NCBI RefSeq assembly: GCF_030689685.1
Contig: NZ_JAUYEY010000005.1
Coordinates: 1 to 50,878, forward strand
Origin: Polaromonas sp.
GTDB lineage: Bacteria > Pseudomonadota > Gammaproteobacteria > Burkholderiales > Burkholderiaceae_C
Direction of reading: 5' to 3'
DNA length: 50,878 bases
Shown here: positions 1-50,878 of the stretch, piece after piece
How positions within the stretch are numbered: the stretch's first letter is position 1
Layout of the letters: every line of letters begins with the position of its first letter
Notes under the pieces: generated by a model
The model's input: only the letters and a program-made list of their open reading frames with translations
Database searches by the model: none
Told to the model about the DNA's origin: nothing
Position numbers and translations under genes: made by a program

Positions 1-102
1 TACAACCACAAGAGATTGCACTCGACGTTGGGCTATGTCAGTCCCATGACGTTTGAGCAACGCTGGATCGCGGCCCAGCAGCAAGACAGGAAGTCCGCAT
101 AA
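1..102 (+). CDS. IS3-family transposase (OrfB), C-terminal fragment
   Basis: An open frame runs from the window edge to TAA and reads YNHKRLHSTLGYVSPMTFEQ followed by a short charged tail. This is the characteristic end of the DDE integrase domain of IS3-family OrfB transposases; the motif around H-S-T-L-G-Y lies just after the catalytic glutamate. Only the last 33 residues are inside the window, so I cannot say whether the transposase is intact. It points towards the sox genes. The family call is firm; the IS3 subgroup is not resolved. Confidence 0.85.
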   Translation, partial: YNHKRLHSTLGYVSPMTFEQRWIAAQQQDRKSA

Positions 103-140
103 TGGTGGCTTAAGGAGTACGGAAAACAGGGGCAAGATCA
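1..140 (+). mobile_element. Right end of an IS3-family insertion sequence
   Basis: After the transposase stop, 114-140 reads as the complement of a terminal repeat beginning TGATCTTGCCCCTGTTTTCC, the style of end (TGA/TGG plus an A/T-rich core) seen in IS3-family elements. The right boundary is inferred to lie near 140. The left end and any target duplication are outside the window. The element sits about 185 bp upstream of soxY, where a Burkholderiales sox operon often has soxC and soxD. Confidence 0.65.
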
Positions 141-325
141 CAAGCCCTGACGGAGGCGGAGTCCGCTTGACTTGTCCAATGGCTGGCGTTTGAGTTTTAA
201 CCATCACAAGGCAATGCGCGGTGCTGCAGGCTCGGGATAAACACCCTGGTCGCAGCCGATGTTTTTGTGTCCAATCGTGTTCAAAGTATTAATAAACTGA
301 AGTTGTATCCAAAGGAGTTCAGACC

Positions 326-793
326 ATGGAACGTCGTCATTTCCTAGCCACCGGATCCGGTGCCACCGCGCTTGCGCTGGCCGCGTCTGCTGGTCTGTCG
401 TCGGCTCACGCACAAACCGCTGCAGCCTGGAACAAACTGGCTTTTGACAGCAAGTCGCTGGCCGAAGCCGCCAAGGCCATGGGCGCGACTGCTGCGCCGA
501 TTGAAAGTAAAGACTTGATCCTGCAAGCGCCAGAAATTGCCGAAAACGGCAGCGTGGTGCGCGTGGGTGCCCAGAGCAATATCGCTGGCACCACGCAAGT
601 TGCGCTGGTGGTCGAGAAAAACCCGAGTGTACTGGCCGCGCTGTTCGACATTCCCGCAGGCACCGACGCCAACGTGTCAACCAACGTCAAGATGGGGCAG
701 TCGTCCAACGTGTACGCGCTGGCCAAGGCCGGCGACAAATTCTTCTATGCGGTGAAGGAAGTCAAGGTCACCCTCGGCGGCTGCGGCGGTTAA
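326..793 (+). CDS. soxY: SoxY, sulfur-carrier subunit of the SoxYZ complex
   Basis: SoxY carries the sulfur substrate as a covalent adduct on a C-terminal cysteine during periplasmic thiosulfate oxidation. The 155-residue protein ends VKVTLGGCGG, the diagnostic GGCGG swinging arm. The N-terminus MERRHFLATGSG followed by an Ala-rich hydrophobic stretch and AHAQ is a Tat-type signal (RRxFL), as expected for a protein exported folded with SoxZ. An AAAGGAG ribosome site precedes the ATG. soxZ follows 40 bp downstream. All key features are present, so the gene looks intact even though the pathway partner SoxB is broken. Confidence 0.95.
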   Translation: MERRHFLATGSGATALALAASAGLSSAHAQTAAAWNKLAFDSKSLAEAAKAMGATAAPIESKDLILQAPEIAENGSVVRVGAQSNIAGTTQVALVVEKNPSVLAALFDIPAGTDANVSTNVKMGQSSNVYALAKAGDKFFYAVKEVKVTLGGCGG

Positions 794-833
794 GCCAGTC
801 GCAATACCCGATCAAGATTGAAAGGAATACGAC

Positions 834-1145
834 ATGTCAGATCCAATGAGAATTCGGGCCCAGGCCCAAGGCGATAAAACCACGGTGCGTGTGCTGGTCA
901 GCCACGAGATGGAAAGCGGCCAGCGCAAGGACGTGTCGGGCAAAACCGTGCCGGCCTGGTTCATTCAGACCATCAGCGCCACCCACAACGGCAAAACCGT
1001 GATGAATGCGCAGTGGGGCCCGGCGGTCTCTAAAAACCCGTTCATGCAGTTCAGCTTCAAGGGCGCCAAGGCCGGTGAAAAAATCATTGTCAACTGGGTT
1101 GACAACAAAGGCGAAAAACGCAGTGACGAAGCTGTGATCTCCTGA
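834..1145 (+). CDS. soxZ: SoxZ, partner subunit of SoxY
   Basis: This 103-residue protein has the SoxZ-type immunoglobulin-like fold sequence: MRIRAQAQGDKTTVRVLVSH near the start, then a core with M-E-S-G-Q-R and the ending D-N-K-G-E-K-R-S-D-E-A. SoxZ has no signal peptide and is carried to the periplasm with SoxY by the Tat system. It lies directly after soxY and before soxA in the usual soxYZAXB order. Length and sequence are normal for the family, with no disruption. Confidence 0.95.
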   Translation: MSDPMRIRAQAQGDKTTVRVLVSHEMESGQRKDVSGKTVPAWFIQTISATHNGKTVMNAQWGPAVSKNPFMQFSFKGAKAGEKIIVNWVDNKGEKRSDEAVIS

Positions 1146-1191
1146 GATTTCGCGACAGTTACAATCTGAAAAAAAACACGAGGAGCGCACG

Positions 1192-1989
1192 ATGAAATTG
1201 AAACTGGTGGGATTGTTTGTCCTGGGTTTGCTGCCCATGCTGGCTGCAGCGCAAAAAGCCACGGCCGAGGGCATTGCCGAATACCGGGCCATGCTCGCCG
1301 ACGGCAACCCGGCCGAGCTTTTCGAAGCCAAAGGCGAGGCCTTGTGGAAACAGGCCCGTGGCCCCAAAAACGCCAGCTTCGCTCAGTGCGACCTGGGCAA
1401 GGGGCCCGGTGTCACCAAAGGCGCTTTCGTCGAGCTGCCGCGCTACTTTGCTGATACAGCTCGGGTACAGGACCTGGAGTCGCGCCTGTTGACCTGCATG
1501 GAAGTCCTGCAAGGCTTCAGTGCCGCAACCATTGCCAAAACACCTTTCGGCCGTGACGAGCAAAAAACCATGGAGTCGCTGGTGGCTTTTATTTCCGGCG
1601 AATCGCGCGGCATGAAGTTCAACCTGCCGCAGGCCCACTCTCAGGAAAAATTGATGTATGCGGTCGGCAAGCAGGTGTTTTACCAGCGCGCCGGGCCCTA
1701 TGACTTTTCCTGCGCCTCCTGCCATGGTGAAGACAACAAACGTGTGCGCCTGCAGGACCTGCCCAACCTGACCAAGAACCCCGGCGCCGGCGACGGTTTC
1801 GGCGCCTGGCCGGCCTACCGTGTGTCCAGCGGCGACCTCTGGAGCATGCAGCGGCGCCTGAATGATTGCTACCGCCAGCAGCGCTTCCCGTTTCCCGGCT
1901 ATGCCTCGGACGTGACTATCGCGCTTGGCGTGTACATGGGCGTGAACGGCAAGGGTGGTGTTTCCACCGCGCCAGCCCTCAAGCGTTGA
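1192..1989 (+). CDS. soxA: SoxA, c-type cytochrome subunit of SoxAX
   Basis: SoxA joins thiosulfate to the SoxY cysteine. The 265-residue protein has a Sec signal peptide (MKLKLVGLFVLGLLPMLAAA) and one haem c site, CASCH, at residues 174-178. Cys226 in L-N-D-C-Y-R-Q-Q matches the axial/active-site cysteine that is persulfidated in characterised SoxA. Two cysteines near 66 and 102 sit where dihaem SoxA proteins carry their first haem, so this is a monohaem type in which these probably form a disulfide (known for the family, inferred here). soxX follows after 15 bp. The gene looks intact. Confidence 0.94.
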   Translation: MKLKLVGLFVLGLLPMLAAAQKATAEGIAEYRAMLADGNPAELFEAKGEALWKQARGPKNASFAQCDLGKGPGVTKGAFVELPRYFADTARVQDLESRLLTCMEVLQGFSAATIAKTPFGRDEQKTMESLVAFISGESRGMKFNLPQAHSQEKLMYAVGKQVFYQRAGPYDFSCASCHGEDNKRVRLQDLPNLTKNPGAGDGFGAWPAYRVSSGDLWSMQRRLNDCYRQQRFPFPGYASDVTIALGVYMGVNGKGGVSTAPALKR

Positions 1990-2004
1990 AAGGAGTAGAA
2001 CATC

Positions 2005-2652
2005 ATGATGAAAAAAACCCACAAACAAACAGGTTTGCTGGCACTGACGGTGCTGCTGGCCAGTTGCGCTACCGGTCCTTCACCGCAAGATGTGACCGAC
2101 GCGACGCAAAAAGTGCTAAAGTCTTCGTTCCGGGACCAGGGCATCGCCAAAACCGCCTGGCTGGACCAGGACGCCTCCAACAAGAACTGCTCGGAAGCGC
2201 AGGGCGCGGCGCTGGACGACAAGCTGGCCAAATCCATCGAGGAAGCCAACCTCAAAACCGTGAAGATGCCCACGGATGGCAAATTCATCGGCGACTGGAA
2301 AGAAGGCGAAAAAATTGCCCAAAACGGCCGTGGCATGACATGGAGCGACCAGCCCGGCTCGGCCAATGGTGGCAGTTGCTACAACTGCCACCAGATCAGC
2401 AAAGAAGAGCTGTCTTTCGGCTCCATCGGACCGAGCCTGTACAACTACGGCAAGCTGCGTGGTGTGGCGGACCCGGCGGCGGCGGCCAGCAAGCCCATCG
2501 TCGACTACACCTGGGGCAAACTGTGGAATGCCAAGGCCTACAACGCCTGCTCCGGCATGCCGCGCTTTGGTCATGCCGGCATCCTTAACGAAGCCCAATT
2601 GCGGCATGTGATGGCGCTGCTGCTGGATCCGGCATCACCTGTCAACAAATGA
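2005..2652 (+). CDS. soxX: SoxX, c-type cytochrome subunit of SoxAX
   Basis: This is the electron-accepting partner of SoxA. The 215-residue protein starts with a lipoprotein-type signal (L-L-A-S-C lipobox at about residue 22) and carries one haem c site CYNCH at 125-129. A downstream S-G-M-P-R-F-G supplies the likely methionine ligand. It is longer than minimal SoxX proteins because of about 100 residues between the signal peptide and the haem motif. It follows soxA closely. The gene is intact, but the next gene (soxB) is not. Confidence 0.93.
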   Translation: MMKKTHKQTGLLALTVLLASCATGPSPQDVTDATQKVLKSSFRDQGIAKTAWLDQDASNKNCSEAQGAALDDKLAKSIEEANLKTVKMPTDGKFIGDWKEGEKIAQNGRGMTWSDQPGSANGGSCYNCHQISKEELSFGSIGPSLYNYGKLRGVADPAAAASKPIVDYTWGKLWNAKAYNACSGMPRFGHAGILNEAQLRHVMALLLDPASPVNK

Positions 2653-2677
2653 TTAGCGAGTGACTCACGAGTGAGTT

Positions 2678-2695
2678 AAGAGTAAGAGTAAGAGT
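2678..2695. repeat. Perfect tandem repeat, 3 x AAGAGT
   Basis: Three exact copies of the hexamer AAGAGT lie just after soxX. They are preceded by a short inverted repeat, ACTCAC-GA-GTGAGT, at 2663-2676, and followed at once by a copy of the dispersed repeat family. Nothing is coded here. The cluster of small repeats suggests a site that tolerates insertions. Confidence 0.8.
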
Positions 2696-2750
2696 CATTT
2701 CGGCCTCTAGCCCATAAGCAGCGGGCGTGAACAGCTATCAAATTAATAGT
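2695..2750 (+). repeat. Dispersed ~55-bp repeat, copy 1 (intergenic)
   Basis: Copy of the family that recurs nine times in this window: a GCCC...GGGC segment followed by GCTAT...ATAG. It separates soxX from the soxB remnant. In the frame used by the coding copies it would read S-F-R-P-L-A-H, the same residues as the copy in bamB, before a stop codon. Confidence 0.8.
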
Positions 2751-2799
2751 ACTTTTCATACATGCCTGGCGTGCCGGGCCGGGCAGGATAGGCAGCGCC

Positions 2800-3223
2800 A
2801 TGAATCTGTCTCGCCGCGAGTTTTCCTCCGTGATGGCTGCCGGCTTTCCCATGCACCACAGCGCCAACGCGGCGCAAGCCGCCAACCTGAACGAGGTGCC
2901 GCGCTCGGGCAAATGTGCATTTGCTGCACATGACCGACTGCCATGCGCAGTTGATGCCGTCTTATTTTCGGGAGCCCTCGGTCAATCTGGGCGACATGGT
3001 GCGGGTCGGCGGATTGACCTACACCTGCGAGCCCGGCGCGAAGATGGGTTCACGCATCCAGAACAGGCGTCTGAAGGGCCAGTTGATCGAGGCCAGCAAA
3101 AATGCGGGACCGCTGGCCTGGGGGCTTGTCGAGAGCTACCTGCGGGCCAAAAAAATCATCAAACCGCCCAAACTCAATGTGCTCACCTTGGTCGGCGTGG
3201 CCGGCAATCCCGGCCTGGCCTGA
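2800..3223 (+). pseudogene. soxB: soxB pseudogene: frameshift plus large internal deletion
   Basis: SoxB is the dimanganese thiol-sulfatase that releases sulfate from SoxY. The start (MNLSRREF, Tat-like) is in one frame, but after R-S-G the homology (H-L-L-H-M-T-D-C-H-A-Q) continues in another. Removing one A from the AAA at 2911-2913 would restore G-N-V-H-L-L-H-M. After R-E-P-S-V-N-L-G (about 2990) the sequence jumps to D-M-V-R-V-G-G-L-T-Y-T-C, which belongs near the SoxB C-terminus, and ends G-V-A-G-N-P-G-L-A. About 140 codons remain of a family size near 565. A smaller gap seems present at the position of the usual K-V-A-G-W-A segment. Most metal ligands and the active site are gone. The family assignment is firm; the exact deletion size needs an intact relative. 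Confidence 0.9.
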
Positions 3224-3262
3224 GACACGGCAAGTTGCAGCCTGTTTGACGGCTTCGTGACA

Positions 3263-3294
3263 AAACCCGGACGCCTTTGTGGTGGTCCGGGTTT
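3263..3294 (+). terminator. Terminator-like hairpin after the soxB remnant
   Basis: A perfect 10-bp stem, AAACCCGGAC / GTCCGGGTTT, encloses a 12-nt loop. There is no U-tract beyond the stem, only the three T inside it. It lies between the sox cluster and sucA and probably ended sox transcription or shields sucA from it. Confidence 0.55.
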
Positions 3295-3446
3295 CGTCGT
3301 GGGGGTATTCGGTGGCACAATCGATCCTGTTTCTGAAGGCCCTTCCTTGCCACAGTCGCATCCGCAAATCGGTCAAGCCGTGCTCGCGGAAGGTTAATCA
3401 ACCAGCCACATCTTGTTGTGGTCAGCTAATGTTTCCTCAAGGGAAA

Positions 3447-3452
3447 CGGAGG
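3447..3452 (+). promoter_or_regulatory. Shine-Dalgarno site fixing the sucA start
   Basis: CGGAGG lies 8 nt before the ATG at 3461. It selects this start over the longer reading frame opening at 3413. Confidence 0.75.
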
Positions 3453-3460
3453 TCAGCGTC

Positions 3461-6340
3461 ATGAGTTCTCTGCCGGCGGCATCGTCCGTCTATTCGGCCT
3501 ATCAAGGCAACACCTATCTCTTCGGCGGCAATGCGCCCTATGTCGAAGAGCTGTACGAAAACTATCTCGCCAACCCCGGCAGCGTGCCTGACAACTGGCG
3601 CGAGTATTTCGACGCCCTGCAAAACGTACCCGCCGTCGATGGCAGCAATGCCAAGGACGTGCCGCACCTGCCGGTCGTCAATGCCTTTGCCGAGCGCGCC
3701 AAGCAGGGCCAGACCAGGGTCGTGGTTGCCAGCGGCGCTGACTCCGAAATGGGCCGCAAGCGCACGGCCGTGCAGCAACTGATTGCCGCCTACCGCAATG
3801 TCGGCGCCCGCTGGGCCGACCTGGACCCGCTCAAACGTGCCGAGCGCGACAACATTCCCGAGTTGGATTCGTCGTTTTACGGTTTCAGCGATGCCGACCA
3901 GGAAACGGTGTTCAACACCAGCAACACCTTCTTCGGCAAAGACACCATGAGCCTGCGCGAGCTGCTCAATGCACTGCGCGAGACCTACTGCGGCACGATT
4001 GGCGCCGAGTACATGTACATGACCGACCAGAACCAGAAGCGCTGGTGGCAACAAAAGCTTGAAAGCATTCGCAGCAAGCCCAATTTCACCAAGGAAAAAA
4101 AGCTTCACATCCTGGACCGCCTGAGTGCGGCTGAGGGCCTGGAGCGTTTTCTCCACACCAAATACGTTGGCCAGAAACGTTTCTCGCTCGAGGGCGGTGA
4201 AAGTTTCATCGCCAGCATGGACGAGCTGATCCAGCGCAGCGGCAGCATCGGCATCAAGGAAATTGTGATTGGCATGGCGCACCGCGGCCGGTTGAACGTG
4301 CTGGTCAATTCGTTGGGCAAGGTGCCGGCCAACCTGTTTGCCGAGTTTGATCACACTGCGCCGGAAGACCTGCCCAGCGGAGACGTCAAGTACCACCAGG
4401 GCTTTAGCTCGGACGTGACCACGCCCGGTGGCCCGGTGCACCTGAGCTTGGCTTTCAATCCCTCCCACCTCGAGATCGTCAACCCGGTGGTCGAAGGCTC
4501 GGTGCGTGCCCGCATGGACCGCCGCGCCGACCCCAAGGGCCTACAGGTGCTGCCGGTGCTGGTGCACGGCGACGCCGCCTTTGCGGGGCAGGGCGTAGTG
4601 ATGGAAACGCTGGCGCTGGCCGAAACGCGTGGTTACTCCACTGGCGGCACGGTGCATATCGTGATCAACAACCAGATCGGTTTCACTACCAGTGACCCGC
4701 GCGACAGCCGCTCGACGCTGTATTGCACCGACGTCGTCAAGATGATTGAAGCGCCGGTGTTACACGTCAATGGCGATGACCCTGAGGCGGTGGTGCTGGC
4801 GACCCAGTGGGCACTCGAGTTCCGCATGGAATTCCAGAAAGACGTCGTGGTCGACATCATCTGTTTCCGCAAGCTCGGCCACAACGAGCAAGACACACCA
4901 GCGCTGACCCAGCCGCTGATGTACAAGAAGATTGCCCAGCATCCCGGCACCCGCAGGCTGTACGCCGACAAACTGTCGGCCCAGGGCATGGGCGAGACGC
5001 TGGGCGACGACATGGTCAAGGCGGTGCGCGCCGCGCTGGACGCCGGCAAGAGCACCTTCGATCCGGTGGTGACCAACTTCAAGAGCAACTACGCGGTGGA
5101 CTGGAGTCCTTACCTCGGCAAGAAATGGACCGACGCCGGCGACACCGCCATCCCGATGGCCGAATGGAAACGCCTGGCCGAAAAAGTCAGCACTATTCCC
5201 GCCACTGTGACCGCGCACCAGCTTGTCAAGAAGGTCTATGACGACCGCGCGGCCATGGGCCGTGGCGACATTCCGGTGGACTGGGGCATGGGGGAGCACA
5301 TGGCGTTTGCCTCGCTGGTGGCCAGCGGTTACCCGGTGCGCCTGTCGGGCGAAGATTGCGGCCGTGGCACCTTCACCCATAGACACGCGGTCATTCACGA
5401 CCAGAGCCGCGAAAAATGGGACACCGGCACCTACGTGCCGCTGCAAAACGTCGCCGACAACCAGGCGCCGTTTGTGGTGATCGACTCCATCTTGTCCGAG
5501 GAAGCCGTACTGGCTTTCGAATACGGCTATGCGTCCAACGACCCGAACACGCTGGTGATCTGGGAAGCCCAGTTCGGCGACTTCGTCAACGGTGCGCAGG
5601 TCGTGATCGACCAGTTCATCGCCTCGGGCGAAGTGAAGTGGGGCCGCGTCAACGGCATCACCCTGATGCTGCCGCACGGCTACGAAGGCCAGGGTCCGGA
5701 GCACAGCTCTGCGCGCCTGGAGCGCTTCATGCAGCTATCTGCCGACACCAACATGCAGGTGGTGCAGCCAACCACGGCTGCGCAGATATTCCACGTGCTG
5801 CGCCGCCAGATGGTGCGCAACCTGCGCAAGCCGCTGATCATCATGACGCCCAAGTCGCTGCTGCGCAACAAGGACGCCACTTCGCCACTGAGCGAGTTCA
5901 CCAAGGGCAGCTTCCAGACGGTGATCCCTGACAGCGGTACGCTTAAGGCCGACAAGGTCAAGCGCGTGATTGCCTGCTCCGGCAAGGTCTATTACGACCT
6001 GGCCAAAAAGCGCGAAGAAAAAAGCATGGACGACGTCGCCATCCTGCGCGTTGAGCAGCTTTATCCTTTCCCACACAAGGCGTTTGCCGGCGAACTCAAG
6101 AAGTACCCCAACCTTACCGAGGTGGTGTGGTGCCAGGACGAGCCTCAAAACCAGGGCGCGTGGTTCTTTGTCCAGCACTACATCCACGAGAACATGTCAG
6201 AGGGCCAGAAGCTGGGGTATTCAGGCCGCGCGGCCTCTGCTTCGCCGGCGGTCGGGTATTCGCACCTGCACCAGGAGCAGCAGAAGGCGCTGGTGGACGG
6301 CGCCTTCGGCAAGCTCAAAGGATTCCTCCTGACCAAATAA
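3461..6340 (+). CDS. sucA: 2-oxoglutarate dehydrogenase E1 component
   Basis: E1o is the thiamine-diphosphate enzyme that decarboxylates 2-oxoglutarate and passes the succinyl group to the E2 lipoyl arm in the TCA cycle. The 959 residues begin with the short E1o N-terminal motif (Y-L-F-G-G-N-A-P-Y-V-E-E-L-Y) used for E2 binding. They contain M-A-H-R-G-R-L-N-V-L at about 271, the G-D-A-A-F-A-G-Q-G cofactor segment at about 370 and H-R-H-A-V near 640. The start is the ATG at 3461, preceded by CGGAGG with an 8-nt gap; an upstream ATG-like start at 3413 lacks such a site. sucB follows 62 bp downstream and lpd after that, so the three form one operon. Confidence 0.97.
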   Translation: MSSLPAASSVYSAYQGNTYLFGGNAPYVEELYENYLANPGSVPDNWREYFDALQNVPAVDGSNAKDVPHLPVVNAFAERAKQGQTRVVVASGADSEMGRKRTAVQQLIAAYRNVGARWADLDPLKRAERDNIPELDSSFYGFSDADQETVFNTSNTFFGKDTMSLRELLNALRETYCGTIGAEYMYMTDQNQKRWWQQKLESIRSKPNFTKEKKLHILDRLSAAEGLERFLHTKYVGQKRFSLEGGESFIASMDELIQRSGSIGIKEIVIGMAHRGRLNVLVNSLGKVPANLFAEFDHTAPEDLPSGDVKYHQGFSSDVTTPGGPVHLSLAFNPSHLEIVNPVVEGSVRARMDRRADPKGLQVLPVLVHGDAAFAGQGVVMETLALAETRGYSTGGTVHIVINNQIGFTTSDPRDSRSTLYCTDVVKMIEAPVLHVNGDDPEAVVLATQWALEFRMEFQKDVVVDIICFRKLGHNEQDTPALTQPLMYKKIAQHPGTRRLYADKLSAQGMGETLGDDMVKAVRAALDAGKSTFDPVVTNFKSNYAVDWSPYLGKKWTDAGDTAIPMAEWKRLAEKVSTIPATVTAHQLVKKVYDDRAAMGRGDIPVDWGMGEHMAFASLVASGYPVRLSGEDCGRGTFTHRHAVIHDQSREKWDTGTYVPLQNVADNQAPFVVIDSILSEEAVLAFEYGYASNDPNTLVIWEAQFGDFVNGAQVVIDQFIASGEVKWGRVNGITLMLPHGYEGQGPEHSSARLERFMQLSADTNMQVVQPTTAAQIFHVLRRQMVRNLRKPLIIMTPKSLLRNKDATSPLSEFTKGSFQTVIPDSGTLKADKVKRVIACSGKVYYDLAKKREEKSMDDVAILRVEQLYPFPHKAFAGELKKYPNLTEVVWCQDEPQNQGAWFFVQHYIHENMSEGQKLGYSGRAASASPAVGYSHLHQEQQKALVDGAFGKLKGFLLTK

Positions 6341-6402
6341 GAACCGGCCGCGCGCCCCGGGGCGCGTGCCTGGTCAATCTCCCACATACCGAAAGAATTT
6401 AC

Positions 6403-7680
6403 ATGGCTACCGTAGAAGTCAAAGTCCCCCAGCTATCCGAGTCCGTCGCCGAAGCGACCATGCTGCAGTGGAAGAAAAAAGTTGGCGACTCCATCGCCAT
6501 TGACGAAATCCTGATCGAGATCGAAACCGACAAGGTGGTGCTGGAAGTGCCGGCCCCTGTCGCCGGCGTGTTGTCCGAAATCCTGGTGGCCGATGGCGGC
6601 ACGGTCACTGCCGAGCAATTGATCGCCCGGATCGATACCGAAGGCAAGGTGGCGGCTGCTGCGCCCGCAGCGGCTGCCGCAGCGCCTGCGCCGGCAACGC
6701 CCTCGGCGCCGGTACCTGCCCCGGTCGCAAGTGGCGGCAGCATGGCCGGCGTGGCGATGCCCGCCGCCGCCAAGCTGCTGGCCGATAACCAGCTGGCTTC
6801 TGGCTCGGTGGTCGGCACTGGCAAGGACGGCCGTGTCACCAAGGGCGATGTGCTGGGCGCGGTTGCTGCCGGCACCTCATCCGCTCCTAAATCAATAGCT
6901 GCCAGCGCAATACCAACGGGGGCTCCAACCACTTCTTTGCCTCAAGTGGCGGCGCCAGCGAAGGCCGGTGACCTGGGCGATCGGCCGGAGCAACGCGTGC
7001 CCATGAGCCGTCTGCGCGCACGCATCGCCGAGCGCCTGTTGCAATCGCAATCGACCAACGCCATCCTGACCACCTTCAACGAGGTCAACATGGCGCCGGT
7101 GATGGAGATGCGCAAACGCTTCCAGGAAAAGTTCGAAAAAGAGCACGGCACCAAGATTGGTTTCATGAGCTTTTTCGTCAAGGCGGCCGTGCATGCGCTC
7201 AAGAAATACCCGGTGCTCAATGCCTCGGTGGACGGCAACGACATCGTTTACCACGGTTATTTCGACATCGGCATCGCCGTTGGCTCGCCACGTGGCCTGG
7301 TGGTGCCCATCTTGCGCAATGCGGACCAGATGAGTTTTGCCGACATTGAAAAGAAAATTGCCGAGTACGGCGCCAAGGCGCGTGACGGCAAGCTCGGCAT
7401 CGAAGAGATGACCGGCGGCACCTTCTCGATTTCCAATGGCGGTGTGTTCGGCTCCATGCTGTCCACCCCCATCATCAACCCGCCCCAGTCGGCCATCCTG
7501 GGCGTGCACGCGACCAAGGACCGAGCAGTGGTCGAAAACGGCCAGATCGTGGTGCGCCCGATCAACTACCTGGCCATGAGTTATGACCACCGCATCGTCG
7601 ACGGCCGCGAAGCCGTGCTTGGCCTGGTGGCGATGAAGGAAGCGCTGGAAGATCCGGCCCGTTTGTTGTTTGACATCTAA
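6403..7680 (+). CDS. sucB: 2-oxoglutarate dehydrogenase E2 (dihydrolipoamide succinyltransferase)
   Basis: E2o forms the complex core and transfers the succinyl group to CoA. The 425-residue protein has an N-terminal lipoyl domain with the modified lysine at about 44 (E-T-D-K-V), an Ala/Pro-rich linker, a peripheral-subunit-binding domain around 115-155 (A-A-K-L-L-A-D... D-G-R-V-T-K-G-D-V), a second linker, and the catalytic domain with S-Y-D-H-R-I-V-D-G (His396, Asp400). The second linker, residues 161-178, is formed by an inverted copy of the dispersed ~55-bp repeat and reads K-S-I-A-A-S-A-I-P-T-G-A-P. The linker is flexible, so function should be kept. Confidence 0.97.
   Translation: MATVEVKVPQLSESVAEATMLQWKKKVGDSIAIDEILIEIETDKVVLEVPAPVAGVLSEILVADGGTVTAEQLIARIDTEGKVAAAAPAAAAAAPAPATPSAPVPAPVASGGSMAGVAMPAAAKLLADNQLASGSVVGTGKDGRVTKGDVLGAVAAGTSSAPKSIAASAIPTGAPTTSLPQVAAPAKAGDLGDRPEQRVPMSRLRARIAERLLQSQSTNAILTTFNEVNMAPVMEMRKRFQEKFEKEHGTKIGFMSFFVKAAVHALKKYPVLNASVDGNDIVYHGYFDIGIAVGSPRGLVVPILRNADQMSFADIEKKIAEYGAKARDGKLGIEEMTGGTFSISNGGVFGSMLSTPIINPPQSAILGVHATKDRAVVENGQIVVRPINYLAMSYDHRIVDGREAVLGLVAMKEALEDPARLLFDI
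6884..6935 (-). repeat. Dispersed ~55-bp repeat, copy 2 (inside sucB, inverted)
   Basis: The reverse complement reads GGAGCCCCCGTTGGTATTGC and then GGCAGCTATTGATTTAGGAG, matching the family layout (GCCC segment, then AGCTAT plus an AT-rich tail). It is open in the sucB frame and forms the linker before the catalytic domain. It is the only copy read from the opposite strand, and it is diverged, so it is less certain than the others. Confidence 0.6.
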
Positions 7681-7690
7681 GGAGCCACGC

Positions 7691-9118
7691 ATGTCCAAAC
7701 AATTTGACGTGGTCGTCATCGGCGGCGGCCCCGGTGGCTACATTGCTGCCATCCGTGCCGCCCAGCTGGGTTTCAACGTGGCCTGTATCGACGAATGGAA
7801 AAACGCCAAGGGCGGCCCGGCCCTGGGCGGCACCTGCACCAACGTCGGTTGCATTCCGTCCAAGGCTTTGCTCCAGTCATCCGAGCATTACGACCATGCC
7901 AGCCACCACTTTGCCGAGCACGGCATCGAGGTCAAGGGCCTGGGTCTGGATGTGGCGAAGATGGTGGCCCGCAAGGACACCGTGGTCAAGCAGAACAACG
8001 ACGGCATTGTTTACCTGTTCAAGAAAAACAAGGTCACTTTTTTCCACGGGTGTGGCTCTTTTACCGCAGCAAAAGATGGCCTGTACGACATCAAGGTGGC
8101 TGGCGCCGCCGAAGAAACCATTGCCGGCAAACACATCATCGTCGCCACCGGTTCCAGTGCGCGTGCCTTGCCCGGCACACCGTTTGATGAGGAAAACATC
8201 CTGTCGAACGACGGCGCATTGCGCATAGCTGCTGTCCCGAAAAAACTCGGCCTGATTGGCTCCGGCGTGATCGGCCTGGAGATGGGTTCGGTCTGGCGCC
8301 GTCTGGGCGCTGAAGTGACGGTGCTGGAGGGTTTGCCCACCTTTCTGGGCGCAGTCGATCAGCAGATTGCCAAAGAAGCGCACAAGGCCTTCGTCAAGCA
8401 GGGTCTGAAAATCGAACTCGGTGCGACAGTGGGCGAGATCAAGACCGGCAAGAAGGGCGTTTCTGTGGCCTGGACCAATGCCAGGGGTGAAGCCCAGGCG
8501 CTGGAGGTTGACAAACTGATTGTGTCCATTGGCCGGGTTGCCAACACCATGGGCCTGGCACCTGACGCCGTCGGCCTGAAGCTTGATGAGCGCGGCGCCA
8601 TTGTGGTCGATGGCGACTGCAAAACCAACTTACCCAACGTCTGGGCGGTCGGTGATGTGGTGCGTGGCCCGATGCTGGCGCACAAGGCGGAAGAAGAGGG
8701 CGTGGCGGTTGCTGAGCGTATTGCGGGCCAGCACGGCCATGTCAATTTCAACACCATCCCCTGGGTGATTTACACCAACCCCGAGATTGCCTGGGTGGGT
8801 CAGACCGAGGAGCAGCTCAAAGCCGCAGGCCGTGCCTACAAGGCGGGCACCTTTCCCTTCATGGCCAACGGCCGGGCGCGCGCGCTGGGTGACACCACTG
8901 GCATGGTCAAGATGTTGGCTGACGCCGCCACCGACGAAATTCTGGGCGTGCACATCGTCGGCCCCATGGCCAGTGAACTGATCGCCGAATGTGTGGTGGC
9001 CATGGAGTTCCGCGCCAGCTCAGAAGACATTGCCAGAATCTGCCATGCCCATCCTTCGCTCAGTGAAGCGACCAAGGAAGCGGCCCTGGCCGTTGATAAA
9101 CGCACCTTGAATTTCTGA
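7691..9118 (+). CDS. lpd: Dihydrolipoamide dehydrogenase (E3)
   Basis: E3 reoxidises the dihydrolipoyl group of E2, passing electrons through a disulfide and FAD to NAD+. The 475 residues start V-V-V-I-G-G-G-P-G-G-Y (FAD dinucleotide fold). The redox pair is Cys49/Cys54 in G-G-T-C-T-N-V-G-C-I-P-S-K. A second nucleotide fold follows (G-S-G-V-I-G-L-E-M-G), and the C-terminal dimer domain has H-A-H-P-S-L-S-E with the catalytic His-Glu pair. The ATG at 7691 is chosen over an in-frame ATG at 7670 that would overlap sucB, because GGAG lies just upstream. It is the third gene of the sucAB-lpd operon. Confidence 0.97.
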   Translation: MSKQFDVVVIGGGPGGYIAAIRAAQLGFNVACIDEWKNAKGGPALGGTCTNVGCIPSKALLQSSEHYDHASHHFAEHGIEVKGLGLDVAKMVARKDTVVKQNNDGIVYLFKKNKVTFFHGCGSFTAAKDGLYDIKVAGAAEETIAGKHIIVATGSSARALPGTPFDEENILSNDGALRIAAVPKKLGLIGSGVIGLEMGSVWRRLGAEVTVLEGLPTFLGAVDQQIAKEAHKAFVKQGLKIELGATVGEIKTGKKGVSVAWTNARGEAQALEVDKLIVSIGRVANTMGLAPDAVGLKLDERGAIVVDGDCKTNLPNVWAVGDVVRGPMLAHKAEEEGVAVAERIAGQHGHVNFNTIPWVIYTNPEIAWVGQTEEQLKAAGRAYKAGTFPFMANGRARALGDTTGMVKMLADAATDEILGVHIVGPMASELIAECVVAMEFRASSEDIARICHAHPSLSEATKEAALAVDKRTLNF

Positions 9119-9138
9119 GCACGCTGGTCAAGGCCACG

Positions 9139-10236
9139 ATGTCCGTTACTTCGGAGTATGCGTCTGAGCTGAAGACACGGGGCTACACCAGCGACCCGGC
9201 GCAGTTGCGCGCGGTTGAAGCCCTCGAACGCTGCGCCAGCGAGTGGGCAGCGTTCAAGGAACAACGCTCCAATCCGCTGAAAAAACTGATCAACCGGCCC
9301 GACATCCCGCAGGGGGTCTACATGCACGGTGGGGTGGGACGCGGCAAAAGCTTCTTAATGGACTGCTTTTACAACGCGGTTCCGCTCAAGCGCAAGACGC
9401 GGCTGCATTTTCACGAGTTCATGCGGGAGGTGCACCGCGAGCTGCGCGACCTGCAGGGCATGGCCAATCCGCTGGACGAACTGGGCAAACGCATTGCACA
9501 GCGTTACCGGCTGATCTGTTTTGATGAGTTTCATGTTGCCGACATCACGGATGCCATGATCCTGCACCGGTTGCTGACGGCTTTGTTCGACAACGGGGTC
9601 GGTTTTGTCACCACTTCCAACTTTCATCCTGACGACCTCTATCCCAACGGCATGCACCGGGAGCGTATTTTTCCGGCGATTGAGCTGCTCAAGGAAAACC
9701 TGGACGTGCTGAGCGTGGACAACGGCACGGACTACCGGCGACGCACGCTGGAGCAGGTCCGGCTGTACCACACGCCGCTTGGACCGCAGGCCGATGCCGA
9801 AATGAAGGAAACTTTTGAACGCCTGGCCGAGTCCCAGGATGAATCCCCCGTGTTGCAGATCGAGTCGCGCCAGATCCATGCGAGACGCAAGGCAGGAGGT
9901 GTCGTGTGGTTCGACTTCAAGACCCTGTGTGGTGGACCCCGTTCACAAAACGACTACCTTGAGATTGCCACCCAGTTCCACACTGTGTTGCTCAGTGATG
10001 TACCTTACATGCCGGTGCGCATGGCTTCTGAGGCCCGGCGCTTTACCTGGCTGGTGGATGTGCTTTACGACCGCCGGGTCAAACTCATCATGTCGGCGGA
10101 GGTGATGCCTGAGGCGTTGTACACCGAGGGTCCCCTGGCCCATGAGTTTCCCCGTACGATTTCGAGGCTCAATGAGATGCAGTCTGCGGAATTTCTGGCA
10201 TTGGAACGGCGAGACGTAGATACCACCCTGACATGA
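9139..10236 (+). CDS. zapE: ZapE/AFG1-type cell-division ATPase
   Basis: ZapE is an ATPase linked to Z-ring dynamics and related to mitochondrial AFG1. The 365-residue protein has a Walker A motif G-G-V-G-R-G-K-S at 64-71 and a Walker B/sensor region C-F-D-E-F-H-V-A-D-I-T-D-A-M, both typical of the family. It starts 20 bp after lpd, so it is probably cotranscribed with the 2-oxoglutarate dehydrogenase genes, a common Burkholderiales arrangement. Its stop overlaps the start of the next gene in ATGA. Confidence 0.93.
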   Translation: MSVTSEYASELKTRGYTSDPAQLRAVEALERCASEWAAFKEQRSNPLKKLINRPDIPQGVYMHGGVGRGKSFLMDCFYNAVPLKRKTRLHFHEFMREVHRELRDLQGMANPLDELGKRIAQRYRLICFDEFHVADITDAMILHRLLTALFDNGVGFVTTSNFHPDDLYPNGMHRERIFPAIELLKENLDVLSVDNGTDYRRRTLEQVRLYHTPLGPQADAEMKETFERLAESQDESPVLQIESRQIHARRKAGGVVWFDFKTLCGGPRSQNDYLEIATQFHTVLLSDVPYMPVRMASEARRFTWLVDVLYDRRVKLIMSAEVMPEALYTEGPLAHEFPRTISRLNEMQSAEFLALERRDVDTTLT

Positions 10237-10877
10237 AAAAAATACTTCTTTCGCTGCTTACGCTGACATTCAGTCTCATGGCTGCGGCGCAGCCCCGGGA
10301 AGACCTTTTTTCCGCAGCTACGCAAAAGGAGCGCGATCGCATCAACACCGAAAGGCTCACGCTGGAAGCCGGCTTCGACGTGGAAGAAGCCGCTTGTTAC
10401 AAAAAATTCTTTACCAACAGTTGCCTCAAGGAGATTCAGCCGCGCCGGCGTGAAGCCATGGCTTTGTTGCGGCAGCAGGAGGTTGCTCTCAATGACCGGG
10501 AGCGCAAGGAAAAGGCTGCCACCCAGATTCAGAAAACAGAGGAAAAATCATCCGCCGAAGCCCAGGCGCAGGCCGCTGAGCGTCGCACCCAAGCCTTGCA
10601 GAAAACGCGGGAACGTGCAGAGCGCACGCAGCAAAAGGCCGACGAGCGGGGTATCCTGAAGCAAAACGAAGCGCTCAATGCCGCAGATGCCGCGAACCGG
10701 GCCAAGGGCTCTCAGGAAAGAGCGCAAGCCCGCGCAGACAAGAAAGCCGCCATTGCTGACGAAGTCGAAAAATACAACGACAAGCAGCAGGAGGTGAAAG
10801 AGCGCAAAGCCAGCCGCGACCAAAAGCAGCGCGAGCAGACCAAAGCGCCGGCCAAATCATTGCCCACCCCGCAATAG
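10233..10877 (+). CDS. Secreted charged coiled-coil protein, function unknown
   Basis: The 214-residue product has a clear Sec signal peptide (MKKILLSLLTLTFSLMAAAQ). The N-terminal part contains two cysteines in A-C-Y-K-K-F-F-T-N-S-C-L, which could form a disulfide. The long tail is rich in Ala, Gln, Lys, Arg and Glu, so it is likely a helical coiled coil ending in a basic Lys/Pro segment. I do not recognise a named family; similar proteins are annotated as hypothetical next to zapE in Comamonadaceae. Translation is probably coupled to zapE through a 4-nt ATGA overlap. Confidence 0.8.
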   Translation: MKKILLSLLTLTFSLMAAAQPREDLFSAATQKERDRINTERLTLEAGFDVEEAACYKKFFTNSCLKEIQPRRREAMALLRQQEVALNDRERKEKAATQIQKTEEKSSAEAQAQAAERRTQALQKTRERAERTQQKADERGILKQNEALNAADAANRAKGSQERAQARADKKAAIADEVEKYNDKQQEVKERKASRDQKQREQTKAPAKSLPTPQ

Positions 10878-10883
10878 GCGGCG

Positions 10884-11642
10884 TTATTCGAGGGCTTCGA
10901 GCTTGACGATGACCAGCGACAGGTTGTCACCGCCCCCATGGGCGCGAGAACGGGCTTTTTGAATCAAAAATTCCGTCGCTTCGCGCGGTGATAGCATGGA
11001 CAGGGCAGAACCCATTTCGTTGGGGCTGAAGTAATGCCACACCCCGTCGCTGCAGGCGATCAATGAATCTCCGGGGCGCAACTGCGGTATGAAATGCTGG
11101 GTGACGGGCGGGCCTTCTTCGGTTCCCAGGCAGCCCATCAGGATATTGGACTGCGGGTGGACGTTGGCTTCGTCTTCGCTGATCTCGCCCTTGTCCACCA
11201 GTGTTTGTACGTATGAGTGGTCGATGGTCCGCGTGACCATTTTGGCGCCGTGAAAATGATAGACACGCGAATCGCCGGCATGCACCCAGTGGCAATCGCC
11301 GGCGGGGTTGATCAGAAACGCGGCAAGCGTGCTGTGCGGCTCCTGTTCGGCGGAAATGGCGGTCAGCTTGATGACGGTGTGTGCTTCTTCCACCAATTGC
11401 TTGAGCATGAAAGGCGCATCATCGCTGGCCGGTGCATAACGCTCAAACAATTGCTTGGCGGTCATCATGACCTGGTCCGATGCCTTGCGCCCGCCGCTGC
11501 GTCCGCCCATGCCATCAGCCACGATGCCGAGCATGCAGCCGGCAATGCGCGGATGGCTGAGCAGGGCAACCTGGTCCTGCTGGTAGTCGCGATCTCCCTT
11601 GTGGATACCGGTGGACGCGGTGATTCGATAACCTTTGGACAT
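10884..11642 (-). CDS. PP2C-family serine/threonine protein phosphatase
   Basis: This is a 252-residue metal-dependent phosphatase. Motifs in order: G-D-R-D-Y-Q-Q-D near residue 20, V-A-D-G-M-G-G-R-S-G-G with metal-binding Asp and Gly, H-A-G-D-S-R-V-Y, A-C-S-D-G-V-W-H-Y, and the closing G-G-D-N-L-S-L-V. All expected acidic ligands are present, so it should be active. No partner kinase is in the window. It is convergent with the coiled-coil gene (6 bp between stops) and divergent from the YdcH-like gene. Confidence 0.92.
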   Translation of the reverse strand: MSKGYRITASTGIHKGDRDYQQDQVALLSHPRIAGCMLGIVADGMGGRSGGRKASDQVMMTAKQLFERYAPASDDAPFMLKQLVEEAHTVIKLTAISAEQEPHSTLAAFLINPAGDCHWVHAGDSRVYHFHGAKMVTRTIDHSYVQTLVDKGEISEDEANVHPQSNILMGCLGTEEGPPVTQHFIPQLRPGDSLIACSDGVWHYFSPNEMGSALSMLSPREATEFLIQKARSRAHGGGDNLSLVIVKLEALE

Positions 11643-11707
11643 CTTGACTCGATATATCTCCGTAATCGACGTATTATCAGACGAAGCAGCCCGCGCGGAT
11701 AAAAACC
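11643..11707. promoter_or_regulatory. Divergent control region, PP2C gene / ydcH-dinG
   Basis: These 65 bp are AT-richer than their surroundings (TCGATATATCTCCGTAATCG, then TATTATCAG) and separate two divergent starts, so both promoters must lie here or in the neighbouring coding sequence. No convincing -35/-10 pair can be assigned by eye. Confidence 0.4.
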
Positions 11708-11911
11708 TTGGACATAAATCTACACTCCCCGGAGCGCCGTCTGATTGATCTCAAAATCGAACATGCAGACCTCAATGCCCTGGTGGACGTCACCTCGCAT
11801 GCCATTCCAATCAATGAGCTGATGCTCAGGCGCCTGAAAAAGCGGCGCTTGCTGCTGCGGGACCAGATCGCCCAACTCGAGATGTCGCTGGACCCCCCCG
11901 AACCTGCCTGA
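11708..11911 (+). CDS. YdcH-like small protein (DUF465)
   Basis: This 67-residue protein is of the DUF465/YdcH type: an N-terminal H-x-E-H-x-x-L-like helix (K-I-E-H-A-D-L-N-A-L-V) and a second, basic helix ending L-K-K-R-R-L-L-L-R-D-Q-I. The family has no established biochemical role. Its stop overlaps the start codon of the helicase gene in TGATG, so the two are translationally coupled. Confidence 0.85.
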   Translation: MDINLHSPERRLIDLKIEHADLNALVDVTSHAIPINELMLRRLKKRRLLLRDQIAQLEMSLDPPEPA

Positions 11912-13917
11912 TGAATCTGGCATCCCAAGTCCTGGCGGCCTTCGCCCCTGAAGGTGTGTTGTCGCGCACCACCGAGCACTTCGTTCCCCGCAGCGGACAG
12001 ACCGAGATGGCGCTTGCTGTGGCGCAAGCCATTGAAGGGGCGTACCCGCTGGTGGTTGAAGCAAGCACCGGCGTCGGCAAGACTTTTTCCTACCTGGTAC
12101 CGGCGCTGCTCAGTGGTGAACGCGTGTTGTTGTCGACCGCCACCAAGGCGCTGCAGGACCAGTTGTTCGGGCGCGATCTGCCGACGCTGGTCAAGGTCTT
12201 GGGTATACCTGTCAGCACAGCCTTGCTGAAGGGACGCAGCAGTTACCTGTGCCTGCACCGCATGGAGATGGCTCGCCATGATGTCAGTTTTTCCGAGCGC
12301 ACCTCGCTGGGCGCACTCGCGAAGGTGGAGAAGTGGGCGCAAGGCACCGCTACCGGTGACCTGGCGGAGCTGCCGGGCCTGGACGAACGATCTCCGGTGA
12401 TTCCCTGGGTGACCTCCACACGCGAAAATTGTCTGGGTTCGCAATGCCCGCAGTTTCGCGGCTGTCACGTCAATCAGGCGCGCCGCGAGGCGCTGGCAGC
12501 GGATGTCGTGGTGATCAACCACCATCTGTTTTTTGCCGATCTGGCCGTGCGCGAGTCGGGCATGGCCGAGCTACTGCCCTCGGTGCGCATCGCCATTTTT
12601 GACGAAGCGCATCAGCTCAACGAAACCGGGGTGCAGTTTCTGGGCAAGAACCTCTCGACAGGCCAATTGCTCGATGTTTCGCGCGACATGCTGGCCACCG
12701 GCTTGCAACTGGCGCGTGGTCTGGCGGATTGGCAGGCCTTGTCGGGCGCCACCGAGCACGCTGCCCGCGATCTGCGTCTGTCCGTGGGCAAGGCGTATCC
12801 GGGCACCAAGCTGCGCTGGAACGATGCTGTGCCGGAAGGGCTGAACGCCGGCGAGTGGTCAACTGCGATGGTCGCCCTCGGCACCTCGCTGCAGGCTGCG
12901 TGCGAAGCCCTGGAAAGCGTCACTGAAATTGCGCCCGACTTTGTGCGTCTGCATGAGCGCGCGCTTGAGCTGGCAGAACGTGCGCAGGCCTTTTCAGCCC
13001 CGCCGGAGCCGGGCGGGGTCCGCTGGCTGGACGTGGGGACGCAGTTGCGCCTGGTGGAGTCGCCGCTGGACATTGCGAAGGCCATCCAGGAACGGGTGTT
13101 CACGGACGACCAGGCGGCCGCGAAGTCCTGGATATTCACTTCCGCGACCCTCGGGGATGACGAGCGCCTGAGTTGGTTCACCGAGCCTTGCGGGCTGACG
13201 CAGGCGACGGTGCTGCGCATCGGCAGCCCGTTCGACTATGCACGGCAGGCCGCGTTTTATGTCCCGCGCAACTTTCCCAAACCGGGCGACCCTGCACATA
13301 CGGGGGCTGTGGCAGCAGCGGCGGCGAACTGGGCGCGCCGGCTGGGCGGGCGCACGATGGTACTGACCACCACCTTGCGCGCCCTGCGCGCCATCGGTGA
13401 CGCGTTGCAGGCGGCTTTCGACGGTGTGAGTGATATCGAGGTGCTGGTGCAAGGTGCGATGCCCAAACGTATGCTGATTGAACGCTTCCGTCAGGGCGAC
13501 AGTGGCGGTGGCCGGGCTTGTGTGCTGGTCGCGTCTGCGTCGTTTTGGGAGGGCATCGACGTGCCGGGCGAGGCGCTGCAACTGGTGATCATCGACAAGT
13601 TGCCATTTCCGCCGCCCAATGATCCCATGGTGGAAGCGAAATCGCGGGCGCTGGAGTCGGACGGCAAAAGCGCCTTCAACGACTATTTCCTCCCGGAAGC
13701 GGCGGTGGCGCTCAAGCAGGGGGCAGGCCGGCTGATCCGCCGCGAGACCGATCAGGGGGTACTGGTGATTTGTGACAGCCGCCTGGCCATCATGGGTTAC
13801 GGCAAGCGCCTGCTGCGGGCCCTGCCTGCGATGCAGAGGCTGGCATCAGAAGACGAACTGAACGAACGGCTGGACCTGCTTACCAGAAGCGGTACCACGG
13901 CGTCTCCACCGATCTGA
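11911..13917 (+). CDS. dinG: DinG/YoaA-type ATP-dependent DNA helicase
   Basis: This is a superfamily-2, XPD-like helicase of 668 residues. It has Walker A A-S-T-G-V-G-K-T at 51-58 and a DEAH box at 231-234. Four cysteines at about 114, 174, 179 and 185 match the iron-sulfur cluster domain of DinG/YoaA/XPD. C-terminal motifs include W-E-G-I-D-V-P-G and Q-G-A-G-R-L-I-R. The family unwinds DNA 5'-3' and acts in repair and replication-fork processing. The sequence is closer to the shorter YoaA-like members than to E. coli DinG. Its 3' end overlaps bamD on the opposite strand by 38 bp. Confidence 0.92.
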   Translation: MNLASQVLAAFAPEGVLSRTTEHFVPRSGQTEMALAVAQAIEGAYPLVVEASTGVGKTFSYLVPALLSGERVLLSTATKALQDQLFGRDLPTLVKVLGIPVSTALLKGRSSYLCLHRMEMARHDVSFSERTSLGALAKVEKWAQGTATGDLAELPGLDERSPVIPWVTSTRENCLGSQCPQFRGCHVNQARREALAADVVVINHHLFFADLAVRESGMAELLPSVRIAIFDEAHQLNETGVQFLGKNLSTGQLLDVSRDMLATGLQLARGLADWQALSGATEHAARDLRLSVGKAYPGTKLRWNDAVPEGLNAGEWSTAMVALGTSLQAACEALESVTEIAPDFVRLHERALELAERAQAFSAPPEPGGVRWLDVGTQLRLVESPLDIAKAIQERVFTDDQAAAKSWIFTSATLGDDERLSWFTEPCGLTQATVLRIGSPFDYARQAAFYVPRNFPKPGDPAHTGAVAAAAANWARRLGGRTMVLTTTLRALRAIGDALQAAFDGVSDIEVLVQGAMPKRMLIERFRQGDSGGGRACVLVASASFWEGIDVPGEALQLVIIDKLPFPPPNDPMVEAKSRALESDGKSAFNDYFLPEAAVALKQGAGRLIRRETDQGVLVICDSRLAIMGYGKRLLRALPAMQRLASEDELNERLDLLTRSGTTASPPI

Positions 13918-14704
13918 AACCCTTGGTCAGATACTCACTCTGCGGGTAGCTTTTTTCCATCACGCGTTTGGCGTCATCGCGCAACTGGGCCATGCCCAGG
14001 GCATCGTAGGATTTGTAGAGGATAAACAGCGCGTCTTCCAGCACCGGCACGTCGCGGTAGTCGGTCAGAGCGGTCTGCGCGCGGTTGATGGCCGAAATGT
14101 AGGCGCCGCGGGTGTAGTAGTAGCGCGCCACATGGACTTCATACTGCGCCAGCGAATTGACGATGTAGGTCATGCGCAAGCGTGCATCGGCAGCGTACTT
14201 GGAGTCTGGAAAACGATTGGCCAGCTCCTTGAACGCATCGAATGACTCCTTGGCGGCTTTCTGGTCACGCTCCGACAAATCCTGTCGATACAGAAAACTG
14301 AACAGGCCCAGGTTTTCGTTGAAGGTCACCAGGCCCTTGAGGTACAGGGCGTAGTCGATCGCCGGGCTGGCCGGGTGCAGTTTCATGAACCGGTCCAGCG
14401 TGGCCTGGGCCTGGGCCTGCTCGCCACCCTTGTACTGGGCATAAGCTTTTTCAAGCTGCGCCTGCTGGGCCAGCGGCGTACCAGCGGCCCGGCCTTCGAG
14501 CTTTTCAAACAGCGGAATGGCCTTGTCGTAAGCACCGGAGTTTGCTTCATCCCGTGCTTCCGCATAAATCTTGTTCGGGCTCCAGGCGGCTGTCGGGTCT
14601 TTGACGGCTGTCGAGGAACAGCCGGACAGCACAACAAGGCAGGCCACCAGGGCTGCCCCAAAAGAGGGTGTGGGGGGAACAACCGATAATTTGGTGGAAA
14701 ACAT
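13880..14704 (-). CDS. bamD: BamD, outer-membrane assembly lipoprotein
   Basis: BamD is an essential lipoprotein of the BAM complex that inserts beta-barrel proteins into the outer membrane. The 274-residue product has a lipoprotein signal with lipobox V-L-S-G-C (Cys29) and TPR-like helices including A-R-D-E-A-N-S-G-A-Y-D-K-A and a long helical C-terminus. Its start lies only 17 bp from the rluD start on the other strand, as is usual in proteobacteria. bamB, another subunit of the complex, lies about 11 kb away. Confidence 0.95.
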   Translation of the reverse strand: MFSTKLSVVPPTPSFGAALVACLVVLSGCSSTAVKDPTAAWSPNKIYAEARDEANSGAYDKAIPLFEKLEGRAAGTPLAQQAQLEKAYAQYKGGEQAQAQATLDRFMKLHPASPAIDYALYLKGLVTFNENLGLFSFLYRQDLSERDQKAAKESFDAFKELANRFPDSKYAADARLRMTYIVNSLAQYEVHVARYYYTRGAYISAINRAQTALTDYRDVPVLEDALFILYKSYDALGMAQLRDDAKRVMEKSYPQSEYLTKGFRSVETPWYRFW

Positions 14705-14721
14705 CGCAATTGATCCTGTTA
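14705..14721. promoter_or_regulatory. Divergent bamD/rluD start region, 17 bp
   Basis: The two start codons are separated by only 17 bp, so each gene's promoter and leader must overlap the other gene's 5' coding sequence. This implies mutual interference or shared regulation, inferred from geometry only. Confidence 0.4.
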
Positions 14722-15756
14722 ATGACTGATTCTGAACAAAGCAAATTGATTATATCGAGCGCCAATGCCGGTGAAGAGCTGTCTGACGAGATCGCCGACG
14801 AACTGGAGACCGGTGTCGCCTTCGAGTTGCGTGAAGTCGTGGTTCCCGTGGGCAGCCACGGCGAGCGACTGGACCGAACACTCGCACAGGCCGTGCCTGA
14901 GTTTTCCCGCAGTTATCTGCAGCAATTGATCGAGGCCGGGGCGGTGCGGCTCAATGGCGTGACGGTCACCAAATCATCGGCGCGTGTGAAGGCCGGCAAC
15001 ACGTTGCAGGTCGAACTCAAGCCCACGCCGCAAAGCCAGGCCTTCAAACCTGAAACCATGGCGTTGGAGATCGTGTTTGAAGATGAGCATCTGCTGGTCG
15101 TCAACAAGCCGGCAGGGCTGGTGGTGCACCCGGCGCCTGGCAACTGGAGCGGTACGCTGCTCAATGGCCTGTTGGCCCGTGATCCTCAAGCCAGTCTGTT
15201 GCCGCGCGCCGGCATCGTGCACCGGCTGGACAAGGACACCAGCGGCCTGATGGTTGTGGCGCGCAAGCGCCAGGTGATGGATCAGCTGGTGGCCATGATT
15301 GCGGCCAGAACAGTCAGCCGCGAGTACCTGGCGCTGGCCCACGGCGACTGGCAGGGGCCGGCCGCGCGCCAGGTGGACGAACCGATAGGCCGCGATCCGC
15401 GCAACCGGCTGCGCATGGCCGTCGTGGACCTCGAGCGAAATTCCGGCAAGACGGCGTCCACAGGTATCTTCAGGCTGGGCAGCGCCGGCGGGTTTTGCCT
15501 GGTGCGCTGCAAGTTACAGACGGGCCGCACTCACCAGATCCGGGTGCATATGGCGTCTATCGGTCATCCACTGGTGGCGGACGAGGTTTATGGTGGAAAG
15601 CCCGTTGCCGGGCTGGGGCGCCAGGCCTTGCACGCTTGCCGACTGGCTTTTGAGCATCCCGTGACCCATGCGGCGCTGGAGTTCCTGTCGCCGCTGCCTG
15701 CTGATCTGGCGGCCACCGTGGCCAGCGCGGGGCTGGGATACAATCAAAGCCAGTAG
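14722..15756 (+). CDS. rluD: 23S rRNA pseudouridine synthase RluD
   Basis: RluD makes the pseudouridines at helix 69 of 23S rRNA (positions 1911/1915/1917 in E. coli). The 344-residue protein has an N-terminal S4 RNA-binding domain (L-D-R-T-L-A-Q-A-V...R-S-Y-L-Q-Q-L-I) and the catalytic motif H-R-L-D-K-D-T-S-G-L with Asp170. Later motifs are G-R-T-H-Q-I-R-V-H. I chose the ATG at 14722 because an upstream in-frame start at 14668 would lie inside bamD and adds unrelated residues. Confidence 0.95.
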   Translation: MTDSEQSKLIISSANAGEELSDEIADELETGVAFELREVVVPVGSHGERLDRTLAQAVPEFSRSYLQQLIEAGAVRLNGVTVTKSSARVKAGNTLQVELKPTPQSQAFKPETMALEIVFEDEHLLVVNKPAGLVVHPAPGNWSGTLLNGLLARDPQASLLPRAGIVHRLDKDTSGLMVVARKRQVMDQLVAMIAARTVSREYLALAHGDWQGPAARQVDEPIGRDPRNRLRMAVVDLERNSGKTASTGIFRLGSAGGFCLVRCKLQTGRTHQIRVHMASIGHPLVADEVYGGKPVAGLGRQALHACRLAFEHPVTHAALEFLSPLPADLAATVASAGLGYNQSQ

Positions 15757-15858
15757 TTTTCTGCTACCCGCACATGGCGCGCACTGATGAGTGCTTGCGC
15801 ATGAATGTGAACTGCGCTGCCAGGCGCCTCGACCTCGACTACTTTCGGAACCAAGACC

Positions 15859-16608
15859 ATGAATACGACGGATGCGAAGCGCGTCCTCGAAACGGCACTG
15901 ATTTGCGCGCAGCAGCCGCTGCCTGTGCGCGACATGGGTGTTTTGTTCAACGGGGCGCTGACGACCGACACCGTGAAGCTGCTGCTTGAGGACCTGCAAA
16001 ACGACTGGTCCGGGCGTGGCGTGGAACTGGTCCATGTGGCCACCGGCTGGCGTTTCCAGAGCCGTCCCGACATGCGCGAATTCCTGGACCGCCTGCATCC
16101 TGAAAAGCCGCCGCGCTACACCCGCGCCACGCTCGAAACGCTGGCCATCATTGCCTACCGCCAGCCGGTGACGCGCGGCGACATGGAGGACATCCGCGGG
16201 GTGACCATCAATAGCCTGCTCCTCAAGCAACTTGAGGACCGCGGCTGGGTGGAAGTGATCGGGCACCGCGAAACCGTGGGACGCCCTGGCCTGTACGCGA
16301 CAACGCGGCAGTTCCTCGATGACCTTGGTGTTGAATCGCTGGACCAACTGCCGGCCATGGACAGCACGGCTGGCCAGGCGTCCATGCTGGAGCAGATCGA
16401 ATTCGGCCTGGCGGGTCCGCCCGCTGGTGACGACACCCTCGCGCTGGAAGCGCCGGCGCATGTCCCTGGCGATGGAGGCATAGAAACCGAACGCCCCAAC
16501 GAGACAGAGGCGGCGTTGGCCGCAGCCAGCCCTGCCGAGCCGGCAGACTTTGACAGCTTGCAGGAAGCCCCGGCCAGCGGCCAGGCATCTCCTGATTCCC
16601 ACGCCTGA
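15859..16608 (+). CDS. scpB: ScpB, condensin accessory protein
   Basis: ScpB is the kleisin-associated winged-helix protein of the SMC-ScpA-ScpB complex that condenses and segregates chromosomes. The 249 residues include the family-typical [15 protein letters not shown], followed by I-R-G-V and G-R-P-G-L-Y-A-T-T. The C-terminal 70 residues are an acidic, Ala-rich tail. scpA is not next to it; rluD lies about 100 bp upstream and rluB 11 bp downstream. Confidence 0.93.
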
Positions 16609-16619
16609 ACGGCCCCCTC

Positions 16620-18272
16620 ATGAACCCCAACGACAATCCGGCTCCGGCCGTTCCGGCCCCCCAGATTGAAGAATCAAACAGGGTTCCAGCCCATAGCCAG
16701 AAAGCGCAAGAAGCTCCTGATTTGATAGCGGATGAGATCACTGCAAACCAGGCCGAGCCATCCCGTCAGGCCCCGCCATCAGGCGCGCCAGCGAACCGCT
16801 TCGATGACGTAGTGACGGGCCAATTCGACGCCGACGAGGAAGATGTCGCGGTGGAACTGGCCAAACGCGTGCTGTTGCCCCAGCCCGAAACGCCGAAGTT
16901 GCACAAGGTGCTGGCCCAGGCCGGTCTGGGGTCGCGGCTCGAAATGGAGCAACTGATCCTGGAGGGGCGGATTTCGGTCAATGCCGAGCCGGCCCACATC
17001 GGCCAGCGCATCCAGTTCGGTGACACGGTCAAGGTCAATGGCAAGCCGATTCGGGTGCGGATCGACCCGCCACCGCCCCGCGTGATCGCCTACCACAAGC
17101 CTTCCGGCGAGGTGGTGTCGCACGACGACCCGCAGAACCGGCCCACGGTGTTTCGCAAGCTGCCCAAGCTGTTCCAGGGCAAATGGCAGTCGGTCGGGCG
17201 GCTCGACCTGAATACCGAAGGCCTGCTGCTGCTGACCAGCTCCGGCGAGCTGGCCAACAAGCTGATGCACCCGCGTTTCGGCCTGGAGCGCGAGTACGCG
17301 GTTCGGGTCCTGGGTGCCCTGAACAACGAAGAAAAGAAACGCCTGCTCGACGGCGTGCAGCTCGACGACGGGCTGGCCCAGTTCAGCACCATCGAGGCTG
17401 GCGGCGGCGAAGGCGCCAATTGCTGGTACCGGGTGACGATCTCCGAAGGACGCAACCGCGAGGTCCGCCGTATGTTCGAAGCTGTAGGCCACGCCGTCAG
17501 CCGACTGATCCGCATCCGTTATGGCGCCGTGGTGCTGCCGCGCGGCCTCAAGCGGGGTGCTTTTGTGGAGCTTGACGAGCGTGACATCTGGGCACTGACC
17601 AGTGCGGTCGGCCGTTCGGAATCGCGCGCCGACCCGCGCGGACCGAAAACGCCGACTGAAGCCGGAGACGGCGCTGGTGAGTCCCGCCTCGCACGCGGCC
17701 CACGCGGCAACGACAGGTCGCGCGGTGGGCGAGGGCGCACGGATGCCGGAGCGGCCCGACCGCCGGCGCAACCACCTGCATCCGGCCAGGACGATGGCGA
17801 GGAGCCGGGGCCCCATGAGTTCCAGCCGCCAATGCCCCGCAACGACGCGCCGCGTGATGCCAACCGGCGTCGCGGCGGCAAGGGCCGTGGGCCAGGTAAT
17901 GGCAACGGTGGCGCTGCCCCGCGTTCCGGCCCGCCGGGAAATTTCGGTGGCAATCCAGGTCAGGGCCAGCGCCGCCGCGACGACGGTGGTGGTCGCAGCG
18001 ACCGTGCCGACAAAGGGCCCGGCGGTGCGCAGCCCGACCCGATGAAAACTTCCTTCGGCTACATCGGTGCTGAAACCTTTACCCGCCAGCGTCAGACCCA
18101 GACCCAGACCCAGAGCCAGCGGCGCGGCGGGGGCAATGGTCCCGCTGGAGGTGGGGGCGGCGGAGGTGGTGGTACCGGCCAGCGGCGCGGCGGCGCAGGT
18201 GGCGGTGGCGGTGGAAACCGGGGTGGTGGCAATCGGAGCAATGGCGGTGGCAACCGGGGCGGAAACCGCTGA
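16620..18272 (+). CDS. rluB: 23S rRNA pseudouridine synthase RluB with long Gly/Arg-rich tail
   Basis: RluB modifies U2605 of 23S rRNA. The core (about residues 90-320) has an S4 domain, Y-H-K-P-S-G-E-V-V-S and the catalytic G-R-L-D-L-N-T-E-G-L-L-L with Asp196. At 550 residues it is nearly twice a minimal RluB. The N-terminal extension of about 85 residues contains a dispersed-repeat copy (E-S-N-R-V-P-A-H-S). The C-terminal tail of about 220 residues is low complexity, rich in Gly, Arg, Asn and Pro, with a Q-T-Q-T-Q-T stretch and long Gly runs; such RGG-like tails are common in Burkholderiales RluB and probably bind RNA (inference). Confidence 0.93.
   Translation: MNPNDNPAPAVPAPQIEESNRVPAHSQKAQEAPDLIADEITANQAEPSRQAPPSGAPANRFDDVVTGQFDADEEDVAVELAKRVLLPQPETPKLHKVLAQAGLGSRLEMEQLILEGRISVNAEPAHIGQRIQFGDTVKVNGKPIRVRIDPPPPRVIAYHKPSGEVVSHDDPQNRPTVFRKLPKLFQGKWQSVGRLDLNTEGLLLLTSSGELANKLMHPRFGLEREYAVRVLGALNNEEKKRLLDGVQLDDGLAQFSTIEAGGGEGANCWYRVTISEGRNREVRRMFEAVGHAVSRLIRIRYGAVVLPRGLKRGAFVELDERDIWALTSAVGRSESRADPRGPKTPTEAGDGAGESRLARGPRGNDRSRGGRGRTDAGAARPPAQPPASGQDDGEEPGPHEFQPPMPRNDAPRDANRRRGGKGRGPGNGNGGAAPRSGPPGNFGGNPGQGQRRRDDGGGRSDRADKGPGGAQPDPMKTSFGYIGAETFTRQRQTQTQTQSQRRGGGNGPAGGGGGGGGGTGQRRGGAGGGGGGNRGGGNRSNGGGNRGGNR
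16673..16730 (+). repeat. Dispersed ~55-bp repeat, copy 3 (inside rluB, in frame)
   Basis: Reads TCAAACAGGGTTCCAGCCCA then TAGCCAGAAAGCGCAAG and ends TTTGATAGCG. In the rluB frame it gives E-S-N-R-V-P-A-H-S-Q-K-A-Q-E-A-P-D-L-I-A, almost the same peptide as the hrpA copy. The GGGC arm is degraded to AAAGCG. Confidence 0.85.
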
Positions 18273-18384
18273 ATCCCCACTTCCGCCACACGCATTTGCC
18301 GACCGGGGCGATTGGCGGCAGGTTAAAATCAGGGGCTTTATTCGATTTGAATAAATCCTAGAAAATCAAGGTTAAGGAAATCTC

Positions 18385-18810
18385 ATGGCGATCGAACGCA
18401 CTCTCTCCATCATCAAACCCGATGCCGTGGCAAAAAATGTCATTGGTCAAATCTACGCACGTTTCGAGGCCGCTGGCCTGAAAGTGGTGGCTGCCCGCAT
18501 GGCCCACCTGTCGCGCGGCGAAGCCGAGGCTTTTTATGCCGTGCACAAAGAGCGCCCGTTTTTCAAGGACCTGGTTACCTTCATGATTTCCGGCCCGGTC
18601 ATGATTTCCGCGCTGGAAGGTGAGAACGCGATCCTGAAACACCGCGATCTGATGGGTGCGACGGATCCGAAGAAAGCCGCCGCTGGAACTATCCGCGCGG
18701 ACTTTGCCGACAGCATTGATGCCAACGCCGTGCACGGCTCTGACGCCGTTGAAACTGCCCAAGTGGAGATCAGTTTCTTCTTCGCGGGCATGAACATCTA
18801 CTCCCGCTGA
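18385..18810 (+). CDS. ndk: Nucleoside diphosphate kinase
   Basis: Ndk balances nucleoside triphosphate pools by a ping-pong phosphotransfer through a histidine. The 141-residue protein has the standard length and motifs: [11 protein letters not shown] near the start and N-A-V-H-G-S-D with active-site His117. A good AAGGAAAT ribosome site precedes the ATG. A TTAAAATC at 18323-18330 could be part of a -10 element, without a well-placed -35. ndk heads the rlmN-pilF-rodZ-ispG-hisS array as in many betaproteobacteria. Confidence 0.97.
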
Positions 18811-18900
18811 AATGGCCCCCACGCTTGTCGCTTCGCTGACTGCGCTGCCCCCCAGGGGAGCCGTCGCTTGCTTGGGGCGGCCCCTCGCGGCGTGTGGTTG
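18811..18900. repeat. GC-rich Comamonadaceae-type intergenic repeat
   Basis: The sequence GGCCCCCACGCTTGTCGCTT followed by CGCTGACTGCGCTGCCCCCC and CTTGCTTGGGGCGGCCC is an element I recognise as common between genes in Comamonadaceae. A shortened inverse copy, GGCCGCCCCAAG...GGGGGGCC, lies inside hrpA near 44789. It separates ndk and rlmN. No terminator-like U-tract is present. Confidence 0.6.
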
Positions 18901-18919
18901 ACGTCCGGGCTTTCACAAA

Positions 18920-20065
18920 ATGACCGCCAACCTGCTTGATTACGATCTGGAAGGGCTGGCGGCCTTTTGCGAAGGGCTCGGAGAAAAACGCTTCCGTGCC
19001 ACCCAGCTTTTTCGCTGGATTCACCAAAAAGGCGCAACAAATTTCGATCAGATGACCGATCTCGCGAAGTCGCTGCGTGAAAAACTTCCCGCTTCCGCCC
19101 ATATCCAGAGCCTGAAGGTGGTGTCACGCCACGATTCAGCCGACGGCACCATCAAGTGGCTGTTCGATGTCGGTGCCGGCGATGTGATCGAGACGGTTTT
19201 TATTCCCGAGTCCGACCGCGGCACCCTGTGCATTTCCTCGCAGGCGGGCTGCGCCGTCGGTTGCCGCTTTTGCTCTACCGGCCACCAAGGCTTTAGCCGC
19301 AACCTGAGCACTGCCGAGATTACTGGCCAGCTCTGGTTTGCCGAGCACTTCCTGCGCCAGCACCTGGGCCGGAGCGAGCGGGTGGTTTCTAACGTCGTGA
19401 TGATGGGCATGGGCGAGCCGCTGCAGAACTATTCGCAGCTACTGCCGGCCTTGCGCGTCATGCTGGATGACCATGCCTACGGGCTGTCGCGCCGGCGCGT
19501 GACCGTATCGACTTCGGGCGTGGTGCCCATGATGGATCGTCTTGCTCAGGATTGTCCGGTGGCCTTGGCGGTGTCGCTGCACGCGCCGGAAGACGCCCTG
19601 CGCAGCAACCTGGTGCCGCTCAACAAAAAATACCCGATTGCAGAGTTGCTCGATGCCTGCAGCCGTTATCAGAGCGCCGCACCCCGCGACTTCATCACCT
19701 TTGAATACTGCATGCTCGATGGCGTCAACGACCAGGCCGAACACGCTCAGCAACTGGTGGATTTGATGCAAAAACATTCGGTGAGCGGTCTGTCGTGCAA
19801 GTTCAACCTGATTCCGTTCAACCCGTTCCCTGCTTCGGGACTGAAACGCTCCAGCATGCCGCAGGTGATGGCTTTCGCGAAAATCCTGATCGATGCGGGT
19901 ATGGTGACCACGGTGCGCAAGACGCGCGGCGACGATATTGATGCGGCTTGCGGTCAACTGGCCGGCGACGTGCAGGACCGCACCGGAGTACAACAACGCA
20001 TGGCGTCACAGCGGCAGGGTATGCTCAAGGGCATCAAGGTAGTTTCCAGGGAGGTCGGTGTATGA
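18920..20065 (+). CDS. rlmN: Dual-specificity RNA methyltransferase RlmN
   Basis: RlmN is a radical-SAM enzyme that methylates C2 of A2503 in 23S rRNA and A37 in some tRNAs. The 381-residue protein has the CX3CX2C iron-sulfur motif at Cys111/115/118 ([11 protein letters not shown]). A C-terminal Cys344 in A-A-C-G-Q-L matches the methyl-carrying cysteine. G-M-G-E-P-L-Q-N-Y is the SAM-binding segment. Its stop overlaps the pilF start in ATGA. Confidence 0.96.
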
Positions 20066-20871
20066 AGCTTGTCCGTGGCGTGATCTGGCTTTGCGTCTGT
20101 TGGGTGGCCGTGCTGATGGCCGGCTGTGCCGCCAATCCGGGCGCCGCGTGGGGGCCCGGCGGGCGCGCCGAGATCATGACCGAGTCGGACGAAACAGATG
20201 GCCGCAAGCGCGCGCGCATTCGCCTGGAACTTGCCGCCAATTATTTCCAGCAGGGCCAGACCAATGTGGCGCTGGATGAACTCAAGCAGGCGCTGGCCGC
20301 CGACCCGACCTTTGCCGATGCCCACAACCTGCGCGGCCTGGTCTACATGCGCATGAACGACAGTGCGCTGGCCGAAGACAGCTTTCGCAAAGCCATGGCG
20401 CTGAATCCCCGCGACGGAGACGTGCTGCACAACTATGGCTGGCTGCTCTGCCAACAAAACCGGTACGGCGAATCAATCACGCTGTTTGGTCGCGCTATCG
20501 CCATGCCCCAGTACGGAGGGCAGGCTAAAACACTGATGACACAAGGCATTTGCCAGATCAGTGCTGGCCAGATGGCCGAAGGTGAGCGTAGCCTGTCGCA
20601 GTCCTATGAGCTCGATGCCGGGAACCCGATCACTGCCTACCACCTGTCCAGGGCGCTTTTTCAGCGCGGCGACTTGTCGCGGGCACAGTTTTACATCCGT
20701 CGCGTCAACAACAGCGACTTGGCCAGGGCTGAAACGCTTTGGCTGGGTATCAAGGTGGAGCGCAGCCTGGGTAACCGCGAAGCCATGTTGCAGTTGGCGG
20801 ACCAGCTGAAAAAACGCTACGGTGGGTCGCGCGAGGCAGCAGCTTATGACAAAGGGGCCTTCAATGAGTGA
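20062..20871 (+). CDS. pilF: Type IV pilus biogenesis/stability lipoprotein PilF (PilW)
   Basis: PilF/PilW is an outer-membrane lipoprotein that helps secretin multimers form in the type IV pilus system. The 269-residue protein has a lipoprotein signal with lipobox L-M-A-G-C (Cys22), followed by TPR repeats, for example [17 protein letters not shown] and [17 protein letters not shown] chose the start at 20062 because it gives the signal peptide and overlaps the rlmN stop; a longer open frame upstream is an artefact of reading rlmN out of frame. Confidence 0.92.
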
Positions 20872-21844
20872 ATTTGATGGCCAAGGGTCAGGCCGCTCCG
20901 ACATGCCGCTGGCGGCGTCTCCGCGAGACGAATCTCCAGCGCCTGCCGAAAGCGCTGGAACCCTGCTCAGGCAGGCGCGCGAGGCGGCTGGCCTGCACAT
21001 TGCTGCCCTGGCCGTCGCGCTGAAGGTACCGGTGAAAAAACTCGAAGCACTTGAGGCTGATCGGCTGGACTTGTTACCCGATGCGGTTTTTGTGCGTGCA
21101 CTGGCGTCAAGCGTTTGCCGCACACTCAAAATGGATGCGGGCCAGGTGCTGGCGCTTTTGCCACAAACCGGCAAGCCGCGCCTTGTTTACCAGCAGACCA
21201 GCATCAACACACCATTTCGCTCCCCGAGTGATGGACCTGGCCCCTCCCTGTGGGCGCAGGTGTCCCGGCCGGCGGTTCTGGCAGGGCTGCTGCTGTTGCT
21301 GGGTGCGCTGGTACTGATTTTTTTGCCGGCTGTTCAGCAGCAGGAGATGGCGGTCCTGCCCCTGGCCGGCATCTCTGCGCCCGCTCCACAATCGGCGCCG
21401 GTCAGAGTCGCTGCGGCTCCCGCGCAAGTGCAGCAAAGCCCCAGCCCCGCGGTGCCGGAAAGCCCGGCGGCTGCGGTGGGTGTCATGTCTGCCGCGCCTG
21501 CGATGGCCCCCGGTTTGTCGGCAGGTGCCACGCTTTTAATGCCGGCTGCGAGTCCCGTCGAGGCACCGGCCGCCACAACTGCGCAAGCACAAGCACCGGC
21601 GGCAGCCAATGGCATCATCATGTTCACGGCCAAAGGGCAATCCTGGGTTGAAGTCACCGATGCCAAAGGGTTGGTGGTGTTGCGTCGCACGCTGGCCGCC
21701 GGTGAGGCAGCCAGTGCCTCGGGCGTCCTGCCGCTGGCAGCCGTGGTCGGCCGGGTCGATGCCACCCAGGTGCAGGTGCGTGGCCGTCCCTTCGATCTGG
21801 GCGCGGTTGCCAAAGACAACGTCGCACGTTTCGAGGTGAAATAG
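20864..21844 (+). CDS. rodZ: RodZ-like cytoskeletal membrane protein
   Basis: RodZ links the MreB cytoskeleton to the elongation machinery. The 326-residue protein has an N-terminal Xre-like helix-turn-helix domain ([13 protein letters not shown], then [10 protein letters not shown]), one transmembrane segment at about 133-156, a long Ala/Pro/Val-rich periplasmic linker and a C-terminal DUF4115 domain with [11 protein letters not shown]. It overlaps pilF by 8 bp. An in-frame ATG at 20846 is an alternative start. This gene position between pilF and ispG is conserved. Confidence 0.9.
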
Positions 21845-23118
21845 TGGCCGCCTGTCTACCGGTGGAATCGGCTGCGCCCAAGGCACGTGTGTCCTCGCAG
21901 GCGCGGGTGGTCTGGGGCTCGCGCGTGGTCACGGTGGGCGGCGATGCGCCGGTGCGCGTGCAATCCATGACCAACACCGACACCGTCGATGCGATCAGTA
22001 CCGCCATCCAGGTCAAGGAGCTCGCTCTGGCTGGCTCGGAGATGGTTCGCATCACCGTCAACACGCCCGAAGCGGCCCAGGCTGTGCCTTATGTGCGTGA
22101 GCAGCTAGATCGCATGGGCATTGACGTGCCGCTGGTCGGCGATTTTCACTACAACGGCCACCGCCTGCTGACGGATTATCCAGCGTGTGCCGAGGCCTTG
22201 TCCAAATACCGCATCAATCCCGGCAATGTGGGCAAGGGCGACAAACACGACAGGCAGTTTGGTCAGATGATCGAGGCGGCCGTTCGCTGGAACAAGCCGG
22301 TGCGTATTGGTGTCAACTGGGGCAGTCTGGACCAGGAACTGCTGGGCAGCCTGATGGACGACAACAGCCGCCGCCCCCAACCCTGGGACGCCAAACAGGT
22401 GATGTACGAGGCCCTGATTACCTCGGCGATTGATTCCGCCATGCTGGCAGAAAAAATGGGCATGGATAAAAACCAGATCATCCTGTCGTGCAAGGTCAGT
22501 GGTGTGCAGGACCTGATCTCGGTGTACCGCGAACTGTCAAAACGCTCGCGATACGCGCTGCATCTGGGCCTGACCGAGGCCGGCATGGGCACCAAAGGCA
22601 CGGTGGCCTCCAGCGTGGCGCTGGCGGTGCTGCTGCAGGAGGGCATTGGCGACACCATCCGTGTGTCGCTCACCCCGCAACCCGGCGAGGCGCGCACGCA
22701 GGAGGTCCTGATTGCCTCCGAAATCCTTCAGGCGCTGGGGCTTCGCAGCTTTGTGCCCAGCGTCACGGCCTGTCCCGGTTGCGGCCGCACCACCAGCACC
22801 ACCTTCCAGGAACTGACCAAAGAAATCGACGACTTCCTGCGCGCCCAGATGCCAGTTTGGCGCGAACAATACCCTGGCGTTGAAAAGCTCAAGGTTGCCG
22901 TGATGGGTTGTATCGTCAACGGGCCAGGCGAGAGCAAACATGCCGACATCGGCATCAGCTTGCCGGGATCCGGCGAAGCACCGGCCGCGCCGGTCTATAT
23001 CGACGGCGAAAAAAGTGTGACTCTGCGCGGCGACCGCATTGCGCAGGAGTTCCGGGTGATTGTCGAAAATTACATTGAAAAGCGCTTTGGCACGCAAGTC
23101 GCCCAAGCCGCTGATTGA
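21844..23118 (+). CDS. ispG: 4-hydroxy-3-methylbut-2-enyl diphosphate synthase IspG
   Basis: IspG is an iron-sulfur enzyme of the MEP isoprenoid pathway, converting the cyclic diphosphate MEcPP to HMBPP. The 424-residue protein has the cluster ligands Cys310 and Cys313 (A-C-P-G-C-G-R-T) and Cys356, followed by N-G-P-G-E. The N-terminal TIM barrel carries [11 protein letters not shown]. It starts with GTG at 21844, sharing one base with the rodZ stop, so translation is coupled. A short palindromic repeat separates it from hisS. Confidence 0.96.
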
Positions 23119-23152
23119 GCGTTTCAAAACGCATGACAGTCGGAACGCTCAA

Positions 23153-23193
23153 TCCCTCACCCCGGCCCTCTCCCAAAGGGCGAGGGTGAGAAC
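23153..23193. repeat. Palindromic CCCTCACCCC-type repeat, short copy
   Basis: CCCTCACCCCGGCCCTCTCC is followed by CAAAGGGCGAGGGTGAGAAC; the two halves can fold into a GC-rich hairpin. A longer relative lies in frame inside hrpA (45817-45904). This copy is intergenic, between ispG and hisS, and might also weaken read-through, but it has no U-tract. Confidence 0.7.
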
Positions 23194-23240
23194 CGTCCAA
23201 TTCACTGTCGTGTATTTCGAAAAGATCAATAAGAAACCCC

Positions 23241-24554
23241 GTGGCTGAAAAACTGACTGCCGTCAAAGGCATGAACGACATATTGCCGCCCGATTCGGCG
23301 CGCTGGGAATGGCTGGAAGACAAAGTCCGCGCCATGATGAGGCGTTACGCCTACCGCAACATCCGCACACCGATCCTGGAGCACACGCAGTTGTTTGTGC
23401 GCGGCATTGGCGAAGTCACCGACATTGTCGAGAAGGAAATGTATTCTTTCGACGACCGTGCCGACAAGGACGGCAAGCATGACCAGTTGACCATGCGGCC
23501 GGAAAACACCGCCAGCGTGGTGCGCGCGGTGACCGAACACAATTTGCTGTACGAAGGCGGCAAACGCCTGTATTACATGGGACCCATGTTTCGCCGCGAG
23601 CGTCCGCAGCGCGGTCGTTATCGCCAGTTTCATCAGATCGGCGCCGAGGCCCTGGGCTTTGCCGGGCCTGATGTCGATGCCGAACTGATCCTGCTCGCGG
23701 CGGCACTCTGGAAAGAACTAGGTCTGAACGACTGGCGGCTGGAGATCAACAGCCTGGGCCAGCCCGAAGAACGTGCGCAGCACCGCGCCGAACTGATTGT
23801 CCACCTGGAACAACATGCAGACCTGCTCGATGAAGAAGCGCGCAGGCGCCTTCACAGCAACCCGCTACGTATTCTCGACACCAAAAACCCGGCAATGAAA
23901 ACCGTCGTGGACAGTGCGCCACGGCTGCTCGATTTCCTGGGCCCCGAATCACTCGCGCATTTTGAAGGCTTGAAAGCCATTCTCGATGCCAACGCGGTGC
24001 CCTGGACCTTGAATCACCGGCTGGTGCGCGGGCTCGACTACTACAACCTGACCGTGTTCGAGTTTGTGACCGACCGCCTGGGCGCCCAGGGGACGATTTG
24101 CGCAGGCGGCCGTTACGACTATTTGATTGAGCAGATGGGCGGCAAGGCCGCGCCTGCGGTGGGCTGGGCGCTCGGCGTCGAGCGTGTGCTGGAACTCATC
24201 AAGGAGCAGGGCACGGCCATTGAACTGCCGGTGCCAGATGCTTACGCCATCATTGGCGACGCGGCGGCCTGGCCCGCTGCCTCGTGTGCCTTGCAGGCAC
24301 TGCGTGCCGCAGGTGTCAGCGTGCAAATGCACGCCGGCAGCGCCGACGGCATGGGCAGCATGAAGTCCCAGTTCAAGAAGGCCGACGGCAGCGGCGCGCG
24401 TTTTGCGCTGATTTTTGGACAGGCCGAGCTGGCAGACGGCTGCGTGGCGGTCAAGGCCTTGCGCGGAGACAAGGGCGATGCTGTGCAAGCCCAGGTGCTG
24501 CAGCCGCTGGACGCCATTGCCTCCTGGGCACAGGGCTTGCGCAGCGCCGGCTGA
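23241..24554 (+). CDS. hisS: Histidyl-tRNA synthetase
   Basis: This class II aminoacyl-tRNA synthetase has 437 residues. Motif 1 is near the N-terminus (I-R-T-P-I-L-E), motif 2 has [16 protein letters not shown], and the histidine-specific [11 protein letters not shown] and A-G-G-R-Y-D-Y follow. Start is GTG at 23241. It follows ispG as in most proteobacteria. Confidence 0.97.
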
Positions 24555-24624
24555 CACGCACCCTACAATCGACACTCCTTGTTGGGCAACAACACATCTA
24601 CCGGACAGAACAAAAAAGCGCTTT

Positions 24625-25335
24625 ATGGCAAAACATCTCGATTTGGAAGAACAGGAGCAGCTTGACGAGCTCAAGCACTTCTGGAAGCGATACGGCAACC
24701 TGATCACCTGGGGTTTGATTGCCATCTTCGGCACCTTTGCCGCATGGAACGGTTACCAGTACTGGCAGCGCAGCCAGCAGGCGCAGGCCGCCGTTATGTA
24801 CGACGAGGTCGAGCGCGCTGCCGCGTCGGGTGACGCTGGTCGGCTGGATCGTGCGCTGGCCGACATGAAGGACAAATATGGCAGTACGGCCTTTGCGCAG
24901 CAAGCCGGACTGCTAGCCGCCAAAACCTATTACGACAACGGCAACATCGATGGCGCCAAGGCCGCCTTGACCTGGGTGGCCGACAAAAGTGCCGACGAAG
25001 GTTACCTGGCGATTGCCAAGCTGCGGTTGGCCGGGGTGCTGCTCGAAGCCAAGGCCCATGATGAAGCGCTGCAGCAGTTGTCGGGCACCTTCCCCAAGGA
25101 TTTCACGGCACTGGTGGCAGACCGGCGCGGCGACATATTTGCTGCGCAAGGCAAAAAAATCGAAGCCAAAGTCGAATACGAAAAAGCCTACAAAGGCATG
25201 GACGAGCGCACGGAATACCGGCGCCTGGTCGAGGTCAAACTCAATGCGCTCGGCATCAATCCGTCAGCGACATTGCCCGCCCCTGCAGCAGCCGCTGCAG
25301 CTTCTCCCGCGTCCGCCACGGAGGTCAAGCAGTGA
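24625..25335 (+). CDS. yfgM: YfgM-like membrane-anchored TPR protein
   Basis: YfgM is a single-pass inner-membrane protein thought to link the SecYEG translocon to periplasmic chaperones. The 236-residue protein has a charged cytosolic N-terminus (E-E-Q-E-Q-L-D-E-L-K-H-F-W-K-R), one membrane segment at about 24-45 (I-T-W-G-L-I-A-I-F-G-T-F-A-A-W) and a periplasmic TPR-like region. The ATG at 24625 gives this standard N-terminus; a much longer upstream frame runs inside hisS. It overlaps bamB in GTGA. Confidence 0.9.
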   Translation: MAKHLDLEEQEQLDELKHFWKRYGNLITWGLIAIFGTFAAWNGYQYWQRSQQAQAAVMYDEVERAAASGDAGRLDRALADMKDKYGSTAFAQQAGLLAAKTYYDNGNIDGAKAALTWVADKSADEGYLAIAKLRLAGVLLEAKAHDEALQQLSGTFPKDFTALVADRRGDIFAAQGKKIEAKVEYEKAYKGMDERTEYRRLVEVKLNALGINPSATLPAPAAAAAASPASATEVKQ

Positions 25336-26498
25336 TTCTCAAGTCTTTTAGGCCTCTGGCCCATGCTGGTAAAGCGCCAGCAGCTATTATTTTAATAGCA
25401 ATGTTATCCGGTTGCTCAATGTTCAGCGGATTTTTTGGCGGCTCCGTCAAGAAACCGCAACCAGCCGAATTGCAGCCTGTGGTCGCGCTGGTGCCGGTCA
25501 GGCAAGCCTGGACCGCCCGCATTGGTGAAGTCAGCTTTCCGCTCGAAGTCGAGGTAGCGGGTGACACGGTGGTGCTGGCCAGCGCGGACGGCACGGTGGC
25601 GTCACTCGACGCCCGCACCGGACGCGACCTCTGGCGCACCAACATCGGCACGCCGATTGCCGCCGGTGTCGGCAGCGACGGCAAGCTGGCCGCCGTGGTG
25701 ACGCGCGCTAACGAAGTGGTGGCCCTTGCCAGCGGCCGCGAAGTGTGGCGCCAGAAGCTGGCGGCGCAGGCTTTCAGCTCGCCTTTTGTCGCTGGAGGAC
25801 GGGTTTTTGTGCTGGCCGCTGACCGGTCGGTCAATGCCTTTGACGGCCAAACCGGACGCAAGCTCTGGACCCAGCAACGCCCCAGCGAGCCGTTGGTGCT
25901 GCGTCAGTCTGGTGTCATGCTGGCCGTCGGCGACACGCTGGTGGTGGGCCTGGCCGGCCGGCTGACCGGGCTGAACCCGCTCAATGGCAGCATCCGCTGG
26001 GAAGCACCGATTGCCTCGCCGCGCGGCATCAATGATGTGGAACGGCTGGTGGACCTCGTCGGCACGGTCAACCGCAACGGCAACACCGTGTGCGCCCGAG
26101 CCTTCCAGGCCAGCGTCGGCTGCGTCGATGCCGCGCGCGGCACTTTGCTCTGGAGCAAATCCGCCAACGGCGCTCAGGGCGTGGACGGTGACGACAGCCT
26201 GGTGTTTGGCACCGAGGCCGACGGCAAGGTGCTGGCCTGGCGCCGCAGCGATGGCGAAAGTGCGTGGAGCACGGACCGCCTGCGCTACCGCAACTTGACC
26301 TCACCGGTGGTGGTGGGACGCTCCATCGCCATTGGCGATTCAGCCGGTTTTCTTCACCTGCTGTCGCGCGCTGACGGCTCCGTGATGAACCGCCTGAGCA
26401 CCGATGGCTCGCCAGTGGCGGCTTCGCCGGTGCTGGCAGCCAATACCTTGATTACCGTGAGCCGATCAGGCGCCGTGTTCGGTTTCGCCCCTGAATGA
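25332..26498 (+). CDS. bamB: BamB, outer-membrane assembly lipoprotein, with repeat-derived signal peptide
   Basis: BamB is the beta-propeller lipoprotein of the BAM complex. The 388-residue product has PQQ-like propeller blades with repeated A-x-D-G-x-V-x-x-L-D-x-x-T-G-R motifs. The start is a GTG overlapping the yfgM stop. The signal peptide (residues 1-28, lipobox M-L-S-G-C, Cys28) is largely encoded by a dispersed-repeat copy: S-F-R-P-L-A-H comes from its left half and the hydrophobic A-A-I-I-L-I-A from its GCTATTATTTTAATAGC hairpin. Without the repeat there would be no normal signal, so the element appears adopted. Confidence 0.93.
   Translation: MILKSFRPLAHAGKAPAAIILIAMLSGCSMFSGFFGGSVKKPQPAELQPVVALVPVRQAWTARIGEVSFPLEVEVAGDTVVLASADGTVASLDARTGRDLWRTNIGTPIAAGVGSDGKLAAVVTRANEVVALASGREVWRQKLAAQAFSSPFVAGGRVFVLAADRSVNAFDGQTGRKLWTQQRPSEPLVLRQSGVMLAVGDTLVVGLAGRLTGLNPLNGSIRWEAPIASPRGINDVERLVDLVGTVNRNGNTVCARAFQASVGCVDAARGTLLWSKSANGAQGVDGDDSLVFGTEADGKVLAWRRSDGESAWSTDRLRYRNLTSPVVVGRSIAIGDSAGFLHLLSRADGSVMNRLSTDGSPVAASPVLAANTLITVSRSGAVFGFAPE
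25344..25400 (+). repeat. Dispersed ~55-bp repeat, copy 4 (forms the bamB signal peptide)
   Basis: Reads TCTTTTAGGCCTCTGGCCCA, then GCAGCTATTATTTTAATAGC. The right half is a perfect 7-bp stem, GCTATTA/TAATAGC, with a 3-nt loop. It has the same orientation and codon phase as the rluB and hrpA copies. Confidence 0.85.
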
Positions 26499-26585
26499 CG
26501 CTTGTTCGTGGACGATGTGCTTTCCACCCGTCCATGACACAAGCATGAGGTCCAACCAGCCGTAATCCGGCTGTGAAAAGTATTG

Positions 26586-27929
26586 ATGAAACCTGTTCTC
26601 GCCCTGGTCGGTCGCCCCAATGTGGGCAAATCGACGATTTTTAACCGGCTGACCAAGTCGCGCGATGCGATTGTGGCCGACTACGCCGGCCTGACGCGGG
26701 ACCGCCATTACGGCAACGGCCGCCTGGGTTCACAGGAGTTCATCGTCATCGATACCGGCGGCTTTGAGCCCAAGGCCATCGACGGCATTTACAAGGAAAT
26801 GGCCAAGCAGACCCGGCAAGCAGTGGCGGAGGCCGATGTCGTGGTGTTTGTGGTGGATGCACGCGCTGGCGTGAACGCCCAAGACCACGAAATTGCCAAG
26901 TATTTGCGCAAGCTTGGCAAACCGACGGTGCTGACGGCCAACAAGGCGGAAGGCATGACCGAAGGCGTGCAACTGTCCGAGTTTTTCGAGCTCGGCCTGG
27001 GTGAAGTTCTTGCCGTGTCCGCATCCCATGGCCAGGGCATGCGCACGCTGGTGGAGATGGCCCTCGCGCCCCTGAATCTGCCGGATCCGGACGAGGAGGG
27101 CGAACCCCCCGATCCAACCGTGATCAAATTAGCGGTTGCCGGCCGGCCCAATGTGGGCAAATCGACACTGATTAACACCTGGCTCGGTGAGGAACGCCTC
27201 GTTGCCTTTGACCAGCCGGGCACAACGCGCGACGCGATCTCGGTGCCCTTCGAAAAGGCCGGCCAGAAATTCGAACTGATTGATACTGCAGGCCTGCGCC
27301 GCAAGGGCAAGGTCTTTGAGGCCATCGAGAAGTTCTCCGTGGTCAAGACTCTGCAGGCCATCGAAAGCGCCAATGTGGTGCTGCTGCTGCTGGACGCGAC
27401 CCAGGGCGTGACCGATCAGGACGCCCACATCGCCGGCTACATCCTGGAAAGCGGCCGCGCGGTGGTACTGGCGGTCAACAAGTGGGACGCGGTGGACAGC
27501 TACCAGCGAGAAATGCTGGAGCGTTCGGTCGAGACGCGCCTGGCTTTCCTGAAATTTGCGTCCATCCACAATATTTCCGCGATCAAGCGGCAGGGTCTGG
27601 GCCCGGTCTGGAAGTCCATCGTGCAGGCCCACGCCTCGGCCAACCGCAAGATGTCCACCCCGGTGCTGACCCGCCTGCTGCTGGAGGCGGTGCAGTTTCA
27701 GAGCCCGCAGCGGGCCGGCATCTTTCGCCCCAAGCTACGTTATGCCCACCAGGGAGGCATGAACCCGCCCATCATCATCGTCCACGGCAATTCGCTGGAA
27801 CATGTGACAGACGCCTACAAGCGCTTCCTGGAAGGGCGCTTTCGCAAGGAGTTCGAACTGGTAGGCACGCCGTTGCGCATCCAGATGAAATCGTCGAGCA
27901 ACCCTTTTGCTGACAAAGATTCAGCCTGA
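26586..27929 (+). CDS. der: Ribosome-assembly GTPase Der (EngA)
   Basis: Der has two tandem GTPase domains and is needed for 50S subunit maturation. The 447-residue protein has two P-loops, both G-R-P-N-V-G-K-S-T, near residues 8 and 186, with matching D-T-x-G switch motifs (I-D-T-G-G-F, I-D-T-A-G-L) and N-K-x-D/N-K-A specificity motifs. A C-terminal KH-like domain ends it. I use the ATG at 26586; a TTG immediately before it would add one residue. An 87-bp gap with a CAGCCG/CGGCTG hairpin separates it from bamB. Confidence 0.96.
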
Positions 27930-27998
27930 AGACCTGCGTCCCGCCGCATGGCGTGTGGTAAGGTCAAGTTCTATCAACTCTTGAACACGGAAAATATC

Positions 27999-28250
27999 GT
28001 GAGCAATAACAAAGGTCAGCTGTTGCAGGACCCGTTCCTAAACATTTTGCGCCGCGAGCACGTACCGGTTTCGATTTATCTCGTCAACGGCATCAAGCTC
28101 CAGGGCCAGATCGAGTCTTTCGATCAATACGTCGTGCTGCTACGCAACACCGTTACCCAGATGGTTTATAAGCATGCGATTTCGACCATTGTCCCCGGCC
28201 GTGCCGTCAATTTCGCTGCGGCTGAAGCTCCGGAAAGCCCAGCCAGCTGA
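27999..28250 (+). CDS. hfq: RNA chaperone Hfq
   Basis: Hfq is the hexameric Sm-like chaperone that pairs small RNAs with mRNAs. The protein begins [14 protein letters not shown] and contains the Sm1 motif [11 protein letters not shown] and Sm2 motif [10 protein letters not shown]. At 83 residues it has a short disordered C-terminus, typical of betaproteobacteria. The GTG at 27999 is chosen because it gives the conserved N-terminus; the open frame upstream adds unrelated residues. It is followed by hflX, the standard order. Confidence 0.97.
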
Positions 28251-28291
28251 GGCCTCTGGACACTCCCTCTACATCGCCCCCCCTGGCCATC

Positions 28292-29428
28292 TTGGTCGGG
28301 GTTGATCTGGGCGTTCCCAATTTTGATGCCGGCCTGGAAGAGCTGGGCCTGCTGGCCCAGACGGCCGGCCTGCAGCCGGTTGCTCGCGTGGTGTGCAAGC
28401 GGCGTGCGCCCGATGCCGCGCTGTTCATCGGCACTGGCAAGGCCGACGAAATCAAACTCCTGGCCCTGGAAACAGGCGCCAGCGAAATCCTGTTCGACCA
28501 GTCGCTGAGTCCGGCCCAGCAGCGCAACCTTGAACGGGTGCTGGGTCTGCCAGTCAACGACCGCACCTTGCTGATTCTTGAGATTTTTGGCCAACGCGCG
28601 CGCAGCCACGAGGGCAAGCTGCAGGTCGAGCTGGCGCGCCTGCAGTACCTGTCCACACGCCTGGTCCGGCGCTGGTCCCACCTGGAGCGACAAACCGGTG
28701 GCGCCGGTGTGCGCGGCGGTCCCGGCGAGAAGCAGATCGAGCTCGACAAACGCATGATCGGCGAGTCCATCAAGCGCACCAAGGAACGCCTGAGCAAGGT
28801 CAAGAAGCAGCGGCAAACCCAGCGCCGCCAGCGCGAGCGGCGCAATGCCTTCACCGTGTCGTTGGTGGGGTACACCAATGCGGGCAAGTCCACGCTGTTC
28901 AATGCGCTGGTCAAGGCACGTGCCTACGCGGCTGACCAGTTGTTTGCCACGCTGGACACCACCACGCGCCAGCTCTACCTGGGCGATGCCGCGCGCTCGG
29001 TCTCACTGTCCGATACCGTGGGATTTATCCGCGACCTGCCGCACGGCCTGATCGACGCGTTCGCCGCTACCTTGCAGGAGGCCGTCGATGCGGATTTGCT
29101 GATCCATGTGGTGGATGGCGCCAACCCGGATCATCTGGAGCAGATCGAGCAGGTACAGCGCGTGCTGGCAGAAATCGGCGCGGCCGATGTGCCTCAAATT
29201 CTGGTGTTCAACAAGCTCGATGCCCTTGAAAAATCGCGCTGGCCGCTGCACCTGAGTGACAGCTTCGAGGTCAAGGATGCGTTTTCCGATACCGGTCAAC
29301 GCGTCGAGCGTGTGTTTGTCAGTGCCCAAAGCGGCGAGGGCGTGCCCCTGCTGCGCGAGTTGCTGGCCCGGCATGCTGCGCTGCCGCCGGCCGAAGATAC
29401 CCCCCAAATCAGTGAGGCTGTCGCCTGA
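28292..29428 (+). CDS. hflX: Ribosome-splitting GTPase HflX
   Basis: HflX splits stalled ribosomes after heat or other stress. The 378-residue product has the N-terminal HflX domain (F-I-G-T-G-K-A-D-E-I-K, then G-G-P-G-E-K-Q-I-E-L-D) and a G domain with G-Y-T-N-A-G-K-S-T and D-T-V-G-F-I-R-D-L-P. The start is uncertain. The TTG at 28292 is the first usual start codon, but homology-like residues (L-A-I before L-V-G-V-D-L-G) extend upstream to a possible CTG at 28256, so the true protein may be about 12 residues longer. Confidence 0.93.
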   Translation: MVGVDLGVPNFDAGLEELGLLAQTAGLQPVARVVCKRRAPDAALFIGTGKADEIKLLALETGASEILFDQSLSPAQQRNLERVLGLPVNDRTLLILEIFGQRARSHEGKLQVELARLQYLSTRLVRRWSHLERQTGGAGVRGGPGEKQIELDKRMIGESIKRTKERLSKVKKQRQTQRRQRERRNAFTVSLVGYTNAGKSTLFNALVKARAYAADQLFATLDTTTRQLYLGDAARSVSLSDTVGFIRDLPHGLIDAFAATLQEAVDADLLIHVVDGANPDHLEQIEQVQRVLAEIGAADVPQILVFNKLDALEKSRWPLHLSDSFEVKDAFSDTGQRVERVFVSAQSGEGVPLLRELLARHAALPPAEDTPQISEAVA

Positions 29429-29470
29429 TTAGGCACAATGTCGGAGTAATAAAAAAATGAGCCTGATTCC

Positions 29471-30895
29471 ATGAACCTGAACCCTGTGCTACAGACACTG
29501 ACGACCCTTCCGGCCCGACTGGGGCAACGCTTGCGGGGAATGTTCAATCTGAACGATCCCCGCTGGGGCCGCGACGACGACAACAAGGCGGGTCCGGACG
29601 AGAACAAACCAGAGGCTGGACGTGATGAGCCGGCGCCAGCCAAACCACCGGCGCCGAATCGCCCTCAGCCCCAGGGCCCGAACCAGGGACCCCCGGATCT
29701 GGATGAACTGTGGCGTGATTTCAACCGCAAGCTCGGTGGTCTGTTTGGCGGCAACAAGTCCGGCCAGCGCACCCGAGGCACCGGCGGCATGGGTGGTGGC
29801 GGTGGCAGTGGCGGCCCTGGCAGCTTCCAGCCTGACATGAAAAGCGCCGGTATCGGCGTCGGCCTGATCGCCGCCGTGGCGGTATTGATCTGGCTGGGTA
29901 CCGGGTTTTTCATCGTGCAAGAGGGTCAGCAGGCGGTGATCACCCAGTTCGGCAAGTACAAATCGACGGTGGGCGCGGGTTTCAACTGGCGCCTGCCTTA
30001 CCCGGTGCAGCGCCATGAGATGGTGGTGGTCACGCAGATCCGCTCGGTTGATGTCGGTCGCGACACCGTGATCAAGGCTACCGGGCTGCGCGAATCGGCG
30101 ATGCTGACCGAGGACGAAAACATTGTCGAGATCAAGTTCGCCGTGCAGTACCGCCTTAGCGATGCGCGGGCTTATTTGTTTGAAAGTAAGGACCCGGCTG
30201 GCGCTGTGGTGCAGGCCGCTGAGACCGCCGTGCGTGAAGTGGTCGGCAAGATGAAGATGGACTCGGCCCTGGCCGAGGAGCGCGACCAGATCGGCCCGCG
30301 CGTGCGGGTGCTGATGCAAACCATCCTGGACCGCTACAAGGTCGGCGTGGAAGTGGTCGGGATCAACCTGCAACAAAGCGGTGTGCGTCCGCCTGAACAG
30401 GTGCAGGCTTCGTTTGACGATGTACTCAAGGCCGGCCAGGAGCGCGAACGCGCCAAGAACGAAGCCCAGGCCTACGCCAATGACGTGATCCCGCGTGCCG
30501 TGGGTTCCGCCTCACGTCTGAAGGAAGAGTCCGAGGCCTACAAGGCGCGCATCGTGGCACAGGCCCAGGGTGATGCGCAGCGCTTCCGCTCGGTGCTGGC
30601 CGAATACCAGAAAGCCCCCCAGATAACCCGCGACCGCATGTACACCGACGCCATGCAGCAGGTCTACACCAACGTGACCAAGGTGCTGGTGGAGTCCAAA
30701 CAGGGTTCCAACCTGCTGTACCTGCCGCTCGACAAGATCATGCAACAGTCGGCGCAGAGCGGTCCCGCTGCGAGCAGCGATGCCGCCACGTTGCCAGGTG
30801 TTGCCAGCGTGCCCTTGGGTTCTGGCGTGCCTGCCAGCACCGTTGATTCACGCGTCCGGGATGCAGCACGCACCCGCGACCGCGAAACCCGTTAA
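29471..30895 (+). CDS. hflK: HflK, FtsH-regulating membrane protease modulator
   Basis: HflK and HflC form a large SPFH-family membrane assembly that surrounds and regulates the FtsH protease. The 474-residue HflK has a cytosolic Pro/Gly-rich N-terminus with N-D-P-R-W-G-R and D-L-D-E-L-W-R-D-F-N, a transmembrane helix at about 128-152, and the band-7 domain (V-Q-E-G-Q-Q-A-V-I-T-Q-F-G). The C-terminal tail is low complexity. hflC follows 12 bp later. Confidence 0.95.
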   Translation: MNLNPVLQTLTTLPARLGQRLRGMFNLNDPRWGRDDDNKAGPDENKPEAGRDEPAPAKPPAPNRPQPQGPNQGPPDLDELWRDFNRKLGGLFGGNKSGQRTRGTGGMGGGGGSGGPGSFQPDMKSAGIGVGLIAAVAVLIWLGTGFFIVQEGQQAVITQFGKYKSTVGAGFNWRLPYPVQRHEMVVVTQIRSVDVGRDTVIKATGLRESAMLTEDENIVEIKFAVQYRLSDARAYLFESKDPAGAVVQAAETAVREVVGKMKMDSALAEERDQIGPRVRVLMQTILDRYKVGVEVVGINLQQSGVRPPEQVQASFDDVLKAGQERERAKNEAQAYANDVIPRAVGSASRLKEESEAYKARIVAQAQGDAQRFRSVLAEYQKAPQITRDRMYTDAMQQVYTNVTKVLVESKQGSNLLYLPLDKIMQQSAQSGPAASSDAATLPGVASVPLGSGVPASTVDSRVRDAARTRDRETR

Positions 30896-30907
30896 GAGGA
30901 CAAGATC

Positions 30908-31807
30908 GTGAACAGAGTTGGATTTATCGCCTCATCCCTGTTGGTGCTGCTTGCACTGGCCAGTTCCATGTTGTTTGTTGTTGATCAGCGCCAGTTCGGT
31001 GTGATCTATGCGCTCGGACAGATCAAGGAAGTCATCACCGAGCCCGGCCTGAACTTCAAGTTGCCGCCGCCTTTTCAGAACGTCTCGTACATCGACAAAC
31101 GTCTGCTGACGCTCGATAGTACCGATGCCGAGCCGATGTTGACTGCCGAGAAGCAGCGTGTCGTGATTGACTGGTATGTGCGCTGGCGCATCACCGATCC
31201 GTCGGAATATATCCGCAATGTCGGGCTGGACGAGCGGGCAGGGGCCAATCAGCTCAACCGTGTGGTGCGCAATGCTTTCCAGGAAGAAATCAACAAGCGG
31301 ACCGTGAAAGACCTGCTGTCCCTCAAGCGCGAGGCTTTGATGGCCGATGTCAAGACCGAGGTGCTTCAGGTGGTGCGCGGCGCCAAGCCCTGGGGTGTGG
31401 ACGTGGTCGACGTGCGCATCACGCGCGTGGACTACGTCGAGGCCATCACCGAGTCGGTCTACCGCCGCATGGAAGCCGAACGCAAGCGCGTGGCCAACGA
31501 ACTGCGCTCCACCGGTGCTGCCGAAGGCGAGAAAATCCGCGCCGATGCAGACCGCCAGCGCGAGGTCACCATTGCCAACGCCTACCGCGATGCCCAGAAA
31601 ATCAAGGGTGAGGGTGACGGCCAAGCCGCTTCGGTCTACAACGAAGCCTTCGGCCGTGATCCGCAGTTTGCCCAGTTCTACCGCAGCCTGGACGCCTACA
31701 AGGCCAGCTTTGCCAAGAAAAGCGACGTGATGGTGATTGATCCTTCGTCGGAATTCTTCAAGGCCATGCGCGGATCGGGCACAGGCGCCGCGCCGTCGAA
31801 GAAATAA
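30908..31807 (+). CDS. hflC: HflC, FtsH-regulating membrane protease modulator
   Basis: This is the partner of HflK. The 299-residue protein has an N-terminal membrane anchor (S-S-L-L-V-L-L-A-L-A-S-S-M-L-F-V-V) and the SPFH domain starting D-Q-R-Q-F-G-V-I-Y-A-L-G-Q. Conserved R-R-M-E-A-E-R and E-G-E-K-I-R-A-D-A-D-R segments follow. Start is GTG with an AGAGGACAAG ribosome site upstream. Confidence 0.95.
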   Translation: MNRVGFIASSLLVLLALASSMLFVVDQRQFGVIYALGQIKEVITEPGLNFKLPPPFQNVSYIDKRLLTLDSTDAEPMLTAEKQRVVIDWYVRWRITDPSEYIRNVGLDERAGANQLNRVVRNAFQEEINKRTVKDLLSLKREALMADVKTEVLQVVRGAKPWGVDVVDVRITRVDYVEAITESVYRRMEAERKRVANELRSTGAAEGEKIRADADRQREVTIANAYRDAQKIKGEGDGQAASVYNEAFGRDPQFAQFYRSLDAYKASFAKKSDVMVIDPSSEFFKAMRGSGTGAAPSKK

Positions 31808-31816
31808 GTCCTGGGC

Positions 31817-32005
31817 GTGGACAGCAGCACGATCTGGCTCGCCCTGGCGTGCCTGCTGGTGATTGAGGGGCTCTTCCCGTTTTTATCGCCCGCCGGCTGG
31901 CGCCGGATGTTCGAGCAAATCCTCAGAATGAGCGATGGGCAGATCCGCTTTTTTGGTCTGGGCAGCATCCTCGCTGGCCTGCTGGCCATCGCTTTTCTCC
32001 TTTGA
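31817..32005 (+). CDS. Small inner-membrane protein, DUF2065 (YjeT-like)
   Basis: This 62-residue protein has two hydrophobic helices (I-W-L-A-L-A-C-L-L-V-I-E-G-L and F-G-L-G-S-I-L-A-G-L-L-A) joined by the conserved P-F-L-S-P-A-G-W-R-R-M loop. DUF2065 members commonly follow hflC; their role is unknown. The start is GTG at 31817, 9 bp after the hflC stop. Confidence 0.85.
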   Translation: MDSSTIWLALACLLVIEGLFPFLSPAGWRRMFEQILRMSDGQIRFFGLGSILAGLLAIAFLL

Positions 32006-32131
32006 CGGCAGCGCACTCAGACGCCCCCGGCCCCAGGTATTTGCGCCGACGAGCGAGATAGGAGCCGGCCAGGGCCGGAAAGCGGCTGCAACCCCGGTAA
32101 AATCCTGTTTTTAACAGCGCTCGATAAATAC

Positions 32132-33346
32132 ATGCCCGCCTGGTCGTCATCATGGCAATTGCCGGATCAAATTGCCGATGTCCTGCCTTCCGAGGCGCGT
32201 CACATCGAAGAGCTGCGCCGTTTGTTTCTCGACACGGCGCGCAGCTACGGCTACGAGCTGGTCATGCCGCCGCTGCTCGAACACCTCGAATCCCTGCTCA
32301 CCGGCACCGGTGAGGCGCTGGATCTGCAGACTTTCAAGCTGGTCGACCAGCTTTCCGGCCGCACTTTGGGCCTGCGTGCCGACACTACACCGCAGGTGGC
32401 ACGCATCGACGCCCACCTGCTCAATCGCCAGGGCGTGGCCCGCCTGTGTTACTGCGGCCCGGTGCTGCACACCCGCGCCGACCGCCCGCATGCCACGCGC
32501 GAGCCGTTGCAGTTCGGCGCCGAGATTTACGGCCACGCCGGCCTGGAGGCCGACCTGGAAGCGCAGTTGCTGGCGTTGGAGTGCCTGAGCGCCGCTGGCG
32601 TCACCCAGCTCTCGGTCGACATGGCCGATGTGCGCATTGTCAGCAGTCTGCTGGCCGGCGCCAAGGTCAGTCCGTCCATGCTGGCGCGCATCCACGCCGC
32701 ACTGGCGGTCAAGGACGCCAGCGAGCTGTCCAGTCTGATGTCCAGCCTCAACGGCGAGCTGCCTGCGGCGGCGCGAGAGGGTCTGCTGGCGCTGCTCCAG
32801 CTGTATGGCGACGACAAGGTGCTGGCCGATGCTGATAAAGCCTTCAAGGCGGTGCCCGAAGCACGCCAGGCCTTACAGAGCCTGAAATGGCTGGCGACCC
32901 ATGTGCAGGCGCTGGCCAGCCCGGTCCGCATCGCCTTTGACCTGGCCGACCTGCGTGGTTATGCCTATTACAGCGGCACACGTTTTGCCATTTACGGCCA
33001 TGGCCAGCGCGATGGCGGGCAGGGTGCCGAGCTGGTGCGTGGCGGCCGTTACGACGAGGTCGGCGCGGTGTTCGGGCGCAACCGCCCGGCCGCCGGCTTC
33101 AGCCTGGACCTGAAGGAGCTGGTCAGCGTGCTGCTGCCCAAACCGCTGCGGCCGGCCATCCGTGCGTCCTGGGGCGAGGATGCGAGCCTGCGCGCTGCGA
33201 TTGCCAGATTGCGTGCCGGCGGCGAAACCGTGGCCTGCGTGCTGCCGGGCCATGAACATGAAGTCGACGAATTCGATTGCGACCGCGAGCTGGTCAGCCT
33301 GGCCGGCCAGTGGCAGGTCCGGCTGCTGGCGAAAACGCCGGCCTGA
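32132..33346 (+). CDS. hisZ: ATP phosphoribosyltransferase regulatory subunit HisZ
   Basis: HisZ is a catalytically inactive relative of histidyl-tRNA synthetase that, with short-form HisG, makes the first enzyme of histidine synthesis allosteric. The 404-residue protein has the synthetase-like fold ([22 protein letters not shown]) and R-G-G-R-Y-D-E. It stands between the hflKC genes and purA as in other Burkholderiales; hisG is not in the window. A TAAAAT at 32098 might be part of a promoter, but no -35 is evident. Confidence 0.93.
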
Positions 33347-33390
33347 TCGCCGTACCGCGCCCGCATTCCCCATCCATTCTTAACGAGTAA

Positions 33391-34737
<1,347 letters not shown>

Positions 34738-34758
34738 GACGCCTTGTAAAAAATGTAG

Positions 34759-34812
34759 TCCAATCGGCCTCCAGCCCATGAGGGGCGGGCGCCACCAGCT
34801 ATCAAATCAGGA
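34759..34812 (+). repeat. Dispersed ~55-bp repeat, copy 5 (intergenic)
   Basis: Reads TCCAATCGGCCTCCAGCCCA, then a GGGCGGGCG arm and CAGCTATCAAATCAGGA. It fills most of the space between purA and the phosphoribosyltransferase and ends within 10 bp of the latter's start, so it would form most of that gene's leader. Confidence 0.85.
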
Positions 34813-34820
34813 CCTTTTCC

Positions 34821-35345
34821 ATGTTGACCGAAGACGGCAAACACCTTTACGTCAGTTATGACGAGTACCACAACCTGATTGAAAAACTGGCGATTAAGGT
34901 CCACCAGTCCGGCTGGCAGTTCGACACCATCCTGTGCCTGGCCCGCGGCGGCATGCGGCCCGGCGACATCCTCTCGCGCATCTTCGACAAGCCACTGGCG
35001 ATCATGTCCACCAGCTCCTACCGCGCCGACGCGGGCATGACACAAGGCAACCTGGACATCGCGCGCTTCATCACCACCCCCAAAGGCGAGATCGCCGGCA
35101 AGGTGCTGCTGGTGGACGACCTGGCCGACACCGGTCACACGCTGAACGCCGTGATTCATCAACTGCGCAACAACTACCAGCCGATCACCGAGCTGCGCAG
35201 CGCGGTGATCTGGACCAAGGGCGTGTCCACTTTCCAGCCCGATTATTCGGTCGAGTTTTTGCCGACCAACCCGTGGATCCATCAGCCGTTTGAAGGGTAT
35301 GACGCGCTGCGGCCCGCTCAACTCCTGGAAAAATGGAAAATATAG
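34821..35345 (+). CDS. Phosphoribosyltransferase (hypoxanthine/xanthine type)
   Basis: This 174-residue type I phosphoribosyltransferase has the PRPP-binding loop V-L-L-V-D-D-L-A-D-T-G-H-T-L and the N-terminal L-C-L-A-R-G-G-M-R-P-G-D substrate/flexible region. The layout fits the Gpt/xanthine-guanine group, acting in purine salvage, which suits its position after purA; the base specificity cannot be read from sequence. Its leader is largely a dispersed repeat. Confidence 0.88.
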   Translation: MLTEDGKHLYVSYDEYHNLIEKLAIKVHQSGWQFDTILCLARGGMRPGDILSRIFDKPLAIMSTSSYRADAGMTQGNLDIARFITTPKGEIAGKVLLVDDLADTGHTLNAVIHQLRNNYQPITELRSAVIWTKGVSTFQPDYSVEFLPTNPWIHQPFEGYDALRPAQLLEKWKI

Positions 35346-35663
35346 CCCCCACGGGCGCTCACTTCGTGGCGCTCTCTGCACCTTGCAGGCCGCCGCTCGC
35401 CGGAGGCTTCGCTTCTGATGCCTGTCCAAACCTGCCCAAGCAGGTTTGGAGCCGCAGGCAACAGCCCCGAGGGGGCGCTGCGCCTGTGGACTGGCAAAGC
35501 CAGATCGGCGGCCCCTGCTTGAAAAGACATGCCTCTGCGGACATCGCTTTTGTCCATTCGTCCTGAGCTCGTCGAAGAATTCCCCTGGGCCGCAAACATC
35601 GCTGCCTCATGGGACCTCATCTGTGAACGCTGGGGCTATTGCACCAGCCGTTAACATCGGTGC
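35346..35663. repeat. 318-bp intergenic repeat cluster, no gene
   Basis: No credible reading frame is seen here. It begins with a GCCCCCACGGGCGCTCACTT element of the Comamonadaceae GC-rich type. A hairpin follows at 35425-35450 (TCCAAACCTG-CCCAAG-CAGGTTTGGA, a perfect 10-bp stem that can be extended by TGCCTG/CAGGCA around a small bulge), then a second GC-rich segment. Near 35557-35580 TTCGTCCTGAGCTCGTCGAA resembles a widely spread repeat. No U-tract marks a standard terminator. Confidence 0.65.
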
Positions 35664-36851
35664 ATGAGCGACAAGTCCACCCAACTGATACACCACGGCT
35701 ACAAGCCGCCCGCCGGCTTTGATGCGGTCCAGCCCGCCATCCACAAGGCCTCGACGATCATCTTCCCCAGTGTTGCCGCCCTGCGCCAGCGCGACTGGAA
35801 ACACAAGACCGGCTACACCTACGGCCTGCACGGCACGCCGACAACCTTCATGCTGGAGGAGCGCATCGCCACGCTGGAAGGTGGCCAGTTCTGCACGCTG
35901 GTGCCCAGCGGGCTGGCGTCGGTGGTGCTGGTGGACATGGCGCTGCTCAAGGGCGGCGACCAGGTGCTGATTCCCGATAACGCCTACGGCCCGAACAAGG
36001 CCTTTGCGCAACGTGAGCTTGCCGGCTGGGGCGTCAACTTCGCGTATTACGACCCGATGTCACCGGCCGATCTGGCAGCGAAACTGACGGCTCGCACGCG
36101 CCTGGTCTGGCTGGAAGCGCCGGGTTCGATCACGCTGGAGTTTCCCGACCTGCCGGCGCTGGTAGCTGTCGTCAAGGCGCATGCCGATGCTCATCCACAG
36201 GGCATCGTGACCGCGCTGGACAACACCTGGGGCGCGGGCATCGCCTTCAATGCTTTTGAGCTCGGCGTCGACATCTCGGTGCAGGCCCTGACCAAGTACC
36301 CCAGCGGCGGCGCCGATGTGCTGATGGGCTCGGTGGTCACCCGCGATGAGGCCCTGCACCAGTTGGTCCACTTCTGCCACATGCGTGTGGGTTACGGCGT
36401 CAGCGGCAACGACGCCGAGCTGGTGCTGCGCGGCCTGAACACCATCGTCATGCGTTACGCGGCGCAGGACGCCACCACACGCGCGCTCGCTGGTTGGCTG
36501 CAGCAGCAGCCGCAGATCGAGGCGGTGCTGCATCCCGCGCTGGCCGGCTCGCCGGGCCATGCGGCCTGGCAGCGCGACTGCACGGCCGCTGCCTGCCTGG
36601 TCAGTGCGGTGTTCAAACCCGGCTACAGCCAGGCCACGCTGGACGCCTTCTGCGACAACCTGAAACTGTTCAACATCGGCTACAGCTGGGCCGGCCCGAT
36701 CAGCCTGTGTGTGCCCTATGACGTGCCTGCCATCCGCACCACGGCCTGGGCCCATCCAGGCGGGCTGGTGCGTTTTTCCGTCGGGCTGGAAGCGCTGTCC
36801 GACTTGCAGGCCGACCTGGCCCAGGCGCTGTCCCTGATGCAGTACAGTTAG
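35664..36851 (+). CDS. metC: Cystathionine beta-lyase-like PLP enzyme
   Basis: The 395-residue protein belongs to the Cys/Met-metabolism PLP family. PLP is expected on Lys211 in A-L-T-K-Y-P-S-G-G-A-D, and cofactor-site residues follow the pattern L-D-N-T-W and V-P-S-G-L-A-S. MetC-type enzymes split cystathionine to homocysteine, pyruvate and ammonia. The H-K-T-G-Y-T-Y-G-L-H-G-T-P-T segment fits MetC better than gamma-synthase. There is no clear ribosome site before the ATG, and repeats lie directly upstream. Confidence 0.88.
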   Translation: MSDKSTQLIHHGYKPPAGFDAVQPAIHKASTIIFPSVAALRQRDWKHKTGYTYGLHGTPTTFMLEERIATLEGGQFCTLVPSGLASVVLVDMALLKGGDQVLIPDNAYGPNKAFAQRELAGWGVNFAYYDPMSPADLAAKLTARTRLVWLEAPGSITLEFPDLPALVAVVKAHADAHPQGIVTALDNTWGAGIAFNAFELGVDISVQALTKYPSGGADVLMGSVVTRDEALHQLVHFCHMRVGYGVSGNDAELVLRGLNTIVMRYAAQDATTRALAGWLQQQPQIEAVLHPALAGSPGHAAWQRDCTAAACLVSAVFKPGYSQATLDAFCDNLKLFNIGYSWAGPISLCVPYDVPAIRTTAWAHPGGLVRFSVGLEALSDLQADLAQALSLMQYS

Positions 36852-36876
36852 GACATATTCCTGAAGAAAGCACGCC

Positions 36877-37050
36877 GTGGCAACTCCCAATTATTCCTAC
36901 GAAAAACGCCAGAAAGAGCTGGCCAAAAAGAAGAAAAAAGAGGAAAAACTCAAGCGCAAGGCCGAAGGCAAGCCGGACCTGCCTGATGACGATACGCCCG
37001 ACGGCCAGCCCGGCGATGCCGGCACCCCGCCTGCCGACTCCACCGTCTGA
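36877..37050 (+). CDS. Small Lys-rich protein, function unknown
   Basis: A GTG start gives a 57-residue protein, M-A-T-P-N-Y-S-Y-E-K-R-Q-K-E-L followed by a K-K-K-K-K-E-E-K-L-K-R-K helix and an acidic Asp/Pro-rich tail. The N-Y-S-Y-E-K-R-Q-K-E-L-A-K-K-K start is, as far as I recall, conserved in small betaproteobacterial proteins of unknown role. AAGAAAG upstream may serve as the ribosome site. It lies 25 bp after metC and ends before a strong terminator. A basic helix with an acidic tail suggests nucleic-acid or ribosome contact, but this is only a guess. Confidence 0.7.
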   Translation: MATPNYSYEKRQKELAKKKKKEEKLKRKAEGKPDLPDDDTPDGQPGDAGTPPADSTV

Positions 37051-37079
37051 TTCTATAGAAGGCCAGTAACAATTCTGAA

Positions 37080-37136
37080 TCAAATCGGGCTTCAGCCCAT
37101 AACCGGCGGGCGTTAACAGCTACTTTTTTGATAGCA
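37080..37136 (+). repeat. Dispersed ~55-bp repeat, copy 6 (intergenic)
   Basis: Reads TCAAATCGGGCTTCAGCCCA, then GGCGGGCG and CAGCTACTTTTTTGATAGCA. It sits between the small Lys-rich gene and the bidirectional terminator. In the family frame it reads S-N-R-A-S-A-H-N-R-R-A-L-T-A-T-F-L-I-A with no stop. Confidence 0.9.
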
Positions 37137-37148
37137 AGCCCCACCGCC

Positions 37149-37192
37149 AAGGCTCCGCCGGGACAGTCACCCTGTCCCCCGGAGCCTTTTTC
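37149..37192. terminator. Strong bidirectional intrinsic terminator
   Basis: AAGGCTCCG...GGGACAG pairs with CTGTCCC...CGGAGCCTT around a short loop, giving a long GC-rich stem flanked by TTTTT on the plus strand. It lies between the Lys-rich gene on the plus strand and mnmH on the minus strand, whose coding end is about 30 bp away, so it can stop both. Confidence 0.85.
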
Positions 37193-37223
37193 CTAGGAGC
37201 TTGGCGCTGGTTTAGGTCGCGTT

Positions 37224-38279
37224 TTATGCCGCGAGCAGGCTGCGCGCCACCACATCCATCGCCGCCGCCGTGTGGTCGCGCGGGGCCAGCACCTGGGCCG
37301 TGTCGTACTGCGTGAAGTTTCGTCGCATCGACTGCAGGTAGACCGGGTCGTAGTGCTGCAGCAGCAGCTCGCGCACCACCGAGGCGACATCGCCATTGCG
37401 CGCCCGCGTTTGCCAGTCGCTCACCACCTCTTTGCCGCGCGCCTCGGTCAGCGCGCCCAGGCGATCACAGAAAAACGCGATGTCCTTGACGAAAAAATCA
37501 TAGTCCTCCAGCAGCAGCGCGACGCGTTCGTCCTCGGCCAGGTTCAGCCGCAGGCAGGGACTGGCGCGCATGGCGGCGATCAGGCCTTCCGGCACGGCCA
37601 CATTGCCGACTTTTTTGCTTTCGCTTTCGATGTAGACCGGGCGTGCCGGGTCAAAGCGGCGCAGAGCCGTCCAGACCAGGCTGTCAAAAGCCTTCTGGCT
37701 CGGCTGCGGCACACCGGGAATTATGCCCAGCACCGAGCTGCGGTGATTCGCCAGGCCTTCCAGGTCCAGCACCTGCGCGCCCTGGGCGGCCAGCGCATGC
37801 AGCAGCCGGGTCTTGCCCGCGCCAGTGGGGCCGCAGACAACACGGTACTGATGCCGTGCCGCCAGTTGCGGCAGGTCGGCCACCAAGGCCGCACGAAAGG
37901 CCTTGTAGCCACCGTCAACCAGCGTCACCTTGAAGCCGATCTGGTCCAGGATCAGCGCCAGCGAGCCGCTGCGTTTGCCGCCGCGCCAGCAGTAGATGAG
38001 CGGCTGCCACTCGCGCGGCTTGTCCAGCACCTCGCGCTGGATATGCGCCGCGATGTTTTTGGCGACCAGCGCCGCGCCCAGCTTCTTGGCCTCGAACTGG
38101 CTGATCTGCTTGTAACGCGTGCCGACGACTTTGCGTTCTTCATCGTTCAGGCTGGGCCAGTTGACGGCGCCGGGCAGGTGGTCTTCGGCGTATTCGCCCT
38201 CGCTGCGGGCGTCGATCACGGCGGAATAGTCGGCCAGGCTGGCCAGCGCCTGTTCGGCAGAGATGCGTTCCAGGCTCAC
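37224..38279 (-). CDS. mnmH: tRNA 2-selenouridine synthase MnmH (SelU/YbbB)
   Basis: MnmH replaces the sulfur of 2-thiouridine at the tRNA wobble position with selenium, using selenophosphate. The 351-residue protein has an N-terminal rhodanese domain with Cys97 in Y-C-W-R-G-G-K-R-S-G and a P-loop G-P-T-G-A-G-K-T at 150-157, the exact two-domain layout of the family. The selenophosphate synthase gene selD is not in the window. Its start overlaps the esterase stop in a 4-nt ATGA-type overlap on the minus strand, so the two are coupled. In E. coli ybbB, tesA and ybbA also share a locus. Confidence 0.94.
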   Translation of the reverse strand: MSLERISAEQALASLADYSAVIDARSEGEYAEDHLPGAVNWPSLNDEERKVVGTRYKQISQFEAKKLGAALVAKNIAAHIQREVLDKPREWQPLIYCWRGGKRSGSLALILDQIGFKVTLVDGGYKAFRAALVADLPQLAARHQYRVVCGPTGAGKTRLLHALAAQGAQVLDLEGLANHRSSVLGIIPGVPQPSQKAFDSLVWTALRRFDPARPVYIESESKKVGNVAVPEGLIAAMRASPCLRLNLAEDERVALLLEDYDFFVKDIAFFCDRLGALTEARGKEVVSDWQTRARNGDVASVVRELLLQHYDPVYLQSMRRNFTQYDTAQVLAPRDHTAAAMDVVARSLLAA

Positions 38280-38983
38280 TTGATGAGCTTCTTCAATTCC
38301 GGCCAGACGTTGGCCAGCATTCGGGCCTGCGCCTGCTCATTGGGGTGGATGCGATCAGCCTGAAAGTTGCCGACGGCGTCATCCACGTCGGCAATACCCT
38401 TGAGGAAGAAGGGCACCAACGCGGCTTTCTCAGCCCTGGCGACTTTGGTGAACAGCCCGGAGAAGGTCGCGCCGTAAGCACCGCCATAGTTGGGCGGCAC
38501 CTGCATGCCCAGCAGCAGCACTTTGGCGCCGGCTTTTTTTGCGGCTTTCGCCATGGCCAGCAGGTTGTTTTCGGTCATGTCCAGCGGCAAGCCGCGCAGG
38601 GCGTCGTTGCCGCCGAGTTCGATCACCACGATGCCGGGTTTGTGCTGGGCCAGCAGCGCCGGCAGGCGCGAACGCCCGCCCGAGGTGGTGTCGCCGCTGA
38701 TGCTGGCGTTGACCACACGGATATTTTTCTTTTCGGCGGCGAGCTGTTTTTCCAGCAGCGGCACCCAGCCGGTGCCGCGTTTGAGGCCGTATTCAGCGCT
38801 CAGCGAATCACCGACGATCAGCACGGTGTCGCGAGCGGCGGCAGCGGTCTGGGCCTGCGCCAGCAGCGGCGCGGCGGCGAAACAGGCGAACAGCAGCGCG
38901 CTCAAAGGTTTTACCAGCCGGGCTGCCGCAGCGCGGGCAAGCTTGGTAAAGTCTGATCTCAAGTTTTCTGACAAGGCTGACAT
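38276..38983 (-). CDS. tesA: TesA-like arylesterase/lysophospholipase (GDSL family)
   Basis: This is a 235-residue secreted SGNH hydrolase. Signal peptide: a basic N-terminus, then L-S-A-L-L-F-A-C-F-A-A-A-P-L-L-A-Q-A. Block I is G-D-S-L-S-A-E-Y-G with the nucleophile Ser60, block III is G-G-N-D, and block V is D-R-I-H-P-N-E with catalytic Asp and His. TesA-like enzymes cleave thioesters, aryl esters and lysophospholipids in the periplasm. I place the start at the ATG at 38983; the longer upstream frame would run into ybbA. This ATG and the ybbA ATG share one CATG. Confidence 0.92.
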   Translation of the reverse strand: MSALSENLRSDFTKLARAAAARLVKPLSALLFACFAAAPLLAQAQTAAAARDTVLIVGDSLSAEYGLKRGTGWVPLLEKQLAAEKKNIRVVNASISGDTTSGGRSRLPALLAQHKPGIVVIELGGNDALRGLPLDMTENNLLAMAKAAKKAGAKVLLLGMQVPPNYGGAYGATFSGLFTKVARAEKAALVPFFLKGIADVDDAVGNFQADRIHPNEQAQARMLANVWPELKKLIK

Positions 38984-38984
38984 G
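38981..38984. promoter_or_regulatory. Shared CATG holding both divergent start codons
   Basis: The palindrome CATG contains the ATG of the esterase on the minus strand (38983-38981) and the ATG of the ABC ATPase on the plus strand (38982-38984). If both starts are used, there is no intergenic DNA and each promoter lies inside the other gene's coding sequence. Confidence 0.55.
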
Positions 38985-39704
38985 TTTGAACCTGCGGTTA
39001 ATGTGCTGAACGACGCTGCTCCGGCATCCACGAGCGCTTCGATTATTTCCGTGGAGCACGTATGCAAGAGTGTGAGCGACTCGACCGGCACACTGACCAT
39101 TTTGCGCGATATTCATTTCGCACTCTCGGCCAGGGAGACTGCCGCGATTGTCGGCGCCTCCGGTTCCGGCAAAAGCACCTTGCTGTCCATCATCGCCGGG
39201 CTGGACACACCCACCCAGGGCACAGTGCATCTGGCCGGCCAGGACCTGTTTGCGCTCAGTGAGGACGACCGCGCCGCCTTGCGCGCGCAGAAGGTCGGGT
39301 TTGTGTTCCAAAGCTTCCAGCTCATGGGCAATCTGAACGCGCTGGAAAACGTCATGCTGCCGCTGGAACTGTCAGGCGCAAAAAATGCACGCACCCAGGC
39401 CACCGACATGCTCAAACGTGTTGGCCTCGGCGAACGTCTCGGCCACTACCCCAAGGTGCTGTCGGGCGGTGAGCAGCAACGGGTGGCGCTGGCGCGGGCC
39501 TTTGTGGTGCAGCCGGCGCTGCTGCTGGCTGACGAGCCGACCGGCAGCCTGGACTTTGCGACCGGCGAAACCGTCATGGCGCTGATGTTCGAACTGAACC
39601 AGGAGCTCGGGACCACCCTGGTGCTGGTCACGCACGACCGCGGCATCGCGGCGCGCTGCGAGCGCCGGATCACGCTGGAAGCCGGTCGCGTGGTGGCCAA
39701 TTAA
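38982..39704 (+). CDS. ybbA: YbbA-like ABC transporter ATP-binding protein
   Basis: This 240-residue ATPase is of the LolD/MacB-like group. It has Walker A G-A-S-G-S-G-K-S-T, the Q-loop V-F-Q-S-F-Q-L-M, the signature L-S-G-G-E-Q-Q-R and Walker B L-L-L-A-D-E-P-T-G-S-L-D, so it should hydrolyse ATP. In E. coli ybbA is divergent from tesA and is followed by the permease ybbP. Here no permease follows; the next gene is a DsbA-like protein, so its membrane partner must be elsewhere. A GTG at 39050 is an alternative start. Confidence 0.9.
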   Translation: MFEPAVNVLNDAAPASTSASIISVEHVCKSVSDSTGTLTILRDIHFALSARETAAIVGASGSGKSTLLSIIAGLDTPTQGTVHLAGQDLFALSEDDRAALRAQKVGFVFQSFQLMGNLNALENVMLPLELSGAKNARTQATDMLKRVGLGERLGHYPKVLSGGEQQRVALARAFVVQPALLLADEPTGSLDFATGETVMALMFELNQELGTTLVLVTHDRGIAARCERRITLEAGRVVAN

Positions 39705-39707
39705 GAG

Positions 39708-39764
39708 AAAAAAATAGGTGTAGCCCACGTCGGACGGGCGCTGACAGCTCTGTTTTTGATAGCA
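39708..39764 (+). repeat. Dispersed ~55-bp repeat, copy 7 (intergenic, diverged)
   Basis: AAATAGGTGTAGCCCACGTC is followed by GGACGGGCGCTGACAGCTCT and GTTTTTGATAGCA. The GCCC/GGGC and right-hand arms are recognisable, and in the family frame it reads G-V-A-H-V-G-R-A-L-T-A-L-F-L-I-A. It starts directly after the ybbA stop. Confidence 0.75.
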
Positions 39765-39883
39765 CTCCCTGGTTGTCTCAAGATCGCTGGTACCAAGTCG
39801 CACGTGATAAATCCCGAATCATCCGTGATGGTAAAAGGTGCTTGAATTTTGCGAGGCTTGCGCCATATGCCGGAATTGTCAGG

Positions 39884-39904
39884 CCGTCTACAAGACGGTT
39901 TTTT
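39884..39904 (+). terminator. Intrinsic terminator 25 bp upstream of the DsbA-like gene
   Basis: CCGTCT-ACA-AGACGG is a perfect stem with a 3-nt loop followed by TTTTTT, active on the plus strand only. It lies 180 bp after ybbA and just 25 bp before the next start codon, leaving no room for a promoter between them. Confidence 0.8.
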
Positions 39905-39929
39905 CGCCCTCCCTCTCAAGGCATCACCC

Positions 39930-40604
39930 ATGACCGCAACCAGCCCCGTCGTTTCGTCCACCCTCAAAATAGACTTCGTCTCCGACGTGTCCTGCCCCTG
40001 GTGCGTGATCGGTCTGAAGGCGCTCGAAGAGGCTCTCGACCGGGTCGGGGGCGGGGTGAAGGCTGACATCCATTTCCAGCCCTTTGAACTCAACCCGAAC
40101 ATGCCGGCCGAGGGCCAGGACATTGGCGAACACCTGGCCGAAAAATACGGCTCCACGCCCGAGCAGTCCCAGCGCAACCGCGAGATGATCCGTGCGCGCG
40201 GCCAGGAGGTGGGCTTCACTTTCAGCATGGACAAGCGCGGCCGCATCTACAACACCTTCGATGCGCACCGCCTGCTGCACTGGGCCGGCGAACAGGGACA
40301 GGGCCTGCAGCAAGCGCTTAAAGAGGCGCTGTTCAAGGCTTATTTCACCGATGGCGAGAGCCCCGGTGCACACGAAGTTCTGGTGCGTGTGGCCGGTGAG
40401 GCCGGTCTGGATACACGCCGTGCAAAAGACATCCTGGCCTCGGTTGAATACGCCGATACGGTGCGTGAGCGTGAGCAGTTTTACCTGCAGCAGGGCATCC
40501 ATTCGGTGCCGGCCGTCATCATCAATGACAAACACCTGATTTCGGGTGGCCAGCCTGCCGAGGTGTTTGAGCAGGCCCTGCGACAGATCGCTGCGGCTGG
40601 CTGA
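39930..40604 (+). CDS. DsbA/FrnE-family thiol oxidoreductase
   Basis: This 224-residue protein has a thioredoxin-like fold with a C-P-W-C active site at Cys22-Cys25 and no signal peptide, so it is cytoplasmic. F-D-A-H-R-L-L-H-W and I-H-S-V-P-A-V-I-I-N (cis-proline loop) are hallmarks of the FrnE/2-hydroxychromene-2-carboxylate isomerase-related group. FrnE proteins act as disulfide isomerases and in oxidative-stress tolerance in some bacteria. The ATG at 39930 follows the terminator noted above. Confidence 0.9.
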   Translation: MTATSPVVSSTLKIDFVSDVSCPWCVIGLKALEEALDRVGGGVKADIHFQPFELNPNMPAEGQDIGEHLAEKYGSTPEQSQRNREMIRARGQEVGFTFSMDKRGRIYNTFDAHRLLHWAGEQGQGLQQALKEALFKAYFTDGESPGAHEVLVRVAGEAGLDTRRAKDILASVEYADTVREREQFYLQQGIHSVPAVIINDKHLISGGQPAEVFEQALRQIAAAG

Positions 40605-40647
40605 GCAAGCGGGCGGCATGGGCTGCGTGCTTGCCCTGCGCACTGGG

Positions 40648-40830
40648 TCAGGCTGGATTGCGGCGGTAAAAAGCCAGTGAGCCCGCCAAAGCCAGCAGGG
40701 CTCCACCGCACAGCTTGCTCGTGGCGCAATCGCTGCAAAAGGTGCGTTCAAAAGTGCAGATACGCGCCTCCAGGGACTCGCCGGGCAGGTCCTTGTTGCA
40801 GCATTCGCAGTTGGGGCGGAGTTGGAGCAT
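40648..40830 (-). pseudogene. DUF1272-like small zinc-binding protein, degenerate C-terminus
   Basis: The 60-residue frame starts M-L-Q-L-R-P-N-C-E-C-C-N-K-D-L-P and continues R-I-C-T-F-E-R-T-F-C-S-D-C-A, the conserved first half of DUF1272 proteins. The family then normally has a second cysteine pair of the C-P-x-C-G-G type; here the frame instead reads L-C-G-G-A-L-L-A-L-A-G-S. The underlying DNA (CCCTGCTGGCTTTGGCGGG) looks like a damaged C-P-x-C-G-G coding segment in another frame. A frameshift is likely, but a shorter functional variant is possible. Confidence 0.6.
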
Positions 40831-40970
40831 GGGGTGCCCTGTGGTCAAGCATGGAAAACGCAGATCGGGCGGGCCACCTCACTATCGAACATTTTGCACT
40901 TGAAAGACAAAGAAGACAAAGCGCTTGCCGGGCTGGTGCATGATGCGGTTCTTGTTGACGGGGGTGTGGG

Positions 40971-41378
40971 ATGAAGATTGAAATACAGATGGATGATCTG
41001 CTGAGTCAGCCCGAGGTGCTGGCGCTGTACAGCGCCAACCACTGGTCGGCGGCAGACAAACCGGAGCAGCTAATGGCTGCGCTGCGGAATTCACATGGCC
41101 TCGTCACGGCTCGGTCCGGGAGGCGGCTGATTGGACTGGGCAATGCTATCTCCGACGGCCACCTCGTGGTGTATTTCCCGCACATGCTGGTGCACCCCGA
41201 CTACCAGCGGCGCGGCATTGGCAAACAAATGATGCAGGCCCTGCAAACCCGCTACGCTGGTTTTCACCAGCAGATGCTGACGGCTGACGGGGCCGCGGTG
41301 GACTTTTACCGCTCGCTCGGGTTTGAGCGTGCCGGCGCTACCGTGCCCATGTGGATTTATGCGGGATCGGAGCACTGA
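40971..41378 (+). CDS. GNAT-family N-acetyltransferase
   Basis: This 135-residue protein has the acetyl-CoA-binding motif A of GNAT enzymes, V-H-P-D-Y-Q-R-R-G-I-G-K-Q-M-M, and motif B near A-V-D-F-Y-R-S-L-G-F. The substrate is not evident. It is convergent with argA, whose own C-terminus is another GNAT domain of different sequence. Confidence 0.88.
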   Translation: MKIEIQMDDLLSQPEVLALYSANHWSAADKPEQLMAALRNSHGLVTARSGRRLIGLGNAISDGHLVVYFPHMLVHPDYQRRGIGKQMMQALQTRYAGFHQQMLTADGAAVDFYRSLGFERAGATVPMWIYAGSEH

Positions 41379-41424
41379 GCGCCGACCAGCCCGATGGCCT
41401 CGCGCCAGCCAGACGCCTAGGCTC

Positions 41425-42774
41425 CTAGGACAGCTTTTTGACCAGCACCTGGCTTTTGCGGTTGATGTTGTATTTGCGCTTGCGCGCCTCGGGCAGCCAT
41501 TCCGGATCGGCCTGCACAAAACCGCGCTTGATGAACCAGTGCATGGTGCGTGTGGTCAGCACAAAAATGCTGTCCAGCCCGGCCAGCCTGGCGCGTTGCT
41601 CGATGCGTTTGAGGATGCGTTCCCCGTCGCCCTGGCTCTGGCTGTGCGGGGAAACCGTCAGCGCCGCCATTTCGGCGGTTTTGGCTTCGGGGTAGGGGTA
41701 AAGCGCAGCGCAGCCGAAGATCACGCCGTCGTGTTCGATCACGGTGTAGTGGTCGGCATCGCGTTCAATCTCGGTGCGGTCGCGTTTGACCAGGGTGCCG
41801 TCTTTTTCAAACGGCTCAATCAGTTGCAGGATACCGCCCACATCGTCGGCCGTGGCCTCGCGCAGGCTTTCGAGTTTTTCGTCGATGACCATGGTGCCGA
41901 TGCCGTCGTGCACATAAATTTCCAGCAGCAGCGAGCCGTCCACCGCAAACGGCAGGATGTGGCTGCGCTCGACGCCGGACTTGCAGGCCTTGACGCAATG
42001 CTGCAGGTAAAACGCCGTGTCGGTCGGTTGGAGTGGGTTGGGCAGTTGCGCCAGCAGTTTCTCGGCGGCAGCCAGCGGCAACTCGGTGTCTATCGGGTTG
42101 TCTTCGCTCTCGGGCTGGTCCGGGCTGGTGCGGATGCCGGGGATTTCCGTCAGGAAGATCAGCTTGTCGGCCTGCAGCTCGATGGCCACGCTGGTGGCGA
42201 CTTCTTCCATAGTCAGGTTGAAGGCTTCGCCGGTCGGTGAAAAACCGAAGGGCGAGAGCAGCACCATGGCGCCAAAGTCCAGCGTGCGCTTGATGCCTGC
42301 GGTGTCGACCTTGCGCACCATGCCCGAATGTTTGAAGTCCACGCCGTCAACGACGCCGACCGGCCGCGCGGTGATGAAGTTGCCCGAAATCACGCGCACG
42401 GTGGAGCCGGCCATCGGTGTGTTCGGCAGGCCCTGGCTGAACGCGGCCTCAATCTCGTAACGCAATTGGCCGGCCGCTTCCTGCGCGCAGTCTAGGGCCA
42501 CGGTGTCGGTGATGCGCATGCCGTGCGAGTACTTGGCCTGGTGGCCTTTGGCGGCCAGTTGTTCGTTGACCTGCGGCCGGAAGCCATGCACCAGCACGAT
42601 TTTCACGCCCATGCTCTGGATCAACGCCAGGTCCTGCGCCAGGTGCGGCAGCTTGCCTGCGGCAATTGCTTCGCCCGCGATGCCGACCACAAAGGTCTTG
42701 CCGCGGTGCAGATGGATATAGGGCGCCACCGAGCGAAACCAGGGCACGAAGGTGAAGTTGAAGACCGCAGACAT
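41425..42774 (-). CDS. argA: N-acetylglutamate synthase ArgA
   Basis: ArgA makes N-acetylglutamate, the first step of arginine synthesis. The 449-residue protein has the classic ArgA layout: an N-terminal amino-acid-kinase fold used for arginine feedback (K-I-V-L-V-H-G-F-R-P-Q-V-N) and a C-terminal GNAT domain (A-A-L-T-V-S-P-H-S-Q-S-Q-G-D-G-E-R-I-L). It ends 47 bp from the convergent acetyltransferase gene, with a CCTAGG-CT-CCTAGG hairpin in between. Confidence 0.95.
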   Translation of the reverse strand: MSAVFNFTFVPWFRSVAPYIHLHRGKTFVVGIAGEAIAAGKLPHLAQDLALIQSMGVKIVLVHGFRPQVNEQLAAKGHQAKYSHGMRITDTVALDCAQEAAGQLRYEIEAAFSQGLPNTPMAGSTVRVISGNFITARPVGVVDGVDFKHSGMVRKVDTAGIKRTLDFGAMVLLSPFGFSPTGEAFNLTMEEVATSVAIELQADKLIFLTEIPGIRTSPDQPESEDNPIDTELPLAAAEKLLAQLPNPLQPTDTAFYLQHCVKACKSGVERSHILPFAVDGSLLLEIYVHDGIGTMVIDEKLESLREATADDVGGILQLIEPFEKDGTLVKRDRTEIERDADHYTVIEHDGVIFGCAALYPYPEAKTAEMAALTVSPHSQSQGDGERILKRIEQRARLAGLDSIFVLTTRTMHWFIKRGFVQADPEWLPEARKRKYNINRKSQVLVKKLS

Positions 42775-42899
42775 GGGTGCGCTTTCGGGTTGCAGGAGGG
42801 GCGGGTGGCCAATGGCAGTGAGTGTAAGGGAGGATGCGGGTTTTCATCGACGTGAACCGACTCCCCGCAGCGAGCGCTTCGCCGGATAATCGGGCACGC

Positions 42900-44123
42900 A
42901 TGGACAAACTGGCCTATGGGTTCTGGGGGTGTTATTTCGGGACGACCGCACTGATGCTGGCCGGCTCTGCGATGGCGTTCAACCGTTCTCTGCACCGGAT
43001 ATCGCTCAACGCCGCGCTGTCTGCTACAGCGTCTGGTTTTTTTGTGCTCGCGTTTCTCGGGGCGCTGCCGATTTCGGACCCGGACAGCTTGTCGCGCTTT
43101 TTAGCGCATGTGGCGATAGCGGCCTCCTCGGCTCTGGCTTATCTGCTGTTTTCGATTGTGGGCGCTCTGGACAACCGCAAGGCTCGCCGGCGTACGCAAT
43201 GGGCCCTGGTGGCTTTGGCGCTGGGCGGCGTGGCACTGGGTTGGCTGTTGCCAGCGGCCCATGCGCTTGCGGTCGGGGTGGGCATCGCCTGGTGGCAAGG
43301 CCTGGTGGCCCTGGGCGTGGCACTGCGCAGCGCCTGGCGTGGTGACCGGCTGGCCTGGCAGGCATTTTTCGCGGTGCTTTTCTTGCTGATCGCGATGATT
43401 GGCCTGGGCTTGATTGCGCTGGCGCGCGGGCAGATGCCGTGGCAGGTGCATGCGGTCAGCGCGCTCGCCGGCACCGCCTACCTGAGTCTGATGGCGTCGG
43501 CATTGTGGGTGCGCTACTCCTACCAGATTGAGCTGAACCAGATCATGGCCCAGGGCCCGAGTTATGACCCGGTGACCCGGATGCGGTCGCACTCTGAAAC
43601 GGGACAAATGCTTGTCAGCGCTTTCAAACGCCGCCGTGACCAGCCTACGGCGCTGGGCATGCTGGTGGTGAGCATAGGCAATTTGTATACGCTTGAAAAA
43701 CTGCACGGCACTGCGGCGATGAACCATGCCTTGTTTGTCTGTGCGGGGCGCTTGCGGCAGGTTACCCCCGCCCAGGTCGAGTTGGGGCGTTTTGGCGAGG
43801 ACGGATTTTTGCTGCTGCTGCCCGAGTGCAGTGACAGCGGCCAACTGATCAAACTGGCGCACCGGCTCGGGCCGCGCATGGCCAAGGCTGTAACCCTGAA
43901 CACCAGCCTGGACAGCACCAAGCGTGAAAGCGAACAAACCCGCTGGCGGGCAGACCTTGGCATCGGCGTGTTGATGGTGTCAGACCCGACGGCCAAAGTT
44001 TCTGTCACGCTGGCCACGGCGCGCGCCATGTCACGTACCGCCATGAGTTATGCCAGCCGCGTGGCCTGGTTTGACCATGCCAGCGGCGAAGCGGTGGAGC
44101 TGCCGGTTCTCCGGCCGTCGTGA
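42900..44123 (+). CDS. Membrane protein with degenerate GGDEF domain
   Basis: The N-terminal half has about six to seven hydrophobic helices (from F-W-G-C-Y-F-G-T-T-A-L-M-L-A to V-S-A-L-A-G-T-A-Y-L). The C-terminal half aligns with GGDEF domains: Y-D-P-V-T-R-M-R-S stands where D-x-L-T-G-L-x-N-R is expected, and R-F-G-E-D-G-F replaces R-x-G-G-D-E-F. The D-x-D-x-F-K-x-x-N-D segment is also lost (S-I-G-N-L-Y-T-L-E-K). It is therefore unlikely to make cyclic di-GMP and may bind a nucleotide or act as a sensor. The start may instead be the ATG at 42834, which would add 22 residues. Confidence 0.8.
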   Translation: MDKLAYGFWGCYFGTTALMLAGSAMAFNRSLHRISLNAALSATASGFFVLAFLGALPISDPDSLSRFLAHVAIAASSALAYLLFSIVGALDNRKARRRTQWALVALALGGVALGWLLPAAHALAVGVGIAWWQGLVALGVALRSAWRGDRLAWQAFFAVLFLLIAMIGLGLIALARGQMPWQVHAVSALAGTAYLSLMASALWVRYSYQIELNQIMAQGPSYDPVTRMRSHSETGQMLVSAFKRRRDQPTALGMLVVSIGNLYTLEKLHGTAAMNHALFVCAGRLRQVTPAQVELGRFGEDGFLLLLPECSDSGQLIKLAHRLGPRMAKAVTLNTSLDSTKRESEQTRWRADLGIGVLMVSDPTAKVSVTLATARAMSRTAMSYASRVAWFDHASGEAVELPVLRPS

Positions 44124-44183
44124 GTCGGCATCGCGTCCCGACTTTCGGAGCGCTTGTCTGCACCGATAATTGAGGGCTTATCC

Positions 44184-44189
44184 AGGAAG
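44184..44189 (+). promoter_or_regulatory. Shine-Dalgarno site fixing the TTG start of hrpA
   Basis: AGGAAG lies 8 nt before the TTG at 44198. The next in-frame ATG, at 44288, would remove residues just before the first helicase motif. Confidence 0.65.
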
Positions 44190-44197
44190 TCCACCCT

Positions 44198-47100
44198 TTG
44201 CCGCCTTTGCCCGTGTCCGCCCCCTTGCAGATTGATTTTCCCGAGTCCTTGCCCGTCTCGAGCAAACGAGCGGAGATCACCGCTGCCATGCAGGCGCACC
44301 AGGTGCTCATCGTCTGTGGTGAAACCGGTTCCGGCAAAACCACGCAACTGCCCAAAATCGCGCTGGCCATGGGCCGGGGCAAGCTCAACTACCCGGCGGG
44401 CCAGGGCAAACTGATAGGCCACACCCAGCCGCGCCGGATTGCCGCCTCCAGCGTTGCCAAGCGGATTGCGGAGGAGCTGAAAACACCGCTGGGCGACGTG
44501 GTCGGCTACAAGGTGCGTTTCCAGGACCGGCTGAGCCGCGACGCCTCGGTCAAGCTGATGACCGACGGCATTTTGCTGGCCGAGACGCAGACCGATCCGC
44601 AGCTCTTGGCCTACGACACCATCATCATCGACGAGGCGCACGAGCGCAGCCTGAACATCGACTTCCTGCTCGGCTACCTGCGCCAGTTGCTGCCGCGCCG
44701 GCCCGACCTCAAAGTCGTGATCACCTCGGCGACGATTGATGCGCAGCGGTTTGCGGACTATTTTGCCTCGGCCGCCCCGGCGCCGGGCCGCCCCAAGCCG
44801 GCCGACGCCCACTCGGGGGGGCCAAGGATTCCGGCGCCGGTGATCATGGTGTCCGGCCGCATGTTTCCGGTCGAGCAGCGTTACCGCCCGTATGAAGAGT
44901 CGCGTGATTACGACCTCAACGACGCGATTGCCGACGGCGTGGACGAACTCTGGCGCAACCCGCACAGCGCCGGTGACATCCTGATCTTTTTGCCCGGCGA
45001 GCGTGAAATCCGCGAGGCGGCAGACCACCTGCGCAAACACCTGGCGCACCAGCCACTGTTTCGCAACGCTGAGGTGCTGCCGCTGTTTGCGCGCCTGTCC
45101 CAGGCCGAACAGGACCGCATTTTTGACGGCCACACCGGCCGGCGCATCGTGCTGGCCACCAACGTGGCCGAAACCTCGCTGACGGTGCCGGGCATTCGTT
45201 ATGTGATTGATGCGGGGACGGCGCGCGTCAAGCGTTACAGCTTCAGGAACAAAGTCGAACAGTTGATGGTCGAGCCGGTGTCGCAGGCAGCCGCCAACCA
45301 GCGCGCCGGCCGCTGCGGGCGCGTCGCCGACGGCATTTGCATCCGCCTGTACGACGAGCCCGATTTTTTGGGCCGGCCGCGTTTTACCGACCCGGAAATT
45401 CTGCGCAGCTCACTGGCTGCGGTGATTCTGCGCATGAAGGCGCTGCACCTGGGCACCATCGAAAGCTTTGCTTTCATCGAGCCGCCCCAGGGCCGGGCGA
45501 TTGCCGACGGCTACCAGTTGCTGGCCGAACTGGGCGCGGTGGACGACGACAACGAACTCACGCCGGTGGGCCGCAGCCTGGCCAAGCTGCCACTGGACCC
45601 GCGTGTGGGCCGCATGATTCTGGAGGCCAGGGACCGGCAGGCACTGGACGAGGTGCTGGTGATTGCCAGCGCGCTCAGCGTGCAGGATGTGCGCGACCGG
45701 CCCATGGACAAACAGGCGCAGGCGGACCAGGCGCATGCCAAGTTTGACGATGAGAAAAGCGAGTTCAGCGGCTACCTGAAGCTGTGGAAATGGCTGAGTG
45801 ATGTGCGGGGCGGCCGGCCCTCACCCCAACCCTCTCTTGGGGTGAGAGGGGGCCAATCCCCGTCTCTACTCCCTCTCCCTCTGGGAGAGGGCAGGGGTGA
45901 GGGCTCTGCGGCCCACAAAATTTCCAACCGCCAGTACGAAAACCTCTTGAGGGAAAACTACATCAACATCCGCCGGGTGCGCGAATGGCGCGACATTCAC
46001 TCGCAGTTGCACAGCGTGGTGGGTGAACAGAAATGGGTCCTGAATAACAAGCCGGCCAGTTACGAGCAACTGCATTTGTCCATGCTGTGCGGCCTGCTGG
46101 GCAACCTCGGCATCAAGAATGAAGAAGAGGACTGGTACCTGGGCGCGCGCGGCATCAAGTTCTACCGGCACCCGGGCGCCAAACTCAGCAAAAAACCGGG
46201 ACGCTGGATCGTGACGGCAGAGCTGGTGGAAACCACGCGCCTGTTCGGCCGCGGCATCGCCAACATCGAGCCGCAGTGGGTCGAGCAGGTCGCCGGCCAT
46301 TTGCTGAAAAAGCAGTTGCTCGATCCACATTGGGAGAAGAAGGCGGCTCAGGTGACTGCACTGGAGCGCGCCACGCTGTATGGCTTGGTCATCTACAACG
46401 GCCGGCGCGTCAATTTTGGCCGCGTCGATCCGGTGACGGCGCGCGAGATATTCATCCGCGAAGCGCTGGTGGCCGGCAACTGGGATACCAAACTGCCGTT
46501 TCTGCAGGCCAACCTCAGGCTGATCCAGCAGGTGCAGGACCTGGAGCATAAGGCGAGGCGTCAGGACGTGCTGGTGGATGAAGAGCTGATCTACGCCTTT
46601 TATGACCAGCAGTTGCCGGCCGACATCTGCACCGGCGCCGGCTGCGAGCATTGGTATAAAGACGAGGTCAAAAAGCAGCCCAAGCTGTTGTTGCTCACGC
46701 GCGAGGAACTGATGCGGCACGAAGCGGCGGGCATCACGACGCAGGCCTTTCCAAAAACCCTGAGGCTGGGGGGCGTCGATTGTCTGGCGACCTATCTGCA
46801 CCAACCGGGCGATGCGAAAGACGGCGTGACGGTGGAGGTGCCGCTGTTTGCCCTGAACCAGGTTAACGAGGAGCGCTGCGAGTGGCTGGTGCCCGGCATG
46901 CTCAAGGACAAGATCCAGGCACTGATCAAGACCCTGCACCAGCGGCCGCGCTCGCGCCTGGTGCCGCTGCCGGAGACAGCCGAGCGCATGGCGGCCGAGC
47001 TGCTGCAGCCGGAAAAGTTTGGCGCAAATTCGCTGACCGATGCGGTGCTCAAGCTGGTGCGCGACGCGACCTCGCTGGACATCAAGCGCAACGACATGAA

Positions 47101-48259
47101 GCTGGAGATGCTGCCGCCGCATCTGTTCATGAACTTCCGTGTGGTCGACGAACATGGCCGCCAGCTCGGCACCGGCCGCAACCTGGGCGCGCTCAAGGGC
47201 GAACTCGGTTCACAGGCGCGCGGGGCGTTTCAGGCGCTGGCGGGGCTCAAAACTCGGCCGGCACCCGAATCTGCACAGGATTCAGAGTCAAATCGACCTC
47301 CAGCCCATAGCGGGCGGGCGCAAGCAGCTCCTGAAAACATAGCAAACCAGAAACCCCAGCCGGCTCGCACACCCGAGCGCTACACCAGCTGGAGCTTTGG
47401 CGAGCTGCCGGAACTGATGGAAATCAGCAAGGGCAAACAGACCCTGATCGGGTTCCCGGCACTGATCGACCTCGGTGGTGAAGGTGGCGGGGCCGTGACC
47501 ATCGAGGTCTTCGACGAGCCCGACGTGGCGGCCGCCAAACACCGCGCCGGCCTGCGCCGCCTGTTTTCGCTGCAGATGAAAGAAGCGCTGAAGTACCTCG
47601 AGAAAAACCTGCCAGACCTGCAGAAAATGGCCACGGCCTACATGCAGGTCGGCCGCGCCGCCGACAACTCGGGTGGCGGCACGCTGGAAGAGTTGCGCGA
47701 GCAGATCATCGAGGTGGCGCTGGACCGCGCCTTCCTGCAGGAGCCGCTGCCGACCCACGAAGCCGACTTCAAAAAGCGCATTGACGACGGGCGAGGACGC
47801 TTGACCCTAATCGCCAGCGAGGTCGCGCGCTTGGCCGCCGCCATCCTGACCGAGTTTGCGGCGGCCCAGCGCAAGATCAAGGACACAAAAAACGCTGCCG
47901 AAGCCTCTCTGGATGCCGCCCAGCAATTGCAGCGTTTGGTGCCCAAGCGTTTCCTGACGGCCACGCCGTATGCGCAACTGCAGCACTTTCCGCGTTACCT
48001 CAAGGCGATCACGCTGAGGCTGGAGAAGTGGCGGGCCGACCCGGCCCGCGACGCGGCGCGCCTGGCCGAGCTGCGGCCGCAGGAGCAGCGCTACTGGCGA
48101 CTGGTGGCCGAGCGCAAGGGCGCGCTTGACACGCGTCTGCAGGAGCTGCGCTGGCTGATCGAGGAGCTGCGCGTGAGCTTTTTTGCGCAGGAGCTGCGCA
48201 CGCCTCAACCGGTCAGCATCAAGCGGCTGGACAAGGCCTGGCTGCAACTGGTGAACTGA
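44198..48259 (+). CDS. hrpA: ATP-dependent RNA helicase HrpA, with three in-frame repeat insertions
   Basis: HrpA is a DEAH-box helicase that rescues stalled ribosomes. The 1353-residue protein has G-E-T-G-S-G-K-T-T-Q-L-P (about 46), the D-E-A-H box and S-A-T motif, N-V-A-E-T-S-L-T and Q-R-A-G-R-C-G-R, then the long DUF3418-type C-terminus. The start is TTG with AGGAAG 8 nt upstream. Extra segments from three repeat types sit at about residues 195-213 (P-G-R-P-K-P-A-D-A-H-S-G-G-P), 540-569 (P-S-P-Q-P-S-L-G-V-R-G-G) and 1031-1049 (S-N-R-P-P-A-H-S-G-R-A-Q), each between conserved helicase blocks. E. coli HrpA, which lacks them, has 1300 residues. Confidence 0.94.
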   Translation: MPPLPVSAPLQIDFPESLPVSSKRAEITAAMQAHQVLIVCGETGSGKTTQLPKIALAMGRGKLNYPAGQGKLIGHTQPRRIAASSVAKRIAEELKTPLGDVVGYKVRFQDRLSRDASVKLMTDGILLAETQTDPQLLAYDTIIIDEAHERSLNIDFLLGYLRQLLPRRPDLKVVITSATIDAQRFADYFASAAPAPGRPKPADAHSGGPRIPAPVIMVSGRMFPVEQRYRPYEESRDYDLNDAIADGVDELWRNPHSAGDILIFLPGEREIREAADHLRKHLAHQPLFRNAEVLPLFARLSQAEQDRIFDGHTGRRIVLATNVAETSLTVPGIRYVIDAGTARVKRYSFRNKVEQLMVEPVSQAAANQRAGRCGRVADGICIRLYDEPDFLGRPRFTDPEILRSSLAAVILRMKALHLGTIESFAFIEPPQGRAIADGYQLLAELGAVDDDNELTPVGRSLAKLPLDPRVGRMILEARDRQALDEVLVIASALSVQDVRDRPMDKQAQADQAHAKFDDEKSEFSGYLKLWKWLSDVRGGRPSPQPSLGVRGGQSPSLLPLPLGEGRGEGSAAHKISNRQYENLLRENYINIRRVREWRDIHSQLHSVVGEQKWVLNNKPASYEQLHLSMLCGLLGNLGIKNEEEDWYLGARGIKFYRHPGAKLSKKPGRWIVTAELVETTRLFGRGIANIEPQWVEQVAGHLLKKQLLDPHWEKKAAQVTALERATLYGLVIYNGRRVNFGRVDPVTAREIFIREALVAGNWDTKLPFLQANLRLIQQVQDLEHKARRQDVLVDEELIYAFYDQQLPADICTGAGCEHWYKDEVKKQPKLLLLTREELMRHEAAGITTQAFPKTLRLGGVDCLATYLHQPGDAKDGVTVEVPLFALNQVNEERCEWLVPGMLKDKIQALIKTLHQRPRSRLVPLPETAERMAAELLQPEKFGANSLTDAVLKLVRDATSLDIKRNDMKLEMLPPHLFMNFRVVDEHGRQLGTGRNLGALKGELGSQARGAFQALAGLKTRPAPESAQDSESNRPPAHSGRAQAAPENIANQKPQPARTPERYTSWSFGELPELMEISKGKQTLIGFPALIDLGGEGGGAVTIEVFDEPDVAAAKHRAGLRRLFSLQMKEALKYLEKNLPDLQKMATAYMQVGRAADNSGGGTLEELREQIIEVALDRAFLQEPLPTHEADFKKRIDDGRGRLTLIASEVARLAAAILTEFAAAQRKIKDTKNAAEASLDAAQQLQRLVPKRFLTATPYAQLQHFPRYLKAITLRLEKWRADPARDAARLAELRPQEQRYWRLVAERKGALDTRLQELRWLIEELRVSFFAQELRTPQPVSIKRLDKAWLQLVN
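44776..44838 (-). repeat. GC-rich Comamonadaceae repeat fragment inside hrpA, in frame
   Basis: GGCCGCCCCAAGCCGGCCGA followed by CGCCCACTCGGGGGGGCC is the inverse of the element at 18811-18900 (there CTTGGGGCGGCCC). It encodes P-G-R-P-K-P-A-D-A-H-S-G-G-P between the strand ending Y-F-A-S and V-S-G-R-M-F-P-V-E, where E. coli HrpA has only a few residues. Confidence 0.7.
45817..45904. repeat. Palindromic CCCTCACCCC repeat inside hrpA, in frame
   Basis: An 88-bp element with inverted ends, GCCCTCACCCC...AACCCTCTC and GAGAGGG...AGGGGTGAGGGC, with a second CCCTCTCCCTCTGGGAGAGGG hairpin inside. It is open in the hrpA frame and gives a Pro/Gly/Leu-rich insert of about 30 residues. A short relative lies at 23153-23193. 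Confidence 0.85.
47288..47344 (+). repeat. Dispersed ~55-bp repeat, copy 8 (inside hrpA, in frame)
   Basis: TCAAATCGACCTCCAGCCCA is followed by GCGGGCGGGCGCAAGCAGCT and CCTGAAAACATAGCA. In the hrpA frame it encodes S-N-R-P-P-A-H-S-G-R-A-Q-A-A-P-E-N-I-A, almost identical to the rluB copy. It lies in a linker after A-G-L-K-T-R-P. Confidence 0.9.
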
Positions 48260-48287
48260 TCTTCGCCATCAACCGCTTTCAAGCACC

Positions 48288-50282
48288 ATGAAGCCCGCGC
48301 CCGTGAACCCTGCTGCTGCCAGCGACACCGCCTCCCGACTGGCCCAGGCCCTGGGCTTGCATCAGGAGGGCAAGCTGGCCGAAGCGGCTGCCGGTTACAG
48401 CGAGGTGCTGGCGTCAAACCCGGCACAGGCTGACGCCTTGCACCTGCTCGGCGTCATTGAGCTGCAGACCAACAAACCGGTCCAGGCGATGGACTGGATC
48501 AACCGGGCCATCGCCTCCGACGGCCGCCACCCGGTTTTCCACAACAACCTCGGTATTGCGCTCGAAAGTATGAACAGGCTGGAGGACGCTGCGGCGAGTT
48601 ACGGGCAGGCGCTGACGCTGAATGCAGCGTTTGCAGAGGCCCACTACAACCGGGGCAATGTACTGGACAAGCTGATCCAGCCGCTGGCCGCGCTGGCCAG
48701 CCTCGATGTGGCTATTCAATGCCGCCCGGTCTATGTCGAGGCCCATTTCGCGCGGGGCAGCGTGCTGCGAAAGCTTGGACAGGGCGAGGCGGCGGTCGAG
48801 AGTTACGGCCGCGCGCTTGCGATCAAACCAGACTATGCCGAAGCCTATTTCAACCGTGCCATAGCCTTGCGCTCACTGAACCGCACGCAGGACGCCGTGG
48901 ACGACTATCGCCGCGCGATCCAGTTCAGGCCGGATTTCCCGACGGCTTACAACAACTGCGGCAACGCGTTGAAAAAACTGGCGCAGTTTCCCGCCGCGCT
49001 GGAAGCCTTTGACCAGGCCATCCGGCTTGATCCGTCCTTTGCCGACGCCTACAACAACCGTGGCAACGTGCTGCGGGCGCTGAAGAACATCCCGGCCGCC
49101 ATTGAAAGTTTCAGGAAGGTGATTGGGCTCGATCCTGCCTATCCCGAGGCGTACAACAATCTGGGCAATGCGCTGATGGAGCAACGCAAGGTCCAGCAGG
49201 CGATTGACAACTACGACCAGGCCATTGCGCTGAAGGCCGACTACGCCAAGCCGTACAGCAACCGTGGCAATGCGCTGCGCGACATCGGACGTCTGGACGC
49301 GGCGATGGCCCGCTACGAGCAGGCCCTGGCGCTGAAGCCCGACTATGCCGACGCGCAGTGGAACCACAGCCTGTGCCTGCTGTTGGCCGGCGACTTTGTC
49401 CAGGGCTGGAAAAAATACGAATGGCGCTGGCAAAACGCGGTGCTCCAGAGGGCAGCACGTGGCTTCACGCAGCCGCTGTGGCTGGGTGAACAGCCGCTGG
49501 CCGGCAAGACCATCCTGCTGCATGCGGAACAGGGGCTGGGCGATACCCTGCAGTTTTGCCGCTATGTGCCGCTGGTGCGTGACTTGGGGGCTCGTGTCAT
49601 CCTTGAGGTGCAGGCGCCGCTTCAGCATTTGCTGGCCGGGCTGGACGGCGCGGCCAGTGTGGTGGTGAAAGGGCGGCCCCTGCCGGCGTTTGATCTTCAT
49701 TGCCCCCTGCTCAGCCTGCCGCTGGCTTTTGGTACCGTGCCGGACGATGTTCCTGCCGGTATGCCCTACCTGGCCGCGTCACCCGCCAAAAAAGAGCAAT
49801 GGCAGCGCCGCCTGGGGTCACCGGTGGGGATGCGCGTCGGCCTGGTCTGGAGCGGCAATGCCGACCATACCAACGACCGCAACCGCAGCATTTCACTGGC
49901 TGAGCTGGTCGGGCACGTGCCGGCAGGCGTGGAGTACATCAGCCTGCAGAAAGAGGTTCGCGTTGAAGACAGCGCCACCCTGGCAGCCAACCCGCAGATT
50001 CGCTGCTTCGATCAGGAGATCGAGGACTTCACCGACACGGCGGCGCTGTGCGAGCTGGTGGACGTGGTGATCAGCGTGGACACCAGCGTGGCGCATCTGG
50101 CCGGCGCTCTGGGCCGCCCGGTCTGGATCGCCTTGCCCTTCAATCCCGACTGGCGCTGGATGCTGGAGCGGGACGACAGCCCGTGGTACCCGTCTGCCAG
50201 ACTTTACAGACAACAGACCGCCGGCGACTGGCACGGTGTGGCGCGTCGCATCGCGGCCGACCTGGCAGCGCGTCTGCGTTGA
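48288..50282 (+). CDS. TPR-repeat protein with C-terminal glycosyltransferase domain
   Basis: The 664-residue protein has about ten 34-residue TPR units (residues about 15-375), many with the pattern A-x-x-N-x-G-N-x-L and A-I-x-L-x-P-x-x-A-x-A-Y. The C-terminal 250 residues look like a GT-B glycosyltransferase of the heptosyltransferase/O-GlcNAc-like group: H-A-E-Q-G-L-G-D-T-L-Q-F-C-R-Y, G-L-V-W-S-G-N, N-D-R-N-R-S-I-S-L and V-D-T-S-V-A-H-L-A-G-A-L-G. In related proteins this pairing is used for protein or flagellin glycosylation, but the acceptor here is unknown. A terminator follows. Confidence 0.88.
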   Translation: MKPAPVNPAAASDTASRLAQALGLHQEGKLAEAAAGYSEVLASNPAQADALHLLGVIELQTNKPVQAMDWINRAIASDGRHPVFHNNLGIALESMNRLEDAAASYGQALTLNAAFAEAHYNRGNVLDKLIQPLAALASLDVAIQCRPVYVEAHFARGSVLRKLGQGEAAVESYGRALAIKPDYAEAYFNRAIALRSLNRTQDAVDDYRRAIQFRPDFPTAYNNCGNALKKLAQFPAALEAFDQAIRLDPSFADAYNNRGNVLRALKNIPAAIESFRKVIGLDPAYPEAYNNLGNALMEQRKVQQAIDNYDQAIALKADYAKPYSNRGNALRDIGRLDAAMARYEQALALKPDYADAQWNHSLCLLLAGDFVQGWKKYEWRWQNAVLQRAARGFTQPLWLGEQPLAGKTILLHAEQGLGDTLQFCRYVPLVRDLGARVILEVQAPLQHLLAGLDGAASVVVKGRPLPAFDLHCPLLSLPLAFGTVPDDVPAGMPYLAASPAKKEQWQRRLGSPVGMRVGLVWSGNADHTNDRNRSISLAELVGHVPAGVEYISLQKEVRVEDSATLAANPQIRCFDQEIEDFTDTAALCELVDVVISVDTSVAHLAGALGRPVWIALPFNPDWRWMLERDDSPWYPSARLYRQQTAGDWHGVARRIAADLAARLR

Positions 50283-50298
50283 TTGCAGTCTGACAGGC

Positions 50299-50334
50299 AA
50301 AAAAAACCAGGCACAGCGGCCGGGTCTTTTTTTT
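50299..50334. terminator. Symmetric bidirectional intrinsic terminator
   Basis: Eight A, then ACCAGGC-ACAGCG-GCCGGGT (one mismatch), then C and eight T. It can end the TPR-glycosyltransferase on the plus strand and the small DUF3309 gene on the minus strand, which stops 23 bp away. Confidence 0.85.
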
Positions 50335-50356
50335 GCAATGAAGCAGATCCTCTGTT

Positions 50357-50515
50357 TTAGATTCTGCCCATCAGCAGAAGCACGATCAGAATGATCACGA
50401 CCAGACCGAGACCACCGCTTGGGCCGTAACCCCAGCTACGGCTATGGCCCCAGGTAGGCAATGCGCCGACCAGAATCAGGATGAGGACGATGAGCAGGAT
50501 AAGCGAAATCGACAT
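50357..50515 (-). CDS. DUF3309-type small membrane protein
   Basis: A 52-residue protein with two hydrophobic stretches (S-L-I-L-L-I-V-L-I-L-I-L-V-G-A-L-P and L-V-V-I-I-L-I-V-L-L-L-M-G) joined by W-G-H-S-R-S-W-G-Y-G-P-S-G-G, the layout of DUF3309. The function is unknown; members are often induced under stress. AAGGAG stands 6 nt before the ATG on the minus strand. Confidence 0.88.
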   Translation of the reverse strand: MSISLILLIVLILILVGALPTWGHSRSWGYGPSGGLGLVVIILIVLLLMGRI

Positions 50516-50681
50516 GAGGAACTCCTTGTTTTGTGTGTAGTGATTCTTGCCCGCCGATGTGTTTACACCGGCAGGAAGGCACGCTGCCAGATCGTCAGGG
50601 AGTTCCTACAGTTGGGGGCAGGAAGTAGCCCATGCGCGCACCGGCGACAGGCAAACACGCCGGACTGCTTCAGAAATATGA

Positions 50682-50739
50682 ACTAAAAAGGCCACCAGCC
50701 CATAGCAGATATGGTCGATCAGCTATTAATTTCATAGCG
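50682..50739 (+). repeat. Dispersed ~55-bp repeat, copy 9 (intergenic)
   Basis: ACTAAAAAGGCCACCAGCCC, then a diverged middle (ATAGCAGATATGGTCG) and ATCAGCTATTAATTTCATAG. It ends 1 bp from the stop codon of the partial minus-strand gene, so it would form the beginning of that gene's 3' untranslated region. The family frame reads K-R-P-P-A-H-S-R-Y-G-R-S-A-I-N-F-I-A without a stop. Confidence 0.85.
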
Positions 50740-50740
50740 A

Positions 50741-50878
50741 CTAGGAGTCTGGGCGGCAGAAGGCGTCGAAGCGAAAAGTGGCCCCGGCGAGGACAGTTTT
50801 TGCCGGGTTTGCAGCCTCATAGCCGTAGCTATGGGGCAAAAAGCCGGTGAAAAATGGACCGTCGCGGCCGCTTTGCAG
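50741..50878 (-). CDS. Partial gene, C-terminal 45 residues, family unknown
   Basis: Read from the window edge on the minus strand, an open frame gives R-D-G-P-F-F-T-G-F-L-P-H-S-Y-G-Y, then K-T-V-L-A-G-A-T-F-R-F-D-A-F-C before TAG. Its composition looks like real protein, and it ends beside a repeat, as several genes here do. I do not recognise the family. Confidence 0.5.
   Translation of the reverse strand: MQSGRDGPFFTGFLPHSYGYEAANPAKTVLAGATFRFDAFCRPDS

Follow-up and report, generated by a model that had tools for sequence, protein, structure and literature searches.

Nine short stretches that share one order of sequence blocks lie dispersed along a 50,878-nt window of Polaromonas sp. DNA (the whole of the stretch analysed here), which raises the question of what kind of element they are, how it came to be copied and whether it still does anything. 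The first-pass annotation had described a unit of about 55 bp in nine copies, four of them inside genes, with two recurring hairpins and no attached transposase, and had proposed looking for further copies, target duplications, empty sites and compensatory changes.

Copy number and unit of the repeat

Searching the whole genome with a gapped 42-base pattern (at most 2 mismatches) returned 536 matches, 270 on one strand and 266 on the other, compared with 2 in a reversed control, and the 15-mer CGGCCTCCAGCCCAT (at most 2 mismatches) occurred 226 times, compared with 19 in the reversed control. A position-weight matrix detected 134 copies scoring at least 25 bits in 966 kb of genome G000, of which 103 formed its training set; the reversed sequence gave none. 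Applied to the relative G017, which played no part in training, the same matrix found 139 copies in 1.04 Mb and again none in reverse. The scores in G000 were nearly devoid of a low tail, with 137 copies at 12 bits or more and 120 at 40 bits or more; the corresponding numbers in G017 were 148 and 115. The element is thus dispersed in many copies, as first described. The opposite possibility, a chance likeness of short words, would suit the sucB match, most of which is ordinary linker sequence, but the counts of 536 against 2 and 134 against 0 already refute it, and we give it practically no weight. All nine places in the window matched a covariance model with E values of 3.6e-22 to 2.3e-12, a result that proves little by itself because the model was trained on these same copies; a covariance-model search matched all 150 scored candidates, out of 2,793.

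The column profile places sharp ends at model positions -4 and 64, so that the unit is about 69 bp rather than 55 bp. Copies are near-fixed in length, length differences being rare, and range from 35 to 66% GC. Their information content is 64 bits over 69–71 columns, and three arm-N7-arm blocks can be discerned by eye. Lone 3′ halves (11 + 11) outnumbered lone 5′ halves (3 + 2) at 14 bits, and the 5′ part was missing from all 12 partial matches of one search; detection of partial copies is biased towards the 3′ half because that half is the more informative (35 versus 28 bits). The spacing of copies had a coefficient of variation of 0.84 (n = 78), not clearly more even than random. No excess of target duplications over shuffles was found in 235 copies scoring at least 40 bits, and the column profile contained no clear terminal inverted repeats. 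We found no name for the 69-bp repeat in the literature, where the matches listed for its sequence words were unrelated by title, and the window copies had no Rfam match at gathering thresholds. The nine places in the window are as follows.

2686..2754, + strand: full copy, intergenic (predicted genes end at 2652 and start at 2915), 68.7 bits
6879..6905 (approximate), - strand: 3′ palindromic module only, in-frame within the sucB interdomain linker, 43.8 bits over the full model
16665..16733, + strand: full copy in an RluB-type pseudouridine synthase gene (16620-18272), within its N-terminal extension, reading ESNRVPAHSQKAQEAPDLIAD, 65.2 bits
25335..25403, + strand: full copy at the bamB 5′ end, 60.8 bits
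34750..34818, + strand: full copy in the spacer that separates purA from a phosphoribosyltransferase gene, its end 2 bases short of the phosphoribosyltransferase ATG, 63.6 bits
37071..37139, + strand: full copy, intergenic, with predicted genes converging on it from both sides, 70.6 bits
39699..39767, + strand: full copy across the stop codon of a gene (38943-39704) for an ABC-transporter ATPase, 50.1 bits
47279..47347, + strand: full copy within the hrpA linker, reading ESNRPPAHSGRAQAAPENIAN, 74.4 bits
50674..50742, + strand: full copy, intergenic, 58.0 bits

Eight of the nine are therefore full members, and the inverted one at 6884 retains the 3′ module only; what else that match covers is the usual SucB linker (IPTGAP...), which relatives lacking the module have too. 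The four in-gene copies initially counted correspond to HrpA (identified by TIGR01967; its orthologous site is filled in G017), the RluB-type protein (276.8 bits with the RluB model, cut-off 290), SucB in part, and BamB if GTG 25332 is the start. With translation from this putative GTG, most of the BamB signal peptide (SFRPLAHAGKAPAAIILIA, followed by LSGC) would come from the copy, and TIGR03300, the BamB model, begins its alignment at residue 15 of the reading; the gene finder had put the start after the copy, at 25419. The spacer between purA and the phosphoribosyltransferase gene is occupied in some relatives as well. As noted at first, no transposase was seen at the window copies.

Copies in genes, palindromes and orthologous sites

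Among 117 sampled copies scoring at least 25 bits, 36 lay inside predicted genes although 89% of the sequence is coding, which indicates avoidance of genes; the other 81 were not wholly within a predicted gene, a count that includes overlaps with gene ends. Sense copies in genes shared one frame in 16 of 19 cases, which bears out the view that an open family frame makes the element tolerable in genes. Comparison of seven in-gene copies with PDB homologs gave net length differences between about -4 and +12 residues, and in no case the +23 of a plain insertion. In trmJ the length is polymorphic: the 6 loci (of 30) that lack the element have 16–20 residues and 17 that carry it have 28–40, for a net gain of about 8–24 residues. 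Two other genes were uninformative as insertion tests, hrpA because 27 of its 29 measured linkers span 31–50 residues with or without the element, and MurI because 30 aligned relatives (of 120 listed) have a similar segment. If the copies are mobile in origin, the BamB signal peptide and segments of HrpA, TrmJ, MurI, GatA and PepN would illustrate the conversion of mobile scrap into protein sequence.

The two hairpins are conserved in sequence as palindromes, and to that extent the initial description stands; the compensatory changes that would mark RNA pairing were absent from 273 copies. In 228 of these a C.C mismatch takes the place of the middle pair of hairpin 1, pair 48-56 of hairpin 2 is Watson–Crick in a fraction of 0.48 compared with 0.57 after shuffling, and RNAalifold retained 3 pairs, none with a change on both sides, and we rejected the RNA-structure reading on these grounds. 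We also set aside an inversion of the hairpin 2 loop: GCTCC..ATAGC and GCTAT..GGAGC both occur, whereas CC together with GG never does (0 of 273 copies, with about 2 expected, a weak deficit). An RNA element such as a riboregulator, processing site or terminator would fit the many copies near stop codons or between convergent genes and those that end at the expected ribosome-binding site of the next gene, but given the mixed orientation relative to genes, the lack of covariation and the lack of an Rfam match for the window copies we consider it very unlikely.

Between orthologous sites, the columns of the repeat changed at different rates. In 20 ortholog pairs, columns carrying at least 0.8 bits differed in 109 of 740 cells and columns below 0.3 bits in 96 of 200; for the intergenic pairs alone the values were 59 of 296 (20%) and 54 of 80 (68%). 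Because key bases differ far less than others between two related species, the copies likely still do something, and the column conservation would be a sign of purifying constraint, which a bound protein might impose. No clean empty site was found between G000 and G017 (23 and 21 sites); at the 3 of 23 G000 sites without a G017 match, distances were 171, 508 and 91, with 182, 408 and 90 expected. Insertion, as first envisaged, is thus backed by the length polymorphism of trmJ and finds no counterpart in clean empty sites between these two genomes.

Distribution and association with a Y1 transposase gene

About 90 of 397 family genomes carry at least 50 copies (a hand count), and most sampled relatives have few or none. 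The distribution is patchy, one genus holding species with hundreds of copies and others with 2–10, and the repeat shows genus dialects. An order-level covariance-model search, run with strict filters and a ceiling on the candidates scored, found the repeat in at least 4 of 150 genomes, G000 included. A single genome can contain as many as 821 pattern matches, which may place the repeat among the commonest small repeats in betaproteobacteria, and the coexistence of species with about 300 copies and sister species with 2 offers a direct way to test for the mobiliser and for any benefit. The exact pattern also matched 10 IMG/VR contigs, all scoring 27–69 bits; a PHROGs test of the neighbouring open reading frames on six of them placed two copies in or beside packaging genes, one between terminase genes (L403) and one within the tail of a terminase gene adjoined by a portal gene (L406). 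The latter copy spans residues ~632–656, and terminase homologs in named phages, which align to ~642, mostly stop short of it; no PDB homolog of this terminase was found. Searching named plasmids and phages by blastn with one copy each gave no match, a weak test at such divergence.

In 7 of 16 carrier loci, a copy lies at the stop codon of a single-copy gene for a Y1 protein (PF01797; 77.7 bits with NF047646, REP-associated tyrosine transposase, just below the cut-off of 80), on the same strand as the gene; among neighbouring genes the figure was 3 of 100, relatedness being ignored; the background of genes with a copy at the stop was 31 of 792 in G000 and 35 of 716 in G017. In G000 and G017 the 3′ end of the Y1 gene has no copy, and the copies at this gene may go back to one inherited event. 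Inverted copies on both sides of the gene were seen in 2 of the 16 loci (G213 and G309), the further copy lying 580–697 bases upstream, and upstream copies also occur in G435 and G350; the flank search used the G000-trained matrix and may miss other dialects. Of 36 carriers, 34 had a PF01797 match (E 0.001), as did 19 of 25 non-carriers, a tally that counts any Y1 protein, a few of them below the curated cut-off; the two carriers without a match are G304 and G452, the latter a one-contig genome. By eye, the Y1 gene is flanked by an inverted sequence of its own, GGGGTCAGA/TCTGACCCC, which differs from the repeat and shows no dispersal in the sampled sequence of G000 and G017.

Origin of the repeat and comparison with known systems

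We suggest that the repeat is likely an old, REP-like, non-autonomous element whose copies are now constrained; its mobiliser and function we infer. The more specific reading, a non-autonomous mobile repeat copied in trans by the Y1 protein and with key bases less variable between orthologs, is tentative, at somewhat below an even chance. Here a single-copy Y1 protein of the REP type, acting on single strands, would move the repeat in trans, would recognise the AGCTAT-N7-ATAGC palindrome near its 3′ end and would insert it by joining single-stranded DNA without duplicating the target. Target duplication is not expected in Y1 transposition, so its lack of excess supports the Y1 reading. Also in favour are the copy number, the sharp ends, the patchy distribution, the copies beside phage packaging genes, those at the Y1 gene, the trmJ polymorphism and the column conservation. 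Against it count the two carriers without PF01797 and the 19 non-carriers with it, the possible single origin of the copies at the Y1 gene and their absence there in G000 and G017, the different inverted sequence around that gene, the lack of clean empty sites, the small length changes within genes, the missing hairpin covariation and, weakly, the negative blastn results. Copies in genes would survive mainly where the stop-free frame (E-S-N-R-P-P-A-H-x-G-R-A-x-A-A-x-x-x-I-A) or its reverse reads through a variable linker or tail.

Alternatively, the copies could be a chromosomal signal, palindromic protein-binding (or uptake-type) sites that were once spread by copying and are kept by selection or drive at about 540 places. 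The column-specific conservation, clearest among intergenic copies, argues for this, as do the missing clean empty sites, the equal strands, the near absence of low scores in G000, the genus dialects, the near length-neutral occupancy of some conserved enzymes, the three arm-N7-arm blocks seen by eye and, weakly, the missing CC + GG combination. Against it stand the copies beside phage packaging genes, the spacing, the scarcity in most sampled relatives and the information content: 64 bits far exceeds the ~14 bits that would be enough to pick out 540 sites among 8.2 Mb of strands, and origin by point mutation alone is therefore implausible; we rejected an uptake signal of that origin for this reason. 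We regard the signal reading as unlikely but worth keeping in view. Another mobiliser, for instance a transposon family since lost, or illegitimate recombination in short patches (SPDIR), in which single-stranded fragments overwrite resident sequence, would accommodate the imperfect Y1 association, the in-gene copies that fall short of a full 23-residue insertion relative to distant homologs and the excess of lone 3′ halves, itself subject to the detection bias; the net gain in trmJ argues against it, and it appears improbable. A further and rather doubtful step would be that a repeat of mobile origin became a genome-wide address label, with about 540 putative multi-palindromic binding sites, roughly one per 7 kb, each constrained, across a large bacterial family and even in the frames of core enzymes and beside phage packaging genes.

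Several known systems share features with the repeat. DNA uptake sequences lie on both strands, prefer certain coding frames, form lineage dialects and come and go between species; the repeat resembles them in strand use, preferred frame, dialects and patchy presence, but its 64 bits over 69–71 columns are too much for point mutation and it arose by copying. Rickettsia palindromic elements are short repeats found in-frame within protein genes and between genes, as here, and differ in host and size. Bacterial MITEs are likewise short, non-autonomous and numerous; those of the DDE type differ from the repeat, which lacks target duplication (235 copies) and clear terminal inverted repeats. The repeat also lacks the compensatory changes expected of a structured RNA element (none in 273 copies). 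BRE, as far as its published description goes, is dispersed in Bordetella, Polaromonas, Delftia and others, at times within genes like the present repeat, and that description (~90 bp with GC averaging 69% in Bordetella, no more than 29 copies per genome and occasional tandem arrangement; PMC3110155) sets it apart from a dispersed 69-bp repeat of 35–66% GC with about 540 copies; a Bordetella MAG locus (L184) did not match the repeat. REP sequences and REPINs with their RAYT (TnpA-REP) proteins, in the relevant passages of the sources, are short, palindromic, present in hundreds of copies, mostly intergenic and free of target duplication (PMC2817692, PMC6006769), all as here. The same passages confine qualifying RAYTs to gammaproteobacteria (PMC2817692) and record no REP with Y1 subclasses 2.1 and 2.3 (PMC6006769). 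The present repeat differs in being 69 bp rather than 20–40 bp and asymmetric, in its incomplete association with Y1, flanked by inverted copies in only 2 of 16 loci, and in the column profile, which by eye holds no conserved GT(A/G)G tetranucleotide of the REP type at the hairpin foot. A further likeness to REP/RAYT systems is the copy that follows the single-copy Y1 gene at its 3′ end in 7 of the 16 carrier loci; the arrangement of inverted copies around the gene in G213 and G309 recalls RAYT units.

Copy number and anatomy of the element

A covariance model built from the nine window copies, aligned with nine others from the same genome, recovered 9/9 copies in the window, all of which belong to its training set. 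Because the window copies trained the model, the genome outside the window is the fair test of the element. Over the whole genome, a 15-mer allowing up to two mismatches gave 226 matches versus 19 for the reversed pattern, and a gapped 42-mer gave 536 versus 2, bearing out the dispersed element proposed in the first-pass annotation. A position-weight matrix found 134 copies of at least 25 bits in 966 kb versus 0 in the reversed sequence, which extrapolates to approximately 570 copies in 4.11 Mb. The host genus is probably Polaromonas: the best relative of the window purA belongs to that genus (91%), as do many of the named relatives of MurI.

The unit is longer than the approximately 55 bp originally assigned to it: information across 103 gapless copies rises at position −4 and drops after 64, giving 69 bp. 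It carries 64 bits over 71 modelled columns, the strongest being AAAT (7–10), AGCCC (19–23), GCG (35–37), AGCTAT (43–48) and TAGC (57–60), with a mean column identity among aligned copies of about 69%. Length is nearly fixed, with 4 of the 107 full-model hits deviating from exactly 66 bases; a further 12 hits are missing the 5′ part. In the source genome G000 and the sampled relative G017 together, 22 lone 3′ halves were found against 5 lone 5′ halves (14 bits; at most one per control), although the 3′ half is the more informative. We take the AGCTAT-N7-ATAGC end to be the core of the element. Compensatory change was seen in neither of the two hairpins that had been suggested, and no target duplication was found at the copies.

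At gathering thresholds, Rfam matched the window once only, with a SucA RNA motif (RF01070, 59.9 bits) at 3356–3458, before sucA. A second dispersed repeat, which is GC-rich, occupies 23154–23186 and 45804–45917 (CCCTCACCCC...CCTCTCCC / GGGAGAGGG), and a piece of it was seen by eye in the same hrpA linker of another species (locus L216, hrpA of genome G022).

Placement relative to genes

Using our own simple codon-based gene finder, we placed 36 of 117 copies (at least 25 bits) inside genes, although predicted coding makes up 89% of the sequence. Among the genes with copies are, in the window, bamB, hrpA and an rluB-type gene and, elsewhere in the genome, murI, gatA, pepN, trmJ, xdhA and a benzoate-CoA ligase gene. 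When all 119 hits were classified, 19 lay between convergent and 8 between divergent genes; 14/119 overlap the stop codon of an oppositely running gene. Tolerance of in-frame copies within genes, as first proposed, was upheld by the single frame that 16 of the 19 sense copies use; antisense copies use two (10/17 and 6/17). Outside genes, 37 of 81 copies have this sense frame open, so the frame preference mirrors which copies allow read-through.

Compared with distant PDB homologs (best alignment each), seven in-gene copies differ in net length by between about −4 and +12 residues rather than +23, and the host segment may therefore be partly lost or overwritten. Among 30 trmJ loci, 6 have 16–20 residues and no element, 17 have 28–40 residues and the element, and 7 are intermediate; the trmJ tree does not separate gain from loss. 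The BamB signal peptide (window 25332–25403, on our reading from a GTG upstream of the gene finder's start) appears to derive for the most part from codons of the element, which end in IILIA ahead of the LSGC lipobox; the relatives compared have unrelated sequence in this region.

Age, constraint and distribution

Across the hrpA stretch, the source genome shares 87% identity with G017. Of 131 source copies tested against the G017 sample, 23 had syntenic flanks and 20/23 sites were filled; reciprocally, 143 copies gave 21 syntenic sites, 21/21 filled. Most of these copies thus predate the split. Among 20 ortholog pairs, which had to score in both genomes and are therefore biased towards conserved copies (only 3/23 sites were lost so), columns of at least 0.8 bits differ in 109/740 cells versus 96/200 for columns below 0.3 bits, and the flanks differ in about a third of cells. 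Intergenic pairs alone gave 59/296 for strong versus 54/80 for weak columns. Rhodoferax and a few others likewise have a copy in the purA spacer; over 80 purA loci the model gave only 11 matches, confined to 5 loci. By eye, four purA spacers (L112, L121, L125 and L127) retain no more than part of the 3′ module, such as AGCTATCAAAAGAGGAGC in L121; it directly precedes the next ATG and may act there as the ribosome-binding site.

At least one pattern match occurs in 336 of 397 family genomes, mostly at background level, the reversed control giving up to 42 matches on a single strand in one genome. About 90 genomes, in some 33 of 126 genera, have at least 50 matches with both strands summed (hand count). 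Genomes rich in the element (carriers) and genomes with few or no copies (non-carriers) occur within one genus (for example, 300 versus 2, 453 versus 10 and 378 versus 3 matches), and genus dialects were seen by eye, with AGCGCTT-N7-AAGCGCT in some and AGCCC...GCG in others. All 10 IMG/VR contigs with the exact pattern carry copies of 27–69 bits. PHROGs comparison of ORFs from 6 of the 10, free phage or prophage, placed packaging genes at the copy in two and an anti-restriction-like gene in one; three had no known-function match.

A candidate mobiliser and comparison with known repeats

The sole mobiliser candidate tested was the REP-type Y1 transposase gene (PF01797), matched in 34/36 carriers and 19/25 non-carriers, the matches of a few genomes including IS200-like copies. 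Carrier G193 (20 matches) has numerous IS200-like Y1 genes, some intact and some broken. A same-strand copy lies at the Y1 stop codon in 7/16 carrier loci versus 3/100 neighbouring genes (Fisher 2e-5 without regard to relatedness). These copies, at −2 to −21 bases, come from seven genera and could be explained by shared ancestry. An additional inverted copy lies upstream of the gene in G213 and G309, and one lies at its start in G435 and G350. By eye, a partial copy runs into TTTGATGTGTCCCC at the Y1 3′ end in carriers G188, G291 and G435, and TTTGATGTGTCCCC is retained there in non-carriers too. The Y1 genes of the source genome and G017 have no element copy. In several carriers and non-carriers, the Y1 flanks (L316–L335) show by eye an inverted sequence of their own that resembles TTGGGGTCAGATTCCAATTA and its complement; it is not dispersed in the source and G017 samples.

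Y1 enzymes cut and join single-stranded DNA without target duplication. We suggest that the Y1 enzyme would copy the element in trans, and that copies would persist where they land in a stop-free register within linkers and tails. A second cause is then required for the constraint on old copies; our guess is a bound protein.

No published name for the element was found within the literature searched, and six genus names searched for are absent from the main text of a tagged-repeat survey (PMC3733652). BRE, as described in the portion of PMC3110155 consulted, differs in length, GC and number and is set apart on that description. The consulted part of an HUH survey (PMC6006769) reports Y1 subclasses without known repeats, and that of Nunvar 2010 (PMC2817692) reports qualifying RAYTs in gammaproteobacteria only. 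The conserved REP tag was not seen by eye in the column profile and two-sided flanking of the Y1 gene was mostly not observed, and for these reasons we do not class the element as a REP; by behaviour, REP/RAYT is nevertheless its nearest kind.
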